A stretch of DNA of 60,529 nt from Fructobacillus sp. EFB-N1 (GCF_001038455.1 NZ_LDUY01000012.1:1-60529), one strand, 5' to 3'; counted from the first letter of the stretch, positions 1 through 60,529 are shown. Made by a program: numbers and translations. Notes: generated by a model not told the origin, from the letters alone.

Positions 1-41
1 ACCAGACGCCACTAGAAGTTTTTCGGAGTTGTTCGAATTAA
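1..41 (+). CDS. IS30-family transposase, C-terminal fragment (partial at the window edge)
   Basis: Only the last 12 residues and the stop are present, reading QTPLEVFRSCSN. The right-hand copy has the same end preceded by NNRPMKLHNY. The pattern NNRPxKxLxxxTPxEVF is the usual C-terminus of IS30-type transposases, which are DDE enzymes that move the element. The gene is cut by the window edge, so nothing can be said about its catalytic part or whether it is intact. Confidence 0.7.
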   Translation, partial: QTPLEVFRSCSN

Positions 42-55
42 ACTTGTAATCTGCC
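1..55 (+). mobile_element. IS30-family element, 3' end (left copy)
   Basis: These 55 bases are matched in inverted orientation, with 54 of 55 identical, by 60446-60500. They contain the last codons of a transposase and its TAA at 39-41, then a short tail ending in ATCTGCC. The shared sequence stops at 55, which is taken as the element boundary. The rest of the element lies outside the window. Confidence 0.75.
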
Positions 56-102
56 TAATGAAAATAATGTGATTTTTATCTTTTGGAAAGGCGGATGCAG
101 CT

Positions 103-813
103 ATGTACCACCGTGATGGACGATATTTTGAATTAAGTTGGCGGCAGGTTTACTTTTATTTTTTGCTCTCACTAACGCTCGATGCCCTTGGAAATGGGCT
201 TTCCGTGGCAACAAACCTCGGTTCTGCTCCGTGGACTGCCGGTGCAGCCAACTTGGCCCACGTTACCGGGGTACCGATTTCGATTTACCTGGCAGCAACG
301 ACCGTTTTGGTTGCCGTTGCAAATATCTTTTTGGCCAAAAAGTTTGTTTTCAAGCGTTTCCTCGGCAATATCACCTTCGGCCTTCTTTTTTCCTTTTTAG
401 CCGGCTTTTTCAATACTATTTTTGTTCAGATGGGTGTTCAGACAGTTTCACTGTGGCTCCGCATCCCACTCGATCTTTTTGGTGTTGCCGTCGTTGGAGT
501 CGCCATTTCGGTTTACCAGCGGGTTAACTTCATCCTTCATCCGATTGATGATATGACCAACATCCTACGCTTCTCCTACTTCCGTGGTTCCGCTCCCAAA
601 GCACAAATTTCCAACTTTATTTTTGCCATTGGTATTTCACTAGCTTGTTGGGCCTATTCGGGTAGTATCGTTTCCATTAACATCGGAACGGCCGTTTCCT
701 TCTTCTTGCAGGGACAAATTATCGCCTGGTCCGACAACCTAGTCTTCCCTCACCTTGTCCACGGCAATATGGATTTAACCCACAAGGATATCCCAGTCCA
801 AAACAAGGATTAA
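103..813 (+). CDS. YczE/YyaS-type integral membrane protein, function unknown
   Basis: The 236-residue protein has five or six hydrophobic segments separated by short loops, and a cytoplasm-like first 15 residues. The GNGLSVATNLGSAPW stretch near residues 31-45 is typical of the YczE/YyaS/YitT-like membrane family, whose substrate is not known. GGAAAGGCGG precedes the ATG at 103. The gene stands alone between the IS end and a terminator at 832-871, and its stop codon TAA runs directly into the repeated octamer AAAATCAG. Being next to an IS copy, its promoter may have been altered, and I see no clear -35 upstream. Membrane location is well supported and the role is not. Confidence 0.75.
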   Translation: MYHRDGRYFELSWRQVYFYFLLSLTLDALGNGLSVATNLGSAPWTAGAANLAHVTGVPISIYLAATTVLVAVANIFLAKKFVFKRFLGNITFGLLFSFLAGFFNTIFVQMGVQTVSLWLRIPLDLFGVAVVGVAISVYQRVNFILHPIDDMTNILRFSYFRGSAPKAQISNFIFAIGISLACWAYSGSIVSINIGTAVSFFLQGQIIAWSDNLVFPHLVHGNMDLTHKDIPVQNKD

Positions 814-831
814 AAATCAGTTTCAAACACA

Positions 832-871
832 AAAAGGCACCCACGTTCGAAATCGAACGCGAGTGCCTTTT
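832..871. terminator. Bidirectional intrinsic terminator
   Basis: AAAAGGCAC pairs with GTGCCTTTT around an inner hairpin CGTTCG-AAAT-CGAACG. It lies between the convergent YczE-like gene and folT and has T-rich flanks on both strands. Confidence 0.8.
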
Positions 872-954
872 CAGTTTACTGGCAAAAAACATCATAAAAA
901 GTTGCTTTACACCGTGAGCCAATCCCGCTTTCGAATTGGGATCAACCTGATTTT

Positions 955-1581
955 TTATGGTTTTGTTTGAATAGAATCAGCTTGCGCCGTTTGTTTCCTC
1001 TGTGACGGAAAGAATTGTTGACCAATTTGAGTTACAATGCGGTTATTCAAAACCAAATAAGTTAGAACCAACTGGATTGGGAAGAAAATCAATTGCTTTG
1101 GCAACCGTGCTGACAACATGGCCGAAAAGACCGACCATGAATGTTGTGGTGAATACATGACCATCAAGGCGAAGGTATTCACTAAAAAGTTAACCACAAA
1201 GGTAATCAGCAAAACGGCCACCAGGATTTTACCCCAGTGAACGGTCTTTGTCAGCGGCTGTTGGTAGAAGAACCCGCCATAAATAATTCCAGCTAACACA
1301 ACGCCAAAGGCCATAATTGGCGACCAGGCGCCATGGGCAACAAAAAAGGTCACATTAACGAAGTCGAGTAAGACCATCACCAGCATCGTCCAGATTGGAC
1401 CGAAGAACCGCCCCATCAGAGACGATGCCAAAAAGACAAAGGAAATCTTGATGGTTGGTGTCAGCATGACCGAAAACTTACCGATAACCAACGACAGGGC
1501 CATTAAGACCGCTAGCAAAACGAGCTGCTGGATCGACAAAGAAGACAGCCCCCATTTCTTGAAAACTGTGTGCTTGTTCAT
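955..1581 (-). CDS. folT: Folate ECF transporter substrate-binding subunit
   Basis: FolT is the membrane S component that binds folate and works with the shared EcfA/EcfA'/EcfT energising module, which is not in this window. The 208-residue protein begins MNKHTVFKKWG, has about six membrane segments, and shows the LxALsLVIGKFSVMLTPTIKISF region typical of ECF S components. A longer reading frame runs to 1641, but that would start inside a riboswitch. The ATG at 1581 has AGGAGG seven bases upstream. The gene is controlled by a THF riboswitch at 1612-1705 and probably by PurR. This regulation supports folate rather than another vitamin as substrate. Confidence 0.88.
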   Translation of the reverse strand: MNKHTVFKKWGLSSLSIQQLVLLAVLMALSLVIGKFSVMLTPTIKISFVFLASSLMGRFFGPIWTMLVMVLLDFVNVTFFVAHGAWSPIMAFGVVLAGIIYGGFFYQQPLTKTVHWGKILVAVLLITFVVNFLVNTFALMVMYSPQHSWSVFSAMLSARLPKQLIFFPIQLVLTYLVLNNRIVTQIGQQFFPSQRKQTAQADSIQTKP

Positions 1582-1611
1582 ATTCTTGAACCTCCTAAAG
1601 GAGCGTTCACC

Positions 1612-1705
1612 GGGTTGGTGAATGCGAAACCCGTACCGCACATAAATGTTTCGTCAGTGGCTCACATTCCGTTTCCACTGCACTTAACGCACGGGTTCCT
1701 ACCCC
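1612..1705 (-). promoter_or_regulatory. Tetrahydrofolate (THF) riboswitch
   Basis: On the minus strand the leader contains GGGGTAGG, GCGTTAAGTG, GGAATG, ACGAA, CGGTACGGG and CGCATTCACC in that order, which are the conserved blocks of the THF riboswitch found upstream of folT in Firmicutes. Just downstream, GAACGCTCC can pair with GGAGGTTC, hiding the folT ribosome binding site. Control is therefore probably of translation: THF binding would close the site. Confidence 0.88.
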
Positions 1706-1754
1706 ATATTTATTTTTTGCCAACTATCGTTTCGTTCAAAGATATTTAAATTTA

Positions 1755-1810
1755 AATAAAACGAACATTTGACGGTATCTATTATATCACGTTCGTTTAT
1801 TTCAAGCCAA
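1755..1810 (-). promoter_or_regulatory. folT promoter with paired PurBox-like sites
   Basis: On the minus strand a -35 TTGGCT (1810-1805) and -10 TATAAT (1786-1781) are 18 bases apart. Flanking the -10 are two inverted copies of AAATAAA(A)CGAAC, at about 1755-1769 and 1789-1804. PurR boxes of Bacillus and lactic acid bacteria have the form AWWWCCGAACWWT and act as inverted pairs about 16-17 bases apart. These copies lack one C of the consensus. The promoter is well supported; PurR control is inferred. Confidence 0.6.
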
Positions 1811-1846
1811 AGAAAAACGCCACCATCGCGATGGCGGCATTTTTAC

Positions 1847-3358
1847 TTACATCTTTGCTTCTAATTGAACGTCTGGATACTTATCCTTAAACCAGTTCAA
1901 TGCAAAATTATTTTCAAATAAGAAGACGGGACGGTCGTAGCGATCCTTGACTAGCAAGTTCCGCGATGAAGCCATCTTTTCGTCCACTTGGTCTGGGTTA
2001 ATCCAGCGGGCAACCTTTGAACCAATCGGCTCAAATTGAATTTCAACGTTATATTCATTTTCCATTCGGAACTTGAATACTTCGAATTGCAACTGTCCAA
2101 CAGCACCAAGAATATACTCGCTTGAGTTCCATGACTTGTACAGCTGAATGGTTCCTTCTTGGACCAGTTGGGTAATGCCCTTGTGATATGACTTTTGCTT
2201 CATCACATCCTTGGCAATGACCTTGTTAAAGTACTCAGGGGTAAAGGTTGGCAAATCAGGGAAACGCACAGCCTTCTTACCAGAGAAAATCGTATCACCG
2301 ATTTGGAAGTTCCCGGTATCATAGACACCGATAATATCGCCTGGAACGGCTCCCTGAACGTTTTCACGCTCTTCCGCCATGAACTGGGTCACATTGGCCA
2401 AACGAAGCTTCTTGCCCATTCTTTCCAGCATAACGTCCATGCCTCGTTCAAAGACACCAGATACAATTCGCACAAAGGCAATCCGGTCACGGTGACGAGG
2501 ATCCATGTTAGCCTGAATCTTAAAGACAAAACCAGTAAATTCAGGATTGTCTGGTTCAATCACCTGGTTATCAACTGTTGTTACCGGCGCGGGCATTGGC
2601 GCGTAAGTCAGGTATTCCCGCAAAAATTCGGTCACACCGAAGTTGGCTAAGGCGGAGCCAAAGAAGACCGGCGTTAACTTACCCGTAGCAACGGCCTCTT
2701 CGTCAAATTGGTTCCCAGCATCTTCCAACAATTCGACTTCATCCAATCCCTCTTGGCGAACTTCTGGATGGTCGGCTGCATTTTTAAAGGGAATCATTTC
2801 CTTTTGCTTCAAGTCATAGATTCCCTGCAAAATCTGTCCAGAGCCAATTGGCCAGTTCATTGGGTATGCTTGGATCCCAAGGATACTTTCCAATTCGTCC
2901 ACCAAATCCAATGGCGACCGGGCATCACGATCAATCTTGTTAAAGAAGGTAAAGACGGGAATGCCACGTTTTGAAACGATTTCAAACAGCTTCTTAGTTT
3001 GCGGCTCAATTCCCTTGGCAGCATCAACAACCATGACAACCGAATCAACGGCCATCAGTGTTCGATAGGTGTCTTCCGAAAAATCTTCGTGCCCCGGCGT
3101 ATCCAAAATGTTAATGCGCTTGCCTTCATAGTCAAACTGCAGGACAGAAGAGGTAACAGAAATACCACGCTGTTGCTCAATGGCCATCCAGTCCGATGAA
3201 GCCATCTTCTTGGCCCCACGACCCTTGACCGTTCCGGCTTCACGAATAACGCCACCATGGAGGAGTAATTGTTCCGTTAAGGTTGTTTTTCCCGCATCGG
3301 GATGGGAAATAATGGCGAATGTCCGCCGATTTTCTAATTCTTGTTCAAAGTTTTCCAT
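1847..3358 (-). CDS. prfC: Peptide chain release factor 3
   Basis: RF3 is the GTPase that removes RF1/RF2 from the ribosome after termination. The 503-residue protein has the G-domain motifs SHPDAGKTT (about 18-26), the switch DTPGHEDF and NKID, followed by the EF-Tu-like and C-terminal RF3 domains ending [11 protein letters not shown]. It is slightly shorter than the usual 520-530 residues but both ends look complete. There is no Shine-Dalgarno before the ATG at 3358. Instead a -10-like TAAAAT ends nine bases upstream, so the mRNA may be leaderless. A terminator sits just upstream, separating it from oppF. Confidence 0.95.
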
Positions 3359-3367
3359 AATAAACTT

Positions 3368-3373
3368 ATTTTA
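3368..3373 (-). promoter_or_regulatory. Candidate prfC -10 element, leaderless start
   Basis: TAAAAT on the minus strand is nine bases before the ATG at 3358, so transcription would start about at the start codon. No ribosome binding site is visible, and the terminator T-run ends only about 20 bases upstream. The -35 is not recognisable. Confidence 0.35.
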
Positions 3374-3377
3374 CATG

Positions 3378-3407
3378 AAAAAAGCGCTCAGGGCTAGGGC
3401 TGAGCGC
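3378..3407 (-). terminator. Terminator of the opp operon
   Basis: GCGCTCAG and CTGAGCGC form an 8-bp stem with loop CCCTAGCC, followed by TTTTTT on the minus strand. A second hairpin (TTTCAG/CTGAAA, about 3418-3440) lies beside it, and on the plus strand it is followed by TTTTTT. Confidence 0.8.
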
Positions 3408-3496
3408 AGAAACATCTGCTTTCAGTTCATCCTGAAACGCTTTTTTAATTTAAACTATTTAGGTTAGAAAATAGTAGGTACGTAAAGTGGTCTGAT

Positions 3497-4432
3497 TTAC
3501 TTTTGTTCTGCCTTGTATTGCTCAGCTTCCGCTGGTGTTGCCAAGACAAAGTGACCAGGTTCAACCTCAACCATCTTCCGTTCCTGTCCATCCTTTTCGA
3601 AGCTGGCATCGTATGGCTTAATCACACGCTGCTTTTCAACGATTGGGTCAGGTTCAGGCACAGCCGAAAGTAAGCTCTTGGTATATGGGTGCAATGGATG
3701 GTTATAAACTTCATCTGCAGTGCCCAATTCAACCAACTTTCCCCAGTGCATCACACCAATTCGGTCAGAGATGTACTTGACCATGGCCAAATCGTGGGCA
3801 ATAAAGAGGTAAGTCAATTTGTTTTGCTTTTGCAAATCAGCCAACAAGTTGACAACCTGAGCCTGAACAGAAACGTCCAAAGCTGAGATGGGTTCATCGG
3901 CAATGATAAACTTTGGCTGAACAGCCAACGCACGGGCAATTCCGATTCGTTGCTTCTGTCCACCAGAGAATTCGTGTGGGTATCGTGAGGCGTGGTCCTT
4001 GTTCAAGCCAACCAGCTTCAACAATTCCAATACCTTCGCTTCGCGTTCGGCACGCTTCTTGCTGTAACCAACCTGGTCAAGACCTTCGCCAATGATATCT
4101 TCAACCCGCAAACGGCCGTTCAATGAGGCCTGTGGGTCCTGGAAAATCATTTGCGCTTGCTTACGAAAGTCCTTCATTCCCTGCTTTTTCAACTGGCCCA
4201 AATCTTGACCATCAAAAGTAATGGTTCCTGAATCTTGGTCATACAGCTTCAGAATCGTCCGACCAATGGTCGTCTTTCCTGAACCTGACTCCCCCACCAA
4301 ACCAAAGGTTTCTCCTTCATAAATATCAAAGGAAATCTCATCAATTGCCTTAGTGGCGTTGCTCTTACCAGCGTTAAAAGTCAGGTTCAAGTCCTTAATT
4401 TCAACTAATTTCTTTGCATCTGGATTTTGCAT
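3497..4432 (-). CDS. oppF: Oligopeptide ABC transporter, ATP-binding protein OppF
   Basis: This is the second ATPase of the Opp importer; it hydrolyses ATP with OppD to drive peptide uptake. In 311 residues it has Walker A GESGSGKTT near 49-57, the Q-loop IFQDPQASLN, signature FSGGQKQR, Walker B FIIADEPISALD, and the C-terminal extension HPLHPYTKSLLSAVPEPDP typical of OppF/DppF. It overlaps the oppD stop by one base, so translation is coupled. It is the last gene of the operon and ends TAA-ATCAG, overlapping the dispersed repeat motif. Confidence 0.95.
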   Translation of the reverse strand: MQNPDAKKLVEIKDLNLTFNAGKSNATKAIDEISFDIYEGETFGLVGESGSGKTTIGRTILKLYDQDSGTITFDGQDLGQLKKQGMKDFRKQAQMIFQDPQASLNGRLRVEDIIGEGLDQVGYSKKRAEREAKVLELLKLVGLNKDHASRYPHEFSGGQKQRIGIARALAVQPKFIIADEPISALDVSVQAQVVNLLADLQKQNKLTYLFIAHDLAMVKYISDRIGVMHWGKLVELGTADEVYNHPLHPYTKSLLSAVPEPDPIVEKQRVIKPYDASFEKDGQERKMVEVEPGHFVLATPAEAEQYKAEQK

Positions 4433-5484
4433 TACTTGGCCCCCTCATTTTCTAAGGTCTGCCAAAATGCTTGGCGACGCTGAATCTCAAGTGGTGGTGT
4501 TACCTTTGGTGCCCGATCATCTAAGAGCCATGTGGCTGCAAAATGAGTTGGTGACACTTCAAAGAGTGGTGGCTGCTTTTCATGATCGATTGCCAAACCA
4601 TAGACGTTTCGATCCGCAAAAGCATCACCCTTTGGTGGGTAAAGCAAGTCAGTTGGCGTACCAGGAATGGCTTGCAAGGTACCGGACTCTGTCTTTGTTG
4701 ATGGCATTGACCCCAACAACCCCCATGTATATGGGTGTTGTGGATTATAGAAGACTTCGTTCACCAGACCGGTTTCAACAATCTTACCGGCATACATAAC
4801 AGCCACTCGATCGGCGATTCCAGCTACGACACCCAAATCGTGGGTGATAAAGATAATCGCCGTGTTGTTCTTCTTTTGCAACTTCTTCAAGACCTGCAAT
4901 ATTTGGGCCTGAATCGTCACATCCAAAGCAGTCGTTGGTTCATCGGCAATCAAAACCTTTGGATCAGCGGCCAATGCAATGGCAATAACGGCACGCTGAC
5001 GCATACCACCAGACCATTGGTGAGGATAATCATTGATATGTTCCTCAGCGTTTGGAATCCCAACATCCTTCATTAGTTGCAAGGCCTTCGCTAGTGCTTC
5101 GGCCTTTTCAACTTCGTGATGCTTCATGATTGGTTCCGCAATTTGGTTACCAATCTTCATCGTTGGGTCTAATGATGTCATCGGATCCTGGAAGACCATG
5201 GCGACTTCAGAGCCACGATAACCTTCCCATTCTTTTTCAGACAACTTGGCCAAATTCTTACCGTTGTAGAGAATTTGACTTTCTTCACCTAATTCAGCGT
5301 TTCCGGCATTTAGACCGAGGAGGGTCTTTGTCGTCACTGATTTACCAGAACCAGATTCCCCAACAATGGCCAGGGTTTCGCCAGCATTTAAGTCAAAATC
5401 AACGCCTCGAATCGCCTGGATTTTTCCAGCATAGGTGTTAAAGTCCACGCGGAGGTCTTTTACTTGTAAAATTGGTGCTACCAT
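4432..5484 (-). CDS. oppD: Oligopeptide ABC transporter, ATP-binding protein OppD
   Basis: First ATPase of the peptide importer. The 350-residue protein has Walker A GESGSGKS (about 40-47), Q-loop VFQDPMTSLDP, signature WSGGMRQR, Walker B VLIADEPTTALD and the family tail HPYTWGLLGSMP followed by a substrate-independent C-terminal segment. The start chosen is ATG 5484, with AGGAGG six bases upstream; a longer frame would run into oppC. It sits between oppC and oppF and overlaps oppF by one base. Confidence 0.95.
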   Translation of the reverse strand: MVAPILQVKDLRVDFNTYAGKIQAIRGVDFDLNAGETLAIVGESGSGKSVTTKTLLGLNAGNAELGEESQILYNGKNLAKLSEKEWEGYRGSEVAMVFQDPMTSLDPTMKIGNQIAEPIMKHHEVEKAEALAKALQLMKDVGIPNAEEHINDYPHQWSGGMRQRAVIAIALAADPKVLIADEPTTALDVTIQAQILQVLKKLQKKNNTAIIFITHDLGVVAGIADRVAVMYAGKIVETGLVNEVFYNPQHPYTWGLLGSMPSTKTESGTLQAIPGTPTDLLYPPKGDAFADRNVYGLAIDHEKQPPLFEVSPTHFAATWLLDDRAPKVTPPLEIQRRQAFWQTLENEGAK

Positions 5485-5494
5485 GAAGGCCTCC

Positions 5495-6520
5495 TTATTC
5501 ATCCGCCATCTTTGGATCAAAGGCATCACGCAAGCCATCACCCAAGAGGATGAAGGCCAAGGATACCAAGACCAAGACGATTGATGGAATCAAAATTTGA
5601 TATGGGTAGTATTGCAACATGTTCTGTCCATCAGTAATCAACGTTCCCAGTGAGGCAGTTGGTGCCTTGACACCCAAGTTGATGGCTGACAAAACAGCTT
5701 CGAACATAATAGCTGCTGGAATCGTCATCATGATTTGCACGATGATTGTTCCAGACATGTTTGGTACCAAGTGCTTCAAGGCAATCTTTGGACCCGATTC
5801 GCCCAAGGTCTTGGCAGCCAAGACGAAGTCACGTTCTTTGTAAGTCAGAGTTAAGTTACGAACCTGACGAGCCATTCCGGTCCAACTAGTCAAAGCGATG
5901 GCCAAAATAATTGACCAAATACTTGAACCAAAGAGCATCGCCAAGAGGGTCACAACAACTAAGTTTGGAATGGCTGAAATCACTTCAATGACACGTTGCA
6001 TGGTAGTATCAACCCAACCACCAAGCCAACCAGATACCAGACCATAACTAACACCAATCAAAAGGTCAATGGCAGTCGCGACAATGGCAATAAAGAGCGA
6101 AATTCTCAAACCAACTGTCACACGCTTAGCTACTGAACGACCAAGGTTATCTGTTCCCAAAAGGTAGTTTTGATCAACACCATTCTTTTCATAAACATCC
6201 GTGGCATCAACTGACCCAGGGGTTGTCGTCTTCCCATCCCAGCCGGGAATTGGTAAACCAGATTTTGGTGGCAAGTTCTTATATTTAGAACCAGCATTAG
6301 TATTAAAGTCGTTAGCAGAATTTTGACTAACTACCGGCACTGAAATCAAAGCATAGAGCATGACCAAGACCAAGAAAATTAAACTAACAACTGCTAATTT
6401 ATTCTTACGAAGACGGCACCAAACGCTTTGCCAAGTTGACAAGGCAGGCTTCACGATGTTTTCGCTGGCCGACTTATCTTCAATCCCAACGAGGGAAAAT
6501 TCATTTTGTACTTCTTCCAT
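5495..6520 (-). CDS. oppC: Oligopeptide ABC transporter permease OppC
   Basis: One of two membrane subunits of the peptide channel. In 341 residues it has an N-terminal membrane segment at about 42-62, a long extracytoplasmic region (about 63-135), and a binding-protein-dependent transport permease domain with the EAA-like loop LGESGPKIALKHLVPN that contacts the ATPases. GGGGGAGA overlapping the oppB stop precedes its ATG, so it is tightly coupled to oppB. Confidence 0.94.
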   Translation of the reverse strand: MEEVQNEFSLVGIEDKSASENIVKPALSTWQSVWCRLRKNKLAVVSLIFLVLVMLYALISVPVVSQNSANDFNTNAGSKYKNLPPKSGLPIPGWDGKTTTPGSVDATDVYEKNGVDQNYLLGTDNLGRSVAKRVTVGLRISLFIAIVATAIDLLIGVSYGLVSGWLGGWVDTTMQRVIEVISAIPNLVVVTLLAMLFGSSIWSIILAIALTSWTGMARQVRNLTLTYKERDFVLAAKTLGESGPKIALKHLVPNMSGTIIVQIMMTIPAAIMFEAVLSAINLGVKAPTASLGTLITDGQNMLQYYPYQILIPSIVLVLVSLAFILLGDGLRDAFDPKMADE

Positions 6521-6529
6521 GTTCTCCCC

Positions 6530-7447
6530 CTACTTCAACCGAACTCGTGGATCAACAATTGCCGTCAAAATATCGGTAATCAAGATACAAATCATCAACA
6601 TCGCAGCATAAACGATAGTGGTTCCCATAATAACCGGATAATCCTTTGTTGGAATTGAAGAAACGAACTGTTGCCCAATTCCCGGAATTGAAAAGATGTT
6701 TTCAACCAAAGTTGACCCAGTCAATAGGTTGGCAACCATCGGACCGATTAACGTTAAAATCGGAATCATTGAATTTCGGTAAGCGTGCTTACGGATTAAC
6801 TGTGTTCCAGTCAAACCCTTTGCCCGGGCTAGTTGGATATAATCCGAATGCAAAACATCAATCATTTCAGAACGGACAAATCGTGTAGTCGTTGCTGCGG
6901 GACCAACGGCCAAAGCCAACGTTGGCAGAATTGTTTCGGAGAAGCTATCGCCCCAACCAGAAACTGGCAACCATCCAAGGTCGTAGCCGAAGACGTAAAG
7001 CAAAACGATGGCCAAGATGAAGGAAGGAACCGAGATTCCCAAAGTGGAAATAATTCCCAAGAAACCATCCATCTTCTTATTTTGGTTTTTAGCGGAAACC
7101 GCCCCGAACCAAAGGCCAAGCAAGATTCCAACAACCAAGGCTTGTAAACCAAGTTGCGCGGAAACTGGTAACCGTTGACCAATCAACATTGAAACTGATT
7201 GGTTCTGGTACTGATAGGACGTTCCAAGATCACCATGCAACAAATTGATTAGGTAATCAAAGTACTGAACAACGACAGGCTTATCCAACCCATATGTTTC
7301 GTTCAATTGAGCAATTGCCGACGCCGACAAGTGCGGATTATTGTAGGGCGTTCCTGGCAAAATCTGCATTAAGAAGAAAGTGGCCGTGACCACAATCCAT
7401 AATGTGACTACCAGGATTAACACTCGTTTTAAAATGTATTTGGCCAT
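6530..7447 (-). CDS. oppB: Oligopeptide ABC transporter permease OppB
   Basis: Membrane subunit pairing with OppC. The 305-residue protein starts MAKYILKRVLIL, has six predicted membrane segments, the conserved N-terminal FFLMQILPGTP region and the cytoplasmic coupling loop RAKGLTGTQLIRKHAYRN. The ATG at 7447 is chosen because GGAGA lies about ten bases upstream. A longer frame to 7534 has no ribosome binding site and would enter the structured oppA-oppB spacer. Confidence 0.94.
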   Translation of the reverse strand: MAKYILKRVLILVVTLWIVVTATFFLMQILPGTPYNNPHLSASAIAQLNETYGLDKPVVVQYFDYLINLLHGDLGTSYQYQNQSVSMLIGQRLPVSAQLGLQALVVGILLGLWFGAVSAKNQNKKMDGFLGIISTLGISVPSFILAIVLLYVFGYDLGWLPVSGWGDSFSETILPTLALAVGPAATTTRFVRSEMIDVLHSDYIQLARAKGLTGTQLIRKHAYRNSMIPILTLIGPMVANLLTGSTLVENIFSIPGIGQQFVSSIPTKDYPVIMGTTIVYAAMLMICILITDILTAIVDPRVRLK

Positions 7448-7646
7448 GAAAATGACTCTCCTAATGCTTTGAAAAGTGACTAATAAATGATGAAAACTAA
7501 ATTCGAGGAGCTGTTTTAGAAAAACACCATTCACACCAAAGGCAGGCCACTCGGGAAACTATCCACGTAATCCTCGGACGCCTCTCTCTATGACCTGCCT
7601 AGTACTATTCACCACTGTGGTAAATAGAATAAAATTTTATTGAATT
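7448..7646 (-). promoter_or_regulatory. Structured spacer between oppA and oppB
   Basis: This 199-base spacer can form a 10-bp stem on the minus strand between AGGCAGGTCA (7600-7591) and TGGCCTGCCT (7549-7540), enclosing about 41 bases. A separate inverted repeat TACCAC-A-GTGGTGA lies at about 7608-7622. There is no strong T-run. Such an element could stabilise oppA mRNA or partly terminate transcription, so that the binding protein is made in excess over the membrane complex. That role is inferred. Confidence 0.5.
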
Positions 7647-9287
7647 TTACTTCCGATAAGCGTTCGTCAAATCGAGCGTCAAACCGGCTGGGCTTGTAAC
7701 AACACCCTTAACATTGGAACGGGTCAAGTATGCACCCTTCCATGAGTAAAGTGGGTTGATGTTAGCACTGTTCTTCAAAGCTGCTTCAGCTGCCTTCCAG
7801 TCAGCGTCACGTGCAGATGGATTGTTAGCATCTGTGCTTTCAGCCTTTGTCACAGCGTCGATGTAGTCTTGGTTCTTGAACTGACCATTGTTCATACCAG
7901 TATCAGTTGCCTTGAACATGTCGTAGAAGGTTGAACCGTCTTGGTAATCACCGTTCCAGTTTGAAACAACGATATCGAAGTTACCATTTTGTGAATCTTG
8001 CAAGCGTTGCTTGAATGGGACAATCTTTTCAGTAACAGAAATTTGGTCACCGAACGTTGATTCCCAAGCCTGCTTCAAGTAATCAACTGTATTCTTTGAA
8101 ACTGGAACGTCAGCATCGGTTTCAAGAGTAACGTTCATCTTACCCTTGTTAACTTCCTTGATTCCTTCTGCAAAGAGTTGCTTTGCCTTGTCCTTGTCAT
8201 AAGAATAACCAGGAGCAACATAAGTTGACAAATCTTCACCATTAGCAGCCTTAACCAAGTTATTTGAAACGAGACTCTTAGCAGCATCACGAGATCCACC
8301 AGTTGCTTGGGAAGCCAATTCCTTACGGTTGGTTGCCAAGTTCAAAGCTTCGCGAATCTTTTCATTTTGCAAGTAAGGGTTCTTTGCTTGGTTGTACTCC
8401 AAGTAAGTTGAAGCAGCAACAGAAACTGTCTTCATATCCTTATTGTTCTTGTTAGCAGCGTACATTTCAGGCGAACCGGTAATAGAAGCGCGGTCAAGCT
8501 TACCTTCCTTGTACAACTTAATGGCTGTTTCAGGATTCTTGATAACTTGCCAGTTAATCGTCTTTGTCTTGACGTTCTTGGCGTTCCAATAGTCATCGTT
8601 CTTAACAATCTTGAACTTATTGTTCGTTCCGTTCCAGCCTTCCAACTTGTAAGGACCAGAATAAATTTGGTTTGCAGCAGTTGTTCCATACTTAGAACCC
8701 TTTTCCTTCACGAAGGATTCCTTCTGCGGTGCAAACTGAGTAAAGCTCAAAAGATACTTAAATTGCGGCATTGGCTTTTCCAAAGTGAAAGTCAAAGTAT
8801 TGCCATCTGCTTTAACACCTAAATCAGAAACTGGCTTCTTGCCAGCAACGATGTCATCAGCATTCTTCACACCTGATGTCAGATATGAATACTGTGAGGC
8901 AGTCTTTGGATCAGCGATTCGCTGCCAAGTATAAACAAAGTCCTTAGCAGTCAAAGCAGAACCATCAGACCATTTCAAACCTGAACGTAACTGAACGGTA
9001 TAAGTCAAACCGTCTGATGAGACGCTGTATGACTTAGCCAAATCAGGAGCTGGATCCCCCTTTGAGTTCACACGCAACAAGTTTGATTCCGTGTTTCCCA
9101 AAATCGTGTTTGAATACTGATCAGTACTCTTTGAAATATCCAACGTTTGAATTTCAGCTCCTAAACCGTAATTCAATGCTGATTTATCGTCTGAGGGACT
9201 TGTGCCCCACCAGCCAGCAGCTCGAGATCCCCCAACTGCGGCCAAAACAACGACTGCCGCAACAGTCCATTTCTGCCATCGTTTCAT
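7647..9287 (-). CDS. oppA: Oligopeptide-binding protein OppA
   Basis: Extracellular peptide receptor of the Opp system (SBP family 5). The 546-residue protein has an N-terminal hydrophobic segment (about 8-31), then the family fold with LNYGLGAEIQTLD, the conserved LRSGLKWSDGSALTAKDFVYTWQRI block near 105-130, and a C-terminal SWKGAYLTRSNVKG. ATG 9287 follows GAGGAGG. Unlike most Gram-positive OppA proteins it has no lipobox cysteine, so it is probably held by an uncleaved N-terminal helix or released. It is the first gene of the operon, with a clear promoter and a long structured spacer before oppB. Confidence 0.93.
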   Translation of the reverse strand: MKRWQKWTVAAVVVLAAVGGSRAAGWWGTSPSDDKSALNYGLGAEIQTLDISKSTDQYSNTILGNTESNLLRVNSKGDPAPDLAKSYSVSSDGLTYTVQLRSGLKWSDGSALTAKDFVYTWQRIADPKTASQYSYLTSGVKNADDIVAGKKPVSDLGVKADGNTLTFTLEKPMPQFKYLLSFTQFAPQKESFVKEKGSKYGTTAANQIYSGPYKLEGWNGTNNKFKIVKNDDYWNAKNVKTKTINWQVIKNPETAIKLYKEGKLDRASITGSPEMYAANKNNKDMKTVSVAASTYLEYNQAKNPYLQNEKIREALNLATNRKELASQATGGSRDAAKSLVSNNLVKAANGEDLSTYVAPGYSYDKDKAKQLFAEGIKEVNKGKMNVTLETDADVPVSKNTVDYLKQAWESTFGDQISVTEKIVPFKQRLQDSQNGNFDIVVSNWNGDYQDGSTFYDMFKATDTGMNNGQFKNQDYIDAVTKAESTDANNPSARDADWKAAEAALKNSANINPLYSWKGAYLTRSNVKGVVTSPAGLTLDLTNAYRK

Positions 9288-9323
9288 GATGCTTCCTCCT
9301 CGGTACAACTTAATGTTTGTTTA

Positions 9324-9352
9324 ATCTTATCAGACAAACACACCGTTTTCAA
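9324..9352 (-). promoter_or_regulatory. opp operon promoter
   Basis: On the minus strand TTGAAA (9352-9347) and TAAGAT (9329-9324) are separated by 17 bases. About 80 bases further upstream is an inverted repeat CAAAAT-GAGC-ATTTTG of unknown use. Confidence 0.65.
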
Positions 9353-9449
9353 ATAATTTTTTAATAAAAACGATAATTTCGTTGCTTCGAGGCTTAGTTT
9401 ACCGCTCAAAATGCTCATTTTGACGGGATTTGTTATTTTTCCTAACATC

Positions 9450-9485
9450 AAAAAAGGATGATTTTGTTAACAAAATCATCCTTTT
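9450..9485 (-). terminator. Terminator of the ABC-F gene
   Basis: AAAAGGATGATTTTG and CAAAATCATCCTTTT form a near-perfect hairpin around TTAA, followed by a T-run on the minus strand. Confidence 0.85.
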
Positions 9486-9512
9486 GGTCTTTATTATTCA
9501 CTTTTAACCGAC

Positions 9513-11069
9513 TTATTCCGGATTTTCCTTGTAAGACAAAGCAGCCACGTTTAATGTTTGATCCGCTAAATCCTTCGTAAAGGAAACCTCGTGGGAAACA
9601 ATAATGGCATTACCTGGGAACGCCTTAATCGCCTTATACAAAGCTTGTTTCGTTTCTTCATCCAAGTGGTTCGTTGGTTCATCAAGAATCAAGAAGTTCG
9701 AAGGCTTCATTTCCATAATAGCGAGCTTAACCTTCGTCTGTTCCCCTCCGGAAAGCTGGAACAACGGCTTTTGCGCATTTTCAGCATTAATGCCGGCTCC
9801 TGCTAATCGTTGTCGCAATTCCTTTGGCAAAATCGTTGGGAATAAGTCCTGCATCGCCTGTAATGGCGTTTGCTGGTCGTTATCCCAGTCCAAGTCCTGG
9901 TCAAAGTAATTAACTACGGCTGATGGTGAAAATTCCACCTGACCGCCAAGAGAGGGAATTTCGCCCAAAATTGACTTAATCAACGTCGACTTTCCTGCCC
10001 CGTTGAAACCAGCAAAGACAATCTTCTTTTCCGTTGTCAACGAGAATGACACGGGTTCCAAAATTGCCTGTTCATACCCAACTGACAAATCAGTCACCGT
10101 CAAAGCGGCCGCCGACTGGGAATTGACGTATGGGAAGTTAAACTTAGCCTTCAGGTTTTCTGAAGGTGGATCAACCTTATCCATCCGGGCCAGCATCTTT
10201 TCACGAGACTTCGCCTGCTTTGAAGTTGAAGCTCGGGCCTTGTTCTTGGCGATAAACTTCTCAGCCTTGGCAATCTCAACTTGTTGCTTTTCGTACTGAC
10301 GCATCTGCTGCTCAGAACGTTCTTCCTTTTGGCGCATCGCCTTTTGGAAAGAACCACGATACTTAGTAATCTTACCAAAAGAAACATCAGCAATCGCGTT
10401 CGTCACCTTATCCAAGAAATCAAAATCGTGCGAAATAATCATGGCTGCGCCTTCAAAGCCCTGCAAAAAGCCTTCCAACCATTCGATATGCGAAACATCC
10501 AAATAGTTGGTGGGCTCATCAAGGATAATGACATCGTCATTTTCTAAGAGCAACTTGGCCAAGATAACCTTAGCACGCTGACCACCAGACATATGTTCCA
10601 GTTCGCGGTCACGACCGATGGCTTCCAAGCCCAAACCGGAAATAACTCGTTCGATTTCCGTATCAACGTCGTAAAAACCAGCAGCATCCAGTTCCTCTTG
10701 CAAGCGTCCTGCTCGCTCAAGTAGCTTATCATCGGCAGTAGCGGCGTACTTTTCGTACAATTCCGTTGCGCGATCCTGCTTATCATAGAGGTCCTTGTAA
10801 GCTGTATGCAAGAAATCAACCAGAGTCATCCCCTCTGGAATTTCTGCGTACTGGTCCAAGTAGCCAATTTTCAGGTTTTTCGCCCAATCAATTCGACCTG
10901 ATAGCGGCAAGACTTGCCCCGTCAAAATTCGAATCAAAGTTGACTTACCAGCCCCGTTTTGACCGACAATCCCCATGTGTTCACCGGCTTGCAATTCCAA
11001 GTCAGCATCGTCATATAATGTTTTTTCTGCGTAGGCCATCGAGAGCCCACTTACTTCTAATAATGCCAT
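9513..11069 (-). CDS. ABC-F family ATPase (translation-associated)
   Basis: ABC-F proteins have two fused ATPase domains and no membrane part; they act on the ribosome, some giving resistance to ribosome-targeting antibiotics. The 518-residue protein has two Walker A motifs (GQNGAGKST near 37, GFNGAGKST near 354), two signatures (MSGGQRAK, LSGGEQTK), two Walker B motifs ending in LDEPTN, and a charged linker near 240-310. It resembles the housekeeping YbiT-like group; resistance is not implied. Start ATG 11069 gives the family N-terminus MALLEV but has no ribosome binding site, and TAAACT lies seven bases upstream, suggesting a leaderless mRNA. A longer TTG/ATG start near 11103-11111 with GAGGGGG is the alternative. 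Confidence 0.9.
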   Translation of the reverse strand: MALLEVSGLSMAYAEKTLYDDADLELQAGEHMGIVGQNGAGKSTLIRILTGQVLPLSGRIDWAKNLKIGYLDQYAEIPEGMTLVDFLHTAYKDLYDKQDRATELYEKYAATADDKLLERAGRLQEELDAAGFYDVDTEIERVISGLGLEAIGRDRELEHMSGGQRAKVILAKLLLENDDVIILDEPTNYLDVSHIEWLEGFLQGFEGAAMIISHDFDFLDKVTNAIADVSFGKITKYRGSFQKAMRQKEERSEQQMRQYEKQQVEIAKAEKFIAKNKARASTSKQAKSREKMLARMDKVDPPSENLKAKFNFPYVNSQSAAALTVTDLSVGYEQAILEPVSFSLTTEKKIVFAGFNGAGKSTLIKSILGEIPSLGGQVEFSPSAVVNYFDQDLDWDNDQQTPLQAMQDLFPTILPKELRQRLAGAGINAENAQKPLFQLSGGEQTKVKLAIMEMKPSNFLILDEPTNHLDEETKQALYKAIKAFPGNAIIVSHEVSFTKDLADQTLNVAALSYKENPE

Positions 11070-11076
11070 AGGATTT

Positions 11077-11085
11077 AGTTTACCA
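11077..11085 (-). promoter_or_regulatory. Candidate leaderless promoter of the ABC-F gene
   Basis: The minus strand reads TGG-TAAACT, an extended -10 form, ending seven bases before ATG 11069. Transcription would begin close to the start codon. Confidence 0.35.
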
Positions 11086-11206
11086 CACTTTGTCATTGCG
11101 AGCATGGCCAAGGCCCCCTCTTTGGGCTATACTGGATAAAAGAACGTGACAAATCATTGTTCCTTGTTATTATAACGCGAACCTATTTCTTGGAGAATCA
11201 AAGTAG

Positions 11207-11536
11207 ATGAAAGCTCGTAAACTTAACCATAAAGAAATCCCCGCACAAGACCCCAACCGTGCCTTTCGTTTTTGGCGCGACGTCTTCGACCTCCCTCAAA
11301 GTGGCGCTCAAACTGACCGTATCTTAGTTGTTGATCACGACGACCTTACTTTTGTTCAGGGCCAACCGCGAGCTGATTTTGAACTCTTAGTACGTGATCA
11401 CCTCCCTGAATTAAAAAAACACTTAGCCAATAATTTCGTTGCCATCGAAAAGGAAAAAGAACGTTTTAACAATAAAGTCGCAGTCACAGTCAAGGACTCC
11501 GAGGGTAATACCGTGGTGATTGAAGCCAACGCCTGA
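11207..11536 (+). CDS. Small protein of possible VOC (glyoxalase-like) fold
   Basis: The 109-residue soluble protein begins with a possible beta-alpha element followed by NRAFRFWRDVFDLP, which resembles the AxxFYxxvLGL segment of VOC-fold proteins. It ends in VTVKDSEGNTVVIEA, like the last strand of that fold. Expected metal ligands are not obvious, and one VOC unit is the size of half a dimeric enzyme, so activity cannot be assigned. GGAGA lies ten bases before the ATG. It is a single-gene unit divergent from the ABC-F gene and upstream of tRNA-Lys. Confidence 0.5.
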   Translation: MKARKLNHKEIPAQDPNRAFRFWRDVFDLPQSGAQTDRILVVDHDDLTFVQGQPRADFELLVRDHLPELKKHLANNFVAIEKEKERFNNKVAVTVKDSEGNTVVIEANA

Positions 11537-11599
11537 TGTCACATCAACGAACTCACTAAAAAAATTATTGACCATATCCATTTATTTTTGCCAAAAAGC

Positions 11600-11628
11600 T
11601 TGCTCAACTGCCACAACCGTGATATACT
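11600..11628 (+). promoter_or_regulatory. tRNA-Lys promoter
   Basis: TTGCTC (11600-11605) and TATACT (11623-11628) are spaced by 17 bases and lie about 27 bases before the tRNA. Confidence 0.75.
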
Positions 11629-11655
11629 ATTTTTTGTTGTTTAAGACAACTCCAT

Positions 11656-11728
11656 GGTTAGTTAGCTCAGTTGGTAGAGCAACGGACTCTTAATCCGTGG
11701 GTCCAGGGTTCGAGCCCCTGACTGACCA
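11656..11728 (+). tRNA. tRNA-Lys (anticodon CTT)
   Basis: The 73 bases fold as a full cloverleaf. The acceptor GGTTAGT pairs with ACTGACC, the D arm GCTC-GAGC encloses AGTTGGTA, the anticodon stem ACGGA/TCCGT holds loop CTCTTAA with anticodon CTT, and the T arm is CAGGG-TTCGAGC-CCCTG. Discriminator base is A. The 3' CCA is not encoded. It would read AAG, and possibly AAA poorly. Confidence 0.97.
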
Positions 11729-11736
11729 CTACAGTA

Positions 11737-11767
11737 ATCCTTGAGGAATTCCTCAAGGATTTTTTTG
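11737..11767 (+). terminator. tRNA-Lys terminator
   Basis: ATCCTTGAGG-AATT-CCTCAAGGAT followed by TTTTTT, directly after the tRNA. Confidence 0.9.
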
Positions 11768-11813
11768 TGTTTTAAAGATTGTTTACTTAGCCTGATTGTT
11801 TAAATCAAGCATC

Positions 11814-11855
11814 AAAAAAAGCTAATGACGCCATCTCTGGTTTCATTAGCTTTTT
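11814..11855 (-). terminator. Terminator of the amidase gene
   Basis: AAAAAGCTAATGA pairs with TCATTAGCTTTTT, with a T-rich tail on the minus strand seven bases beyond the stop codon. Confidence 0.85.
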
Positions 11856-11861
11856 AACTGC

Positions 11862-13445
11862 TTATACCTGTCGGTAAACATAGTATGCCAGGCTACCGCC
11901 ATTGGCGTTTGCTGTGTAATTATAGGCTGCGTCATAATTCCATTCTTGAACAGCCGTACCCGTTTGACCACCCGTTACGTAGTTAACGGAAATAGCGCGG
12001 GCATTTGGATCGTTTGAGACAATAATTTGAACATGACCAGCAGATCCACCTGAGGCACCTTGCTGACCCCAAATAACGATATCACCACGTTGTGCATCCC
12101 ATGGTGTGTTTGTTGAAATCAGTTGATAACCATTCTGTTCCAAATAACCGTGCAAAGAGTCCGTATTGTACAAGTAAGCGGGCTTTGATGCACCAGCCTC
12201 ATACAAGGCTTCTGTAATCGCACCAGAACAATCCGCCGTGCCATCGGCACCATTACGCGATCCCGTCATGGAATAAGTCAACTTTCCCTGATGGTCATAG
12301 AACCAATTAATCACCTGATCCGTGTTGACCTTATTCGTAGTAGCAGTCGGCTGCACTGCTACACTTGTTGAAGCTGGGGCCTGTGACGTTACTTCTTGAG
12401 AAACCGGTGCCTCTGAAACGACAGCCTGTGAGGCAGGTGCTTGGGATGCCACTGCTTGTGAAGCGGGCTCTTGAGAAGCAGCAGCCTGCGATGTAGCTAC
12501 TTCAGAATTAGTAGCCTGTGAAGTGGCCGCCTGAGAGGTAACTGCTTCTGAATTGGCTGCTTGCGAAGTACCGGCCTGTGAACTAGGTGACTGTGAAGAT
12601 GTAGCTTGCGCCTGACTCAAAGACTGCGTCTGTGAGTACAAATCGGCTGACTGTGAACCAGCTACTTGAGTGGCATTTTGCTCCATCGCATAGGTCTTAT
12701 CAGTATTTGCCTGTTGTGCACCAGCACTCGAACCAGAAAGGGACGGTACTTGACTAGCTTGACTTTGGTTGACATTTGCCGTCATTGACTGAGCTGTGGC
12801 CTGCGAACTAGTCACCGACAAAGATTGACTCTGAGCAACCGATTGGGCAGCGGCCGTCGTTGCTGCCTGGCTACCCGTTTGACTTCCCTGGCTAATCGCT
12901 TGTGAAATGGCCTGTGAATCGGCTGCCACCTGAACAGAATCAGTCGTTGGTGCGCCCTTTTGCATCAACACCAAATTCGGCTGACTCGTTTGACTCTGAC
13001 TTACCTGCACAGCTCCAGCAGACAGCAAGACACCAGTATTTTTAAGTTTTTGAATCACTTGAGCCTGGTCACCCAAGCGATATCCTGAAATCAACAGCCC
13101 TTGGTCATCCAAGCCCAACTGCTGGGCTGCTTGTTCCGTGCTAAGACCATAAGCCTGGGCAATCACACCCAAGGTGTCCCCCCACTGTGTCGCATAGCCA
13201 TGAATATTTTGTCCTTGACCTTGCTTGGCAATGGCAGCCTTTACCTGGTCAAGCGAATTTGCTTGCCATTGACTGTGTTGGTCAACTTGGGATTGTGCCT
13301 GCCCCTGAACTTGATCAGCACTAGCTGTTTGATTTTGATTCAACACGGTCGCCCCAAAAACAGCCCCCGTTGCTGCTAATGTCGTCGCACCGGCTGTAAA
13401 CATTAATCGGTGCCTAGGGTGATTATCTTGATTATTGTGCATCAT
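11862..13445 (-). CDS. Secreted peptidoglycan amidase with LysM and Ser/Gln/Ala-rich linker
   Basis: A cell-wall hydrolase in four parts over 527 residues. There is a signal peptide (1 to about 43, ending in TASA-D) and a LysM-like wall-binding unit at about 80-125. A low-complexity linker of repeated SQA/ATSQ units runs from about 130 to 370. The catalytic domain (about 375-527) is of the phage-amidase type (Amidase_5), with GTADCSGAI giving the catalytic Cys406 and SAGHVQI the likely His471. Such enzymes cut peptidoglycan during growth or cell separation. GGAGGT precedes ATG 13445. The linker has degenerate DNA repeats and probably varies in length between strains. Confidence 0.85.
   Translation of the reverse strand: MMHNNQDNHPRHRLMFTAGATTLAATGAVFGATVLNQNQTASADQVQGQAQSQVDQHSQWQANSLDQVKAAIAKQGQGQNIHGYATQWGDTLGVIAQAYGLSTEQAAQQLGLDDQGLLISGYRLGDQAQVIQKLKNTGVLLSAGAVQVSQSQTSQPNLVLMQKGAPTTDSVQVAADSQAISQAISQGSQTGSQAATTAAAQSVAQSQSLSVTSSQATAQSMTANVNQSQASQVPSLSGSSAGAQQANTDKTYAMEQNATQVAGSQSADLYSQTQSLSQAQATSSQSPSSQAGTSQAANSEAVTSQAATSQATNSEVATSQAAASQEPASQAVASQAPASQAVVSEAPVSQEVTSQAPASTSVAVQPTATTNKVNTDQVINWFYDHQGKLTYSMTGSRNGADGTADCSGAITEALYEAGASKPAYLYNTDSLHGYLEQNGYQLISTNTPWDAQRGDIVIWGQQGASGGSAGHVQIIVSNDPNARAISVNYVTGGQTGTAVQEWNYDAAYNYTANANGGSLAYYVYRQV
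12370..12910 (-). repeat. Degenerate short repeats encoding the Ser/Gln/Ala linker
   Basis: Units coding for SQA, TSQA and PASQA recur tens of times with drifting codons, so the array is imperfect at DNA level. It is likely prone to length change by slippage or recombination. Confidence 0.7.
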
Positions 13446-13774
13446 GGTTGGTTACCTCCGCTTTCTTAATTGCAATATTTTGAACGTAGCAAACTAAACC
13501 GAACGTAATCATTTCGTCCATCTTTTCGATAGTTTTAAAATCAGACTGGATAGCTGACTCCAAAAAATTTAGTTATCCCCAAAGAAAAAAATTAACCCGA
13601 CTACGTCATAAACCCTCTCCGCTTCTATTTTACAGCATTAGCCTCGAAATTGTTACAGTAGCAGGTCAAAAAAGGCAACCTTGTCAAAATCAAGCAAAAA
13701 ATTTTGTTTTTGATAACCAAATCGGCAACAGACAAAAAAGCTTCCGCCTCTGTCTTAGTAGCGAAAACTTTCCT
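13446..13774. other. 329-base gap between the amidase and ferredoxin reductase genes
   Basis: It holds the amidase 5' region, one AAAATCAG copy at 13537-13544, an A/T-rich hairpin near 13675-13710 (CAAAAA/TTTTTG type) and the terminator at 13733-13770. A long amidase leader of about 150 bases or more is likely, but I could not place its promoter with confidence. No gene is visible. Confidence 0.5.
13733..13770 (-). terminator. Terminator of the ferredoxin-NADP reductase gene
   Basis: On the minus strand AAGTTTTCGC pairs with GCGGAAGCTT (ten pairs, two G-T), followed by a T-run. Confidence 0.65.
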
Positions 13775-14770
13775 TTACAAATTCATTGAAGATGAATGAC
13801 CAGGACCACCTCGGTCGGGGTCAATGGCAGCAATCGCTGCGTTCACCGCCGCCGGTGCTTGACCAAAGCCAGTGGCAATTAAATCAACATGATTCGGATA
13901 AGATGAAGCATCTCCAATGGCAAAGAGAGCCGGTTGCTTCGTTTCCATCTGGTCAGTCACAACGATGCCAGCTGAATCCCAATCAAGGTCAACTTGCCAA
14001 CCGGTATCGGCTTGTCCCTTTGTTAAGAACCCATACTGAACGAGCAGGTTATCCACAACTAACTCTTCTTGCTGATTTTTATCCTTAACGTGTTGCAGAG
14101 CCAATTCTAATCGGCCATCGGCCGTTTTTTGAGCGCTTTTAACCTTTTTGGGTGTTTTTTTAATTACCTTAGTTTTCTCTAAAGCCAATACAGCCTGCTC
14201 CAAAGCTCGGAATTGGTCCCGGCGATGAATCAAATAAGTCCTCTTAGCAATCGAATCTAGTTGCTCCGCTAAATCAACTGCCGAGTCACCACCACCAAGA
14301 ACTGCGACCTCCTGATTTTGATATAGTGAGAGGTCTGGGGCAAAATAAGACAGGCCATGCCCTTCCAGTTCAGCCTCGTTGTCAATTTGCAACCGGCGGG
14401 GCTCAAAAGCACCTTTCCCAGTGGCTAAAATCACTGAACGGCCAGTCACGCCTGTTTGCCCGTCATTAATAGCGATTTGCCAGTTATCACCAACACGGAC
14501 AATATCTGTTACTTTGGCTTCCGTCTGGACATCGACCGGAAACTTAGCCAACTGTTTTTTGAGGCGGTCAATCAATTCGCGACCAGAAACCCCTGGTAAC
14601 CCCGCAACGTCCCAAATTTTTTTATCGGGATAAAGCGTTTGCACCTGGCCGCCAAGGTCCGTCAACGCTTCTAATAAAAGCACCTTGGTATTGCGCAAGC
14701 CAGCATAGAAGGCAGCAAAGAGGCCTACCGGACCACCACCAACAATAATAATATCGTACGTTTTTTCCAT
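13775..14770 (-). CDS. Ferredoxin-NADP reductase, thioredoxin-reductase-like (type 2)
   Basis: A soluble FAD flavoprotein moving electrons between NADPH and ferredoxin or flavodoxin (YumC type). The 331 residues contain the FAD site GGGPVGLFAAFYAG (about 10-23), the NADPH site GGGDSAVDLA (about 158-167) and the C-terminal FAD motif AIGDASSYP near 290. The CxxC redox pair of true thioredoxin reductases is absent, which separates the two families. Start ATG 14770 is chosen to give MEKTYDIIIVGGGP; a longer frame has an unlikely N-terminus. It is divergent from the nucleoside hydrolase. Confidence 0.9.
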   Translation of the reverse strand: MEKTYDIIIVGGGPVGLFAAFYAGLRNTKVLLLEALTDLGGQVQTLYPDKKIWDVAGLPGVSGRELIDRLKKQLAKFPVDVQTEAKVTDIVRVGDNWQIAINDGQTGVTGRSVILATGKGAFEPRRLQIDNEAELEGHGLSYFAPDLSLYQNQEVAVLGGGDSAVDLAEQLDSIAKRTYLIHRRDQFRALEQAVLALEKTKVIKKTPKKVKSAQKTADGRLELALQHVKDKNQQEELVVDNLLVQYGFLTKGQADTGWQVDLDWDSAGIVVTDQMETKQPALFAIGDASSYPNHVDLIATGFGQAPAAVNAAIAAIDPDRGGPGHSSSMNL

Positions 14771-14809
14771 TTTGACTCGCTTTCTTCGTGTTTTACCTAA
14801 CAATTTTGC

Positions 14810-14815
14810 TATAAT
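14810..14815 (+). promoter_or_regulatory. Nucleoside hydrolase promoter (-10)
   Basis: TATAAT with a weak upstream -35 (GTGTTT, 16 bases away), about 30 bases before the GTACCC leader and AAAGGAG. Confidence 0.5.
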
Positions 14816-14846
14816 AAAGTGTACCCAAACTAAAGGAGAATGCGCA

Positions 14847-15803
14847 ATGTCTCGCAAAAAAATGATTTTAGATCTCGACACTGGTATCGATGATGCCTTG
14901 GCCCTGGCTTACGCCATCGGTCATGATGACATAGACTTGATTGGGATTATTGCCACCTATGGCAATGCCCTGACCAATGTCACGGCCAAGAATTCACTTG
15001 ACCTCTTAGACCTCTTAGGCGCCCATGACGTTCCCGTTTTCATTGGTGAATCACATTCATCAACCACCTCTGATTTCACCGTTATGCCAATCTCACAGGC
15101 CATTCACGGCCAAAACGGTATCGGCGATGTTGAAGTGGCGGCCTCAACGCGGTCCGTTGACAGCCAAAATGGTATCGACTTCTTGATTGAAGCCGCTCAC
15201 CAGTACAAAGACGAACTGATTTACCTGCCAACTGGTCCCTTAACGAACCTGGCCAAGGCCCTTGAAAAGGACCCAAGCATCGCTAAGTTAATCGGTCAAA
15301 CGACTTTAATGGGTGGTGCCTTGACGGTTCCTGGAAACGTGACGCCATTTACGGAAGCCAACATTCACCAAGACCCCGAAGCCGCCGACTATGTGTTTAA
15401 AAATCAGGAAAACCTGACCATGGTTGGCCTCGATGTTACCCTGCGGACGCTTTTGACAAAGAAGCATACGCAAGAATGGCGTGACCTTGGCACAACCGCC
15501 GGTCAAAACTATGCCGACATCATGGACTACTACATTGATGCTTATTATAACTTAGATATCGACAAAAAAGGAGCTGCTCTCCACGACCCATTGGCCGTTG
15601 CAGTTGCCGTCGACCCAAGCTATGTCACCACTTTGGACTTAAACATGCAGGTCACTTACGACCAAGAATCAGGCGACTACGGCCGCACAATTGGCGACAA
15701 GGCCAAGCTTTTGGAACCAACGATTTCAAAGGCTGCCGTCCTAGTTGATCAAGACCGTTTTGTCTCCGATTTTCAGCAGATGATGCTCAAGGTGCTTGCC
15801 TAA
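14847..15803 (+). CDS. Inosine-uridine preferring nucleoside hydrolase family
   Basis: Hydrolyses ribonucleosides to ribose and a free base, feeding salvage. The 318-residue protein has the N-terminal calcium-binding motif DLDTGIDDALAL, the LTNLAKAL block, and the MGGALTVPGNVTPFTEANI segment that lines the active site. ATG 14847 follows AAAGGAG. Whether it prefers purine or pyrimidine nucleosides cannot be told. The ribose released could enter ribokinase (44332-45267) and the phosphoketolase route. Confidence 0.92.
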   Translation: MSRKKMILDLDTGIDDALALAYAIGHDDIDLIGIIATYGNALTNVTAKNSLDLLDLLGAHDVPVFIGESHSSTTSDFTVMPISQAIHGQNGIGDVEVAASTRSVDSQNGIDFLIEAAHQYKDELIYLPTGPLTNLAKALEKDPSIAKLIGQTTLMGGALTVPGNVTPFTEANIHQDPEAADYVFKNQENLTMVGLDVTLRTLLTKKHTQEWRDLGTTAGQNYADIMDYYIDAYYNLDIDKKGAALHDPLAVAVAVDPSYVTTLDLNMQVTYDQESGDYGRTIGDKAKLLEPTISKAAVLVDQDRFVSDFQQMMLKVLA

Positions 15804-15819
15804 CATTCTCTTACTAAAC

Positions 15820-15872
15820 AAAAAGACTTAACCAGTGACAAGCTTAGCAGCTACTTGGTTAAGTCTTTTTTG
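15820..15872 (+). terminator. Nucleoside hydrolase terminator
   Basis: AAAAGACTTAACCA pairs with TTGGTTAAGTCTTTT across a 20-base loop, followed by Ts. Confidence 0.8.
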
Positions 15873-15942
15873 CTGTGATTTTAACTGGTTCAGGTTTTTT
15901 GGGGCATGAGCCGCGCTTAGTCTAGCCACCTCACCTGATTTT

Positions 15943-16590
15943 TTAATCCTTGTCAGCAGCCAATTCTGCTAATTTCTGGTCAACTAAGGCCAAAACCTTT
16001 TCCTGAGCCGCAGCATCCTCAACAAAGTTCAGTTCATCACCGTTAATCTGGAGCTTTGGTGAGCGGTCGTACTGATCAAACCAAGCATCGTAGCGGGCGT
16101 TCAAGTCCGCATAGTATTGGTACAAGTCCGGGTCCTGCTCTATTTGCTCATATGGACGGCCACGCTTCTTAATGCGAGCCAACATGGTGTCCAAAGAAAC
16201 ACGAACATGGATTAGTAAGTCCGGTGTCTTGGTCTTGTTTTCCTCTGAAACTTCTTCTAAAACGTTGTTGACCAAATCCTTATAAATGTCGACTTCGGTC
16301 TGTGTTGCCCGGCCCAAATCAGCATTGAGCTGGAAAAGTAAGGCATCTTCAAAAATTGACCGATCCAAGACCGCATTCTTTTCTTTTTGCGCTTCGTGAA
16401 TCTGGTCCAAACGGGTATTCAAAAAGTAAATTTGGAGCAAGAAACTGTATTTCTTGGGGTCCTGGTAAAAGAGTGGCAAAATTGGGTTATTATCCACACT
16501 CTCATAGTAGGCCTGACCACCCAAATGCTTTGCTAAAATCTCTGTTAAACTGGTCTTTCCAGCACCAATTGTCCCGGCTAATACAATCAT
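15943..16590 (-). CDS. Deoxynucleoside kinase (dAdo/dGuo type)
   Basis: Phosphorylates deoxynucleosides for DNA precursor salvage. In 215 residues it has the P-loop AGTIGAGKTS (about 5-14), the substrate-site DRSIFED near 75-81 and the lid RIKKRGRPYEQ, as in the dAK/dGK pairs of lactobacilli. Only one such gene is here, whereas some lactobacilli have a tandem pair. GGAGAA is ten bases before the ATG. The stop TAA is followed immediately by AAAATCAG. Confidence 0.9.
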   Translation of the reverse strand: MIVLAGTIGAGKTSLTEILAKHLGGQAYYESVDNNPILPLFYQDPKKYSFLLQIYFLNTRLDQIHEAQKEKNAVLDRSIFEDALLFQLNADLGRATQTEVDIYKDLVNNVLEEVSEENKTKTPDLLIHVRVSLDTMLARIKKRGRPYEQIEQDPDLYQYYADLNARYDAWFDQYDRSPKLQINGDELNFVEDAAAQEKVLALVDQKLAELAADKD

Positions 16591-16702
16591 ATGTTCATTG
16601 TTCTCCTCATTTATCGCTTTTTTAAGTATAGCAAAATCCCAACGGCAATTCTGCCTTCGTCGTCAACTTTTAACATAAAAAAATCGATAAACGCCAGACA
16701 TC

Positions 16703-17836
16703 TTAAGACTGCAAAGTCTGATTTAACTTAAGGGTAACTGTCTTCTTCTCAGTACCACGGTAGTAAGTCAGCGTTGTCTTATCGCCGACCTTATGCGTGT
16801 ACAATTGTTCACGCAAATCAGCCTGGTTGGCAACTGTCTTACCATCAATACCAACAATCACGTCATACTTCTTCAGACCCGCCTTATCTGCTGGTGAACC
16901 GCTGTTGACCTTGTAGAGGACCACACCACCGTTAACGGTGTTTGGAATCTTCAGCGTTGACTGCTGCTCGTTAACGGGCACCTGCGACAGGTTAATCATC
17001 TGAATTCCCAGTGCCGGCCTTGTCACCTTACCGTCCTTTACCAGCTTATTGACGACATCAACAACCTGGTCCGAAGGAATCGCAAAACCAATTCCTTCAA
17101 CCGCTGTGCCGTTTGATGACGATGACAGCTTCATCGAGTTAATTCCAACAACCTGTCCCGCTAAGTTAATCAAAGGGCCACCGGAGTTTCCGGGATTAAT
17201 AGCGGCATCGGTTTGAATAACCGTTGAACCACCATAATTTTGGCCGGTATCATCATCCGCTTGAACCAAACGCTTCGTGGCCGAAATAATCCCTTCCGTT
17301 ACAGAGGAAGCATATTGTGATCCCAATGGTGACCCAATCGCCAATACCTGTTGACCAACGGAAATTTTAGCAGAATCGCCAAAGGAAGCCGTTGAAATCA
17401 TCGAAGAGTCAGTAATCTTCAAAACGGCCAAATCAGTTAAGGAGTCCTTACCGACCAACTCCGCCGTCACCGTCTTATTATCGTTGGTGATCACCTGAAG
17501 CTTATCAGCACCGTCAATCACGTGGTTATTGGTCACGATAAAGGCAGAACCTTCAGCCTTTTTATAGACAAAGCCAGACCCTTCCGATGATTCATTATAA
17601 GTGTTACCGCTCTTTTTAAAGTTAATTACTGAAACAACAGAGTTAGCTACCTTGTTGTAAGCAGTGGTGGCCGTATTCTTAGAAGTCATCGTTTTTGTTG
17701 TTGTCGCCTTAGTCCGAACCGGACTATGCGTCACTTGGTAATTTTGATAAATCTCTTGTCCAGCTAAAACAGCTCCACCACCAATTACACCGGCTAAGGC
17801 TCCAGCCAAAATTAAATTCGTTAGGTTCTTTTGCAT
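16703..17836 (-). CDS. htrA: HtrA-type serine protease with PDZ domain
   Basis: Surface quality-control protease acting on misfolded exported proteins. The 377 residues begin with a membrane anchor (8-30). The trypsin-like domain has His105 (NNHVID), Asp135 (DSLTDLAV) and Ser218 (GNSGGP), and a C-terminal PDZ domain (about 275-370) recognises substrates. ATG 17836 follows TTGGAGAC. It lies directly after walK on the same strand, as in many Firmicutes, and is probably co-transcribed with it. Confidence 0.95.
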   Translation of the reverse strand: MQKNLTNLILAGALAGVIGGGAVLAGQEIYQNYQVTHSPVRTKATTTKTMTSKNTATTAYNKVANSVVSVINFKKSGNTYNESSEGSGFVYKKAEGSAFIVTNNHVIDGADKLQVITNDNKTVTAELVGKDSLTDLAVLKITDSSMISTASFGDSAKISVGQQVLAIGSPLGSQYASSVTEGIISATKRLVQADDDTGQNYGGSTVIQTDAAINPGNSGGPLINLAGQVVGINSMKLSSSSNGTAVEGIGFAIPSDQVVDVVNKLVKDGKVTRPALGIQMINLSQVPVNEQQSTLKIPNTVNGGVVLYKVNSGSPADKAGLKKYDVIVGIDGKTVANQADLREQLYTHKVGDKTTLTYYRGTEKKTVTLKLNQTLQS

Positions 17837-17907
17837 GGTCGTCTCCAAAATTTGTTAACACCACTATACTTGAGTGAAATTAAGCAGAAATTAAGGTCAC
17901 GAAAGAC

Positions 17908-19797
17908 TTAATCTTCATCCCACTGTTTTCCAGTCGATAACAAGTCATCTTGAACGTAGTTAAGGGTCATCTTAAAGGTTGACCCTTCATTTTCTTTTGA
18001 TTCGACCCAGATGTGACCACCAAACTTTTCAACCACTTCCTTAGAAATCGCCAATCCCAGTCCAGTCCCTCCTTGGGCTCGCGACCGTGATTTATCAACA
18101 CGGAAGAAACGGTTAAAGACCTTTTTTTGGTCAACAGCAGGGATTCCCAGGCCTTGATCTTGAATACTAATCAGCACCTTATCTCTTGATTTTTCCAATG
18201 AGACCGTAATGGTGCCACCATCGGGTGAGTACTTAATCGCATTATTCATCAGATTATCAATGACTTGGGTCATCTTATCATGGTCAATATCAACCCAGAA
18301 TTCTTGATCGGTTGGGATATGACGAACAATCTTAATCTTTCGATCCGAATTTAAGTCCTTTGACGGTGACAACAGAATCATATCAAAACGGTCCAAAATA
18401 AAGTTCAACATGGTATTTAGTTGAACCAACTCGGTCTTAACTTCCATCGTCCCCTGGTCCATCCGTGACAACTCAAGCAAATCAGATACCATCCGCGACA
18501 TCCGGTCCGTTTCGTTTTGAATCACCGTCAAAAATTCGCCAAGAATTTTAGGATCTTCCTTAGCGCCTTCCTGCAAAGACTCGACGTAGGACGCTACAGT
18601 GGTCAACGGTGTTCGCAGTTCGTGAGAAACGTTGGAAACAAAGTCACGGCGGTCCTGATCAATCTTCTTCTGTTCCGTGATATCATGCAAAATCAGAACC
18701 ATGGCATTAATCAAGCCAGAAGGATTTTTAATCAAAGAGACCCGAACTTCAATAATCCGTTGACCGACATCAACCGTCATCGCTCGTTGTTGCTTAATCA
18801 AGTCTCGAACACTTTGGTATTCAGGGAGGTCCAACAGGTCAAAGACCTGCTGACCCAGTGCTGCTTGTTCGCTGACACCAAGCAACTTGGTTGCTGCCCG
18901 ATTAATAATCGTCAGTTGGCCATTCGCATTCGTCAGCAAAACCCCATCAGCCATATGATGAAGAATAGAATGGAGGCGGTTACGTTCATTGCTAATGATT
19001 TCGGTTGATTCCGCAATCCGGTTTGATAACGTATTGACCGAATGGGCCAATTGCGAAATCTCATCCGAACCAGAAATCGTGTTAACCATCGAATAATCAC
19101 CAGCCGCAATCCGGGCTGTCTGCTTATTGATGATTTCAATTGGGCGCGTCAACGTCCGAGATAGAATAAAGGCCAAATAAACTGAAGCCACAAGTGTTAG
19201 CAAGCCGGCCAATAAAAACAAGAACAAGATTTGGCGAGCATTGGCGTAAACCTTCTCTAGGCTAGCATAAACTACCACAATCCCAACAGGCTTCTCGCCT
19301 GCTTTACTTGGAGTATTAGTACCGTTAGCATACAGCTGACGAGTTACCACCGCCTGTTGGCCGTTGCCTTGGTCGCGGTCCTGGGTACGAATTTTAAGGT
19401 ATGAATTCCCACCAGCTAAGGCACTTTCACTATTAGAATCAATTTTTTTGGGCAATAGCGACTTCTTTGTCGACTGGCTGGAAACTAAATTGCCGGATTT
19501 ATCATAGACTAAGACGTTTTCGACAAGGTTTGAATCAAAGTCCCTGACCGATGTATCCACTTTAGCCTGGTTAACCTTACCAGTTTCAGTGTCCAGTCCT
19601 TCAACAATTTTCTTGGTCACATAGGTTGGCATTGTCAACTCTGCTTCACTGGCAATGAGGTCATGCTGCTCGATTTGATGGACAAAGAAAACTCCAAACG
19701 ACTCTAAAATAACAATTAAAAAAAGGACAAAGACAAACGTTATCCGGAATCGAATCGATTGTAAGAGTTTAACAATGACTTTCATAATTCCTGACAA
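17908..19797 (-). CDS. walK: WalK sensor histidine kinase
   Basis: Membrane sensor of the essential cell-wall WalRK system. Numbered from TTG 19797, it has membrane segments at 17-39 and 188-212 flanking an extracytoplasmic PAS-like sensor. HAMP covers about 213-265, PAS about 270-375, the dimerisation domain carries phospho-acceptor His392 (NVSHELRTPL), and an ATPase domain with DQGLGIP and GGTGLGLAI ends the protein. The start is uncertain: the TTG has better spacing to AAAGGACGG, while the ATG at 19785 gives 625 residues. It follows walR by 24 bases. Confidence 0.95.
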   Translation of the reverse strand: MSGIMKVIVKLLQSIRFRITFVFVLFLIVILESFGVFFVHQIEQHDLIASEAELTMPTYVTKKIVEGLDTETGKVNQAKVDTSVRDFDSNLVENVLVYDKSGNLVSSQSTKKSLLPKKIDSNSESALAGGNSYLKIRTQDRDQGNGQQAVVTRQLYANGTNTPSKAGEKPVGIVVVYASLEKVYANARQILFLFLLAGLLTLVASVYLAFILSRTLTRPIEIINKQTARIAAGDYSMVNTISGSDEISQLAHSVNTLSNRIAESTEIISNERNRLHSILHHMADGVLLTNANGQLTIINRAATKLLGVSEQAALGQQVFDLLDLPEYQSVRDLIKQQRAMTVDVGQRIIEVRVSLIKNPSGLINAMVLILHDITEQKKIDQDRRDFVSNVSHELRTPLTTVASYVESLQEGAKEDPKILGEFLTVIQNETDRMSRMVSDLLELSRMDQGTMEVKTELVQLNTMLNFILDRFDMILLSPSKDLNSDRKIKIVRHIPTDQEFWVDIDHDKMTQVIDNLMNNAIKYSPDGGTITVSLEKSRDKVLISIQDQGLGIPAVDQKKVFNRFFRVDKSRSRAQGGTGLGLAISKEVVEKFGGHIWVESKENEGSTFKMTLNYVQDDLLSTGKQWDED

Positions 19798-19821
19798 CGA
19801 GTGCCCGTCCTTTCATAGTTT

Positions 19822-20535
19822 TTATTTATTTGGGTTCTTACCTGATGAGAGGTAATAACCAACACCACGACGCGTTCCTAACCAAACAGGATGTGATGGT
19901 ACATCTTCAATTTTCTCACGCAAACGACGAACTGTCACATCGACCGCACGAACATCGCCGAAATAATCGTAACCCCAAACCTGACGAAGTAGGTTTTCAC
20001 GGTTCATGACTTGGCCGATATGTTGGGCCATGTATGAGAGCAATTCAAACTCACGGTGCGTCAATTCAAGGTCAACACCGTCTTTGGTGACCATATAGGT
20101 CTTTGTATGGATAATCAAGTTACCAAGTTGAATGTCTTCTTGGTTAACCGCTGGGTCATCTGACCGACTTGGCGTGTGACGATTACGCAAGTTCGCCTTC
20201 ACTCGGGCAACTAATTCACGGTTCGAGAATGGCTTAGTGATGTAGTCATCAGCCCCCATTTCCAAACCAATAACCTTATCAATTTCAGAGTCCTTAGCCG
20301 TCACCATAATAACTGGTGTCTTATCCTTAGCCCGAATTTGACGCAAAACTTCAATTCCTTCAACTTCAGGAAGCATTTGATCTAACAATACCAAATCAGG
20401 ATTTTCTGACTTGTACAATTCCAATGCCTCGGCTCCGTCACCAGCCGTTACGACCTCGTAACCTTCTTTTACCAAGTTAAACTTGATGATATCCGAAATT
20501 GGCTTTTCATCATCAACCACTAAAATTTTATACAT
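19822..20535 (-). CDS. walR: WalR response regulator
   Basis: OmpR-family DNA-binding partner of WalK, controlling cell-wall hydrolases. The 237 residues form a receiver domain with phospho-acceptor Asp52 (LVLLDQMLP) and a winged-helix domain (about 135-232) with the conserved VRRLREKIE recognition helix. ATG 20535 follows TTGGAGAC. The secreted amidase at 11862-13445 would be a typical target, but I found no convincing double TGTWAH box in front of it. Confidence 0.96.
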
Positions 20536-20577
20536 ACGCGTCTCCAATTAAAACATTTTTCATTCGTTATTGTAACA

Positions 20578-20603
20578 TAAAAAATTGGCCTTTCAGCCAA
20601 TTT
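20578..20603 (-). terminator. Hairpin with T-run just upstream of walR
   Basis: AAATTGGC-TGAAAG-GCCAATTTTTT on the minus strand lies some 45-70 bases before walR, with a TACAAT just downstream. It could be a second terminator behind prs or an attenuator in the walR leader. Confidence 0.45.
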
Positions 20604-20617
20604 ACGAATAATCCTCA

Positions 20618-20658
20618 CAAAAAAGACTATTTTTAGCACTCTGGCCAAAAACAGTCTC
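20618..20658 (-). terminator. prs terminator
   Basis: AGACT and TTTTGGC pair with GCTAAAA and AGTCT, followed by TTTTTT on the minus strand. Confidence 0.7.
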
Positions 20659-20690
20659 TCAATAGTTACTTTATCTTTCCTGTAAACGCC

Positions 20691-21680
20691 TTAGTCTTCT
20701 TGTGAACTACGACGGCGGAAGCGGTGCTTAAACATTGGACTAATCGCTTCGTTCAATGAAACACGGCGAATAGCTTCACCAATCAACTCACCAACAGAAA
20801 CAATTTCCAGCTTGTCAAACTTCTTTGAGTCTGGCAAGTTAATGGAATCGGTCACAATCACCTTAGTGAAAACGGAATTTTGCAAACGTTCCAAAGCTGG
20901 TCCTGAGAAGACAGCGTGTGATGCGGCCACGTAAACTTCCGTAGCACCGTGCTCCAACACTAATTGAGCACCCTGCGTAATCGTTCCGGCTGTATCAATC
21001 ATGTCATCGACCATGATGGCCGTTTTACCAGCAACATCACCAACAATTGAGCCAACCTCTGCCACGTTTGGCTTCGGACGACGCTTGTCAATCACGGCAA
21101 CCGGCGCTTCCAAACCAAGCATGTTGTTCAAATTGCGGGCACGTGTCATTCCACCGTGATCAGGTGAAACAACAACGGCGTTTTCCTTGTCGGCAATACC
21201 AGTTTCAATCAAGTAATCGGCCAACAATGGAGCTCCCTGCAAGTGATCCATTGGTAGGTCAAAAAACCCTTGAATTTGAGCAGCGTGCAAGTCCAGAGCC
21301 ATCACGCGAGTGGCTCCTGCTCGTTCAATCATATTAGCAACCAACTTGGCTGTAATTGGTTCACGTGAGCGAGCCTTCCGGTCCTGACGAGCATAACCGT
21401 AATAAGGCAAAACCACGTTGATTTGGTCGGCTGATGCCCGCTTCAAGGCATCAATCATAATCAACAATTCCATCAGGTTATCGTTAACCGGTTGGGATGT
21501 TGATTGAATCACAAAGACATCTGCGCCACGGACAGATTCTTCAATGTTAATTTGCACTTCACCATCAGCAAAGCGCTTCACCGAGATGTCACTTAATGGC
21601 ACACCGACTTCAGCAGCAATTTTTTCTGCTAAGGGGTGGTTCGATGAGAGAGAAAAGAGTTTTAGGTTTGACTTAGTCAT
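20691..21680 (-). CDS. prs: Ribose-phosphate pyrophosphokinase
   Basis: Makes PRPP from ribose-5-phosphate and ATP for nucleotide, histidine and NAD synthesis. The 329 residues include the flexible loop [17 protein letters not shown] (about 100-116) with the catalytic Arg/Lys, and the PRPP-binding loop [11 protein letters not shown] (about 223-233). GGAGTA precedes ATG 21680. An extended -10 TG-T-TATAAT (21725-21720) lies about 40 bases upstream. Confidence 0.96.
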
Positions 21681-21719
21681 TTTTGCTACTCCAGATTAAA
21701 GAACAACGATTTCTTATAT

Positions 21720-21728
21720 ATTATAACA
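21720..21728 (-). promoter_or_regulatory. prs promoter (extended -10)
   Basis: TG-T-TATAAT on the minus strand. It sits beside an inverted pair of the repeat octamer, AAAATCAG at 21731-21738 and CTGATTTT at 21761-21768, which may serve as terminator of the upstream HAD gene. Confidence 0.5.
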
Positions 21729-21813
21729 ATAAAATCAGGACAACTGGGCAAAAAAAGCGACTGATTTTATCATCGTCGCTTGTAATCTTAAGTTACTAAT
21801 CTATTGCTACCAA

Positions 21814-22632
21814 TTAATCGGCTAAAATAAAGCGCTCGATGGCTTTTGCGACACCATCATGGTTGTTATCAGTCGTCTCCTGGTTAGCAATAGCCTTAAT
21901 TGATGGCACCGCATTTCCCATGGCGACTCCAATTCCGGCAGCTTCAATCATCGTATGATCGTTTTCCTGGTCACCAATCGCCATTGTTTCTGACTGGTCG
22001 ATGCCCAATTCCTTGGCCAAGGCCAACAGCGCCTGGCCCTTAGAAGCAGCCGTATTCATAAATTCAAGGTTATTTGGGGTTGAACGAACCACATTGGCCT
22101 CTTGCTTCAGCTCTGCCGGTACCTTTGCCTGAATGCTATCCATAAAGGCCTCGTCACCAATAGCAATTGCCTTGACAAAGGAGGTTTCCTTCAACTCTGA
22201 AACTTCGTCCTTAATGGTCAATGGGAGACTGACCACAAAGTTCTCCTGACTAGCAAAGACATTCACATTCGTCATCACCGTATAAGCGTCAGAGTCTGAC
22301 TCAACCTGAATATAGGTGTTATTATCCGCTGCAAATTGCTGTGCCTTCAAAAAAGTGGTCCATGGCAAGGCAGCACGGTGGAGAGTCTTTTGACCATCCG
22401 TTGTTTGGACCAAGCCGCCATTGTGGGTAATCACATAATGGTCTTCGCCCAAGAGATCTAATTCATTCAAAATCTTCTTAACGCCTGTCTCTGGTCGCCC
22501 AGTGGTAATCACCACATGAACACCCTGTGCCGTCGCTTTTTGGATAGCACTTTTTACCGCCGGTGTAATCTCGCGATTATCGTTATAAAGCGTGCCGTCA
22601 ATATCAATCGAAACAAGTTTAATTGCTTGCAT
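21814..22632 (-). CDS. Cof-type HAD phosphatase
   Basis: A soluble HAD-IIB hydrolase of the YidA/Cof group, which act on sugar phosphates or similar. The 272 residues contain motif I DIDGTLYND (catalytic Asp near 10 and 12), motif II TTGRP, a conserved Lys in SKGQALL and motif III-IV GDQENDHTMIEAAG. The cap domain (about 85-190) is type IIB. The substrate cannot be told. It is upstream of prs on the same strand, with an inverted octamer pair between them. Confidence 0.88.
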   Translation of the reverse strand: MQAIKLVSIDIDGTLYNDNREITPAVKSAIQKATAQGVHVVITTGRPETGVKKILNELDLLGEDHYVITHNGGLVQTTDGQKTLHRAALPWTTFLKAQQFAADNNTYIQVESDSDAYTVMTNVNVFASQENFVVSLPLTIKDEVSELKETSFVKAIAIGDEAFMDSIQAKVPAELKQEANVVRSTPNNLEFMNTAASKGQALLALAKELGIDQSETMAIGDQENDHTMIEAAGIGVAMGNAVPSIKAIANQETTDNNHDGVAKAIERFILAD

Positions 22633-22703
22633 AAAATTAGCCCCTTTTCAAGATTATGTCAATTATAGCAAAGTTTAGTTAGGCTTTGCCGATAAATGAG
22701 TAT

Positions 22704-22731
22704 AAAAAAAGAACCGCCGAGGCGATTCTTT
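22704..22731 (-). terminator. Phosphoketolase terminator
   Basis: AGAATCGC pairs with GCGGTTCT around a four-base loop, followed by TTTTTTT on the minus strand. Confidence 0.7.
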
Positions 22732-22745
22732 CAAGTGTTAATAGC

Positions 22746-25199
22746 TTACTTCAAAGCAGACCATTGCCACTTAGTGAATTCTTCGATATCGCGACCTTCT
22801 TCACGGGTCACCTTCATGTGCTTTGCCAAGATGTCATCCATCTTAGTGATGAATGTATCGGCAGCAGCTTGATCAACTGCACCACGGTCTGCAAGGACAG
22901 CAACAGCTTCCTTAGCTTGGTGGAAACGATCAAGGTGTGAGTAAACACGCATGTCGTAAGTAGTTGTGATGTCACCATCTTCACGGTATCCGTGAACAAA
23001 GACGTCACCGCGGAACTTACGCTCGAAGAAGAATGATTCAACCAAGTCTTCGTATCCGTGGAATCCGAAGATAACTGGTGTATCAGCTTGGAAGAACTTG
23101 TTGAATTCGTCATCTGACAATTCACGTTCGTCGTTTCCAGCTGATTCTGACTTTTTCTGCAAACGAAGCAATTCAACAACGTTTACATAGCGGAACTTAA
23201 CTTCAGGGAATTCCTGGTTAACCAACCACAATGCGGCCAAAGTTTCGATTGTTGGTTCTGTACCAGCAGAAGCAAATGTGATGTCCACATCAGCTGATGG
23301 TGCAGTAGATGCCCAATCGATAACCTTCAAACCTTCAGTAGCCAACACTTCAGCTTCAGCAGCTGAGAACCACTGTTGACGTGGTTGCTTTGAGATAACC
23401 ATGTGGTTAACCTTTGAGTGTTCGCTGAAGGCACGTTCCATCACTGCCAAAGTTGAGTTACCATCGGCTGGCAAGTATTGACGGATGAAGTTTGACTTCT
23501 TTTCGGCCAAGTGAGTCAACATACCAGGATCCTGGTGAGTGTAACCGTTGTGGTCCTGCTGGAAAGCAGTTGAAGTAGAAATCAAGTTCAATGATGGGTA
23601 GTCATTACGCCATGCTTGTTCTGAAGCGTGACGCAACCACTTGAAGTGCTGAGTAATCATTGAGTCAACAACGCGCAAGAATGATTCGTATGAAGCGAAG
23701 ATTCCAACACGACCAGTCAAAGTATAACCTTCAAGCCAACCTTCAGCTTGGTGCTCTGACAATTGAGCATCCAAGATACGGCCTTCTGGAGCTTCGTATT
23801 GGTCGTTAGGGTTCTTAACTTCTTCCATCCATTGACGGTTAGTAGTATCAAACAATGACCACAAACGGTTTGACATCGTTTCATCAGGACCAAAGACACG
23901 GAATGACTTAGGGTTCATTTGCATTACCTTTTCAAGGTAGTTTGACAAAGTGAACATGTCCATGTTGCGGTTACCATCTGGCAAGATAGTTCCACGGTTG
24001 TCTGCGTTGATGTCGTTTACGTAATCGCGCCAGTCTGGCAAGTCAAGATCCTTAAGATCTTCACCGCGCTTACGACCACCGTTAGCGATTGGGTTAGCTG
24101 ACATACGCTTGTCGCCCTTAGGAGCGATAGCCTTCAATTCATCCTTCAATGAACCATCAGCGTTAAACAATTCTTCAGGCTTGTATGAGTTCATCCATTC
24201 TTCGAATTGTGGCAATGTGTCCAACTTTCCTTGTGCCAAAGGCAATGGAACTTGGTGGGCACGGAATGAATCTTCGATTGGCATTCCAGCTTGGTCGTGG
24301 GTAGGTCCACCCCAACCCTTTGGCAAGCGAGCAATAATCACTGGCCATGCAGGAATTGTACCATCTTCATACTTACCGTTTTCACGAGCATCCTTTTGGA
24401 TAGCTTGGATGTCTTCAATAGCAGTATCGAAGATATCAGCAGCCTTTTCATGGTAAGCCATGTAGTCATGGATGTCATCGTTTTCGATGAAACGAGCTGA
24501 GTAACCAAGACCTGCAAAGAAGTCCTTGATTTCTTCATCTGACATACGTGAAAAGACAGTTGGGTTTGAGATCTTAAATCCGTTCAAATCCAAGATTGGC
24601 AAAACAGCACCATCGTTCTTGGCATTCAAGAACTTGATTGAGTGCCATGAAGTCATTGATGGGCCAGTTTCGGCTTCACCATCACCAACAACGGCAAAAG
24701 CGATTTGGTCAGGGTTGTCCAGAACAGCACCGAATGCATGTGACAATGAGTAACCCAATTCTCCACCTTCATGCAATGAACCTGGAGTTTGGGCAGTCAT
24801 GTGTGAACCAATTCCACCTGGGAATGAGAAGCGCTTGAACAAAGTTGACATACCCTTCAAGTCTTGAGTAACTTCTGGGTAATCAGCAGTATATTCACCA
24901 TCAAGGTAAGCGTTCGTAACCATGACTTGGCCACCGTGACCAGGGCCACCGATGTAGAACATGTTCAAGTCATACTTGTTGATCAAACGGTTAGCATGAG
25001 CATACAAGAATGTTTGACCTGAGATAGTTCCCCAGTGTCCGATTGGCTTAACCTTAACATCTTCAGCTTGAATAGGCGTCTTAGTTACTGAGAACAATGG
25101 GTTTGACTTCAAAAAAATCATCCCAGCTGACAAATAGTTGGTTGCACGCCACCACTTATCAACAAGTTCCAAGTACTCTTTTGAGTTGTAATCAACCAT
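22746..25199 (-). CDS. xfp: Xylulose-5-phosphate/fructose-6-phosphate phosphoketolase
   Basis: Key enzyme of heterofermentation: it splits xylulose-5-phosphate (and in some members fructose-6-phosphate) with phosphate to acetyl phosphate and a shorter sugar phosphate, using thiamine diphosphate. The 817 residues contain [29 protein letters not shown] (diphosphate binding), [19 protein letters not shown] and the C-terminal [17 protein letters not shown], all family hallmarks. ATG 25199 follows GGAGT. Its promoter and a palindrome upstream suggest strong expression and possible control by the adjacent GntR regulator. Confidence 0.97.
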
Positions 25200-25269
25200 G
25201 TAAATAGTACTCCTTTTTCTTTCAACGAAGCCCGCTTCTGCAAACTCCGGATATATATTTACAAGTCCT

Positions 25270-25298
25270 ATTATATCGAGAGTATTCCATTCATTCAA
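25270..25298 (-). promoter_or_regulatory. Phosphoketolase promoter
   Basis: TTGAAT (25298-25293) and a consensus TATAAT (25275-25270) are 17 bases apart on the minus strand, just after the gntR terminator. Confidence 0.8.
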
Positions 25299-25319
25299 GA
25301 AAAAAAGCCCTTTGGGCCT
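25299..25319 (-). terminator. gntR terminator
   Basis: GGCCC-AAA-GGGC followed by TTTTTTT on the minus strand, short but GC-rich, ending at the xfp -35. Confidence 0.65.
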
Positions 25320-25349
25320 AACTTTTTCGTTTTTGGTTGCATTTCTTTA

Positions 25350-25371
25350 TTAATTGGGCCGGCCCAATTAA
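25350..25371. promoter_or_regulatory. Perfect 22-base palindrome, possible GntR operator
   Basis: The core AATTGGGCCGGCCCAATT, extended by TTA...TAA, is perfectly palindromic. Its half-site AATTGGnCC also occurs in the two candidate operators in front of gntR. It lies some 50 bases upstream of the xfp -35, between xfp and gntR. It could also fold as a hairpin in the gntR 3' end. Confidence 0.5.
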
Positions 25372-25417
25372 GCTTTATTAAACACATTCCATAAAATTGT
25401 TTACTAAATCAGTTTCC

Positions 25418-26146
25418 TTATTCCGAACCAAGCGAGACGAAAGCATTATAACGTAGGTATTTGTAGTGCAAGCGCATATTAGAATATTCCAACGGTGTCC
25501 CATCATCCATGAAGAAAATCCCTTCCATGATACCCACAGGTTCAGTTGCTTTGAGCTTTAACAGCTTCTGTTCTTCGGCATTGGATGGCTCGGTCATGAT
25601 GGTCATAAATGACCTTGTCACTGTCTTGGACTTGCGTTTTTCAACATATTCGTAAATGGATTTGGTCACCGTTTCCCGATTAAGCCCCGGCAATAAAGAA
25701 ATCGGCACGTAACCATACTCAATCATGAATGGCACGCCATCCAATTTACGGAGGCGTTTAATTTCATAAACGAAATCCCCATCGTTTAAAAATAATGCTG
25801 ATTGCTGCTCTGGCGTCGCCTGAATCACCCGGAAGTCCAGGAGCTCAATGCTGGGTGCCTGACCATTAATCCGAAAAGAATCCGAAACGCCCAAGTTTGA
25901 TCCCTCATGTTGAAAGATTGCCTGATTTTTCAGGTATAAGGGGTTCACAAAAGTTCCAGACCCACGCTTCTTAAAGATAATCCCCTGCTGGACCAAGACA
26001 TTGAGGGCCCGTTTGATGGAAGAACGTGAAACCTGGTAATCTGCCGCTAATGTTCGCTCATCTGGTAATTTGAGGTCTTCGTACTGACCCTGATAAATTT
26101 TTTGTTTGATATCGGCTTGCACCGTTACATAAATTGCTTCTGACAT
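25418..26146 (-). CDS. GntR-family regulator (HutC/UTRA type)
   Basis: A one-component repressor whose DNA binding is switched by a small molecule, often a sugar phosphate. The 242 residues start with a winged helix (about 1-70) with the motif LPDERTLAADYQVSRSSIKRALNVLVQQG. A UTRA ligand domain (about 90-240) follows, with FxYEIKRLRKLDGVPFMIE. There is no ribosome binding site, and TACAAT ends seven bases before the ATG, so the mRNA is probably leaderless. Its position beside xfp and the shared half-sites suggest it controls phosphoketolase. The ligand is unknown. Confidence 0.9.
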   Translation of the reverse strand: MSEAIYVTVQADIKQKIYQGQYEDLKLPDERTLAADYQVSRSSIKRALNVLVQQGIIFKKRGSGTFVNPLYLKNQAIFQHEGSNLGVSDSFRINGQAPSIELLDFRVIQATPEQQSALFLNDGDFVYEIKRLRKLDGVPFMIEYGYVPISLLPGLNRETVTKSIYEYVEKRKSKTVTRSFMTIMTEPSNAEEQKLLKLKATEPVGIMEGIFFMDDGTPLEYSNMRLHYKYLRYNAFVSLGSE

Positions 26147-26153
26147 AATATCT

Positions 26154-26199
26154 ATTGTAGCATAATTGGTCCGACCACTTTTTAAAATTGGTTCTAACT
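26154..26199. promoter_or_regulatory. gntR promoter with two candidate operators
   Basis: The gntR -10 TACAAT is at 26159-26154 on the minus strand. Just upstream are AATTGGTCCGACCA (26164-26177, with inverted repeat TGGTC-C-GACCA) and AATTGGTTCTAACT (26186-26199), with centres 22 bases apart. This suits autoregulation by a GntR dimer. Confidence 0.55.
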
Positions 26200-26223
26200 G
26201 CTTTTTCTCTGATTTTTTTCTTG

Positions 26224-26232
26224 TGCTAAAAT
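26224..26232 (+). promoter_or_regulatory. ybaK promoter (extended -10, leaderless)
   Basis: TG-C-TAAAAT ends six bases before ATG 26239 and there is no Shine-Dalgarno, so the transcript probably starts at or near the start codon. A CTGATTTT copy overlaps the expected -35 region (26209-26216). Confidence 0.5.
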
Positions 26233-26238
26233 AGAGTC

Positions 26239-26745
26239 ATGGCAAAGAAGAAAAAAGATAAAAAAACATTACCCGAACAAGTCCTCGACAAGCACGGCGT
26301 GTCCTATGAGCCACTTGAACTAAACGCATTGGACTTAAGTGAAGAAGAGATTGCGACTAAGATGAATGAATTGGGCATTCAACAATCCGACATCTTTAAG
26401 ACGCTGGCCGTCAAAGGTGACAAAACCGGTCCTTTGATTGCGGTTGTTCCCCTCACCAAACGCCTAGATATGAAGAAATTGGCTGCGGTTTCTGGGAACA
26501 AAAAGACCCATATGTTGCCACTCAAGGAACTAGTGGCTACCACCGGCTATGTTCACGGTGCCAACAACCCCGTTGGTATTTGGCAGAACCACGGCTTTCC
26601 CATCTACTTCGCCAAGGAAGCAGAGACAGCTGATTACTTCCTGGTTTCGGCCGGTGAACTCGGTCGCTCCGATAAGTTAAATCCCAAAGAGTTGGCGGCG
26701 ATGATTAACGCCCCCTTCGCCGATTTAACCGAAACGGAATCATAA
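26239..26745 (+). CDS. ybaK: Cys-tRNA(Pro)/Cys-tRNA(Cys) deacylase
   Basis: Trans-editing enzyme that removes cysteine wrongly loaded on tRNA-Pro. The 168 residues start with a lysine-rich tail and then the YbaK/EbsC fold, with the KTLAVKGD strand carrying the conserved Lys and the GANNPVGIW and FLVSAGELGRSDKLNP motifs. The mRNA is probably leaderless. It is transcribed divergently from gntR and ends at a terminator shared with dnaB. Confidence 0.92.
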   Translation: MAKKKKDKKTLPEQVLDKHGVSYEPLELNALDLSEEEIATKMNELGIQQSDIFKTLAVKGDKTGPLIAVVPLTKRLDMKKLAAVSGNKKTHMLPLKELVATTGYVHGANNPVGIWQNHGFPIYFAKEAETADYFLVSAGELGRSDKLNPKELAAMINAPFADLTETES

Positions 26746-26764
26746 AACAATTTTCAACAACAAG

Positions 26765-26805
26765 CAAAAGGCAGCACATCTATTTTGAATGTGCTGCCTT
26801 TTGCT
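26765..26805. terminator. Bidirectional terminator between ybaK and dnaB
   Basis: AAAAGGCAGCACAT pairs with ATGTGCTGCCTTTT around TCTATTTTGA, between convergent genes. Confidence 0.9.
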
Positions 26806-26818
26806 TTTATTTGATTAT

Positions 26819-28303
26819 TTACCAGCCTTGCGACATATCAGGAATTGGGCCAAAGCCCGATTGCTCCTGACGATAAGTACCGGCCATGTTCGAGAATTTA
26901 AAAGTTGGCTTGTTAAACATCAACTCCGCCTTCCCTCTAGCCCCGGCACGGTTCTTTTCAACAAGGACTTCAATTGGGACAACCGTTTCCTCTTCGACTT
27001 GGTTGCCACCCTCATCATCGTCCTCACCTGCTCGGTTGGGATGGTAGTCATCCCGGTACAAAAAGGCCACGATATCAGCATCCTGCTCAATCGAACCGGA
27101 TTCACGCAAATCCGAAAGAATTGGCCGTTGGTCTTGACGCTGCTCAACGCCACGCGAAAGCTGAGCCAAGGCAATAATCGGCGTATGCAATTCCTTCGCC
27201 AACTTTTTAATCGAACGAGAAACTTCAGAAACGGCCTGCTGGCGACTTTCACTATTGGCAGACTCAATCAAACCCAAGTAGTCAATCATCACCAACCCTA
27301 GTGGATGGGGATTTTCATCCCGTTCTTCTTCTGGCATGCGCCCCACAACCTCGCGCTCTAATTTACGCAACTTGGCCGAAATTTGCGCCATCCGAATTCC
27401 TGGCGTGTCATCCATATAAATCTGCATGTTCGCCAACGATTGAACGGCTAAGGTTAATGCAGCCCAATCCTCTTCTTGCATATCACCAGTGGTCAATTTA
27501 TTAGAATCAATTCCACCTTCTGCAGCGACTAATCGAGTTACCAAATCAACAGCACCCATTTCCAAAGAGAAAATCACAACAGGCTTCTTCTCAGTTTTGG
27601 CTGCGTTTTTGGCAATGTTCAAGACGAAAGCCGTCTTTCCAACGGCCGGACGGGCACCAATGACAATCATTTGGTCTTCACGAAAACCGTGTGTTAACTC
27701 ATCTAATTGGTCATAGCCCGAGGCGATGCCGATGACCTTACTATCGCTTTCGCTGGCTGCCTGCAAATTTTCTTGGAATTCATTCAAAACGTCCTTAATC
27801 CGGCGCAAATCATCATCGCCCTGAATTTGGGCCAAACGGTCGAGCTGACGGCCGAGGTCCTCGAGTAATTCACTCGATGGTTCGGACCCGTCATAGGCCA
27901 ACGTCATCGATTCTGTTAACGTTTGAATCAATCGCCGCAAAATCGCTTTTTCATGGACGATTTGTGCATAAAATTTTAAGTTTGAAGCAGATGCTGAAGC
28001 CTGTGAAATTTCAACCAAGTAGTTGACCCCGCCAACATTTTCCAACTGGCCCATGGCATTCAACTTGTCTTGCAGGGTCAACATATCAACAGGTCGTTCT
28101 TCTTCAACCAGCAGTTGCATGGCTTTAAAAATTTCTTGGTGCTTTTGCCGATAAAAATCGCTTGGGTCAAGGACGGCTTCCGCCGCGACAACGGCTGCCT
28201 CTGATTGAACATCAAAGAAAATAGCACCCAAAACGGCACGTTCTGCCGCTTCATCATTGGGTGCTTGTCGATATTCATTGCCCATTACTGAAACATCAGC
28301 CAT
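26819..28303 (-). CDS. dnaB: Replicative DNA helicase
   Basis: Hexameric helicase unwinding DNA at the replication fork (DnaC in Bacillus naming). The 494 residues have an N-terminal domain with DEAAERAVLGAI, Walker A GARPAVGKTAF near 211, Walker B VMIDYLGLI, and the C-terminal VEKNRAGARG motif. No intein is present. The ATG is two bases after the rplI stop, with GAGGG inside rplI, so the two are translationally coupled, an arrangement common in Firmicutes. Confidence 0.97.
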   Translation of the reverse strand: MADVSVMGNEYRQAPNDEAAERAVLGAIFFDVQSEAAVVAAEAVLDPSDFYRQKHQEIFKAMQLLVEEERPVDMLTLQDKLNAMGQLENVGGVNYLVEISQASASASNLKFYAQIVHEKAILRRLIQTLTESMTLAYDGSEPSSELLEDLGRQLDRLAQIQGDDDLRRIKDVLNEFQENLQAASESDSKVIGIASGYDQLDELTHGFREDQMIVIGARPAVGKTAFVLNIAKNAAKTEKKPVVIFSLEMGAVDLVTRLVAAEGGIDSNKLTTGDMQEEDWAALTLAVQSLANMQIYMDDTPGIRMAQISAKLRKLEREVVGRMPEEERDENPHPLGLVMIDYLGLIESANSESRQQAVSEVSRSIKKLAKELHTPIIALAQLSRGVEQRQDQRPILSDLRESGSIEQDADIVAFLYRDDYHPNRAGEDDDEGGNQVEEETVVPIEVLVEKNRAGARGKAELMFNKPTFKFSNMAGTYRQEQSGFGPIPDMSQGW

Positions 28304-28304
28304 T

Positions 28305-28757
28305 TTAGCCCTCGCTAACGTGCACTCGGAGGTCGGCCATCACATCGCGGTGCAACTTAACAGGAACTGTGGTGAAGCCCATTGCGTGAATTGGCTGATT
28401 TAAGAGTAGCTTCCGCTTATCGATTTTGACCTTGTATTGGTCAGACAAAGCAGCCACGATTTGCTTCGTTGAAACAGCTCCAAAGAGACGACCATCCGTA
28501 CCGGCCTTTCCCTTGATTTCGATCACTGTCTTTTCGTTTTCTAGCTTTTCCTTCAACTGCTTGGCTTCAGCCAATTCTTCAGCCGCCAACTTCTCTTCGG
28601 CCTTCTGCCGACCCTTGACTGCCCCGAGGTTTTTCCCAGTTGCTGGTTCTGCTTTTTTATTCTTGATTAAGAAGTTGTTGGCGTAACCATCCGGAACGTC
28701 CTTCACTTCGCCCTTCTTACCACGACCCTTAACATCTTCCAAAAATACAACTTTCAT
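28305..28757 (-). CDS. rplI: Ribosomal protein L9
   Basis: Large-subunit protein binding 23S rRNA near the L1 stalk. The 150 residues show the N-terminal [21 protein letters not shown], the long central helix (about 45-80) and the C-terminal domain ending in RVHVSEG. The start ATG 28757 follows GGAGG. It lies between gdpP and dnaB, the usual gdpP-rplI-dnaB order. Confidence 0.97.
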
Positions 28758-28840
28758 CTTTGCCTCCTTTTGGGCTTGTTCATCACGAGCCAAATACTTT
28801 GTTTTATCTTACTGATTTTATGACAACATTGTCAAAAGTT

Positions 28841-30874
28841 TTATTCAGCTTCTTCCGCTTCTTGACTGGCAATTGCTTGCAAAAGCTGGTCAGCAGCCTC
28901 GTCTGTCGTCACGTCAGACATTTGCGTGGCCGCATTGGACAAATGGCCGCCACCACCAAGGTCTTCCATAATTGTTTGCACGTTGAAATCGCCGTTTGAC
29001 CGGGCTGAAATCCCAACCCGACCGTCATCACGCTTTGTGAGCACAAAGGAAGCCTTGACGCCCTCAACCTGAAGCAGTTCATCGGCTGCCTGGGCCGCAA
29101 TCACGCTTTGGTAGACGGTATCGTTATCGCCAACCGCAATCGCTGAATGATTGTTAATCTCAGCTAAGTGAATCAATTCTGCTCGGGCCTTAAAGTCCGA
29201 GAACTTTTCCTTTAAGAAGGACTGGAGTAACTCATTATCGGCGCCATTGGCCCGCAAATACGAAGCCGCATCAAAGGTTCTTGATCCCGTCCGCAAAACA
29301 AAGTTTTTCGTATCAACTTGAATCCCGCCAAGCATGGCAGTGGCTTCGAGTCCGGTAATTGGTGCACCCTTTTGGTTCTGGTACTGCAACAATTCCGTTA
29401 CCAACTCTGACGTTGATGAAGCATATGGTTCGATATAAGTCAGCATTGGCTTATCCGGCAGGCCATTTTCAGCCAAACGGTGGTGATCAATAACCACAAC
29501 CCGATCCTTCAAGTCCTTCAACAAATCAGGTGCGCCATCCAAGGCCTCCTTGGCATGGTCAACCAAAATCAGCAATGACTTCTCCGTTGCTAAATCAAGC
29601 GCCTCTTTTTCGCTAATAATCGAAGCACCGAGGTCAACACCAGGCTCCCCCTCGCCCATCTGATCTGCTCGGACGGTCGCCAAGAGCGATTGGATATCTG
29701 AAAAAATTTCGTCCTCATTAACAACCACAAAGGCCTTCTTGCCCCGTGTTTGGCTAAAGCGCCATAGACCCATTGCCGAACCAACGGCATCCATATCTGG
29801 CCTCTGATGGCCGACCACAAAGACTTGGTCGGATTGATCCATCAATTCGGCAATGGTTTGTGAAATCACCCGGGCCCGGACACGCGTCCGCTTTTCCATC
29901 GGATTCGTTGTTCCACCATAGAAGCGGGCTGGCATGTCTTCTGCCTTCACAACCACTTGATCACCACCACGACCCAATGCCAAGTCCAAGTTTGTTTGCG
30001 CTAATTGAACCAAAGAATTGATGTCTTGTTCCCCATAGGCGATTCCCATCGAAAGCGTCAGGGGTGAATTCTGCTGGGCCGTTGCTTCACGGACAGTCTT
30101 AACCACCGAGAATTTCTCGTCTTCGGCCTTAGCCAAGTCACGTTGGTAACCCATCAAGAGGTAAGTTACTGGTGACAAACGGCGGACGTACAAATGGTAC
30201 TTTTTAGCCCAATCCGTCAACTGTCCAGTCACATAAGTCCGCAACTTCGACGTCTCAGAATCAGGCATTCCTTCTGTCACTTCTTCATAGTTATCAACCG
30301 AAACCAATCCGGTGACCAGCCTGTGATCAGCTAAGTCGCGGTTTAAGGCTTCATTTTGGCTCACATCTAAGAGGTAAATAACGCCCAACTGTTCCTGATA
30401 AGCCATGTCAAAGGATCGGTCAAGCCAGGAGAAACGGTTAACCTTATCATCAGCATAATTTTTCACAGCAAAGGCTAGATCCCCATCTGCCTCCGACAGG
30501 CTTTCGCCAATTAAATCTTGGTCAGCCAATAAGTTTTGGAGGTAGGGATTCACCCAGACAATCCGGTCCCCTTTACCCAAAAGAATAATCCCCATCGGCA
30601 TTTCTAAAATGGCCTCTTGTTGGCCTAATTTAACGCGGTAGGTCAACTCCTCTAAGTAGGACTCATTTGATTGACCTGCCTGGATTAATCCTTTGAGCAT
30701 GGTAGCAAAAAAAGCCACCAAGAGCACAAACCAAACTAACCCTAAGATCCAACTAGTCAAAAGTGCCAAAATCAAAGAAACAAAGGCCACAATAAACATG
30801 CCAATCGTTCCTGTCATAAAGGTTTTATTTTGTTGAAAGCGGGACAACACCCGCAGCTTCGAAAATGTTTTCAT
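28841..30874 (-). CDS. gdpP: Cyclic-di-AMP phosphodiesterase GdpP
   Basis: Degrades c-di-AMP and so sets turgor, potassium and cell-wall balance. The 677 residues comprise two N-terminal membrane helices (about 20-62), a PAS domain (about 85-150), a degenerate GGDEF domain (about 170-300) and the DHH/DHHA1 domain. The last has GHQRPDMDAVGSA, VIDHH near 430 and GGGGHLSNAATQ, carrying the manganese ligands. In the second metal motif it reads VDHAKE where Bacillus has VDTH, but the Asp is kept. An extended -10 TGG-TAAAAT lies about 50 bases upstream. Confidence 0.95.
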   Translation of the reverse strand: MKTFSKLRVLSRFQQNKTFMTGTIGMFIVAFVSLILALLTSWILGLVWFVLLVAFFATMLKGLIQAGQSNESYLEELTYRVKLGQQEAILEMPMGIILLGKGDRIVWVNPYLQNLLADQDLIGESLSEADGDLAFAVKNYADDKVNRFSWLDRSFDMAYQEQLGVIYLLDVSQNEALNRDLADHRLVTGLVSVDNYEEVTEGMPDSETSKLRTYVTGQLTDWAKKYHLYVRRLSPVTYLLMGYQRDLAKAEDEKFSVVKTVREATAQQNSPLTLSMGIAYGEQDINSLVQLAQTNLDLALGRGGDQVVVKAEDMPARFYGGTTNPMEKRTRVRARVISQTIAELMDQSDQVFVVGHQRPDMDAVGSAMGLWRFSQTRGKKAFVVVNEDEIFSDIQSLLATVRADQMGEGEPGVDLGASIISEKEALDLATEKSLLILVDHAKEALDGAPDLLKDLKDRVVVIDHHRLAENGLPDKPMLTYIEPYASSTSELVTELLQYQNQKGAPITGLEATAMLGGIQVDTKNFVLRTGSRTFDAASYLRANGADNELLQSFLKEKFSDFKARAELIHLAEINNHSAIAVGDNDTVYQSVIAAQAADELLQVEGVKASFVLTKRDDGRVGISARSNGDFNVQTIMEDLGGGGHLSNAATQMSDVTTDEAADQLLQAIASQEAEEAE

Positions 30875-30969
30875 GAAGGCCTCAACTATTCTTTGCTTAC
30901 ATACTTACCTAACATTTTACCATACGAACAAAAGACTGTTGAAAAGTAAGCTAACCAGCTAACCAAAAG

Positions 30970-31050
30970 AAAAAAGTCAGACCGACTCTGGCATATACCG
31001 CAAAAGTGATAATCCTTTTTGAGCATACGACCATCAAAGGGCTGACTTTT
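30970..31050 (-). ncRNA. Candidate structured RNA downstream of rpsR
   Basis: On the minus strand an 81-base segment can form one long interrupted hairpin. AAAAGTCAG pairs with CTGACTTTT at the base, then GGTCGTAT with ATATGCC, then AAAAG with CTTTT near the tip, and the whole is followed by a T-run. It lies after the rpsR terminator and before gdpP. It could be a small RNA, a processed 3' end or a large terminator. No known family was recognised. Confidence 0.4.
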
Positions 31051-31057
31051 AGAACAA

Positions 31058-31085
31058 AAAAACCAAGACAATTGTCTTGGTTTTC
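31058..31085 (-). terminator. rpsF-ssb-rpsR terminator
   Basis: AAAACCAAGACAATTGTCTTGGTTTT is a near-perfect palindrome followed by Ts on the minus strand. Confidence 0.85.
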
Positions 31086-31093
31086 CTTGCACA

Positions 31094-31357
31094 TTAGTCT
31101 TCAGTGACGAATGGCAACAAGGCCATGATACGAGCACGCTTGATAGCGGCCGTAACCTTGCGTTGGTTCTTTGCTGAAGTTCCAGTCACACGACGTGGCA
31201 AAATCTTACCGCGTTCTGAGATGAAACGTTCCAACAATTCTGTATCCTTGTAATCCACGTATTCGATGTGGTTGGCTGCAATAAAGTCAACCTTACGACG
31301 ACGGCGTGGTCCACCTTGTGGGCGACGACGTTGTGGACGTGCGTTTTGTTCAGGCAT
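31094..31357 (-). CDS. rpsR: Ribosomal protein S18
   Basis: Small-subunit protein that pairs with S6. The 87 residues have a basic N-terminal tail ([13 protein letters not shown]) and the core [36 protein letters not shown]. It is the third gene of rpsF-ssb-rpsR, 30 bases after ssb. Confidence 0.98.
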
Positions 31358-31387
31358 AATCTGTCTCCTTTCAAATGAGATGTAAAG

Positions 31388-31912
31388 TTAAAATGGTAGG
31401 TCATCATCAGAAATATCAATTTCTGAATTATTGTTGGCCGCAAAGGGATTTGCCCCCTGCTGGTTACCACTTTGTTGGTTGTTATTTTGATTTGCGGATG
31501 CAAATGGATCAGCGTTACCAAAGTCCTGGCTATTGCCAGAGAAGTCTTGGCCTTGACCAGACCCATTTTGGGCCCGACGGCGTTCACTTTCAGCCTTTGA
31601 TTCAAGTAGTGAGAAGTTATCAACGACAACTTCTGTTACATAAACACGTTGCCCGGCATTATTTTCATAATTACGCGTTTGCAACCGACCTTCGATTGCC
31701 ACCAAAGCCCCTTTACCAGTAAAGTTGGCAAAGTTTTCAGCTGATTTTCGCCAGATAACGGCGTTGATAAAATCAGCTTCACGGTCTCCATTGGCATTGG
31801 TAAAGTTCCGATTCACGGCAAGTGAAAAGGAGCCAACCGCTACACCAGATTGGGTATAGCGCAATTCCACGTCACGGGTTAACCGTCCAATTAAAACAAC
31901 TCGATTAATCAT
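31388..31912 (-). CDS. ssb: Single-stranded DNA-binding protein
   Basis: Binds single-stranded DNA in replication and repair. The 174 residues have an OB fold (1 to about 105) beginning [20 protein letters not shown], a Gln/Asn/Gly-rich linker and the acidic tip DISDDDLPF that recruits partner proteins. It carries an inverted octamer pair (CTGATTTT 31741, AAAATCAG about 31770). Confidence 0.98.
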
Positions 31913-31943
31913 CTTTTAGGTCCTTTCCCGGTGGAATTGTGTC

Positions 31944-32240
31944 TTATTCAGCGTCGCGCTTGACGATCATTTGACGCAAGATGTCAGATGAAATCTTAGC
32001 CAAACGGTCAAATTCAGTTACTGCTTCGTCTGATGCAGCGTTGAAGTTGACGACATGGTAAGTACCTTCACGGTAACCAGCGATTTCGTAAGCGAAACGA
32101 CGGTTAGACCAGTCAGCTGACTTGATAATTTCCGCACCGTTGTCAGCCAAGATCTTGTCAAAGCGTTCAACGAGCGCCTTTTTTGCATCTGCTTCCATGT
32201 CAGGGCGAATAATGTATGTTAATTCGTATGCTGTAGCCAT
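31944..32240 (-). CDS. rpsF: Ribosomal protein S6
   Basis: Small-subunit protein forming a dimer with S18. The 98 residues begin [15 protein letters not shown] and contain the RRFAYEI and EGTYHVVNF strands. ATG 32240 is chosen over a longer frame because AAGGAGG lies just upstream. It heads the operon and probably regulates it through the structured leader. Confidence 0.98.
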
Positions 32241-32261
32241 GTATTTTTCCTCCTTTTGGTC

Positions 32262-32312
32262 TCTGGCAGCCAAACGGCTGCAAGGAGTGCGTGCATTCTT
32301 TGCACTCACATC
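32262..32312 (-). promoter_or_regulatory. rpsF leader hairpins, probable S6:S18 autoregulatory element
   Basis: Two stable hairpins occur on the minus strand: GTGAGTGCA/TGCACGCAC (32309-32287) and GCAGCC-GTTT-GGCTGC (32281-32266), the second holding CCGTTTGG. The S6:S18 leader motif known from many bacteria sits here and has a conserved CCG. The match is by position and short motif only. Confidence 0.5.
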
Positions 32313-32317
32313 CATTT

Positions 32318-32346
32318 ACTATACTAAATCAGGTGCCTTTTTGCAA
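32318..32346 (-). promoter_or_regulatory. rpsF operon promoter
   Basis: TTGCAA (32346-32341) and TATAGT (32323-32318) are 17 bases apart on the minus strand, leaving a leader of about 70 bases. Confidence 0.75.
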
Positions 32347-32385
32347 GCACAACATCGTTTTCCACCGTTAGCTAATTAGACGAAA

Positions 32386-32418
32386 GGAGTCGGCCATTTC
32401 TGACCGACTCCTGATTTT
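32386..32418. terminator. Hairpin between nhaC and rpsF
   Basis: GGAGTCGG pairs with CCGACTCC. The plus-strand side is followed by TGATTTTTA, which is also a CTGATTTT octamer copy. On the nhaC strand the T-run is poor (TTTCG), so termination there may be weak. Confidence 0.6.
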
Positions 32419-32435
32419 TATATCGAGTAAATAAC

Positions 32436-33809
32436 TTATTTGGCTACTTCGTCTTGGGAAGCCTGACGCAATCCGATTCCGGTCAAAGCCGAAAGCAATG
32501 AAAAGACAGGTGAGAACAAGGCTAAGAAGGTAAAGGGCACGAAGGACAAGACTGGCACGTGAAGCGTCTGGCTTGCAAAGGCCCCGGCAACACCCCATGG
32601 GACCAGGTAGTTAGCAATCGCTCCCGAATCTTCCATAGCCCGCGACAACGCTAATGGTGACAAACCAAAGCGCTTATAGTCTTCCTTAAAAATTTGTCCA
32701 GGCAACATCACTGAAAGATACTGTTCACCCACTAAGAAGTTCGTAGCAATCCCCGTCAACAAGGTTGCAAAGACGATGGACTTCTGACTCTTCAGGTACG
32801 AAACAATTGGGTTCATCACTGCTCGTAAAATACCAAGGTTTGATAAGAGACCACCCAAGGCCAAAGCCAACATGATCAACATGATGGTTTCCATCATTGC
32901 CGTCATCCCGCCACGGTCCAACAAGGCGACCAGCGTCGCATTCGTTGATGACGTCTTGTAACCGTTAACCACCAAGTTCGCCCAGGCCTTCAAAGAGTGT
33001 CCGGACAACAAGTAATAAGCCGTGTTGACTACCACATTAATCAACAATGATGGAATGGCCGGAATCTTAGCCAAGGCCGAAATTAGAATCAAGGCAATTG
33101 GCACGATCGCCCACCAGGTTGGCTGAATCAACTGCGTGACCGCTGCCGTCTTGACGCTAACCCCACCTGTATGGTGGGCCGAAAAGCCAAAGACAAAGGC
33201 TAAAATCAGCGTAACTACCATGGCCGGCAAGGTTGTCCACATCAAATTTTTCAAGTGAGCAAAGAGATCAGTACCAGAAACGGCGGCCGCCAAGTTAGTC
33301 GAGTCTGCCAATGGTGAGCTCTTATCCCCGAAGATAGCACCGGAAATAATCATCCCCGCTACCAAGGCTGGGTTAAAGCCAAGGGTTGTTCCAACACCCA
33401 TCAAGGCCACCCCGACCGTTGACATCGTCGTAAAGGCAGAACCAATCATCGTTCCAACCAACGCAGAGGTTAACAGCGCCGTTGGCAAGAACCAAGCTGG
33501 GTTAATCAGCTTAAAGCCCAACCAAATCATGGTTGGAATCACACCCGTCCCCAACCAAAGGGCAATCATTGAGCCAATCAGCAAGAACAAGAACAAAGGC
33601 GCAATCCCGGCCTCAATTCCCTTAATCAAGGCCGCCTGCGCGTCCTGAAAAGTGACACCCGCGAGACGCATCACCAAGATAATCCAAGCAATGGCGACCA
33701 ACAAGGGTGCAATTGGCGCAAGACCAAGGCCAATAATGCCCCCAGCCAAAATAAAAATGACACCGGCCAGAAGGCCAACTGCCAATTTACGGTTTACTTC
33801 ACGTTGCAT
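32436..33809 (-). CDS. nhaC: NhaC-family Na+/H+ antiporter
   Basis: Membrane antiporter exchanging sodium, or a small organic anion pair in related MleN proteins, for protons. The 457 residues have about 11-12 membrane segments and the family blocks GSMIALWLGTGVIPTMI, GDKSSPLADSTNLAAA and TNFLVGEQYLSVML. It lies six bases after the MFS gene, with GAAGGAA overlapping that gene's end, so the two form an operon. Malate/lactate exchange is possible for this family, but sodium/proton exchange is the default reading. Confidence 0.88.
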   Translation of the reverse strand: MQREVNRKLAVGLLAGVIFILAGGIIGLGLAPIAPLLVAIAWIILVMRLAGVTFQDAQAALIKGIEAGIAPLFLFLLIGSMIALWLGTGVIPTMIWLGFKLINPAWFLPTALLTSALVGTMIGSAFTTMSTVGVALMGVGTTLGFNPALVAGMIISGAIFGDKSSPLADSTNLAAAVSGTDLFAHLKNLMWTTLPAMVVTLILAFVFGFSAHHTGGVSVKTAAVTQLIQPTWWAIVPIALILISALAKIPAIPSLLINVVVNTAYYLLSGHSLKAWANLVVNGYKTSSTNATLVALLDRGGMTAMMETIMLIMLALALGGLLSNLGILRAVMNPIVSYLKSQKSIVFATLLTGIATNFLVGEQYLSVMLPGQIFKEDYKRFGLSPLALSRAMEDSGAIANYLVPWGVAGAFASQTLHVPVLSFVPFTFLALFSPVFSLLSALTGIGLRQASQDEVAK

Positions 33810-33815
33810 AAAAAA

Positions 33816-35042
33816 CTATTCCTTCTTTTTTCGGGCCACAATCAACAGACCCACATTTGCCACAATCATGGCGATAAATACGGAGAAGAACAGCGGGTTA
33901 AACCAACCATGGTCCAACATAATACCTCCATAAAGAGGCCCAACCATTCGTCCAAGTGAAATCATAATGCTGACAAAGCCTTGTGCCTGACCGGAAACTT
34001 CCTTCGGCGTTAACTGGGCAACCCAGGCTGGCACCTGTGGTGAAGCTAGCATTTCACCCAAAGTCAGTAGCTCAAAGACCAAAACGATTTGCCAGAATTG
34101 GTTCACGAACAGCATTAAAATAAATGATGAGGCAAAGACAAAGCCACCCATAATTACTGAGAGGCGATACGGATGCTTGTTTGCCCAAGTTGAAATTATC
34201 TTTTGAAAAAGGATAATTGTCAAGCCATTTAAGACCCAGAGGTCTGCATAATGACGTGTTGAAATCCCAATCGAGCGCAGATGCGGGGCCATAACGGTCT
34301 CCCACAACATATAAGAAAGATAAATAACAAAGAGGAAGGCTGCCAAAAACCAGAGTAACGGTGACATCTCAAACTTGGCGGGTTCCTTAACCGCTTGCTG
34401 ATTACGCGTTAAGATTGGTTCTGCATGATCTTCGTGACTGATTTCTTCAGCCTGATCATCATCCATGACTGGCGCAATGTCCGTATTGACATTAAAAATG
34501 CTGACCGCAATCCCTGTCAAAATCAGAAAAAGCGTCGCTGCCAAAAGCATTAACCACTGGAAACCGTAGTCAAAAAGATAACCAACGGCTAAGGTCCCAA
34601 TTACCACCCCAACATTGAGGACGATGTACATATTATTAAAAATAATTCGTGTGTTCTTGCCGGTGACAGTCGTTGCATAAGCATTAAGCAACGTGTTAAC
34701 CGAACCAATCCCAAAGGAAGCTGTCATCATCAAAAAGGCAAAGACCGGCCAGCCATTATAGAAGAACAAGGTCACCAAGGAGAAGAAGGCAATTAAGCTG
34801 GCCCCAATCAATGTTGGATACGGTCGCCAACGGTCAAATAGCTTACCAGCAATGTAGGCTCCTAAAATATTCATCAGGGAAGAAAACAAAATGACAACAC
34901 CCGCCATCGTCAAATCTTGTCCCAAAGAAACGGTCATGTGGAGGGTTGTGACGGGCCAAATCATGGCATTACCAGTATTGGCGAATAAATTGGCTGTTAA
35001 GAGCCAGCGTTCTGATAATTTTTTGCTTTGAATGACTTGCAT
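33816..35042 (-). CDS. MFS transporter, probable drug/proton antiporter type
   Basis: The 408 residues have 12 predicted membrane segments, an acidic central loop (about 195-225, rich in D/E/H) and the RWLLTANLFANTGNAMIWPV N-terminus seen in DHA1-like exporters of lactobacilli. The loop-2 motif region is GKLFDRWRPYPTLIG. The substrate cannot be told. AAGGAGGG sits close before the ATG. It is divergent from zwf, with two operator-like repeats in the shared spacer, and is co-transcribed with nhaC. Confidence 0.8.
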   Translation of the reverse strand: MQVIQSKKLSERWLLTANLFANTGNAMIWPVTTLHMTVSLGQDLTMAGVVILFSSLMNILGAYIAGKLFDRWRPYPTLIGASLIAFFSLVTLFFYNGWPVFAFLMMTASFGIGSVNTLLNAYATTVTGKNTRIIFNNMYIVLNVGVVIGTLAVGYLFDYGFQWLMLLAATLFLILTGIAVSIFNVNTDIAPVMDDDQAEEISHEDHAEPILTRNQQAVKEPAKFEMSPLLWFLAAFLFVIYLSYMLWETVMAPHLRSIGISTRHYADLWVLNGLTIILFQKIISTWANKHPYRLSVIMGGFVFASSFILMLFVNQFWQIVLVFELLTLGEMLASPQVPAWVAQLTPKEVSGQAQGFVSIMISLGRMVGPLYGGIMLDHGWFNPLFFSVFIAMIVANVGLLIVARKKKE

Positions 35043-35049
35043 AATCCCT

Positions 35050-35100
35050 CCTTATTATTACATTAGTATAACATGAATGTCCTTTCATACCCGCCTATTT
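35050..35100 (-). promoter_or_regulatory. MFS-nhaC promoter (extended -10)
   Basis: TG-T-TATACT occurs on the minus strand about 25-30 bases before ATG 35042, with no clear -35. Confidence 0.4.
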
Positions 35101-35119
35101 GCCTTTTTTCCCTCAAAAA

Positions 35120-35167
35120 TGTAAGTGCTTACTTTTTTATTTAGAAAAAATATGTAAGTGCTTACTT
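35120..35167. promoter_or_regulatory. Two cre-like operator repeats
   Basis: ATGTAAGTGCTTACTT occurs twice as a direct repeat, with the near-palindrome GTAAG-TG-CTTAC at 35121-35132 and 35154-35165. The copies are 33 bases apart, about three helical turns. The sequence differs from a catabolite-response element (TGWAANCGNTWWCA) at two positions, so a CcpA/LacI-family protein is the likely binder. It lies between the MFS-nhaC operon and zwf. Confidence 0.55.
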
Positions 35168-35235
35168 CTTTTTGGCTCTAAGGGTGAGAGTTTTTTCAAT
35201 TCTGACCTTTTTGTGATTTTTTTGCTCATTTCCGT

Positions 35236-35241
35236 TATAAT
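35236..35241 (+). promoter_or_regulatory. zwf promoter (-10)
   Basis: A consensus TATAAT about 35 bases before ATG. The best -35 candidate, TTGTGA, is 19 bases upstream. Confidence 0.55.
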
Positions 35242-35275
35242 AATAGCGAACGCAAAATAGATAAAGGGGACTCTT

Positions 35276-36736
35276 ATGGTTGCAGAACTTAATACTTTAG
35301 TAACTTTCTTCGGCGCAACTGGTGATTTAGCCAAGCGCTTGCTTTACCCATCAGTCTTTAACTTATATAAAAAGGGCTACTTGGCAGAACACTTCGCCGT
35401 GGTTGGGACCGCTCGTCAGGACTTGACAGACGCTGAATTCCAAGACATGGTCAAGGAATCAATCTCAGCTGGTCAAGACGAAAAGCAGGTTGCTGATTTT
35501 ATCGCCCACTTTTCTTACCGTGCATCTGACGTAACCGACGCTGCTGGCTACGTTGGTCTCAAGAAGGAAATCGAAAACGCCTCTAAAAAGTTTGGTGTTG
35601 TCGGCAACCGCATCTTCTACATGTCTGTTGCCCCTCGTTTCTTCGGAACAATTGCAAAGTTCTTGAAGTCTGAAGGTCTTTTGGCCGACAAGGGCTACAA
35701 CCGCATTATGATTGAAAAGCCTTTCGGTACTTCTTATGCGACAGCCGAGCAACTCCAAAACGAATTAACAGAAGCCTTCAATGAAGAGCAGGTTTACCGC
35801 ATCGACCACTTCTTAGGCAAGGAAATGGTCTTGAACATTGCGCCATTGCGCTTTGGTAACCCCCTGATTAACAATGCTTGGAACAAGGACTACATCAAGA
35901 ACGTTCAAGTTACTTTGGCCGAAACATTGGGCGTTGAAGAACGCGCTGGTTACTACGATACTGCCGGTGCCCTTTTGGACATGATCCAAAACCACACAAT
36001 GCAAATTATCGGTTGGTTGGCCATGGAAGAACCAAAGGACTTCTCCGACGTTGCCATCCGTGACGCCAAGAACGCCGCCTTCTCTGCCCTTGAAATTTAT
36101 GACGAAGCCGGGGTCAACCGCTACTTCGTTCGCGGACAATATGGTGCCGGCAAGACTGCTGGTCATATCGCCTACAACCAAGAACCAGACGTTCCAGCAG
36201 ATTCAAAGACAAACACTTATATCGCTGGTGAATTGCACTTCAACACCCCTCGTTGGGAAGGTGTGCCATTCTACGTCCGTTCAGGAAAGCGTATGACTAA
36301 GAAGACAACTCGCATTGACGTTGTCTTCAAGGCTGGCGCCTTCTCATTTGGCTCTGCTCAAGAACCACAAGAAACTGTGCTTTCAATCGTGGTTTCACCA
36401 GACGAACAAATTACTTGGTCATTGAACGCCAAGGAAGTTTCTGATAACTTCAACACTCAAATGATTAAGTTGAACTGGGCACCAACAGCCGAACAAAAGG
36501 CTGTTACGCCAGCACCTTACGAACGGATGCTCCACGATGCCATGGACGGCAACGGATCAAACTTTGCTGACTGGCACGGTGTTGCCACTGCCTGGAAGTT
36601 TACCGACGCCATCTCAGATGTCTACGCTGCCGACAAGGCACCGCTTGAAATCTATGAATCTGACACCATGGGTCCACAAGCCGCTGATGACCTTTTGGCC
36701 AAGAACGGCGATGCCTGGGTTTTCCGTGGCGAATAA
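35276..36736 (+). CDS. zwf: Glucose-6-phosphate 1-dehydrogenase
   Basis: Oxidises glucose-6-phosphate to 6-phosphogluconolactone, the entry step of the phosphoketolase pathway. The 486 residues begin VTFFGATGDLAKRLLYPS (nucleotide site) and carry RIDHFLGKEM near 178-187 with the catalytic His, and NAWNKDYIKNVQVT. The sequence is strikingly like the well-studied Leuconostoc mesenteroides enzyme, which uses NAD+ or NADP+; this is the best clue to the organism's family. AAAGGGGA precedes the ATG. Twin cre-like sites lie upstream. Confidence 0.98.
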   Translation: MVAELNTLVTFFGATGDLAKRLLYPSVFNLYKKGYLAEHFAVVGTARQDLTDAEFQDMVKESISAGQDEKQVADFIAHFSYRASDVTDAAGYVGLKKEIENASKKFGVVGNRIFYMSVAPRFFGTIAKFLKSEGLLADKGYNRIMIEKPFGTSYATAEQLQNELTEAFNEEQVYRIDHFLGKEMVLNIAPLRFGNPLINNAWNKDYIKNVQVTLAETLGVEERAGYYDTAGALLDMIQNHTMQIIGWLAMEEPKDFSDVAIRDAKNAAFSALEIYDEAGVNRYFVRGQYGAGKTAGHIAYNQEPDVPADSKTNTYIAGELHFNTPRWEGVPFYVRSGKRMTKKTTRIDVVFKAGAFSFGSAQEPQETVLSIVVSPDEQITWSLNAKEVSDNFNTQMIKLNWAPTAEQKAVTPAPYERMLHDAMDGNGSNFADWHGVATAWKFTDAISDVYAADKAPLEIYESDTMGPQAADDLLAKNGDAWVFRGE

Positions 36737-36752
36737 GCTTTTCAAATTAAGA

Positions 36753-36780
36753 AGGTCCACTTCAGTGGGCTTTTTTTCTT
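36753..36780 (+). terminator. zwf terminator
   Basis: GTCCACT-TC-AGTGGGC followed by TTTTTTTC. Confidence 0.8.
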
Positions 36781-36800
36781 TCACAAAAATTTGTTCACAA

Positions 36801-36832
36801 AAAAGCACTGACCTAAAGGCCAGTGCTTTTTG
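36801..36832 (-). terminator. Terminator of the HD-GNAT gene
   Basis: AAAAGCACTG-ACCTAAAGGC-CAGTGCTTTT, with Ts on both strands. Confidence 0.8.
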
Positions 36833-38044
36833 CTAACTCAAAACTTTTTCCATTAAAATGTCACGCTGGGCATCCGTTCCCAGCTGGAACACATGGTCGG
36901 AAAAGGGCGTAAAGCCAATTTTTTGGTAAAAAGCGAGTGCGTTTTGATTGTGTTCCCAAACGCCCAACCACACCCGACTCTTGCCAAGAACATTCGCCTG
37001 GTCAAAGGCCTGGTTCAGCAACTGCCGGCCCAAGCCAAGACGTTGAAAGGCAGCCAAGAGATAAATCCGTTCGACTTCAAGTGAACCGTCGCCCTCCTCT
37101 TCTGATTGGGCTGAGCCCCAATTGACCTTTAGATAGCCTGCCAGTTCATCATCATGAAAGACAAAATAGAACTGACTGTTTGGATTCTCCACTTCGGCCA
37201 ATAGTTTATCGGTAGCATAAGCGGTATCCAAGTATTCGTTTAAATCAGCCGCTGAATTATCATCAGCAAAAGTCTCCGCAAACGTCCGACGGCTAATGTC
37301 CTGCAAAGCGGCAATATCAGCCGCCGTCACTTCTTTCATCTTTGCCATAGGCCCATTTCCCTCTTGCTGCACCCGAAAGGCTGGGTCCGATAATGCTTCT
37401 GTTTCGCGTTGGAATTCAGCCAAAAAGTTTTCCATAAAGGCAGACCGCCGCTGACCTTCTTCTTGTCCGGCCGGCGTATTCAATTGATCCGCTAATTTCA
37501 ATAACTTTTCATAAAAATGGTTAACAGAAGTAGTTTGGTGGTGACGGTATTGGTCCTTCGTTTGCAGTTGCACTGGTTTAATCGCTGGGTCGTACAGTGG
37601 ATGGCCCTTTTGTCCACCATAAGCAAATGTCCGAGCAATCCCAATTGCGCCCAACGCTTCCAAGCGGTCAGCATCTTGGACATACTGCCCTAATAAGGGA
37701 AGATCATAATGTTTTTTCAAGTTAGCGGAATAGGAAAGATGGGTAATTGTTTCGGCCACCAGCGCCTGGCCAATCGGTGCAATCCCCGACTGACGAAGCA
37801 AATCGTCAACTAAAATTTGCTGAGCGGCAACGTCAGCCACCACCTTATCGTCGATGGTGTCGTGAAGCAAGGCCGCTGCCTCCAGGATTACCTGGTCCTG
37901 TTTACTGATCTGACCATGATCTTCCTCATAAAGCGAGACTGCCAACCGGGCCACTTGCTTGGCGTGCAAAAAATCATGCCCAGAAGTGTCGCCCTTCAAT
38001 GTTTCTCTTGCAAAGTTTCGAATCCCCGTTAAATCAATCGCCAC
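36833..38044 (-). CDS. Fusion of HD-domain phosphohydrolase and GNAT acetyltransferase
   Basis: The 403-residue protein joins two enzymes. Residues 1 to about 225 form an HD domain of the YedJ/YpgQ type, with GHDFLHAKQVARLA, ALLHDTIDD (metal-binding His-Asp) and QDADRLEALGAIG; relatives hydrolyse nucleotides. Residues from about 235 form a GNAT fold, with the acetyl-CoA loop LLAAFQRLGLGRQLL and NQNALAFYQKIGF. GTG 38044 follows AAGGGAT. It lies 16 bases after a small XRE regulator, probably in one operon. Fusion partners and order suggest a salvage or modification role; the substrates are unknown. Confidence 0.82.
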   Translation of the reverse strand: MAIDLTGIRNFARETLKGDTSGHDFLHAKQVARLAVSLYEEDHGQISKQDQVILEAAALLHDTIDDKVVADVAAQQILVDDLLRQSGIAPIGQALVAETITHLSYSANLKKHYDLPLLGQYVQDADRLEALGAIGIARTFAYGGQKGHPLYDPAIKPVQLQTKDQYRHHQTTSVNHFYEKLLKLADQLNTPAGQEEGQRRSAFMENFLAEFQRETEALSDPAFRVQQEGNGPMAKMKEVTAADIAALQDISRRTFAETFADDNSAADLNEYLDTAYATDKLLAEVENPNSQFYFVFHDDELAGYLKVNWGSAQSEEEGDGSLEVERIYLLAAFQRLGLGRQLLNQAFDQANVLGKSRVWLGVWEHNQNALAFYQKIGFTPFSDHVFQLGTDAQRDILMEKVLS

Positions 38045-38060
38045 TAGATATCCCTTCTAT

Positions 38061-38363
38061 TCAAAAACGCCCCTTCGTTCGAATATTTAATCGGAGCAAA
38101 AACTCTTCAAATGTCCAACCGTAGAGGTAGCAAAAAGACAATAAGAGGGTCAAATCAGGACTGACCTTCCCCGCCTCATACTTAGAAACCGCACTTTGAC
38201 AAATGTTCAACGCATCCGCCACCTGAACCTGTGTCAAATGGGCTTCCTTGCGTCCAACTTTGAGTTCGTGCGCAACCTTCTTTTGGAGCCAATAGCGAAA
38301 AGAAAGGTCTCTTAAAACCTTTTTCAGATCACCAGACGGTCCCCAGTTGAAATTTGTGACCAT
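38061..38363 (-). CDS. XRE-type helix-turn-helix regulator
   Basis: The 100-residue protein has a 38-residue N-terminal extension of unknown use and then an HTH_3 domain (about 40-95) with LTQVQVADALNICQSAVSKYEAGKVSPDL. There is no ligand domain. TTGGAGGACG precedes ATG 38363. It heads a two-gene unit with the HD-GNAT fusion, so it may regulate that unit. Confidence 0.82.
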   Translation of the reverse strand: MVTNFNWGPSGDLKKVLRDLSFRYWLQKKVAHELKVGRKEAHLTQVQVADALNICQSAVSKYEAGKVSPDLTLLLSFCYLYGWTFEEFLLRLNIRTKGRF

Positions 38364-38496
38364 ATTACGTCCTCCAATGAATGAAGAGCGTAATCAAAAA
38401 ATTCCTATACTAAATTCTTGCCTCTATTGTAACGAAAAACGACCGAATTTGCACCATAGATTATCGCGCCAAGAAAACGCCGGTTCTTTGCTAATT

Positions 38497-38541
38497 AAAA
38501 GGCCCCGAATACTGATTTTTCAGCAATTCGGAGCACTTTTT
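38497..38541. terminator. Bidirectional terminator containing the octamer palindrome
   Basis: CCGAAT/ATTCGG closes an inner CTGA-TTTT-TCAG hairpin, so an AAAATCAG copy forms the tip. AAAA and TTTT flank it on both strands. It follows the YagU-like gene. Confidence 0.7.
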
Positions 38542-38555
38542 AATAAGATTAATTT

Positions 38556-39050
38556 TTATAGGTAAATACCAGAAATGGGTAATCCAAGAGCCACCAAGTA
38601 AACGGCCCAACCAAAGATTAAATAACCAACCATTTCGACCGCTAATTCGTAAACAGAACGATGCCAGAAAAACGGAATCGTCTTAAAAGCTGGTAAAAAA
38701 AGAATATCAACCACGATCCAAAGAACGAAGCCAAACATCGTGCCCAGCCCATAGGTCAACCGACCATCAAAGTTAGCAGCCAAAACAAAGAAGATGGCCA
38801 CCAACATCGAATAAACATAATAAACACTTAAGGAAATGACCGGGATCCTCTGATTACCAGCAACGATCAAGCTTTTTTGTGCCTCTTTTTTAGTCAAACC
38901 GAGTTGCTGTAAGAAAATCTCAATCGGCCCATTTTGGGTGGCCATTTGGCTGCGAGGAGGCAGGGTTTTCGTCCAACCGAATCGGACCATGCCGCCAAAC
39001 AAACCGGCCAGGGCACCAACCCAAGCTGCATTAAAAATGGTGTTGAACAT
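38556..39050 (-). CDS. YagU-family inner membrane protein
   Basis: The 164 residues begin MFNTIFNAAWVGALAGLFGGMVRFGWTKTLPPR, the typical start of the YagU/DUF1440 family, and have four predicted membrane segments. YagU of Escherichia coli has been linked to acid resistance, but the mechanism is unknown. ATG 39050 is chosen because GAGGAG lies ten bases upstream. It is a single-gene unit divergent from the PEBP gene. Confidence 0.8.
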   Translation of the reverse strand: MFNTIFNAAWVGALAGLFGGMVRFGWTKTLPPRSQMATQNGPIEIFLQQLGLTKKEAQKSLIVAGNQRIPVISLSVYYVYSMLVAIFFVLAANFDGRLTYGLGTMFGFVLWIVVDILFLPAFKTIPFFWHRSVYELAVEMVGYLIFGWAVYLVALGLPISGIYL

Positions 39051-39092
39051 AGAACTGTTTCTCCTCAAATAATTCTTTTTAATCATAACACT

Positions 39093-39120
39093 TTGCCCTT
39101 AGAAAAAGCAGTGTTATAAT
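39093..39120 (+). promoter_or_regulatory. PEBP gene promoter
   Basis: TTGCCC (39093-39098) and TATAAT (39115-39120) are 16 bases apart, with an extended -10 TG-T. Confidence 0.7.
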
Positions 39121-39148
39121 GCAGAAAAAGACGATAGGAGTCACATTT

Positions 39149-39697
39149 ATGCAGATTCAAGTGACAACAGAAGATGGCTACTTGCCAGACGCTTATAGCA
39201 AGTTTGCCAACGATAGCGAAAAATCAGGTCGCTACCCCATTCAATCATTTCCCTTTGAGGTGACAGACCTCCCCGCTGGCACCAAGTACCTGTCCTGGGC
39301 TTTCATTGATTTTGATTCAATTCCCGTGATGGGTTTTCCCTGGATTCATTGGCTAGCTGCCAACTACCCGGTGACTCAAGACACGGTCTCAATACCAGCG
39401 AACTTAGCCCAACTCGCTGCTAATCATGAAACAGACGTTATCAATGACGGCTTCGTCCAGGGGGAAAATTCCTCTTATTCTCGCTATATTCAAGAAAAAG
39501 ATTCCAAACTCAAACAGACTTATATCGGTCCCGTACCACCAGACCATGACCACCGTTACACCCTGATGGTGATTGCTTGCAAAGAGAAATTACCCGTGAA
39601 AGCCGGATTTTTCTTAAACGAACTTCATCACTTAAAGCAAGACAATCCAGCCATCATTTTGGCTGATACAAGCGTTGATATCTTGGCCAAAGCCTAG
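39149..39697 (+). CDS. YbhB/YbcL-type PEBP family protein
   Basis: Members share the phosphatidylethanolamine-binding protein fold; the bacterial role is not settled. The 182 residues contain PFEVTDLPAGTKYLSWAFIDFDS and the signature PVPPDHDHRYTLMVIA near the ligand pocket. There is no signal peptide. ATG 39149 follows ATAGGAGT; a longer frame to 39119 overlaps the promoter. The last 16 coding bases recur 67 bases downstream. Confidence 0.85.
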   Translation: MQIQVTTEDGYLPDAYSKFANDSEKSGRYPIQSFPFEVTDLPAGTKYLSWAFIDFDSIPVMGFPWIHWLAANYPVTQDTVSIPANLAQLAANHETDVINDGFVQGENSSYSRYIQEKDSKLKQTYIGPVPPDHDHRYTLMVIACKEKLPVKAGFFLNELHHLKQDNPAIILADTSVDILAKA

Positions 39698-39756
39698 TAG
39701 TTTTCACCAATAAGCCAACGACTGACCGAAAACGACGCTTGTTGATATCTTGGCCA
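39674..39756 (+). repeat. Direct repeat of the PEBP gene tail
   Basis: GTTGATATCTTGGCCA occurs at 39674-39689, inside the end of the PEBP gene, and again at 39741-39756 outside it, each followed by A/C and AGC. It is likely a remnant of a small duplication. Confidence 0.7.
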
Positions 39757-40017
39757 CAGCTTAACGAGCATCACCGTAAAAACACTTTTTAAAAGTTTAA
39801 GTTTCACATTTTTTGTCTAAGAAATGCTTAAGCTTGTCCTGGTCATTTTTTTCTTTGGTATACTTAACCCTTGGATGACACTTGCAAATCCTGATTTTTT
39901 CAGGAGTACTCGGTAAAACTTTTTCTCATAAAGCTGTCAATCAACTACTGCGTTTTTTGACAACCCGGAAACAAGTTCTATATCCTGGTATTTAAGATAC
40001 AAACGGAGGATTGTCTG
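39698..40017 (+). other. 320-base leader region before the HTH/coiled-coil gene
   Basis: It contains the second copy of the PEBP tail repeat, an extended -10 TGG-TATACT near 39856-39864, and a hairpin TCCTG-ATTTTTT-CAGGA built on a CTGATTTT copy (39891-39898). A second possible promoter has TTGACA near 39958 and TATCCT 18 bases on. No reading frame of note. A structured leader or two promoters are possible. Confidence 0.45.
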
Positions 40018-40527
40018 TTGAAAATTAAACGCGAAAATATGAAAGATTACTATACTTTCTCCTCGACTGCCGAACTAACACTGTTCTTGGGCATCGAGCG
40101 TGAAACGCTCTTTCAACGAGCTAAGATGCGCGGGATTGATTTAAACGGCACGTATACCGAAGAAGAATTAACGGCGTTAAAGCCCGCCAAAAAGTCTGCT
40201 CTTGCTGATTTAAGCATCGATAGCGAAGCTGAAATCGAAATCTTAAAAATGCGTCTGGAAATGTTGGAGTCTCAGCTTGGCTATAAGGACCGACAACTCG
40301 ATGATCGCAAACAGCACATCGATACCTTAAAGTCGACCTTGGAAAAGGCTGAACAGAACCTGGAAAAAACGCAAACAACCGTTGACCAACAACAACATAT
40401 TCAAATGGCAACCCTGTCACAGTTAGACAAGGTTACCTCTCGTGTCCAACGAATTGAAATGGAAGACGAGCAAAAAAAGCACTGGTGGTCTCGTAGCAAA
40501 AAAGACAAGAACAACCAGAGCAAGTAA
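40018..40527 (+). CDS. HTH plus coiled-coil protein, DUF536-like
   Basis: Not firmly recognised. The 169 residues have a small N-terminal helix-turn-helix-like part (about 10-60, FSSTAELTLFLGIERETLFQRAKMRG), a coiled coil with heptads (about 70-145) and a basic, tryptophan-bearing end KKHWWSRSKKDK. This layout matches replication-associated DUF536-type proteins of lactic acid bacterial plasmids. Start is TTG 40018, eight bases after GGAGG. A chromosomal copy might be a plasmid remnant or a regulator. No rep gene or iterons are nearby. Confidence 0.6.
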   Translation: MKIKRENMKDYYTFSSTAELTLFLGIERETLFQRAKMRGIDLNGTYTEEELTALKPAKKSALADLSIDSEAEIEILKMRLEMLESQLGYKDRQLDDRKQHIDTLKSTLEKAEQNLEKTQTTVDQQQHIQMATLSQLDKVTSRVQRIEMEDEQKKHWWSRSKKDKNNQSK

Positions 40528-40537
40528 AAATCTAGAC

Positions 40538-40583
40538 CTAAAAGGCCAGTCGCCGATATGCTATCGGTGACTGGCCTTTTTTG
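40538..40583 (+). terminator. Strong terminator
   Basis: AAAAGGCCAGTC-CCGATA pairs with TATCGG-GACTGGCCTTTT, followed by Ts. Confidence 0.92.
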
Positions 40584-40656
40584 CTTGATTTGTACTTCTT
40601 GTATTAAAATGGATAACTTTTCCACTGACTAAAAATCTTTTATTTTCTAAGGCTTT

Positions 40657-40851
40657 CTAAAAGATACTAATAATCGCTCTATAAACAATATCGATTAAAA
40701 TAAAGAACAATAACAAGCCGGACGTATCGAACAAATAATTGGTCCAATTATACTGATGTGAATGAATAAAATCAATCAAACCGACTATTAAAAACTTATA
40801 AAAGACAATGATCAAAAAAATCGATACATATTGTTTCAATTTAGTTTTCAA
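40657..40851 (-). CDS. Small two-helix membrane protein downstream of marR
   Basis: About 64 residues with two hydrophobic segments (about 9-28 and 42-62) and a basic N-terminus KTKLKQ. No family is recognised. The TTG at 40851 is six bases from GGAG; a GTG at 40863 is an alternative start. It follows marR by about 23 bases on the same strand and is probably co-transcribed. It may belong to the response controlled by MarR or be a chance frame of low coding quality. Confidence 0.45.
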   Translation of the reverse strand: MKTKLKQYVSIFLIIVFYKFLIVGLIDFIHSHQYNWTNYLFDTSGLLLFFILIDIVYRAIISIF

Positions 40852-40874
40852 TACGTACTCCACTTTACTTTATT

Positions 40875-41285
40875 TTATTCCACCCTGTCCAGGTACTTTT
40901 TCGCCAGCTTCGTCATTGCTTTTTCCCAATCGCCGTTTGCCTCATCAAAATAGCGGTCCAAAAGGCGCTTTTGCTCTAGGTTAATTTGATCATTAAGGGC
41001 AAGCCCTGCTGGGGTTAACTGCAAATATTTGACGCGCTTATCCACCGTCGACCGGTGTTCCGTCACCAGGCCTTTATCCATTAAATCGCGGATGGCAACA
41101 TTGGCAGCTTGCTTGGAGATGCCAATGAGGACCAAAATTTTCTTGATACTGACGTCCTCTAATGAAGAAATAATAAAGAGCATCCGGTGTTGGTTCTTGG
41201 TTAAATCGTATTGCGCAAGGTCAACCAGTGAAGCAAATTCCTGATAAGCAAAGAAGATTGTTGGTAATTTTTGATCGATTTCCAA
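40875..41285 (-). CDS. MarR-family transcriptional regulator
   Basis: A dimeric winged-helix repressor, typically released by small phenolic or oxidising compounds. The 136 residues show the MarR core: LTKNQHRMLFII, the recognition part VLIGISKQAANVAIRDLMDKGLV and the wing RSTVDKRVKYLQLTPAG. TTG 41285 follows AAGGAGGG. It is divergent from the keto-acid decarboxylase, with an 18-base inverted repeat between them, which makes that gene its likely target. Confidence 0.9.
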   Translation of the reverse strand: MEIDQKLPTIFFAYQEFASLVDLAQYDLTKNQHRMLFIISSLEDVSIKKILVLIGISKQAANVAIRDLMDKGLVTEHRSTVDKRVKYLQLTPAGLALNDQINLEQKRLLDRYFDEANGDWEKAMTKLAKKYLDRVE

Positions 41286-41298
41286 AGGAAACCCTCCT

Positions 41299-41375
41299 TT
41301 TTAGGTCAATTAGGTTGACATAATTAAAAATAGGGTCTATAGTTCTTGTTATAGGTAAACTTAATTGACCTAAAA
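41299..41375. promoter_or_regulatory. Decarboxylase promoter flanked by MarR operator arms
   Basis: TTGACA (41315-41320) and TATAGT (41338-41343) are 17 bases apart on the plus strand. TTTTAGGTCAATTAGGTT (41299-41316) and its near-exact inverse (41358-41375, 17 of 18 matching) lie on either side. The first arm overlaps the -35 and the second covers the start of the transcript, as expected for repression. Confidence 0.7.
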
Positions 41376-41391
41376 GAAAGGAAGAACTTTT

Positions 41392-43050
41392 ATGACTGAA
41401 TATACTATATCAGATTATCTCTTGGATGTAATCAAAACCATGGGTGGCGACGAGATTCTCGGTGTCCCCGGTGATTACAACCTCCAATTCCTGGACCATA
41501 TCACCCATCGTAACGATATGAAATGGGTCGGCAATGCCAACGAATTGAATGCCTCTTACATGGCTGACGGCTATGCTCGTGAAAAGGGATTTGCGACCTT
41601 TGTGACAACCTTCGGTGTTGGTGAATTAAGCGCCATCAACGGTTTGTCCGGAAGCATTGCTGAACACGTTCCTGTTTTGGAAATTGTTGGTGCTCCAACA
41701 AACGGTGTACAACGCGCTGGTAAATTAGTTCATCACACCTTTGGTGACAGCAACTTCGACCGCTTCATCAAGGCTCACGAAACATTGGGTATCAAGACAA
41801 CCGTCTTGGATGAAGACAATGCCATTGACCAAATCAACGAAACGTTGACTTACATTGCTAATGAAAAGAAACCTGCTTACCTTGTTTTGCCAAGTGACTT
41901 GGTCAACGCTCCCGTTAACCCTGCCGTAAAGGAAGGTATTAGCGCTTTGTTCACCACCACAAAGCAAGAAGCTCCTGCTTCAATCGCAGCAATCAAGCAG
42001 GCCACAGCCAAGGCTAGTCACCCTGTGATTGTTGTTGGACACGAAATCGATCGCTTTAACTTGGGCCAAGCTGTTCAAGACTTCTCATTAAATAACAACA
42101 TCCCCATTGTTGATCTTGGCCTTGGTAAGGCAGCCGTTGATGAAAGCTTTACCAACTTCGTTGGTACTTATAACGGAACAATTTCTAACGAATCGATTAA
42201 CCATTTCGTTGCCGATGCAGATGTTGTCTTTGTCTTGGGTGCTAAGTTGACCGACTCTGTTACTGGTGGCTTCACGCAGGAATTCGATGAGAGCCAAACG
42301 ATCACGCTCTCCACACGCCGTGGCACAATCTTTGGTCAATCTTTGCCAGCAGACTTTGACTTTGTTGCCACTATCCAAGGCTTGGCCACAACTGATTTGA
42401 ACTTGTCCTTGCCTGCCGTACAAAAGCCAGCAGAACCCGCTGCCTTGCAAGCTAGCGACCAACCTTTGACTCAAGCCTTCTATGACCGGGCCTTGCAAGA
42501 CTTCATCACTGGCAACAAGACTTTGATTGCTGAACAAGGAACCTCTTTTTTCGGTTTGGCAAGCCAAAACTTGGCCAGCGGTGCTAAGTTCTTCGGTCAA
42601 CCATTGTGGGGCTCAATTGGCTACGCCTTCCCAGCCGCAATTGGTGCTCAATTGGCCAACCCTGACCGCCGTGCCGTTTTGACTACCGGTGAAGGTTCAC
42701 TACAATTGACTATCCAAGACTTTGGTTTGGCTTTGAAGGAACGCTTGAACCCTGTTTTGTTCATCATTGAAAACACCGGCTACACGGTTGAGCGTGTTAT
42801 CCACGGTATGGACGAACCTTATAACGATGTACCAAAGTACCGTTATGACTTGATTGCTCCTGCTTTTGGTGCCAGCGACGACCAATACGACTTCATCGAA
42901 GTTTCAACTGAAGCAGAATTGATCGCTGCCATGAAGAAGGCCGACCAAGAAACTGACAAGATGGTCATCGTTCAAGCCAACATGGGTATGAAGGATGCAC
43001 CTGCTCAGTTGATTGAAACTGGTATCCGCTTCGAAGCCCAAAACCATTAA
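41392..43050 (+). CDS. Thiamine-diphosphate 2-keto acid decarboxylase (PDC/IPDC/KDC type)
   Basis: Decarboxylates pyruvate or a branched or aromatic keto acid to an aldehyde. The 552 residues contain the catalytic Glu in NANELNA (about 50), the His-His pair in LVHHTFGD (about 113), and the cofactor motif TTGEGSLQLTIQD to ENTGYTVER (about 435-465). These features separate it from acetolactate synthase. Substrate range cannot be read from the sequence; lactococcal KdcA and indolepyruvate decarboxylases are relatives. Acetaldehyde from pyruvate would provide an electron sink. AAAGGAAGAA precedes the ATG. Confidence 0.9.
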   Translation: MTEYTISDYLLDVIKTMGGDEILGVPGDYNLQFLDHITHRNDMKWVGNANELNASYMADGYAREKGFATFVTTFGVGELSAINGLSGSIAEHVPVLEIVGAPTNGVQRAGKLVHHTFGDSNFDRFIKAHETLGIKTTVLDEDNAIDQINETLTYIANEKKPAYLVLPSDLVNAPVNPAVKEGISALFTTTKQEAPASIAAIKQATAKASHPVIVVGHEIDRFNLGQAVQDFSLNNNIPIVDLGLGKAAVDESFTNFVGTYNGTISNESINHFVADADVVFVLGAKLTDSVTGGFTQEFDESQTITLSTRRGTIFGQSLPADFDFVATIQGLATTDLNLSLPAVQKPAEPAALQASDQPLTQAFYDRALQDFITGNKTLIAEQGTSFFGLASQNLASGAKFFGQPLWGSIGYAFPAAIGAQLANPDRRAVLTTGEGSLQLTIQDFGLALKERLNPVLFIIENTGYTVERVIHGMDEPYNDVPKYRYDLIAPAFGASDDQYDFIEVSTEAELIAAMKKADQETDKMVIVQANMGMKDAPAQLIETGIRFEAQNH

Positions 43051-43100
43051 TATTTATTCTCCTCACCATTTCCTTTTCTGCTTACAGCTTATATAAAATC

Positions 43101-43136
43101 AGCCCCCCTTTGCCTCGGCAAAGGGGGTGCTTTTTG
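43101..43136 (+). terminator. Decarboxylase terminator
   Basis: CCCCCTTTGC-CTCG-GCAAAGGGGG followed by TGCTTTTT; an AAAATCAG copy (43095-43102) overlaps its left edge. Confidence 0.88.
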
Positions 43137-43202
43137 AGTGTTAGAGATACGGGCATCCCAAATTGGAGCCAGTCGCCAGCACTTAAGCAGCAATGCGGGC
43201 AC

Positions 43203-43294
43203 AAAAAAGCCGTCCAGCAGGTTTTCCTGATTCGCAGCCCCGAAATTTATTGGTTCCAATTTCGGCGTTGTTCGTCTCATCCTGCCAAACGGCT
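43203..43294 (-). terminator. Large branched structure downstream of lepB
   Basis: On the minus strand AGCCGT/ACGGCT and GCAGG/CCTGC form an outer stem that encloses CCGAAAT/ATTTCGG and ends in TTTTTTG. It is larger than an ordinary terminator (about 90 bases) and lies just after the lepB stop. It could be a terminator or a 3'-end small RNA. Confidence 0.55.
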
Positions 43295-43303
43295 GATTAT
43301 TTT

Positions 43304-43933
43304 TTAATTAGTAGCAAAGAAGTGATTACGTTCTTTTTCAACGTTCTTCTTAACGGTGTTACTATACCAGAATGGCACAATCACCCGACCGACAACGTGC
43401 TCCTTGGAAACAAAACCAAAGTAACGACTATCGTTTGAAACAGCACGGTGATCACCCAAAACGAAGTAGGCGTCCTTAGGCACAACCGTCTTGCCTTGGT
43501 CTGATTTCTTCCACATTCCTGTTGAAGAAAGCGTGCCAAGCGACCAAGTCGAACCGAAACTAGCTTCCGTTCCAGTCTGTTGTTCATCTGACGAAATAAA
43601 GGACTCGTTAACCTTTTTATTGTTAACGTACAGGTCGCCATTGCGGTATTCGACCGTATCACCTGGGATACCAATCACACGCTTAACATAGTCCTTGTTG
43701 CCAGCCTGGATTCGCGGATCTTCCTTCCGAGCATCAAACACAATAACATCCCCGCGCTTGGCCTCATGGGTCTTAGTCACCAAAACCTTTTGCTCATCTA
43801 ACAAGTTTGGCGCCATCGAATCACCATTGATGGTGACGACGTTCACCAAAAAAGTGGTTATGACCAAGTAAACTGCAATACCAAAAGCAATTGGAGCAAT
43901 CCAATTCCAAAGAAAGCTCAAAAATTTTTTCAT
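43304..43933 (-). CDS. lepB: Signal peptidase I
   Basis: Cleaves signal peptides of exported proteins on the outer face of the membrane. The 209 residues have one N-terminal membrane anchor (about 8-32), the catalytic Ser in NGDSMAPN (about 40) and Lys in DYVKRVIGIPGD (about 82), and box E VLGDHRAVSNDSRYFG. ATG 43933 is preferred over the one two codons upstream because AAGGAA is then properly spaced. It may process HtrA-like, amidase and binding-protein precursors encoded here. Confidence 0.95.
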   Translation of the reverse strand: MKKFLSFLWNWIAPIAFGIAVYLVITTFLVNVVTINGDSMAPNLLDEQKVLVTKTHEAKRGDVIVFDARKEDPRIQAGNKDYVKRVIGIPGDTVEYRNGDLYVNNKKVNESFISSDEQQTGTEASFGSTWSLGTLSSTGMWKKSDQGKTVVPKDAYFVLGDHRAVSNDSRYFGFVSKEHVVGRVIVPFWYSNTVKKNVEKERNHFFATN

Positions 43934-43981
43934 ATTCATTTCCTTAATTGATTTTACTATTATGTAGTCCTGAACTAAAAA

Positions 43982-44296
43982 TCAGGAGCGCACCGTATTA
44001 ATCGTTATATGATAGATTTTATCACTTGTTCGCCCTTTTGTATCGAAATGATAGATACCGTGCGCCAAATGCAGGTCTTTTAAGTCCGAATCCATGTACA
44101 AATCAGGAACGATATCCGTCGGATTAGGGCCAGGAAAGGCCTTCTGCCAGTCAATAATCAGGTTGTTCTCAAAGGAAAAGGCCAGGACCCGGTAGTCCAA
44201 CACGGGTGGTTGAGTGGCTTCAACCCCAGAATCAACCTCTTCTTGGACCGAGACCCAGTAATCCTTCCTGGTTAGGTTCATTTCAGCAATTTTCAA
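43982..44296 (-). CDS. Conserved-looking small protein of unknown function
   Basis: Not recognised. The 104-residue soluble protein is acidic and has no membrane segment or signal. It contains VLDYRVLAFSFENNLIIDWQKAFPGPNPTDIVPDLY and ends in a histidine-bearing segment, DLHLAHGIYHFD. TTG 44296 is nine bases from AAGGAGG, a strong site that supports real translation. It sits between rbsK and lepB on the same strand, and its TGA stop lies within a CTGATTTT octamer. Confidence 0.6.
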   Translation of the reverse strand: MKIAEMNLTRKDYWVSVQEEVDSGVEATQPPVLDYRVLAFSFENNLIIDWQKAFPGPNPTDIVPDLYMDSDLKDLHLAHGIYHFDTKGRTSDKIYHITINTVRS

Positions 44297-44331
44297 CGCT
44301 AAGATCCTCCTTCCTTACTTCCGTCGTTTTG

Positions 44332-45267
44332 TTACTTAGTCTTTGGTAGTTGGGCCAAAATCGCATCCTCAAATGGAATGGATGGCAATGCACCAGGTTG
44401 GGCCACCGTCAAAGACGCCGCCGCCACGCCGTACTTGATAGCCCCTTCGATATTGGCAAAGGATGGCACCAGGCGTGACAAGAGGGATCCAATAAAGGTG
44501 TCACCGGCTGCCGTGGTATCGATAGCGGTCGTCTTAATCGCGTTGACCATCACTTCCTTGCCGTCGGCTGATTTGTAAAAGGCCCCCTTATCGCCAAGAG
44601 TAATCAACACGTGCTTAACACCCGCCTTGAAGAAGAAGTCTGCATTTTGAATCAAAGACTCGCGGTCCGTAACCGGAATGTTGGTTAACAACTCCGCCTC
44701 ATGTTCGTTTGGAATCACCAAATCACTTTCCGCCAACAATTCCTTGGGGAAATTTTCTTGGTCGGGCACTGGTGCCGGGTTCAAAACTGTCACAGCCCCG
44801 GCTGCGTGCGCATCCTTAAAGGCTGACAGCACTGTTTCCAATGGAATTTCCAACTGGGCCAAGCAAAAGGCTGCATCCTCAAAGGCGGCCCGTTGGTCCC
44901 AAACATCCTTGGCTAAGAGCTGACCGTTGGCCCCCTCATAAACATAAATAATATTATCACCAGTGGCCTTAGACACCGTAATATAGGCCTGGCCTGTTTC
45001 GGCATCCTGGGATTCTAAAACATAGTCAAGGTTCAACCCATCCTCTTGGACTCGTCCAGCTAAATCAAAGCCAGCACCAACCTTGGTAATAAAGTTGGCT
45101 TGACCACCAGCGCGGGCCACCGCCACCGCTTGGTTGAGGCCCTTGCCTCCCATGACTTCTTCTTGGTGCTGGGGCGTTGAGAGCGTTTCCCCGCTATTGG
45201 CTAGCCGGGGCACCCGGGTGACCTTATCCAAATTAGTTGAACCGATAATTGTTGTCTTCTTGACCAT
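44332..45267 (-). CDS. rbsK: Ribokinase
   Basis: PfkB-family kinase making ribose-5-phosphate from ribose. The 311 residues have the N-terminal GSTNLDKV, the substrate motif GGKGLNQAVAVARAG (about 40-54) and the C-terminal motif DTTAAGDTFIGSLLSRL (about 250) with the catalytic Asp and anion hole. AAAGGA precedes ATG 45267. No ribose transporter is adjacent; ribose may come from nucleoside hydrolysis. Its product can be converted by RpiA, encoded nearby. Confidence 0.93.
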   Translation of the reverse strand: MVKKTTIIGSTNLDKVTRVPRLANSGETLSTPQHQEEVMGGKGLNQAVAVARAGGQANFITKVGAGFDLAGRVQEDGLNLDYVLESQDAETGQAYITVSKATGDNIIYVYEGANGQLLAKDVWDQRAAFEDAAFCLAQLEIPLETVLSAFKDAHAAGAVTVLNPAPVPDQENFPKELLAESDLVIPNEHEAELLTNIPVTDRESLIQNADFFFKAGVKHVLITLGDKGAFYKSADGKEVMVNAIKTTAIDTTAAGDTFIGSLLSRLVPSFANIEGAIKYGVAAASLTVAQPGALPSIPFEDAILAQLPKTK

Positions 45268-45381
45268 GACGAAATCCTTTCGCAGCCGTCAGTTACTTCA
45301 CTTTCCTTCTACTATTTTACAAGAAAAGAGCCCGTTTTTCTGCCTGCATTGCAGACTTTTCCCAATAAAAGGGTACACCCA

Positions 45382-45897
45382 TTAAGTCGTCTTTTGTTGT
45401 CCTTGATAAATCAGCTTCGTAAACCGTTCTGATTTTGGATCATAGTGCGCCTGATAAGCATCGACAATCGTACTCTTCGTGCTTTCACCAGACTTCATCA
45501 CGGTACTTTTAACCTCAATTGTCATATCGCCAGCCTTGTTCCCCTTCTGAAAGGCCTGCGATCCCTCATAAGTTGACTGAAGCTTGGTTGAATTAATCTG
45601 GCTCTGACTGTCATCATCCGGCATTACCTTATTAATCACTTTGGCATTGGTCACATCATTTTTAATAATATTTTGCTTGTTATTGGCGTATTCCTCATCG
45701 TTGGACCACTGGTAAAGATTTTTCATCAAGTCGTCCGCCTTCGTTCCCGCCGTTTTTGCCTGGCTTTGACTGAGTTTGACGCTCGGCTGCTTCTCCTGGC
45801 TGTTCCCAAAGACATGGGGCAAGACCGCCAAAGCGATAATCTCAACCACCGCTAGGATGGCTAAGATTAGGTAAATCATTTTTGCTTTTTTACTCAC
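45382..45897 (-). CDS. Membrane-anchored extracytoplasmic protein, function unknown
   Basis: The 171 residues begin with a basic tip and one hydrophobic helix (about 7-30), followed by a polar, Gln/Ser/Lys-rich domain that should face outside. There is no lipobox cysteine. The tail (DAYQAHYDPKSERFTKLIYQGQQ) resembles small secreted stress or conjugation-type proteins only loosely, so no function is claimed. GTG 45897 follows GGAG by six bases. It is upstream of rbsK on the same strand. Confidence 0.6.
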   Translation of the reverse strand: MSKKAKMIYLILAILAVVEIIALAVLPHVFGNSQEKQPSVKLSQSQAKTAGTKADDLMKNLYQWSNDEEYANNKQNIIKNDVTNAKVINKVMPDDDSQSQINSTKLQSTYEGSQAFQKGNKAGDMTIEVKSTVMKSGESTKSTIVDAYQAHYDPKSERFTKLIYQGQQKTT

Positions 45898-46066
45898 TGA
45901 ATTCTCCTCAAATTAGCCAAAATCAGTTTGGCTAACCTTTATCTAGATTCTTCTACCATACTAACATGGTCGGCTTAGCAAGGCCATGGCTGCTCACGGG
46001 AGCAAACAAGGTCGACCGCCCAGCTGATTTTTCAGGCGAAAAGGGCAAAATGCGTGAAAGTAACAA

Positions 46067-46094
46067 TTGGTTTAAGGGCCATTTCTGCTATAAT
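46067..46094 (+). promoter_or_regulatory. rpiA promoter
   Basis: TTGGTT (46067-46072) and TATAAT (46089-46094) are 16 bases apart, with an extended -10 TG-C. Confidence 0.75.
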
Positions 46095-46136
46095 AAAAGT
46101 AATGACTATTCCTTGCCGGTTGTTGGAGGATCAAAC

Positions 46137-46823
46137 GTGAATGATGACAAAGTAAAAGCGGCCCAAATGGCCGTCGAGTTGATTCCCAACCAGGCGATTG
46201 TTGGCCTGGGTTCGGGATCAACGGCCTCAATCTTTATTGATTTATTGGCCAAAAAAGCCCATGAAGAACAAATGGACATTACCTGCGTAGCCACATCCGT
46301 CCAAACTTCTCAACTCGCCCTTGGTTTCGGTTTAAAAGTTGTTGATATCGATGCCGTCGACCGCATCGATGTGACCGTTGATGGGGCTGACGAAGTCGAT
46401 GGCAACTTGAACGGGATTAAGGGTGGTGGTGCCGCTCTTCTTTTCGAGAAGATTGTGGCCACGAACTCAACCAAAAATATCTGGGTTGTGGACTCTTCCA
46501 AGCAGCACCTACGCTTGGGGTCTTACCGTCTTCCTGTGGAAGTGGTGAAGTTTGGTGTCCACCATGTGTTTAACTACCTTAAAACTCGTGATTTAAAGCC
46601 CGTTTATCGGCAGCAAGAGGATGGCAATTACCTGACGACTGATTCTGGTAATTACATCATTGACGTTGATATCACTGGTCAAGAGGATTTGCCCCAGTTG
46701 GCCCAGGACCTTAAGGCCTTGACCGGTGTCGTGGAACACGGTCTTTTTATCGATATTTGTGATGTCTTGTTGGTTGGTAACACCGGCCAAGCAATCTACA
46801 AAGATCAATTAACCCACTCATAA
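46137..46823 (+). CDS. rpiA: Ribose-5-phosphate isomerase A
   Basis: Interconverts ribose-5-phosphate and ribulose-5-phosphate. The 228 residues have the phosphate loop GLGSGSTASIFID (about 22-34), DGADEVDGNLNGIKGGGAALLFEKIVA with the catalytic Asp/Lys region, and VVEHGLFI at the end. The true start is GTG 46137, seven bases after GGAGG; the longer frame upstream would include the promoter. Confidence 0.95.
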   Translation: MNDDKVKAAQMAVELIPNQAIVGLGSGSTASIFIDLLAKKAHEEQMDITCVATSVQTSQLALGFGLKVVDIDAVDRIDVTVDGADEVDGNLNGIKGGGAALLFEKIVATNSTKNIWVVDSSKQHLRLGSYRLPVEVVKFGVHHVFNYLKTRDLKPVYRQQEDGNYLTTDSGNYIIDVDITGQEDLPQLAQDLKALTGVVEHGLFIDICDVLLVGNTGQAIYKDQLTHS

Positions 46824-46833
46824 TTTCAAACAG

Positions 46834-46863
46834 AAAGTCCGGCAAATTTGCCGGACTTTTTTG
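46834..46863 (+). terminator. rpiA terminator
   Basis: AAAGTCCGGCAAATTTGCCGGACTTTT, a near-perfect palindrome followed by Ts. Confidence 0.9.
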
Positions 46864-46915
46864 TCTCTTTTTGAAGGTAAAATCAGCTTTGAAGACCGCA
46901 TCAAATTGCCTTGAA

Positions 46916-46944
46916 TTGCTGATTTAAAAGGCCTATCATATAAT
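46916..46944 (+). promoter_or_regulatory. thrE promoter
   Basis: TTGCTG (46916-46921) and TATAAT (46939-46944) are 17 bases apart. An inverted pair of octamer-like sites, AAAATCAG at 46879 and CTGATTT overlapping the -35, lies here. Confidence 0.7.
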
Positions 46945-46989
46945 TTATATTGACTCTGTTTTAAAAAGTTCATGAGAAGGATAAAGGCC

Positions 46990-48351
46990 ATGACAACCCC
47001 CACAACACAAGCTGCCATCGAAGACACCATTCACCCCGAACGCCTCCACCACCACATGGCGATTCGCTGGGAAAAGGTAATTGAAAATGATCAAGTGCCA
47101 GCTCGTCAAGCGTCTTTGCGGGTACGGGCTTCAATTGTAGGTCGAGTTGGTCTTTTACTTCTTTCCTCTGGAACAGGTGCCTGGCGGGTCCGCGATGCCA
47201 TGAACATCGTGGCCAGAGCGCTCCAAATGACTTGCTCGGCCGACATTGGTTTTACCTCCCTCACAGTCACCTGCTTTGACGGGGTGGAATCGTTTACCGA
47301 AAGCCTCTCGCTTGCCAGCTCGGGGGTTAATACCGACAAGTTGACTCAGCTCCAAGACTTTGTCCAACGCTTTGCCAGTGACTATGCCGACCAAAAGCCG
47401 GCCCTTATCCACCAGCGACTTGATGCAATTAAAAAAGAACCCGGCAACTACCAACCTTATCAATCTGGTTTAGCCGCTGGCCTGGCCTGTGCTGGCTTTA
47501 TCTTTTTGCTTGGTGGCGGTTTGATTGAAATGATCTGCTGCTTTGTTGGCGCTGGATTAGGACAATTTACCCGTAAGCTCCTGGGAAAACGTCACTGGAC
47601 CTCCGTCGCTACCACGGCGCTGGGCGTGGCCATCGCCTGCCTAGCTTACTTTCTATCCTTACGATTTTGGGGGCTCTTTTTAACCAATACCTCAGCCCAT
47701 GAAGCCGGCTATATTGGCGCCATGCTCTTTGTCATCCCCGGCTTCCCCTATATCACGAGTATCCTCGATATCACGAAGAACGATATGCGGTCTGGATTGG
47801 AGCGTTTAACCTTTGCCCTGACGACGATTATCACGGCAACCTTTATTGGTTGGCTCCTAGCCCTCAGCTTTGGCTTCAAACCACAAAATTTCTTGCCACA
47901 AGGACTATCACTCTACCCACTAATTGCATTGCGCTTAATGGCCTCCTTTGCCGGTGTTTACGGCTTCTCGATGATGTTTAATTCTAAGCAGAAGATGGCC
48001 ATCACCGCCGGCCTGATTGGCGCCGTTGCCAACACCACCCGGTTAGAGTTGGTGGACCTTGTCCACTGTCCACCAGCAGCGGCTGCCTTTATCGGTGCCT
48101 TGCTAGCCGGCCTATTGGCCTCCGTGGTAAACCGGAAATTGCGGTACCCTCGGATCACCCTAACCGTGCCATCCATCGTGATTATGGTCCCAGGACTCTA
48201 CATCTATCGCGGCGTTTATAACCTCGGACTCAACAACGTGGGGACAGGTGCTGAATGGCTAACCAAAGCCCTCTTAATCATGCTCTTTCTGCCCTTCGGC
48301 CTTTTCGTAGCCCGGTTTATCCTGGATAAAAGATGGCGAATGGTGGATTAA
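46990..48351 (+). CDS. ThrE-family threonine/serine exporter
   Basis: The 453-residue protein combines both halves of the ThrE family in one chain. The N-terminal soluble and membrane part (about 1-275) has RVGLLLLSSGTGAWRVRDAMNIVARAL and the PGFPYITSILDITKNDMRSGLERL motif, followed by a second membrane block (about 285-450) with TVPSIVIMVPGLYIYRG. About ten membrane segments are predicted. Substrate by homology is threonine or serine, driven by protons, but is not proven. GAGAAGG precedes ATG 46990. Confidence 0.85.
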   Translation: MTTPTTQAAIEDTIHPERLHHHMAIRWEKVIENDQVPARQASLRVRASIVGRVGLLLLSSGTGAWRVRDAMNIVARALQMTCSADIGFTSLTVTCFDGVESFTESLSLASSGVNTDKLTQLQDFVQRFASDYADQKPALIHQRLDAIKKEPGNYQPYQSGLAAGLACAGFIFLLGGGLIEMICCFVGAGLGQFTRKLLGKRHWTSVATTALGVAIACLAYFLSLRFWGLFLTNTSAHEAGYIGAMLFVIPGFPYITSILDITKNDMRSGLERLTFALTTIITATFIGWLLALSFGFKPQNFLPQGLSLYPLIALRLMASFAGVYGFSMMFNSKQKMAITAGLIGAVANTTRLELVDLVHCPPAAAAFIGALLAGLLASVVNRKLRYPRITLTVPSIVIMVPGLYIYRGVYNLGLNNVGTGAEWLTKALLIMLFLPFGLFVARFILDKRWRMVD

Positions 48352-48378
48352 CACTTTTACTATAGCCATTGAAGAGCA

Positions 48379-48421
48379 CAAAGGACTGACGCTGATAAAA
48401 TATCAGGGCTAGTCCTTTTAC
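48379..48421 (+). terminator. thrE terminator
   Basis: AAAGGACT-GCTGATA pairs with TATCAG-AGTCCTTTT, then T-rich sequence. Confidence 0.8.
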
Positions 48422-48464
48422 TTTGTTTTAAATGTTTAATGTGGCATCACAAATTCAATCTTTA

Positions 48465-48749
48465 TCAACCATACTTTGAAAATGTTTGACCAATTCCTAG
48501 TACACGGCCATTCTTGTAGTCCTGATACCCTTGCTCGATTTCATCATACAAAGATTGGATAATTTTATCCCGACGCTTATATTTTTCGTCGACCAAATCA
48601 GTAGGTACCTCACCGTGAGCAACCATCTTTTCCAAAACCGAATTTAAAATTGTCGCCATATCAAGGTGTTCGAAAGCCGCAATCTTTTGGGCCTTAGCGA
48701 GCAATTCATCATTTGTAAGAAAACTAAACTGCTGATTTTTTATTAACAT
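48465..48749 (-). CDS. RelB/DinJ-like ribbon-helix-helix antitoxin, apparently orphan
   Basis: About 94 residues. The first 45 (FSFLTNDELLAKAQKIAAFEHLDMATILNSVLEKMVAHGEVP) fit the ribbon-helix-helix pattern of RelB/DinJ antitoxins, and the tail DEIEQGYQDYKNGRVLGIGQTFSKYG resembles toxin-binding tails. No toxin gene is adjacent on either strand. Three ATGs overlap at the start; 48749 has the best spacing to AAAGGA. It lies in an AT-rich patch and may have been acquired and lost its partner, or act as a plain repressor. Confidence 0.6.
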   Translation of the reverse strand: MLIKNQQFSFLTNDELLAKAQKIAAFEHLDMATILNSVLEKMVAHGEVPTDLVDEKYKRRDKIIQSLYDEIEQGYQDYKNGRVLGIGQTFSKYG

Positions 48750-49016
48750 CATCATTTCCTTTCTTGTGGATACTCAGGTATATTGGCATATCTATTATGT
48801 ACTGTTTTTTAGTTAATCATGCGATTCACGGCAGGTATGTGAACCACGATTTCATTACTAAACAAATCAAAGGTATTCTTAAAAAATTACATCACTGATT
48901 TTACTTCAGTTTCTCTACTTCCACCTCGTTTGTTATATTTTTAATTGAAAAATCAGCTAATGTTGATATAGTGACTATTAAAAACGGCAACACTTTGCTT
49001 ATACAGAAGAACTAAA
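48750..49016. other. AT-rich gap of accessory character
   Basis: No gene seen. It carries an inverted pair of the octamer, CTGATTTT at 48895-48902 and AAAATCAG at 48949-48956, about 46 bases apart. Base composition is more AT-rich than its surroundings by eye. Confidence 0.5.
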
Positions 49017-49442
49017 ATGGATATTTAGGAAAGACTATTTACTAAGGCGGAAGTATTGTATAACCATCATAATGTGTCACCATTTATTTATGCCCAGCAT
49101 GTTGTGACAGCAATAGAAGCAGATGACGGAAACATCTACACAGGATTTTGTTTTGAGGCCACGGCCGGCGTTTTTCATCTTTGTGCAGAACGTGCTGCTG
49201 CATTTCGTATGTTCCAACACAGTGGACAAACAAAAACAAAAAAAATCATCACCTTCAGGGACAGTGCACCAGCAAATGGTAATAGCATGCCTTGTGGCGA
49301 CTGCTTAGATTTCTTACTACAATTGAATAGTAAAAATAAAGCAACGCGCTTTATGATGGCCTTTAAAACTAGAGAAACTGTTGCCTTATCTGAACTGTTA
49401 CCAAAGTGGCGGGGAGAAGACCGACTTGATGACATTCAATAG
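49017..49442 (+). pseudogene. Cytidine deaminase-like gene with an amber codon at position 4
   Basis: From TTG 49056 the reading frame gives 128 residues of a deaminase fold. GVFHLCAERAAAF has the zinc Cys and catalytic Glu, and NGNSMPCGDCLDF has the two further zinc Cys. In the same frame upstream is ATG GAT ATT TAG (49017-49028) and then GAAAGACTATTTACTAAGGC, coding ERLFTKA. As I recall the family, the usual start is M-D-I-W-E, so TAG probably replaces a TGG tryptophan codon. Either the gene is a fresh pseudogene or translation restarts at TTG 49056, seven or eight bases after AAGGCGG. The catalytic residues are intact. Confidence 0.65.
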
Positions 49443-49470
49443 CAAAAGCCACTAACTTCAACCGAATTCA

Positions 49471-49498
49471 AAAAGACCAACTCAGAGTTGGTCTTTTG
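49471..49498. terminator. Bidirectional terminator
   Basis: AAAAGACCAACTC-AGAGTTGGTCTTTT lies between convergent genes. Confidence 0.9.
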
Positions 49499-49513
49499 TT
49501 TATGCACACACAG

Positions 49514-50005
49514 TTAACGTTGAGAATGTTTATGAATGAAATTAAATAGTTTCTCGGTACGCTTTTGCCATGTATAACGCATGTCAAATTGATATTGCCG
49601 ATCTAATCGTTTTAATCGAGTAACTACGTAACTTACGATAAGACTACCAACGACAACTGGAATGAATCCCCAAATCGTCAGTCGAATAACATCTGTTGCT
49701 TCAAGAAATAAAATAATTACAAAACATAAATCTGCTAACAATAATCTACGATAAATTGGTTTAAAAAATCCTTGAACATCTTTCTTCGTAAAACTATCTT
49801 TCATTTTTCCATCTTCCCTTAATAGCTCATCAAGCGATAAATCTAAAATATCGGATAGACAAATTAACAAATTAAAATCAGGATAATTTTTTCCATTTTC
49901 CCAGTGAGAAATTGTTTGCCTAGTCACAAACAGAAGGTTAGATAACGTCTGCTGTGACATTCCTTTTTGTTTTCGTACTTGCTTTAAATGTTCCCCAAAC
50001 TCCAT
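49514..50005 (-). CDS. XRE regulator with two membrane helices
   Basis: The 163 residues have an HTH_3 domain (about 6-60) with MSQQTLSNLLFVTRQTISHWENGKNYPDFNLL. A linker follows, then two hydrophobic segments (about 83-103 and 108-130) and a basic tail. Membrane-bound XRE regulators of this type are common in lactic acid bacteria; targets are unknown. GGGGGAGG lies directly before ATG 50005. It sits beside the deaminase-like gene in the accessory patch and upstream of no obvious partner. Confidence 0.8.
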   Translation of the reverse strand: MEFGEHLKQVRKQKGMSQQTLSNLLFVTRQTISHWENGKNYPDFNLLICLSDILDLSLDELLREDGKMKDSFTKKDVQGFFKPIYRRLLLADLCFVIILFLEATDVIRLTIWGFIPVVVGSLIVSYVVTRLKRLDRQYQFDMRYTWQKRTEKLFNFIHKHSQR

Positions 50006-50115
50006 CACCCTCCCCCTTTCAATTACTGCTAATAACCTATGATTATTATGAGTTAAAAAAGCAAATAATAAAAGCAAGTACTTCTTACCCTTTCCTGGAA
50101 CTACTTATTTTCAAG

Positions 50116-50156
50116 AAAAAACCCGCCCTTCTCAACGCTGAGAAGGGCGGGTTTTC
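50116..50156 (-). terminator. Terminator of the AEC transporter gene
   Basis: AAAACCCGCCCTTCTCA pairs with TGAGAAGGGCGGGTTTT around ACGC, with Ts on the minus strand. Confidence 0.92.
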
Positions 50157-50171
50157 TTACCGAAAGATATC

Positions 50172-51128
50172 TTATTTAAAGAGCATTGTCGCAACGGTAT
50201 TCACGACAGGCACAACCACCACAAAGAGAATGGTTGATGTGGTGACGACGTTCGTGGCGTACTTCACGTCGCCATTAGCCTCATTGGCCAAAATTGGCAG
50301 AACAGCCAAAGCCGGCGTAGCAGCTTGCACTGCCAAAGTCTGAGCTTCAAGGTGTGGTAAATGGCCCAAGAAGCCGCCGGCAAAGACCAACAGTGTCAAC
50401 ATAACTGTCGGTGCAAAGATAAAGCGCCCAACTAAGGCAACAACCGTGTCCTTGTCAAAGTGAATGCTTTTTAAGCCAGCATCCGCTAGGACAATCCCAA
50501 TGTAAATCAGGGACAATGGCGTGACCAAGTTACCAACGTAAGTCAGTGTTGACGTTGCAAAATCAGGAACTGGAATGGCCAGGAGTAAGAAGGCCAAGGC
50601 CACCAGGAACCCAATCAATGGAGCGGGCAAAAGTTTCTTCCAATTGAAAGCCCTTTGTCCTTTATCTGGGTTATCATTGGCAATAATCAAAGCACCAATG
50701 GCCCAGGTCGAAACCGTATTCATTACATAATAAACCAGGAAGTAAGATAAGGCCTGGTTACCAAAGAGGGCCACATTTAAGGGCAAGCCAATAAAGATGG
50801 TATTGGCATTAACGACAACGTTAATAAAGGTCCCTTTGCGGCCAGGACGGACCTTGAAGACATAAGCCAAAATGTAGGCAACTAAGTAGCTAATGGCAAA
50901 TGAGAGGAAGGCGTAAACCAACCCTCCAGACAAGGACACTAATTTATCACGTGTCAAAAACTTTAAGACCGACACAAAAATCGATGCCGGTAAGGCGATA
51001 TTGGTAATCAAACGGGAAATATTCCCGGAAAAACCGTCAGCAAACCAACCCCACTGGCGCAAAATAAAACCAAGGGCAATCATCAAGATGATTGTCACAA
51101 CACTTTCAATCGAATTCAAAAATGCCAT
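50172..51128 (-). CDS. mleP: AEC-family transporter, probable malate permease
   Basis: The 318 residues have ten predicted membrane segments arranged as two repeats, with VVNANTIFIGLPLNVALFG and the C-terminal ANEANGDVKYATNVVTTST motif of the auxin efflux carrier family. In lactic acid bacteria the AEC member next to malolactic enzyme takes up malate, and here it follows mleA on the same strand by 176 bases. GGGAGT precedes the ATG. The assignment to malate rests on this context. Confidence 0.82.
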   Translation of the reverse strand: MAFLNSIESVVTIILMIALGFILRQWGWFADGFSGNISRLITNIALPASIFVSVLKFLTRDKLVSLSGGLVYAFLSFAISYLVAYILAYVFKVRPGRKGTFINVVVNANTIFIGLPLNVALFGNQALSYFLVYYVMNTVSTWAIGALIIANDNPDKGQRAFNWKKLLPAPLIGFLVALAFLLLAIPVPDFATSTLTYVGNLVTPLSLIYIGIVLADAGLKSIHFDKDTVVALVGRFIFAPTVMLTLLVFAGGFLGHLPHLEAQTLAVQAATPALAVLPILANEANGDVKYATNVVTTSTILFVVVVPVVNTVATMLFK

Positions 51129-51237
51129 AAAAACTCCCTTCTACGGGTGGCGCCTGATTATCACAGCCCCATCCACTTCTCAGCGCTGATGTGGTCACTG
51201 ATTTTCCATGAACTTCACTATTTTTAAAAAATTGTAC

Positions 51238-51263
51238 ATAAAAAAGGACTTTACGCCCTTTTC
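51238..51263 (-). terminator. Weak terminator between mleA and mleP
   Basis: AAAGGGC-GTAAA-GTCCTTT followed by TTT on the minus strand. It may allow partial read-through into mleP. Confidence 0.55.
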
Positions 51264-51304
51264 CATGTGTTGTTGCTTTGCTTTGTTTTTTTGTAAGTTA
51301 AATC

Positions 51305-52927
51305 TTAGTACTTAGGTTCCCACTTCAAGTCTTCGATGGCCTTCTTCACGTCGGCGATCTCTTCCTTCGTGATCTTCTGGTCAACAGCTGACTGAGCAGT
51401 GGCGATAGCAACTGTCTCTGAGAAGACAGTCAACTTTGAAACTGGTGGCAAAACGGCTGCCCCTGGCTTTGATGCATCAACAATACCACCCAATGAGTGA
51501 GCAGCGGCTGAAATCATTTCATCATTCAAAACCTTTGCAGTTGAGGCGATTGTTCCAAGACCAAGTCCTGGGTAAACCAAGGCGTTGTTAGCTTGACCGA
51601 TTTCGTAAGTAACACCCTTGTATTCGATTGGGTCAACTGGAATTCCAGTCGCAATCAAGGCCTTACCATCAGTCCATTCAAGCAAGTCTTCAGCCTTTGC
51701 TTCAGCCAATTTCGTTGGGTTTGACAATGGGAAGATAACTGGACGCTCAGTGTGAGCAGCCATTTCTTGTACAATTTCCTTGGTAAAGGCACCTGGTTGA
51801 GTTGAAGTTCCAACCATGATTGTTGGGTGAATTTCCTTCACAACAGCTGCCAAGTTTGTCAAATCAGCAGCGTTTGCGAATTCTGAACGTGAGCGGGCGA
51901 ATGGCTTTTGTTCAGGAGTCAAATCATCCATGTCGTCGAAGAGCAAACCTTGCTTGTCCACCATGTAGATGTGCTTGCGAGCTTCTTCTTCAGACAAACC
52001 TTCTTGCAACATTTCTTCGAACATCCGGTTGGCGATACCTGCACCGGCTGAACCTGCACCGAATGTCAAGTAAGTCTGGTCAGACAACTTTTCACCAGTG
52101 ATAGTCATGGCACCCAAAGCAGCTGCCAAAGTGATGATTCCAGTTCCTTGGATGTCATCGTTAAATGTTGTAATCTTGTCCTTATACTTGTCCAAGATAA
52201 CAGCGGCGTTTGAACGGCCAAAGTCTTCCCAGTGCAAGTACAAGTTAGGGAACAAGTTTTCAGCAGCTTCAACAAAGCTGTCAACAAATTCCGTATACTT
52301 TTCGCCGCGAACACGTTCGTGACGGTTACCCAAGTACATGTCGTTGTCCAACAATGATTGGTTGTTTGTTCCGTTATCCAAGACAACAGGCAAAACGTTT
52401 TCAGGGTTAACACCGGCAGCCGCCGTATAAACCATCAACTTACCAACGGCGATATCAACACCGTTCGTTCCCCAATCACCGATACCCAAGATTCCTTCGG
52501 CATCTGTGACAACAATCAACTTGATGTCACGACCATTGGCACCAGCCTTCAAGGCTGATTCCATAACGTCTGGTTCGTCGATTGACAAGTAAACAGCGTT
52601 TTGTGGATCAACAAACAATTCTGAGTAGTTTTCAATCGTGTCAGCAATCACTGGATCATAAACGATCGGCATAAACTCAACCACGTGTTGTCCGAACAAG
52701 TAGTAAAACAATGTGTGGTTTGTGTTGAAGATTTCCATCAAGAACAAGCGCTTTTCCAAATCAGAAGGCTTTGATTGGTATTGTGCGTATGCTTGTGCTG
52801 ATTGTTCTTCCAAAGTTTGCACGCGGGGAGGCAAAAGACCGGCAACGCCGAGTTCCTTACGTTCTTCCATCGTGAACCCTGTTCCCTTGTTCAAGAAGGG
52901 ATTATTTAAAATCTCAATTGGTGTCAT
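51305..52927 (-). CDS. mleA: Malolactic enzyme
   Basis: Converts L-malate directly to L-lactate and CO2 with NAD+ and Mn2+, raising pH and creating proton motive force. The 540 residues closely follow the Oenococcus enzyme: [48 protein letters not shown] with metal ligands, the NAD site [14 protein letters not shown] and the end LKWEPKY. AAGGAGCC precedes ATG 52927. Expression is probably activated by the divergent MleR. Confidence 0.97.
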
Positions 52928-52993
52928 GAGATAGGCTCCTTTTTTCTTTGTTTTCTAACCCGAATCAAAGTTCGAATTACTTAACGCTGTTAT

Positions 52994-53021
52994 TCTATAA
53001 CCCCAGGAAAATTATAGTCAA
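52994..53021 (-). promoter_or_regulatory. mleA promoter with LysR-type box
   Basis: CTATAA-N11-TTATAG (52995-53017) is a T-N11-A LysR palindrome. On the minus strand TTGACT (53021-53016) and TATAGA (52999-52994) are 16 bases apart, so the box lies between and overlaps both elements. A second -10 choice is the TATAAT within the box. Confidence 0.65.
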
Positions 53022-53080
53022 ACAGGTGGCATACCCACACTTTTCCCTATAGTTCATGAAGGGGGGTTGACAGATTTTGC

Positions 53081-53086
53081 TATAAT
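53081..53086 (+). promoter_or_regulatory. mleR promoter (extended -10)
   Basis: TG-C-TATAAT. A TTGACA lies only eight bases upstream and is too close to serve as its -35. Confidence 0.5.
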
Positions 53087-53129
53087 AGGAGGTAGGCTTG
53101 AATGTTAAGAACTGAATTTGGAGAAAACC

Positions 53130-54047
53130 TTGCGCATAACTGATTTACAATACTATTTAGCCCTCGCAACCTACCGAAACTTTTCTCAGGTTTCTGAAAA
53201 ATTCGAGATTTCCCAGCCAACGGTGTCGCTTGCGATGCAGCGGTTGGAAAAAGAGCTTGGCGCCAAGCTCATTTTGCGACAGGCAGCGCATAAAAACGTG
53301 ACACTGACCCACGCCGGCGAAGTTTTGCGACAACATGCTACCTTGATTGTGGAACAGTACCAGGTTGCCCAAACGGAGATCAAACGCGACAGTGAAGAAT
53401 CACTTTTGATTGGTTTGCCACCCATTATTCAAGTTGCTTACTTTCCAGCCATTGCAACGGTCTTATCTGACGATTCACTCGCCCATTTGAAAACAGTTGA
53501 AGTCGGGGCCCAAGAGGCCATCGACCAGTTAAAAAATGGTGAGCTCGACGCTTCCTTTGTCGGCTATCTCGATGACATCGATCAAAGCGAATTCAATTTA
53601 ATCGCCTTTGACGAGCAGCCCTTTGCTATTTTGGCTGCCGACGACTACCCCTTGGTTCAAAAAGGGTCCGTGTCATTTGAAGACATCAAAGACGAAAGAT
53701 TCATCCTATTGAAAGGTAACTTCGTTCATACCCAGGCTTTCGACCAGTTGGCCCGAGCCGCCCATTTTCATGCCAACGTTTTGTTTAATTCCTCGGAACC
53801 CTACGGAATTCTAAGCCTGATTCGACAAAATCGTGGGATTGGCTTTATGGTCCACCACCCAGCGTTAACTTTCCCGGGTGTGACCGCATTGCCAATCACA
53901 GATGACGACCAGCCCATGTTTAAGGTCGGCTTTGCTTACCGAAAAGACATTGTCTTAACGGATGCGCAACAGCAGATTTTTGATGAGCTCTTGGCCGCCA
54001 CCAAAATTGGACGGCCGGATCACAGAACACCCCCACTGGAGGAATGA
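53130..54047 (+). CDS. mleR: LysR-family regulator of the malolactic genes
   Basis: Activator that responds to malate in related systems. The 305 residues have the LysR winged helix (1 to about 60) with LALATYRNFSQVSEKFEISQPTVSLAMQRLEKEL and a periplasmic-binding-type ligand domain (about 85-295). TTG 53130 is six bases after GGAG; a longer frame from TTG 53118 would place the ribosome binding site inside the gene. It is divergent from mleA, with a LysR box between, and its end overlaps the ribosome binding site of the next gene. Confidence 0.9.
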   Translation: MRITDLQYYLALATYRNFSQVSEKFEISQPTVSLAMQRLEKELGAKLILRQAAHKNVTLTHAGEVLRQHATLIVEQYQVAQTEIKRDSEESLLIGLPPIIQVAYFPAIATVLSDDSLAHLKTVEVGAQEAIDQLKNGELDASFVGYLDDIDQSEFNLIAFDEQPFAILAADDYPLVQKGSVSFEDIKDERFILLKGNFVHTQAFDQLARAAHFHANVLFNSSEPYGILSLIRQNRGIGFMVHHPALTFPGVTALPITDDDQPMFKVGFAYRKDIVLTDAQQQIFDELLAATKIGRPDHRTPPLEE

Positions 54048-54049
54048 TG

Positions 54050-54955
54050 ATGCAAAAGAAGAAAACAACCATCGTGGTCACAATCTTAGTACTGATTTTG
54101 GCTGTCGTTGGTGGATTAGTTGCTTGGCAAAGCAACAGTCAAAAAGATGACAAAAAATCTGACAAGTTAACCATTGTCGCTTCAACAAACGTCTATGCCG
54201 AATTGGCCAAGACGGTTGCAGGCGACCATGCTGATGTTTCAGCGATTATTACCAAGCAGTCCGTTTCACCGGAAGATTATGAGCCAACCAACGCAGTTGC
54301 TAAAAAGGTTGCCAAGGCGGACATCGCCTTTGGAAATGGTTTAGGCTACGATGCTTGGTTACAGAAATTAGCTAAAACATCGAAGTCAACGCAAGTGCTC
54401 TATGTTGGTAACGATATTTTGAACAAAAAGTCTGGTTCAAATCCCCACTTGTGGAATGATCCAGAAAACATGATTAAGGCCGCTCAAGGTTTGGCTGATA
54501 CACTCAGCAAGAAAGATCCAAAGCACAAGGCTGATTATCAAGCCAATGCACAGGACTACGCCACAAAGCTTAAGCCAGTGACCGACAAGATTGCCGAATT
54601 GAAATCAGCAGTCGCCGGTAAGGAAGTCATGGAAACCGAGCCAGTTTACGAATACATGTTGGACGCCTTGGGTGCCAACGTGGTCGGCACTGATTTTGCC
54701 GAAGCGATTGAAGAAGGAAATGACCCTTCACCAGCCGTCTTGACGGACATCCAAAACAAGATCAAGAGCCACGAACTCGCCTTCTTGGTTTACAACACGC
54801 AAACCACAGGCGGCACTGTTGATAAGATCGTCAAGTTGGCCAAGGACAACAACATCCCAATCGTTAAGGTGACGGAAACTTCACCAGAAAAGACTTCTTA
54901 CGTTGACTGGAAGCTCAGTGAATTGAAGCAAGTCCAAGAAATTGTTGCTAAGTAA
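54050..54955 (+). CDS. Metal-binding ABC substrate-binding protein (ZnuA/MntA-like)
   Basis: Extracellular receptor for zinc or manganese uptake (SBP family 9). The 301 residues have an N-terminal hydrophobic helix (about 7-28), KLTIVASTNVYAELAKTVAG, SPEDYEPT, NPHLWNDPENM, a long backbone helix and TEPVYEYMLDALG. Two of the usual His ligands are replaced by Glu (PED and TEP), a variant known in one subgroup. There is no lipobox cysteine and no permease or ATPase gene nearby. ATG 54050 is seven bases from GGAGG, which overlaps the mleR end, so it is probably co-expressed with mleR. Confidence 0.85.
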   Translation: MQKKKTTIVVTILVLILAVVGGLVAWQSNSQKDDKKSDKLTIVASTNVYAELAKTVAGDHADVSAIITKQSVSPEDYEPTNAVAKKVAKADIAFGNGLGYDAWLQKLAKTSKSTQVLYVGNDILNKKSGSNPHLWNDPENMIKAAQGLADTLSKKDPKHKADYQANAQDYATKLKPVTDKIAELKSAVAGKEVMETEPVYEYMLDALGANVVGTDFAEAIEEGNDPSPAVLTDIQNKIKSHELAFLVYNTQTTGGTVDKIVKLAKDNNIPIVKVTETSPEKTSYVDWKLSELKQVQEIVAK

Positions 54956-55001
54956 AAATCAGCAAATAAAAAGAGCGAAGGACGAAATCCTTCACTCTGA
55001 T

Positions 55002-55035
55002 GAACACCGAACAAAGCTGTTCGGTGTTTTTTTAT
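55002..55035 (+). terminator. Terminator after the metal-binding protein gene
   Basis: AACACCGAACA-AAGC-TGTTCGGTGTT followed by a T-run; a weaker hairpin GAAGGA/TCCTTC precedes it. Confidence 0.88.
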
Positions 55036-55093
55036 TTGCCTAAATGAGCGCAGACCCTGTAGCTAGCGGTTATTCTGAAATCATTGGCAACAC

Positions 55094-56476
55094 TTACCGT
55101 GTTACCAGTAGCTCTTGTCCCCGGCTGATTTCCTTGAGGACGTTGGCAACGGCCGTGCCACCAAGCGACGTCCGACGATTAACGGCGGCCTTGGAAGTCA
55201 ACTCTTCATAGACATCTTCTTCGATATGGCTGTCGGCGGCCTGGAGATCTACCAACGACATTTCATTGAGTGTTTGCCCCGTTTGGATGCCCTTCAAAAC
55301 TAACTCACCGACAACCGCATGCGCTTGACGGAAAGGCACACCCTTCGTGGCCAAGTAGTCAGCCAATTCGGTGGCGTTCGAGAAGTCATCCTTCGTGGCA
55401 GCTTCCATCCGGTCAGCGTGGACCGTCATCGTTGATAACATCCCCGTAAAGACCTTCACGGAGGCCAAAATGGTGTCCATTACCTCGAATGTGGCTGCCT
55501 TATCTTCCTGCATATCCTTGTTGTAAGCCAATGGCAAGCCCTTCATAACCGTCAACAATCCCATCAAGCTCCCAAAGACGTGGCCGGTCTTGCCTCGCAC
55601 GAGTTCGGCAAAGTCCGCATTCTTCTTTTGGGGCATAATCGATGATCCGGTTGAGAAGTTGTCTGAAAGTTCAATGTAATTGAACTCGTAGGTCCCCCAT
55701 AAAATCAGTTCCTCCGCCATCCGGGACAAATGCACCATCAAAATCGAGGCATTCGAGAGAAACTCGAGGGCAAAATCCCGATCCGAAACGGCATCCAAAC
55801 TATTGTGATAGATGGCATCGAAGTCCAATTCGTCAGCGACCAGTTGACGGTCAATTGGGAAGGTCGTGCCCGCCAAGGCAGCAGCGCCCAATGGCAGCAT
55901 ATTCGTATGCTTTTCGTTAAATTCGAACCGTTCAAAGTCACGCTGGAACATTTCGAAGTAGGCCAAAAGGTAGTGACCATAGCTAATGGGCTGGGCGTGT
56001 TGCATGTGCGTATAGCCCGGCATAATCACATCAGCGTGCTTCTTGGCTAAGTCAAGGAGAGTCTGCTGTAATTCCGTGATAGCTTCCTTGACTGCTGGTA
56101 AGCGGTGCTTCACCCACAAATGAAAGTCCGTCGCCACCTGGTCATTCCGTGATCGACCCGTATGCAGTTTGCCCGCCACTGGACCAATTTTTTTCGTCAA
56201 CAAGGACTCAATATTCAAGTGGATATCCTCATTTGCAACCGAAAATTCCACCTTGCCAGTGCCCAAATCAGCCTGAATGTCGTGCAGGCCGGCACTGATT
56301 TGCTCAGCTTCTTCAACTGAAATAATGCCTTGCTGGCCTAACATTTTCACGTGGGCCAATGAGCCCTCCGGGTCTTCTTCTGCCAACCGGTAATCAAAGC
56401 CGATTGAGGCGCCAAATTCATCGACCCATTCTGCTGCTTTGCCGGTAAACCGGCCACCCCATAATTTATCGGACAT
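55094..56476 (-). CDS. argH: Argininosuccinate lyase
   Basis: Splits argininosuccinate into arginine and fumarate, the last step of arginine synthesis. The 460 residues start [21 protein letters not shown] and contain [13 protein letters not shown] (about 106), [10 protein letters not shown] (about 156) and the signature [12 protein letters not shown] with the catalytic Ser (about 276). GGAGA precedes the ATG and it follows argG by 11 bases, forming argGH. Confidence 0.97.
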
Positions 56477-56487
56477 TTGATTCTCTC

Positions 56488-57702
56488 CTATTTCTTTTGT
56501 TCTGAATGGACGTGGTTGACTTGCTCAAAGACCATGCTTGGCAATGACCACAACTTAATGAATCCACCAGCAGCGACTTGATCAAAGCTATCAGCCGCTG
56601 TATATGTGGCTAAGTTTTTGTTGTACAGTGAGTTTTCCTCAGACTTCCGTGCAACGGCAACGGCTTGTCCCTTGTACAACTTCATCTTGACTGTCCCGTT
56701 CACAACCTGTTGTGTCTGGTCCATGAAGGCCTGTAAGGCATCAAAGAGTGGCGTAATCCACAAAGCATTGTAAATCAGGTCCGTCACCTTCTGTTCCAAC
56801 AAAGGCTTGTAGTGCGCAACGTCACGCTCCAACGTCAAGTCTTCCAAGTCCTTGTGAGCAGCCATAATCACAGCTGCGGCTGGTGCTTCATAAACTTCAC
56901 GAGACTTAATGCCAACCAAACGATTTTCAATCTTATCAATTCGGCCAATGCCATTGGCACCGGCAATCTGATTTAGCTTGACAATCAACTGAGCCAAGGT
57001 CATCTTTTCACCATCAAGTGCAACTGGCAAGCCTTCTTCAAAGGTCAAGTCCAAGAATATTGCTTCCTCCGGTGCATCTTCTGGTGCAACCGTCATGCCC
57101 CAAGCATCATCGGGTGCCATGTTCCAAGGATCTTCGAGAATGCCGGCTTCATTAGCACGGCCCCACAAGTTGGCATCAATTGAGTATGGTGATTGCTTAC
57201 CAATTGGCACTGGAACGTTGTGGTCCTTAGCGTAATCGATTTCTTCTTCACGCGACCAGTGGAAGTCACGAATTGGGGCCTCGATAGCCAAATCAGGATC
57301 CAAGGCGTGGATGGCAGCTTCGAAACGAACCTGATCGTTTCCCTTACCAGTGGAACCGTGGGCAATAGCATCTGCCCCGTTTTCATGAGCAATCTCAACT
57401 AATTTCTTAATAATCAATGGCCGTGAAAGAGCTGAAACCAAAGGATAAGCGCCTTCATACAAGGCGTTGGCCTTGATCACTGGTGCCACGTATTCGCTGG
57501 CGAATTCTTCCTTACCATCAACAACGATTGACTGGGCTGCACCAACTTGGAGGCCCTTCTTTTGGATTTCATCCAAATCCTTACCACCTTGACCAACGTC
57601 CAAGACAACGGCGATCACTTCATAACCCTTATCAATCAGCCATGGAATGGCCACAGATGTATCTAATCCACCTGAATATGCCAATACGATTTTCTTTGTC
57701 AT
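56488..57702 (-). CDS. argG: Argininosuccinate synthase
   Basis: Joins citrulline and aspartate using ATP. The 404 residues begin with the ATP loop [16 protein letters not shown] and have [15 protein letters not shown] (about 115). GAGGAGA precedes ATG 57702. Upstream of it a TGAGCCG/CGGCTCA stem (57768-57807) without a T-run lies behind the transporter gene. No clear ArgR box or promoter was found, so it may be read from the T-box transporter operon or have its own weak promoter. With argGH alone, arginine could be made only from citrulline. Confidence 0.97.
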
Positions 57703-57767
57703 GTTATTTCTCCTCTATTGTTCAATCAATTTCACTTGTTTATTGGGATAACAGCTTGGGCTGCGTA

Positions 57768-57807
57768 TGAGCCGCTAAACTACTAACCCCACTTTCTCAA
57801 CGGCTCA
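57768..57807 (-). promoter_or_regulatory. Stem-loop between the transporter ATPase gene and argG
   Basis: TGAGCCG and CGGCTCA enclose about 26 bases. No T-run follows, so it is not a standard terminator. It may be an mRNA processing or partial attenuation element. Confidence 0.4.
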
Positions 57808-57817
57808 GCCAACTGAT

Positions 57818-58561
57818 TTAATCCACCAAAACCTTACTAATAAAGTCCTGAGTCTTTGGATTTTGTGGGTGGTCAAACAGTTCATCCGGTGTATTCTTTT
57901 CCTGGATAATGCCATCGGCCATAAACCAAATTTCATCGGCGACCTGCTTAGCGAAGTGCATTTCGTGGGTTACGACCACCATGGTCATATTACCGTCGGC
58001 CAATGACTTCATGACCTTGAGAACTTCACCGACATTTTCTGGATCCAAAGCTGAGGTTGGTTCATCAAAGAACAAAACCTTAGGCTGCATTGCCAAAGCA
58101 CGGGCGATGGCCACACGTTGCTTCTGCCCACCAGACAAGCTGTTTGGGAAGGCATCGGCCTTATCGGCCAAACCAACGCTTGTCAGATATTTCATGGCCA
58201 CAGCAGTCGCCTCTTCGTCGGACATGCCCTTTACTCGCATTGGTGCTAATTTCAAATTGGCCAAAACCGACATATTAGGGAAGAGGTTAAAGCTTTGGAA
58301 AACCATGCCGATTTGTTCACCCAACTTGGCCAATTCCTGGTCAGACTGTTGAGCTAAATCAACACCGTTGAAATCAACAACACCGCTGGTTGGACGTTCC
58401 AGCTGGTTAATGCAGCGGAGCAAGGTACTCTTACCTGATCCAGAAGGGCCGATGATGCAGACCACCTGGCCGGCATCAATGTCGCCGTTAATGTCTTTTA
58501 AAACTTCATTGCCACCGAAGTCTTTTTTGAGATGTTTTACAGAAATTAATGGATTAGTCAT
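57818..58561 (-). CDS. Polar amino-acid ABC transporter, ATP-binding protein
   Basis: ATPase of a GlnQ/ArtP/HisP-type importer. The 247 residues contain Walker [10 protein letters not shown] (about 38), Q-loop [14 protein letters not shown], signature LSGGQKQR and Walker [15 protein letters not shown]. Its start overlaps the end of the binding-protein-permease gene by eight bases. It ends TAA-ATCAG, another stop codon merged with the octamer core. Confidence 0.93.
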
Positions 58562-60017
58562 GGTTCATCTTCCCTTCTAAGTAGTTCAATCCCCGTGTCA
58601 AGATAAAGGTCATCAAGAAGTAAATCACCATGACAACCACGATTGGTGCGATACCACGATAAGTGTCAGCACGGACGATGTTCAATTCGTAGACCAAATC
58701 AGTCACACCGATAATCGAAACAATGGAACTTTCCTTGATAACTGAGATAAATTCGTTGCCCAATGCTGGCCAAATGTTCTTAAAGGCCTGTGGCAAAATC
58801 ACAAAACGCATCGTGTCTTTTTGGTTCAAGCCAAGACTCTTGGCAGCTTCCTTTTGTCCCTTATCCAATGACGTAATTCCACCACGGATAATTTCAGCAA
58901 CATAGGCACCTGAGTTCAAGGAAACGGCAATGATACCGGCCGTCAAGGCTGGGATGTTAATCAAAGCACCAAGACCAAAGTAAACCAAGAGGATTTGAAC
59001 CATCATTGGTGTTCCCCGGACAATTTCGATGTAAGAAATTGCTGGCCAACTCAAGATTTTAAACTTTGACATCTTCATCAAGGCCAAGATAATTCCTAGG
59101 ATAATTCCAAAGACAACTGAAACGAAAGCAATTAAGGTGGTGTTTAAGAAACCACTGTAGAAGTAGTGCCAGTAGCGAAGCATTGACGTGTCCACCGTGT
59201 TTTCGGACATGTTCTTACCGGCGTTCTTCAAGTAAGTCTTAATCCAGCCATGGTTCTCAATCTTATCGATTGACTTGTTGACTGCTGCTACCAATTCAGG
59301 ATTTCCTTTAGCAAAGGCAATCGCTGCACCGGTTTGGTTGATATCCAACTGGTAGCCGGAATCAATCATCTTCAAATTTTTGTCGTTGGCAACATAAGCC
59401 TGGGCAACTGGCTTTTCAACTCCAACGGCTGCCACCTTGTTCGTCTTCAAGGCGAAAATCAGGTTTGGCGTCTTGTCCATTCCAACAACTGTAGCTCCTG
59501 AAATCTTTTGTTGAGCCAAGTTATATTGCAAGGTTCCGGTTTGGGCACCAATCTTGGTTCCCTGCAAGTCACTAGCATTCTTATACTTTGAAGCGTTGGT
59601 CTTACTGATCAAGAAGCTTTGACCACCGTTGTAGTAAACCTTTGAAAAATCAACGCTTTGACGACGTTCGTCGGTTGGGTTGATTCCCCCGATAGCCATG
59701 TCAACCTTGCCAGTTTGAACGGCCACCAAGACGGAACTAAAGTCCATGTTCTTGATTTCTAATTTCACGCCCAAGTCCTTAGCAATCTGCTTAACGATGT
59801 CAACGTCCATTCCAACATCCGTTGAAGTGCCGTTTTTATTCATCTGGAATTCGTATGGTGGGTAATCCGGCGAAATCGCCACCTTCATCACACCTGCTTT
59901 TTTAATTTTTTGCAAGCCGTCATCAGCATGGGCCACTTGGGTCATGCCTAATCCGGCGACAACCAAAACAGTGATCGTGATGAATGCTTGTTGCAACCAC
60001 TTTGTTATCTTCTTCAT
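58554..60017 (-). CDS. Amino-acid ABC transporter, fused substrate-binding protein and permease
   Basis: A single 487-residue chain. It has a signal peptide (about 1-31, site AHA-D), a type-3 amino-acid binding domain (about 37-265, with PDYPPYEFQ and [42 protein letters not shown]) and then a permease domain (about 285-485) with four or more helices and the EAA loop [33 protein letters not shown]. Such fusions resemble lactococcal GlnP. The exact amino acid is not certain: the fold suits glutamine, arginine or another polar residue. Expression is governed by the T-box upstream. Confidence 0.93.
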
Positions 60018-60049
60018 CTTCTCGTCCTCTTCCCTTTTTTCCTAACCAA

Positions 60050-60312
60050 TAAAAAAACGCCCTTTAGTCTTTCGACTAAAGGACGTTCTGCACGCGGTAC
60101 CACCTTACTTATACCCAAATAGGGTATCTCTCATTATTCGATCTAAAATTCAAATCGTCAGCTCTGTAATGGGAGCACCCAGTATGGTTTTCATCGCATA
60201 CAACTATTAGGTGACGTTCATCTTCGTTTGTACGTGTTTCACACCAACCAACACTTCACTGAGCTACAAAACAGAGATTACTACTTCCTAATTAACGTTT
60301 TATTATTAGTTT
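60050..60312 (-). promoter_or_regulatory. T-box riboswitch controlling the amino-acid transporter
   Basis: On the minus strand stem I is closed by ATTAGG/CCTAAT, with AGTA opposite GAAC-GTC-ACC (specifier region 60211-60218). The T-box AAGGTGGTACCGCG is at 60106-60093, and a strong terminator ACGTCCTTTAGTC/GACTAAAGGGCGT with T-run at 60086-60050. The specifier is most likely GTC (valine), because the next base should be a purine. CGT (arginine) is possible from context. The bulge TGGT requires discriminator A, which argues against histidine. Uncharged tRNA would allow read-through into the transporter genes. Confidence 0.9.
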
Positions 60313-60318
60313 TTAATA

Positions 60319-60346
60319 ATTATAGCACTGACACCTAATCTTGCAA
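60319..60346 (-). promoter_or_regulatory. Promoter of the T-box leader
   Basis: TTGCAA (60346-60341) and TATAAT (60324-60319), 16 bases apart on the minus strand. Confidence 0.8.
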
Positions 60347-60445
60347 GTGGTTTTGCACATTTTTTTCGTTTTATTCGGACTTTTTTACTTAAAAAGGCTG
60401 ATTTTAAGGGGAATGATCATCTAAAAGTTATTGGTTATTTTAATT

Positions 60446-60529
60446 GGCAGATTACAAGTTTAATTCGAACAACCCCGAAAAACTTCTAGTGGCGTCTGGT
60501 AGTTATGTAACTTCATGGGTCGATTGTTG
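60446..60529 (-). mobile_element. IS30-family element, 3' end (right copy)
   Basis: Reading inward on the minus strand, this holds the end of the same element as at 1-55, in inverted orientation. The shared boundary is at 60446. The remainder lies outside the window. Confidence 0.78.
60460..60529 (-). CDS. IS30-family transposase, C-terminal fragment (partial at the window edge)
   Basis: The last 22 residues, NNRPMKLHNYQTPLEVFRGCSN, are followed by TAA at 60462-60460. The motif NNRPxK...TPxEVF is typical of IS30-type transposases. It differs from the left copy by one residue (Gly for Ser) caused by the single base mismatch, so the two copies are nearly but not quite identical. Confidence 0.78.
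   Translation of the reverse strand, partial: NNRPMKLHNYQTPLEVFRGCSN

Follow-up and report, generated by a model that had tools for sequence, protein, structure and literature searches.

An over-represented heptamer, AAATCAG, in a Fructobacillus subclade, and its reading as a possible DNA-uptake-sequence analogue

Why should one short word recur on both strands of a Fructobacillus chromosome far more often than composition predicts? The question is raised by a 60,529-nucleotide stretch of DNA from Fructobacillus sp. EFB-N1 (NZ_LDUY01000012.1:1-60529; hereafter the window), for which an initial annotation reported about 39 copies of the octamer AAAATCAG (18 and 21 on the two strands), roughly 15-fold over base composition. 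The excess is real, but the actual count is 42 (20 plus, 22 minus), against 2.6 predicted from base composition (about 16-fold, in line with the reported figure) and 7.3 from a third-order Markov model (5.8-fold). The true unit is the core heptamer AAATCAG, which is the top 7-mer of the window with 87 copies (47 plus, 40 minus) against 20.8 expected.

Abundance and placement of AAATCAG

Exact AAATCAG matches in the window are listed below by coordinates and strand, with octamer start positions for plus-strand copies. The octamer positions named in the initial annotation agree with ours to within one base. Of the CTGA-TTTT-TCAG palindromes it described, those at 25922, 38512 and 46024 are confirmed; the copy at 39891 has six T.

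814-820, plus, heptamer in octamer 813
947-953, minus, heptamer in octamer
2253-2259, plus, heptamer
3492-3498, minus, heptamer
3834-3840, plus, heptamer
5337-5343, minus, heptamer
8821-8827, plus, heptamer
9040-9046, plus, heptamer
9179-9185, minus, heptamer
10087-10093, plus, heptamer
11373-11379, minus, heptamer in octamer
12116-12122, plus, heptamer
13538-13544, plus, heptamer in octamer 13537
14072-14078, minus, heptamer in octamer
14312-14318, minus, heptamer in octamer
15070-15076, minus, heptamer
15216-15222, minus, heptamer
15401-15407, plus, heptamer in octamer 15400
15935-15941, minus, heptamer in octamer
16316-16322, plus, heptamer
16718-16724, minus, heptamer
16815-16821, plus, heptamer
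17430-17436, plus, heptamer
18479-18485, plus, heptamer
18690-18696, plus, heptamer in octamer 18689
20393-20399, plus, heptamer
21732-21738, plus, heptamer in octamer 21731, inverted pair with 21761
21761-21767, minus, heptamer in octamer, inverted pair with 21731
25406-25412, plus, heptamer
25922-25928, minus, heptamer in octamer, CTGATTTTTCAG palindrome
26209-26215, minus, heptamer in octamer
28395-28401, minus, heptamer
28812-28818, minus, heptamer in octamer
29523-29529, plus, heptamer
29566-29572, plus, heptamer in octamer 29565
31741-31747, minus, heptamer in octamer, inverted pair with 31769
31770-31776, plus, heptamer in octamer 31769, inverted pair with 31741
32326-32332, plus, heptamer
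32411-32417, minus, heptamer in octamer
33203-33209, plus, heptamer in octamer 33202
34438-34444, minus, heptamer
34520-34526, plus, heptamer in octamer 34519
35493-35499, minus, heptamer in octamer
37242-37248, plus, heptamer
38152-38158, plus, heptamer
38512-38518, minus, heptamer in octamer, CTGATTTTTCAG palindrome
39221-39227, plus, heptamer in octamer 39220
39891-39897, minus, heptamer in octamer, CTGATTTTTTCAG
40205-40211, minus, heptamer
42392-42398, minus, heptamer
43096-43102, plus, heptamer in octamer 43095
43501-43507, minus, heptamer
43979-43985, plus, heptamer in octamer 43978
44100-44106, plus, heptamer
44568-44574, minus, heptamer
45408-45414, plus, heptamer
45429-45435, minus, heptamer in octamer
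45920-45926, plus, heptamer in octamer 45919
46024-46030, minus, heptamer in octamer, CTGATTTTTCAG palindrome
46880-46886, plus, heptamer in octamer 46879
46919-46925, minus, heptamer
48595-48601, plus, heptamer
48732-48738, minus, heptamer in octamer
48895-48901, minus, heptamer in octamer, inverted pair with 48949
48950-48956, plus, heptamer in octamer 48949, inverted pair with 48895
49875-49881, plus, heptamer in octamer 49874
50504-50510, plus, heptamer
50560-50566, plus, heptamer in octamer 50559
51198-51204, minus, heptamer in octamer
51861-51867, plus, heptamer
52758-52764, plus, heptamer
53140-53146, minus, heptamer
54092-54098, minus, heptamer in octamer
54602-54608, plus, heptamer
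54690-54696, minus, heptamer in octamer
54956-54962, plus, heptamer in octamer 54955
55125-55131, minus, heptamer
55702-55708, plus, heptamer in octamer 55701
56265-56271, plus, heptamer
56295-56301, minus, heptamer
56772-56778, plus, heptamer
56968-56974, minus, heptamer
57290-57296, plus, heptamer
57813-57819, minus, heptamer
58696-58702, plus, heptamer
59456-59462, plus, heptamer in octamer 59455
60398-60404, minus, heptamer in octamer

The over-representation is real and genome-wide: across the whole genome (1.637 Mb) there are 957 octamers and 2183 heptamers, against 79 and 183 for the respective reversed-word controls. Ranked by z-score, AAATCAG comes first among the 7-mers in stretches of three genomes (G000, G073 and G100), and among words expected 20 or more times it exceeds expectation by the largest factor in each of them. 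Perfect copies are 3.0- to 3.9-fold over expectation in these genomes and one-mismatch forms are not in excess (O/E 0.93, 0.91 and 0.98); about a quarter to a third of the copies are expected from chance. The core has no extended flanking repeat, only a weak preference for A before it and C (not A) after it.

Enrichment is alike (2.8- to 4.6-fold) in coding sense, coding antisense and intergenic DNA, at 3.0- to 4.6-fold over synonymous-codon shuffles on both coding strands and 2.8- to 3.7-fold over an order-3 Markov model between genes (1.9-fold in the smaller G100 set, on 11 kb). The third-order Markov and codon-usage controls proposed in the initial annotation thus leave the excess standing, and because enrichment is similar in all three contexts after these corrections, AAATCAG acts as DNA and not through RNA or codons. 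Over 461 kb of genome, density is 1.01/kb intergenic and 0.58/kb coding for the octamer, a mild intergenic excess, and 1.74/kb and 1.39/kb for the heptamer, with about equal fold enrichment once local composition or codons are corrected for; a second count gives heptamer densities of 1.76/kb and 1.38/kb in G000 and 1.04/kb and 1.07/kb in G100, with no intergenic excess after correction. The claim that more than half of the window's octamers are intergenic or overlap a stop codon comes down to exactly half by our own gene calls (18 of 42 intergenic and 3 of 42 on a stop, or 21 of 42), and the intergenic count is inflated because the gene caller misses some small genes. No tie of the copies to any one gene set was noticed.

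Distribution among relatives and within genomes

A strong excess was found in three of 251 Lactobacillaceae genomes, at about 1150-1400 copies per Mb, the remainder having about 570 per Mb or less by our reading of the table (densities use rounded genome sizes). These three genomes form a Fructobacillus subclade around F. tropaeoli; G001 has a mild excess (1.9-fold). F. ficulneus favours AAATTAA (on the basis of 80 kb of one genome), and AAAGTCG is carried by five of the seven genomes of the other main Fructobacillus clade. The three words are subclade-specific, follow the tree and have AAA in common, in the manner of dialects; four of 13 Fructobacillus genomes have no clear word in the stretches seen.

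Within genomes, AAATCAG drops to near-chance levels where the DNA is low in GC, mobile or part of an island. Each genome was divided, blind to the motif, into 5-kb windows under 39% GC and the remainder. The low-GC windows (8, 7 and 8 in G000, G073 and G100) have O/E of 1.38, 2.85 and 1.19, and the remainder 4.05, 4.24 and 3.32; low GC serves here only as a proxy for acquisition. Among motif-poor stretches, picked first and then identified by content, a surface-protein region has an O/E of 0.38, a polysaccharide cluster and a prophage-like stretch have 0.92 and 0.96, and a conjugative element has 1.19 and 1.45; other low stretches scored 2.94 (L019), 2.06 (L021) and 3.29 (L026). Both the conjugative and the phage-like DNA carry methyltransferase genes.

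Turnover of copies and state of the competence genes

Given the local divergence, 138 copy losses were expected and 103 were observed (P = 0.001), with loss least in F. tropaeoli; gains numbered 18 against 12.4 (P = 0.08), those in G000 being below expectation (1 against 2.4). Both arise by assorted point substitutions at different positions: among 397 G000 copies aligned to G073, 30 differ by substitution and 3 touch a gap, and against G100 the figures are 148 and 9. Without local correction, retention is slightly higher than for same-composition controls (0.888 v 0.867, 0.950 v 0.904 and 0.665 v 0.633). In a 152-kb three-way alignment the G000 tip lost 19 copies and the G073 tip 8, and about half of 25 tip-only copies are double losses rather than gains by our arithmetic on the alignment; the polarised counts look non-equilibrium. 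Compared with G073, both G000 and G100 show a declining copy number. Divergence is higher, rather than lower, around conserved copies than around control words, which gives no sign of local homogenisation.

Matches to comEC, comEA and comGA occur in all 13 genomes of the genus, and the whole comG operon is present in the five inspected. In each of the three AAATCAG genomes comEC, comEA or comGA is lesioned, lesions that may be strain-level or assembly errors because there is one genome per species. AAATCAG abundance falls in order of competence damage (n=3), the most-damaged genome having the fewest copies, and of the two closest genomes the one with a comEC deletion has 30 private copies against 63 in the other (P = 0.0008). 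Intactness of competence genes does not predict the motif, however: the comEC frame is intact in both G041 and G126, yet the stretches examined there (100 kb and 48 kb) show no word of this kind.

Weighing the explanations

We lean, with some reserve, towards AAATCAG being an analogue of the DNA uptake sequences of natural transformation, now partly decaying. One alternative is that it is the binding site of a chromosome-organising or nucleoid protein acting across the core chromosome, consistent with near-random spacing (CV 0.94-1.08), occurrence on both strands and in coding and intergenic DNA, near-chance levels in low-GC DNA and the lack of a link to any single gene set noticed. We think this unlikely, as clades within a single genus carry different words, AAATCAG is declining in G000 and G100 relative to G073, and no candidate protein emerged.

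Chi words are short, over-represented and non-palindromic, are poor in foreign DNA and differ between genera; known ones lie preferentially on the leading strand and, in Gram-positive bacteria, are rich in G. AAATCAG resembles the Chi of Firmicutes AddAB/RexAB in the first four respects, and AddA was found in 13 of 13 Fructobacillus genomes (12 above the family cut-off). As a Chi site the word would owe its excess to shielding chromosomal ends from degradation. Yet the G-rich strand, treated as leading, carries only 294 of 668 copies in G000, 137 of 314 in G073 and 201 of 489 in G100. This proportion of 41-44% gives no leading-strand polarity, and AAATCAG is neither G-rich nor constant within one genus. 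Its maintenance also appears weaker with more competence damage though the AddA frame is open (small numbers), and another word, GGGGATG, shows both the polarity and the distribution across the genus that Chi or KOPS would have; on this evidence a Chi role is doubtful. KOPS and other FtsK-orienting sequences are likewise chromosome-wide short words, but polarity is what defines them, and AAATCAG shows none.

AAATCAG might also be a by-product of context-dependent mutation or repair bias, or of a methyltransferase target: AAATTAG, a one-mismatch variant one transition away, is enriched too (1.66- to 1.95-fold), and methyltransferase genes do occur on the conjugative and phage-like DNA. This reading is very improbable, given that AAATCAA, which the other transition would yield, shows no enrichment (0.86-0.93), no neighbour is strikingly depleted (TAATCAG lowest, at 0.56), gains use different substitutions at different positions, and loss is reduced relative to local divergence.

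The initial emphasis on gene ends and terminators was mostly not borne out. An RNA-level element (terminator, 3'-end processing or Rho/Nus site) would suit the excess of sense copies just behind stops, a small share of all copies: the 25 bases next to the stop hold 52, against 13-24 in the five later 25-base bins (1086 genes, three genomes). It would also suit the inverted orientation of 77 of 108 close pairs (<60 bp, three genomes; P = 0.0007 against a baseline of 55% in G000 pairs spaced 200-800 bp), although the number of close pairs is itself not raised. As a main cause it is extremely improbable, since most copies lie within genes, and sense and antisense enrichment inside coding sequence is similar.

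The uptake reading, which the initial annotation had raised, gains from the dialects, the few near-miss copies, the near-chance levels in mobile and low-GC DNA, the slow loss and the lack of polarity, and is weakened by the competence lesions in three genomes, the short word, its only 3- to 4-fold excess and the absence of terminus bias. Under it, the competence machinery of the lineage would have preferentially bound or moved DNA carrying this short self-tag, most likely through minor pilins at the tip of the ComG pilus or through ComEA. Transforming DNA would then be enriched for AAATCAG fragments, whose recombination over generations could spread new copies and repair lost ones by molecular drive, until tolerant positions within and between genes were occupied on either strand. 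Related species would read other versions, AAATTAA in F. ficulneus and AAAGTCG in the other main clade, and the tag would be partly decaying because competence genes are now damaged in the window's genome and two relatives.

Comparison with known systems sets limits. Published accounts describe the DUS of Neisseriaceae as about 10-13 bases read by the minor pilin ComP (PMC12616744, PMC12040237), with dialects around a shared inner core and some copies paired as terminators (PMC3630211, PMC12616744), and as a means of separating acquired elements from the core genome (PMC7371117). AAATCAG is likewise a genome-wide short word with dialects sharing an inner core, but has 7 bp at 3- to 4-fold over Markov in a Gram-positive host, whereas DUS are longer, Gram-negative and ComP-read. 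The Pasteurellaceae USS has a 9-bp core plus an extended form (PMC12616744), subclade-specific types, perfect copies exceeding mismatched ones, an origin by point substitution, and copies in coding and non-coding DNA, some in inverted pairs (PMC1626085). AAATCAG shares the subclade-specific types, the excess of perfect copies, the origin by point substitution and the spread over coding and non-coding DNA, and some of its copies also stand in inverted pairs; it is far less specific, as only about 4 USS per Mb are expected by chance (PMC1626085), and it lacks the terminus bias inside genes described for USS (PMC2346458), with decile ratios of 3.3-5.1 and the first decile lowest (836 genes). As a tag of 7 bp it is weak beside DUS and USS, and as Fructobacillus lies outside the Neisseriaceae and Pasteurellaceae it is an analogue at most, not a relative by common descent. 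If the reading is right, AAATCAG would be a Gram-positive self-recognition tag like those of some Gram-negative bacteria.

The heptamer AAATCAG as a DNA-level signal

The initial annotation reported an octamer, AAAATCAG, about 15-fold over-represented in the window (60,529 bases, 45% GC, contig C12 of the 1.637-Mb draft genome of Fructobacillus sp. EFB-N1, G000), and this observation stands, with corrections. The octamer is present in 42 copies, 20 on one strand and 22 on the other, where base composition predicts 2.6 and a third-order Markov model 7.3, and in 957 copies genome-wide versus 79 of the reversed control word. The real unit is the heptamer AAATCAG, which is the highest-scoring 7-mer of the window (87 observed, 20.8 expected) and has 2183 copies in the genome versus 183 of its reversed control. 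In a draw of 251 Lactobacillaceae genomes (40 genera), AAATCAG exceeds 1000 copies per Mb in three: G000, F. tropaeoli F214-1 (G073) and a further Fructobacillus genome, G100, whose complete 1.41-Mb chromosome carries 1628 copies. None of the remaining genomes lies above approximately 570 per Mb, as read from a table in which sizes are given to the nearest 0.1 Mb. In a tree of a 3.7-kb comG locus from 13 Fructobacillus genomes, the three rich ones group in a single subclade, and their aligned stretches share 95.3%, 89.2% and 89.7% pairwise identity. F. ficulneus JCM 12225 (G251), outside the draw and scored on 80 kb, has no excess there (18 observed, 24 expected), and genome G001 has a mild one (44 versus 23 in 96 kb). 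Genomes G126 and G150 have low numbers with unequal strands (364:194 and 247:159), perhaps reflecting coding-strand bias combined with contigs in consistent orientation.

Using home-made gene calls, coding DNA was compared with synonymous-codon shuffles within each gene, and intergenic DNA with a third-order Markov model.

AAATCAG in the three rich genomes (G000, G073, G100, in that order)
DNA with gene calls: 481 kb; 320 kb; 480 kb
Coding enrichment, sense: 3.77-fold; 3.84-fold; 2.96-fold
Coding enrichment, antisense: 4.59-fold; 4.39-fold; 3.40-fold
Intergenic enrichment: 3.71-fold; 3.41-fold; 2.78-fold
Copies on the G-rich strand: 294/668; 137/314; 201/489
5-kb windows below 39% GC: 8/125; 7/91; 8/110
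Observed/expected, windows below 39% GC: 1.38; 2.85; 1.19
Observed/expected, remaining windows: 4.05; 4.24; 3.32

Smaller sets agree, except for a 1.9-fold value in G100 intergenic DNA (11 kb), and none of the three genomes is enriched in the reversed word (0-1.28-fold). AAATCAG is a DNA-level signal: its persistence against synonymous shuffles rules out codon usage as the cause, and its antisense enrichment in coding DNA contradicts an RNA element, which disfavors the 3'-end processing or Rho/Nus site that had been offered as an alternative. The described concentration between genes holds for raw octamer density (1.01 per kb intergenic versus 0.58 per kb coding) but not for fold excess, which is equal in both; it is mostly a composition effect, plus an excess immediately 3' of stop codons that is real but small. 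Copies lack polarity (table), which bears out the lack of strand bias previously held to argue against a Chi or KOPS site. Spacing is near random (CV 0.94-1.08). The inverted pairs noted earlier reflect an orientation bias, with 77 of 108 pairs less than 60 bp apart inverted where the G000 baseline is 55% (P = 0.0007), but not a surplus of close pairs, which are no more frequent than chance. Flanks have no extended consensus, with a mild preference for A before the word and for C rather than A after it.

Scarcity in foreign DNA and retention of copies

Foreign DNA lacks the word. When stretches were split into 5-kb windows by GC content only, AAATCAG was scarcer in windows below 39% GC in all three genomes (table). 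The lowest-density G000 stretches (L017 and L018, observed/expected 1.19 and 1.45) lie on a low-GC 57-kb contig (G000:C8) encoding a conjugation coupling protein, an antigen I/II-type surface adhesin, a type III restriction-modification system and a reverse-transcriptase domain; the contig is probably a conjugative plasmid or ICE. In G100, low values were found in a region resembling a phage or satellite that encodes a terminase and a VapE-like protein (0.96), a polysaccharide cluster (0.92) and a region of Ig-like/mucin-binding surface proteins (0.38). The mobile and surface stretches of both genomes were picked as motif-poor first and identified afterwards, and the stretches scored are part of the low-density windows; three others gave 2.94 (L019), 2.06 (L021) and 3.29 (L026). 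A comparison of core and accessory density on one 149-kb contig, with just 774 bases lacking an aligned relative, was uninformative.

Turnover was taken from gap-free windows of a 152-kb three-way alignment, in which presence patterns (G000, G073, G100) were 111 at 151 sites, 110 at 76, 101 at 8, 100 at 10, 011 at 19, 010 at 15 and 001 at 26. Against same-composition control words without local correction, the motif looks almost neutral. Because the surroundings (4-50 bp) of conserved copies are more divergent than those of conserved control words (0.0549 versus 0.0438 differences per site), expectations were recalibrated on local divergence together with control words. Losses were then 19 versus 26.5 expected in G000 (P = 0.08), 8 versus 18.2 in G073 (P = 0.006) and 76 versus 93.4 on the G100 branch (P = 0.04), with gains of 1 versus 2.4, 4 versus 1.9 and 13 versus 8.1, respectively. 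Pooled over the three, losses reach 0.75 times the expected number (P = 0.001) and gains 1.45 times (P = 0.08), so that individual copies are retained, though incompletely.

Over 244 kb, private copies number 30 in G000 versus 63 in G073 (P = 0.0008). G100 has the fewest (64 versus 148 in G000; 42 versus 112 in G073). Substitutions account for 30 and 63 private copies of G000 and G073, and indels for 3 and 5. A longer repeat or mobile MITE is rejected by the few copies touching an indel and the lack of an extended flank consensus, and mutation bias by the assorted substitutions behind the changes. Together, these substitutions, the enrichment against codon shuffles and in antisense, and the locally calibrated losses speak against mutation bias, codon usage and RNA roles.

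Words of other Fructobacillus clades and rival sites

An unbiased k-mer scan found different leading words in other Fructobacillus species. In G212, a genome of the other main clade, the leading word is AAAGTCG or CAAAGTC, with coding enrichment of 4.5-4.7-fold and 4.0-4.8-fold and intergenic enrichment of 3.3- and 1.7-fold, respectively; it is enriched 2.1-2.7-fold in G150, G173 and G244. Counted over whole genomes, AAAGTCG has 767-1288 copies in G150, G173, G194, G212 and G244, which share one clade, and 248-454 in the other 8 of 13 genomes, including two further members of that clade, G041 (454 copies; 1.09-fold in 100 kb) and G228 (345 copies; 1.9-fold in 41 kb). Between G212 and G173, 33 of 76 AAAGTCG sites are common (conservation 0.606, control words 0.360, both uncorrected for local divergence), with 57 and 40 private AAAGTC copies, respectively (P = 0.10). 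F. ficulneus, the sister lineage of the AAATCAG group, favors AAATTAA (90 versus 36 expected in 80 kb; coding 2.2- and 2.7-fold, intergenic 1.9-fold). The AAATCAG group also shows enrichment of the variant AAATTAG (1.66-1.95-fold), but none of AAATCAA. These clade-specific words share the start AAA. The dialects of DUS and USS, the uptake sequences of Neisseriaceae and Pasteurellaceae, are likewise described as subclade-specific types around a shared inner core (PMC12616744, PMC1626085).

By kind, the strongest single alternative is a Chi site of AddAB: AddA is present in 13 of 13 Fructobacillus genomes, but AAATCAG fails the polarity test. AAATCAG may also be the binding site of a chromosome-organising protein. 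A KOPS is ruled out by the lack of polarity.

Three other words are enriched in stretches from a set of 12 Fructobacillus genomes. GGGGATG (1.9-5.3-fold, in 12 of 12) is polar to the G-rich strand in the nine tested (66:1 in G100, 48:3 in G212, weakest 22:10 in G150), and is a candidate for the KOPS or Chi word of Fructobacillus. GCTAAG/CTTAGC (1.4-2.3-fold, in 12 of 12) has a leading-strand bias in some genomes (303:134 in G100; 35:35 in G251), and most copies of CATAGGC (1.6-3.8-fold) are on the C-rich strand (G000, 55 of 65).

Competence genes and a possible DNA uptake sequence

Matches to comEC, comEA and the ComGA-type ATPase gene were found in 13 of 13 Fructobacillus genomes, and the whole comG operon in 5 of 5 genomes listed, but each AAATCAG genome carries damage. 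In G100, comEC is fragmented with a large part missing, comEA is frameshifted and the Walker A motif of comGA is altered (by inspection); in G000, comEC lacks approximately 127 codons and carries a flagged stop in the 5' portion, where the contig breaks; in G073, comGA has an in-frame stop, with comEA and comEC intact. In the order G073, G000, G100, copy number and retention fall as com damage increases, a trend across three genomes, one per species, in which assembly errors are possible. Slow degeneration of DUS after loss of specificity was noted as possible by Frye and colleagues (PMC3630211). In the AAAGTCG clade, comEC is split in G173 and intact in G212. G041 and G126, which have intact comEC frames but showed no similarly enriched word in the stretches that were scanned, speak against a simple link between competence intactness and the word. 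In G251, an addA match over two frames and an N run in comEC are likely assembly errors.

Between the two closest genomes, G000 and G073, dN/dS is 0.08-0.32 for comGB, GC, GE, GF and GG, 0.19 for a neighboring gene called ytxK, and 0.77, on 11 changes, for comGD. Most of the comG operon thus looks to have been selected until recently, leaving competence loss without a clean date, and this sits uneasily with a long tag decay. In five genomes (L139, L146, L065, L120, L121), comGG and the acetate kinase gene are separated by a methyltransferase-like gene, presumably ytxK. In the three AAATCAG genomes (L139, L146 and L065), the comGC frame extends by approximately 75 codons ahead of the pilin signal, an extension absent in G251 and G212, and the true start may be internal.

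The dialects, the scarcity in foreign DNA and the retained copies make a DNA uptake sequence, as first suggested for the octamer, the best available interpretation, though an unproven one. A competence protein contacting incoming double-stranded DNA would prefer the word, recombination of tagged fragments would multiply the copies wherever the genome tolerates them, and a weak tag would act as a bias, not a gate. In Streptococcus pneumoniae, uptake is reported to depend on residues of ComGF, and less on ComGD, in the minor-pilin tip (PMC12040237), so that these two are putative first receptor candidates by analogy. AAATCAG would resemble DUS and USS in how it works, but is not a member of either family by descent. 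Sequence-specific uptake is known from two families, both Gram-negative, the Pasteurellaceae and the Neisseriaceae (PMC5031613). Among the matches listed in the open-licence literature, none describes such a tag in Gram-positives or Firmicutes or names the word as a frequent oligonucleotide, no paper on natural transformation in Fructobacillus was found, and the matches for Fructobacillus comEC and for AAATCAG were unrelated by title. We consider the chances about even that Fructobacillus independently evolved sequence-specific DNA uptake, the first in Gram-positives, with at least three dialects in the genus and a tag decaying where competence genes broke. Even if AAATCAG is no uptake tag, a non-polar heptamer enriched 3-4-fold and differing among clades of one genus is still unexplained. 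If it is one, neither an outer membrane nor a secretin would be needed for uptake bias to evolve, a second pilus type would become available for receptor searches, with dialects of relatives suited to swap experiments, and the word would flag Fructobacillus lineages that are transformable now or were recently.
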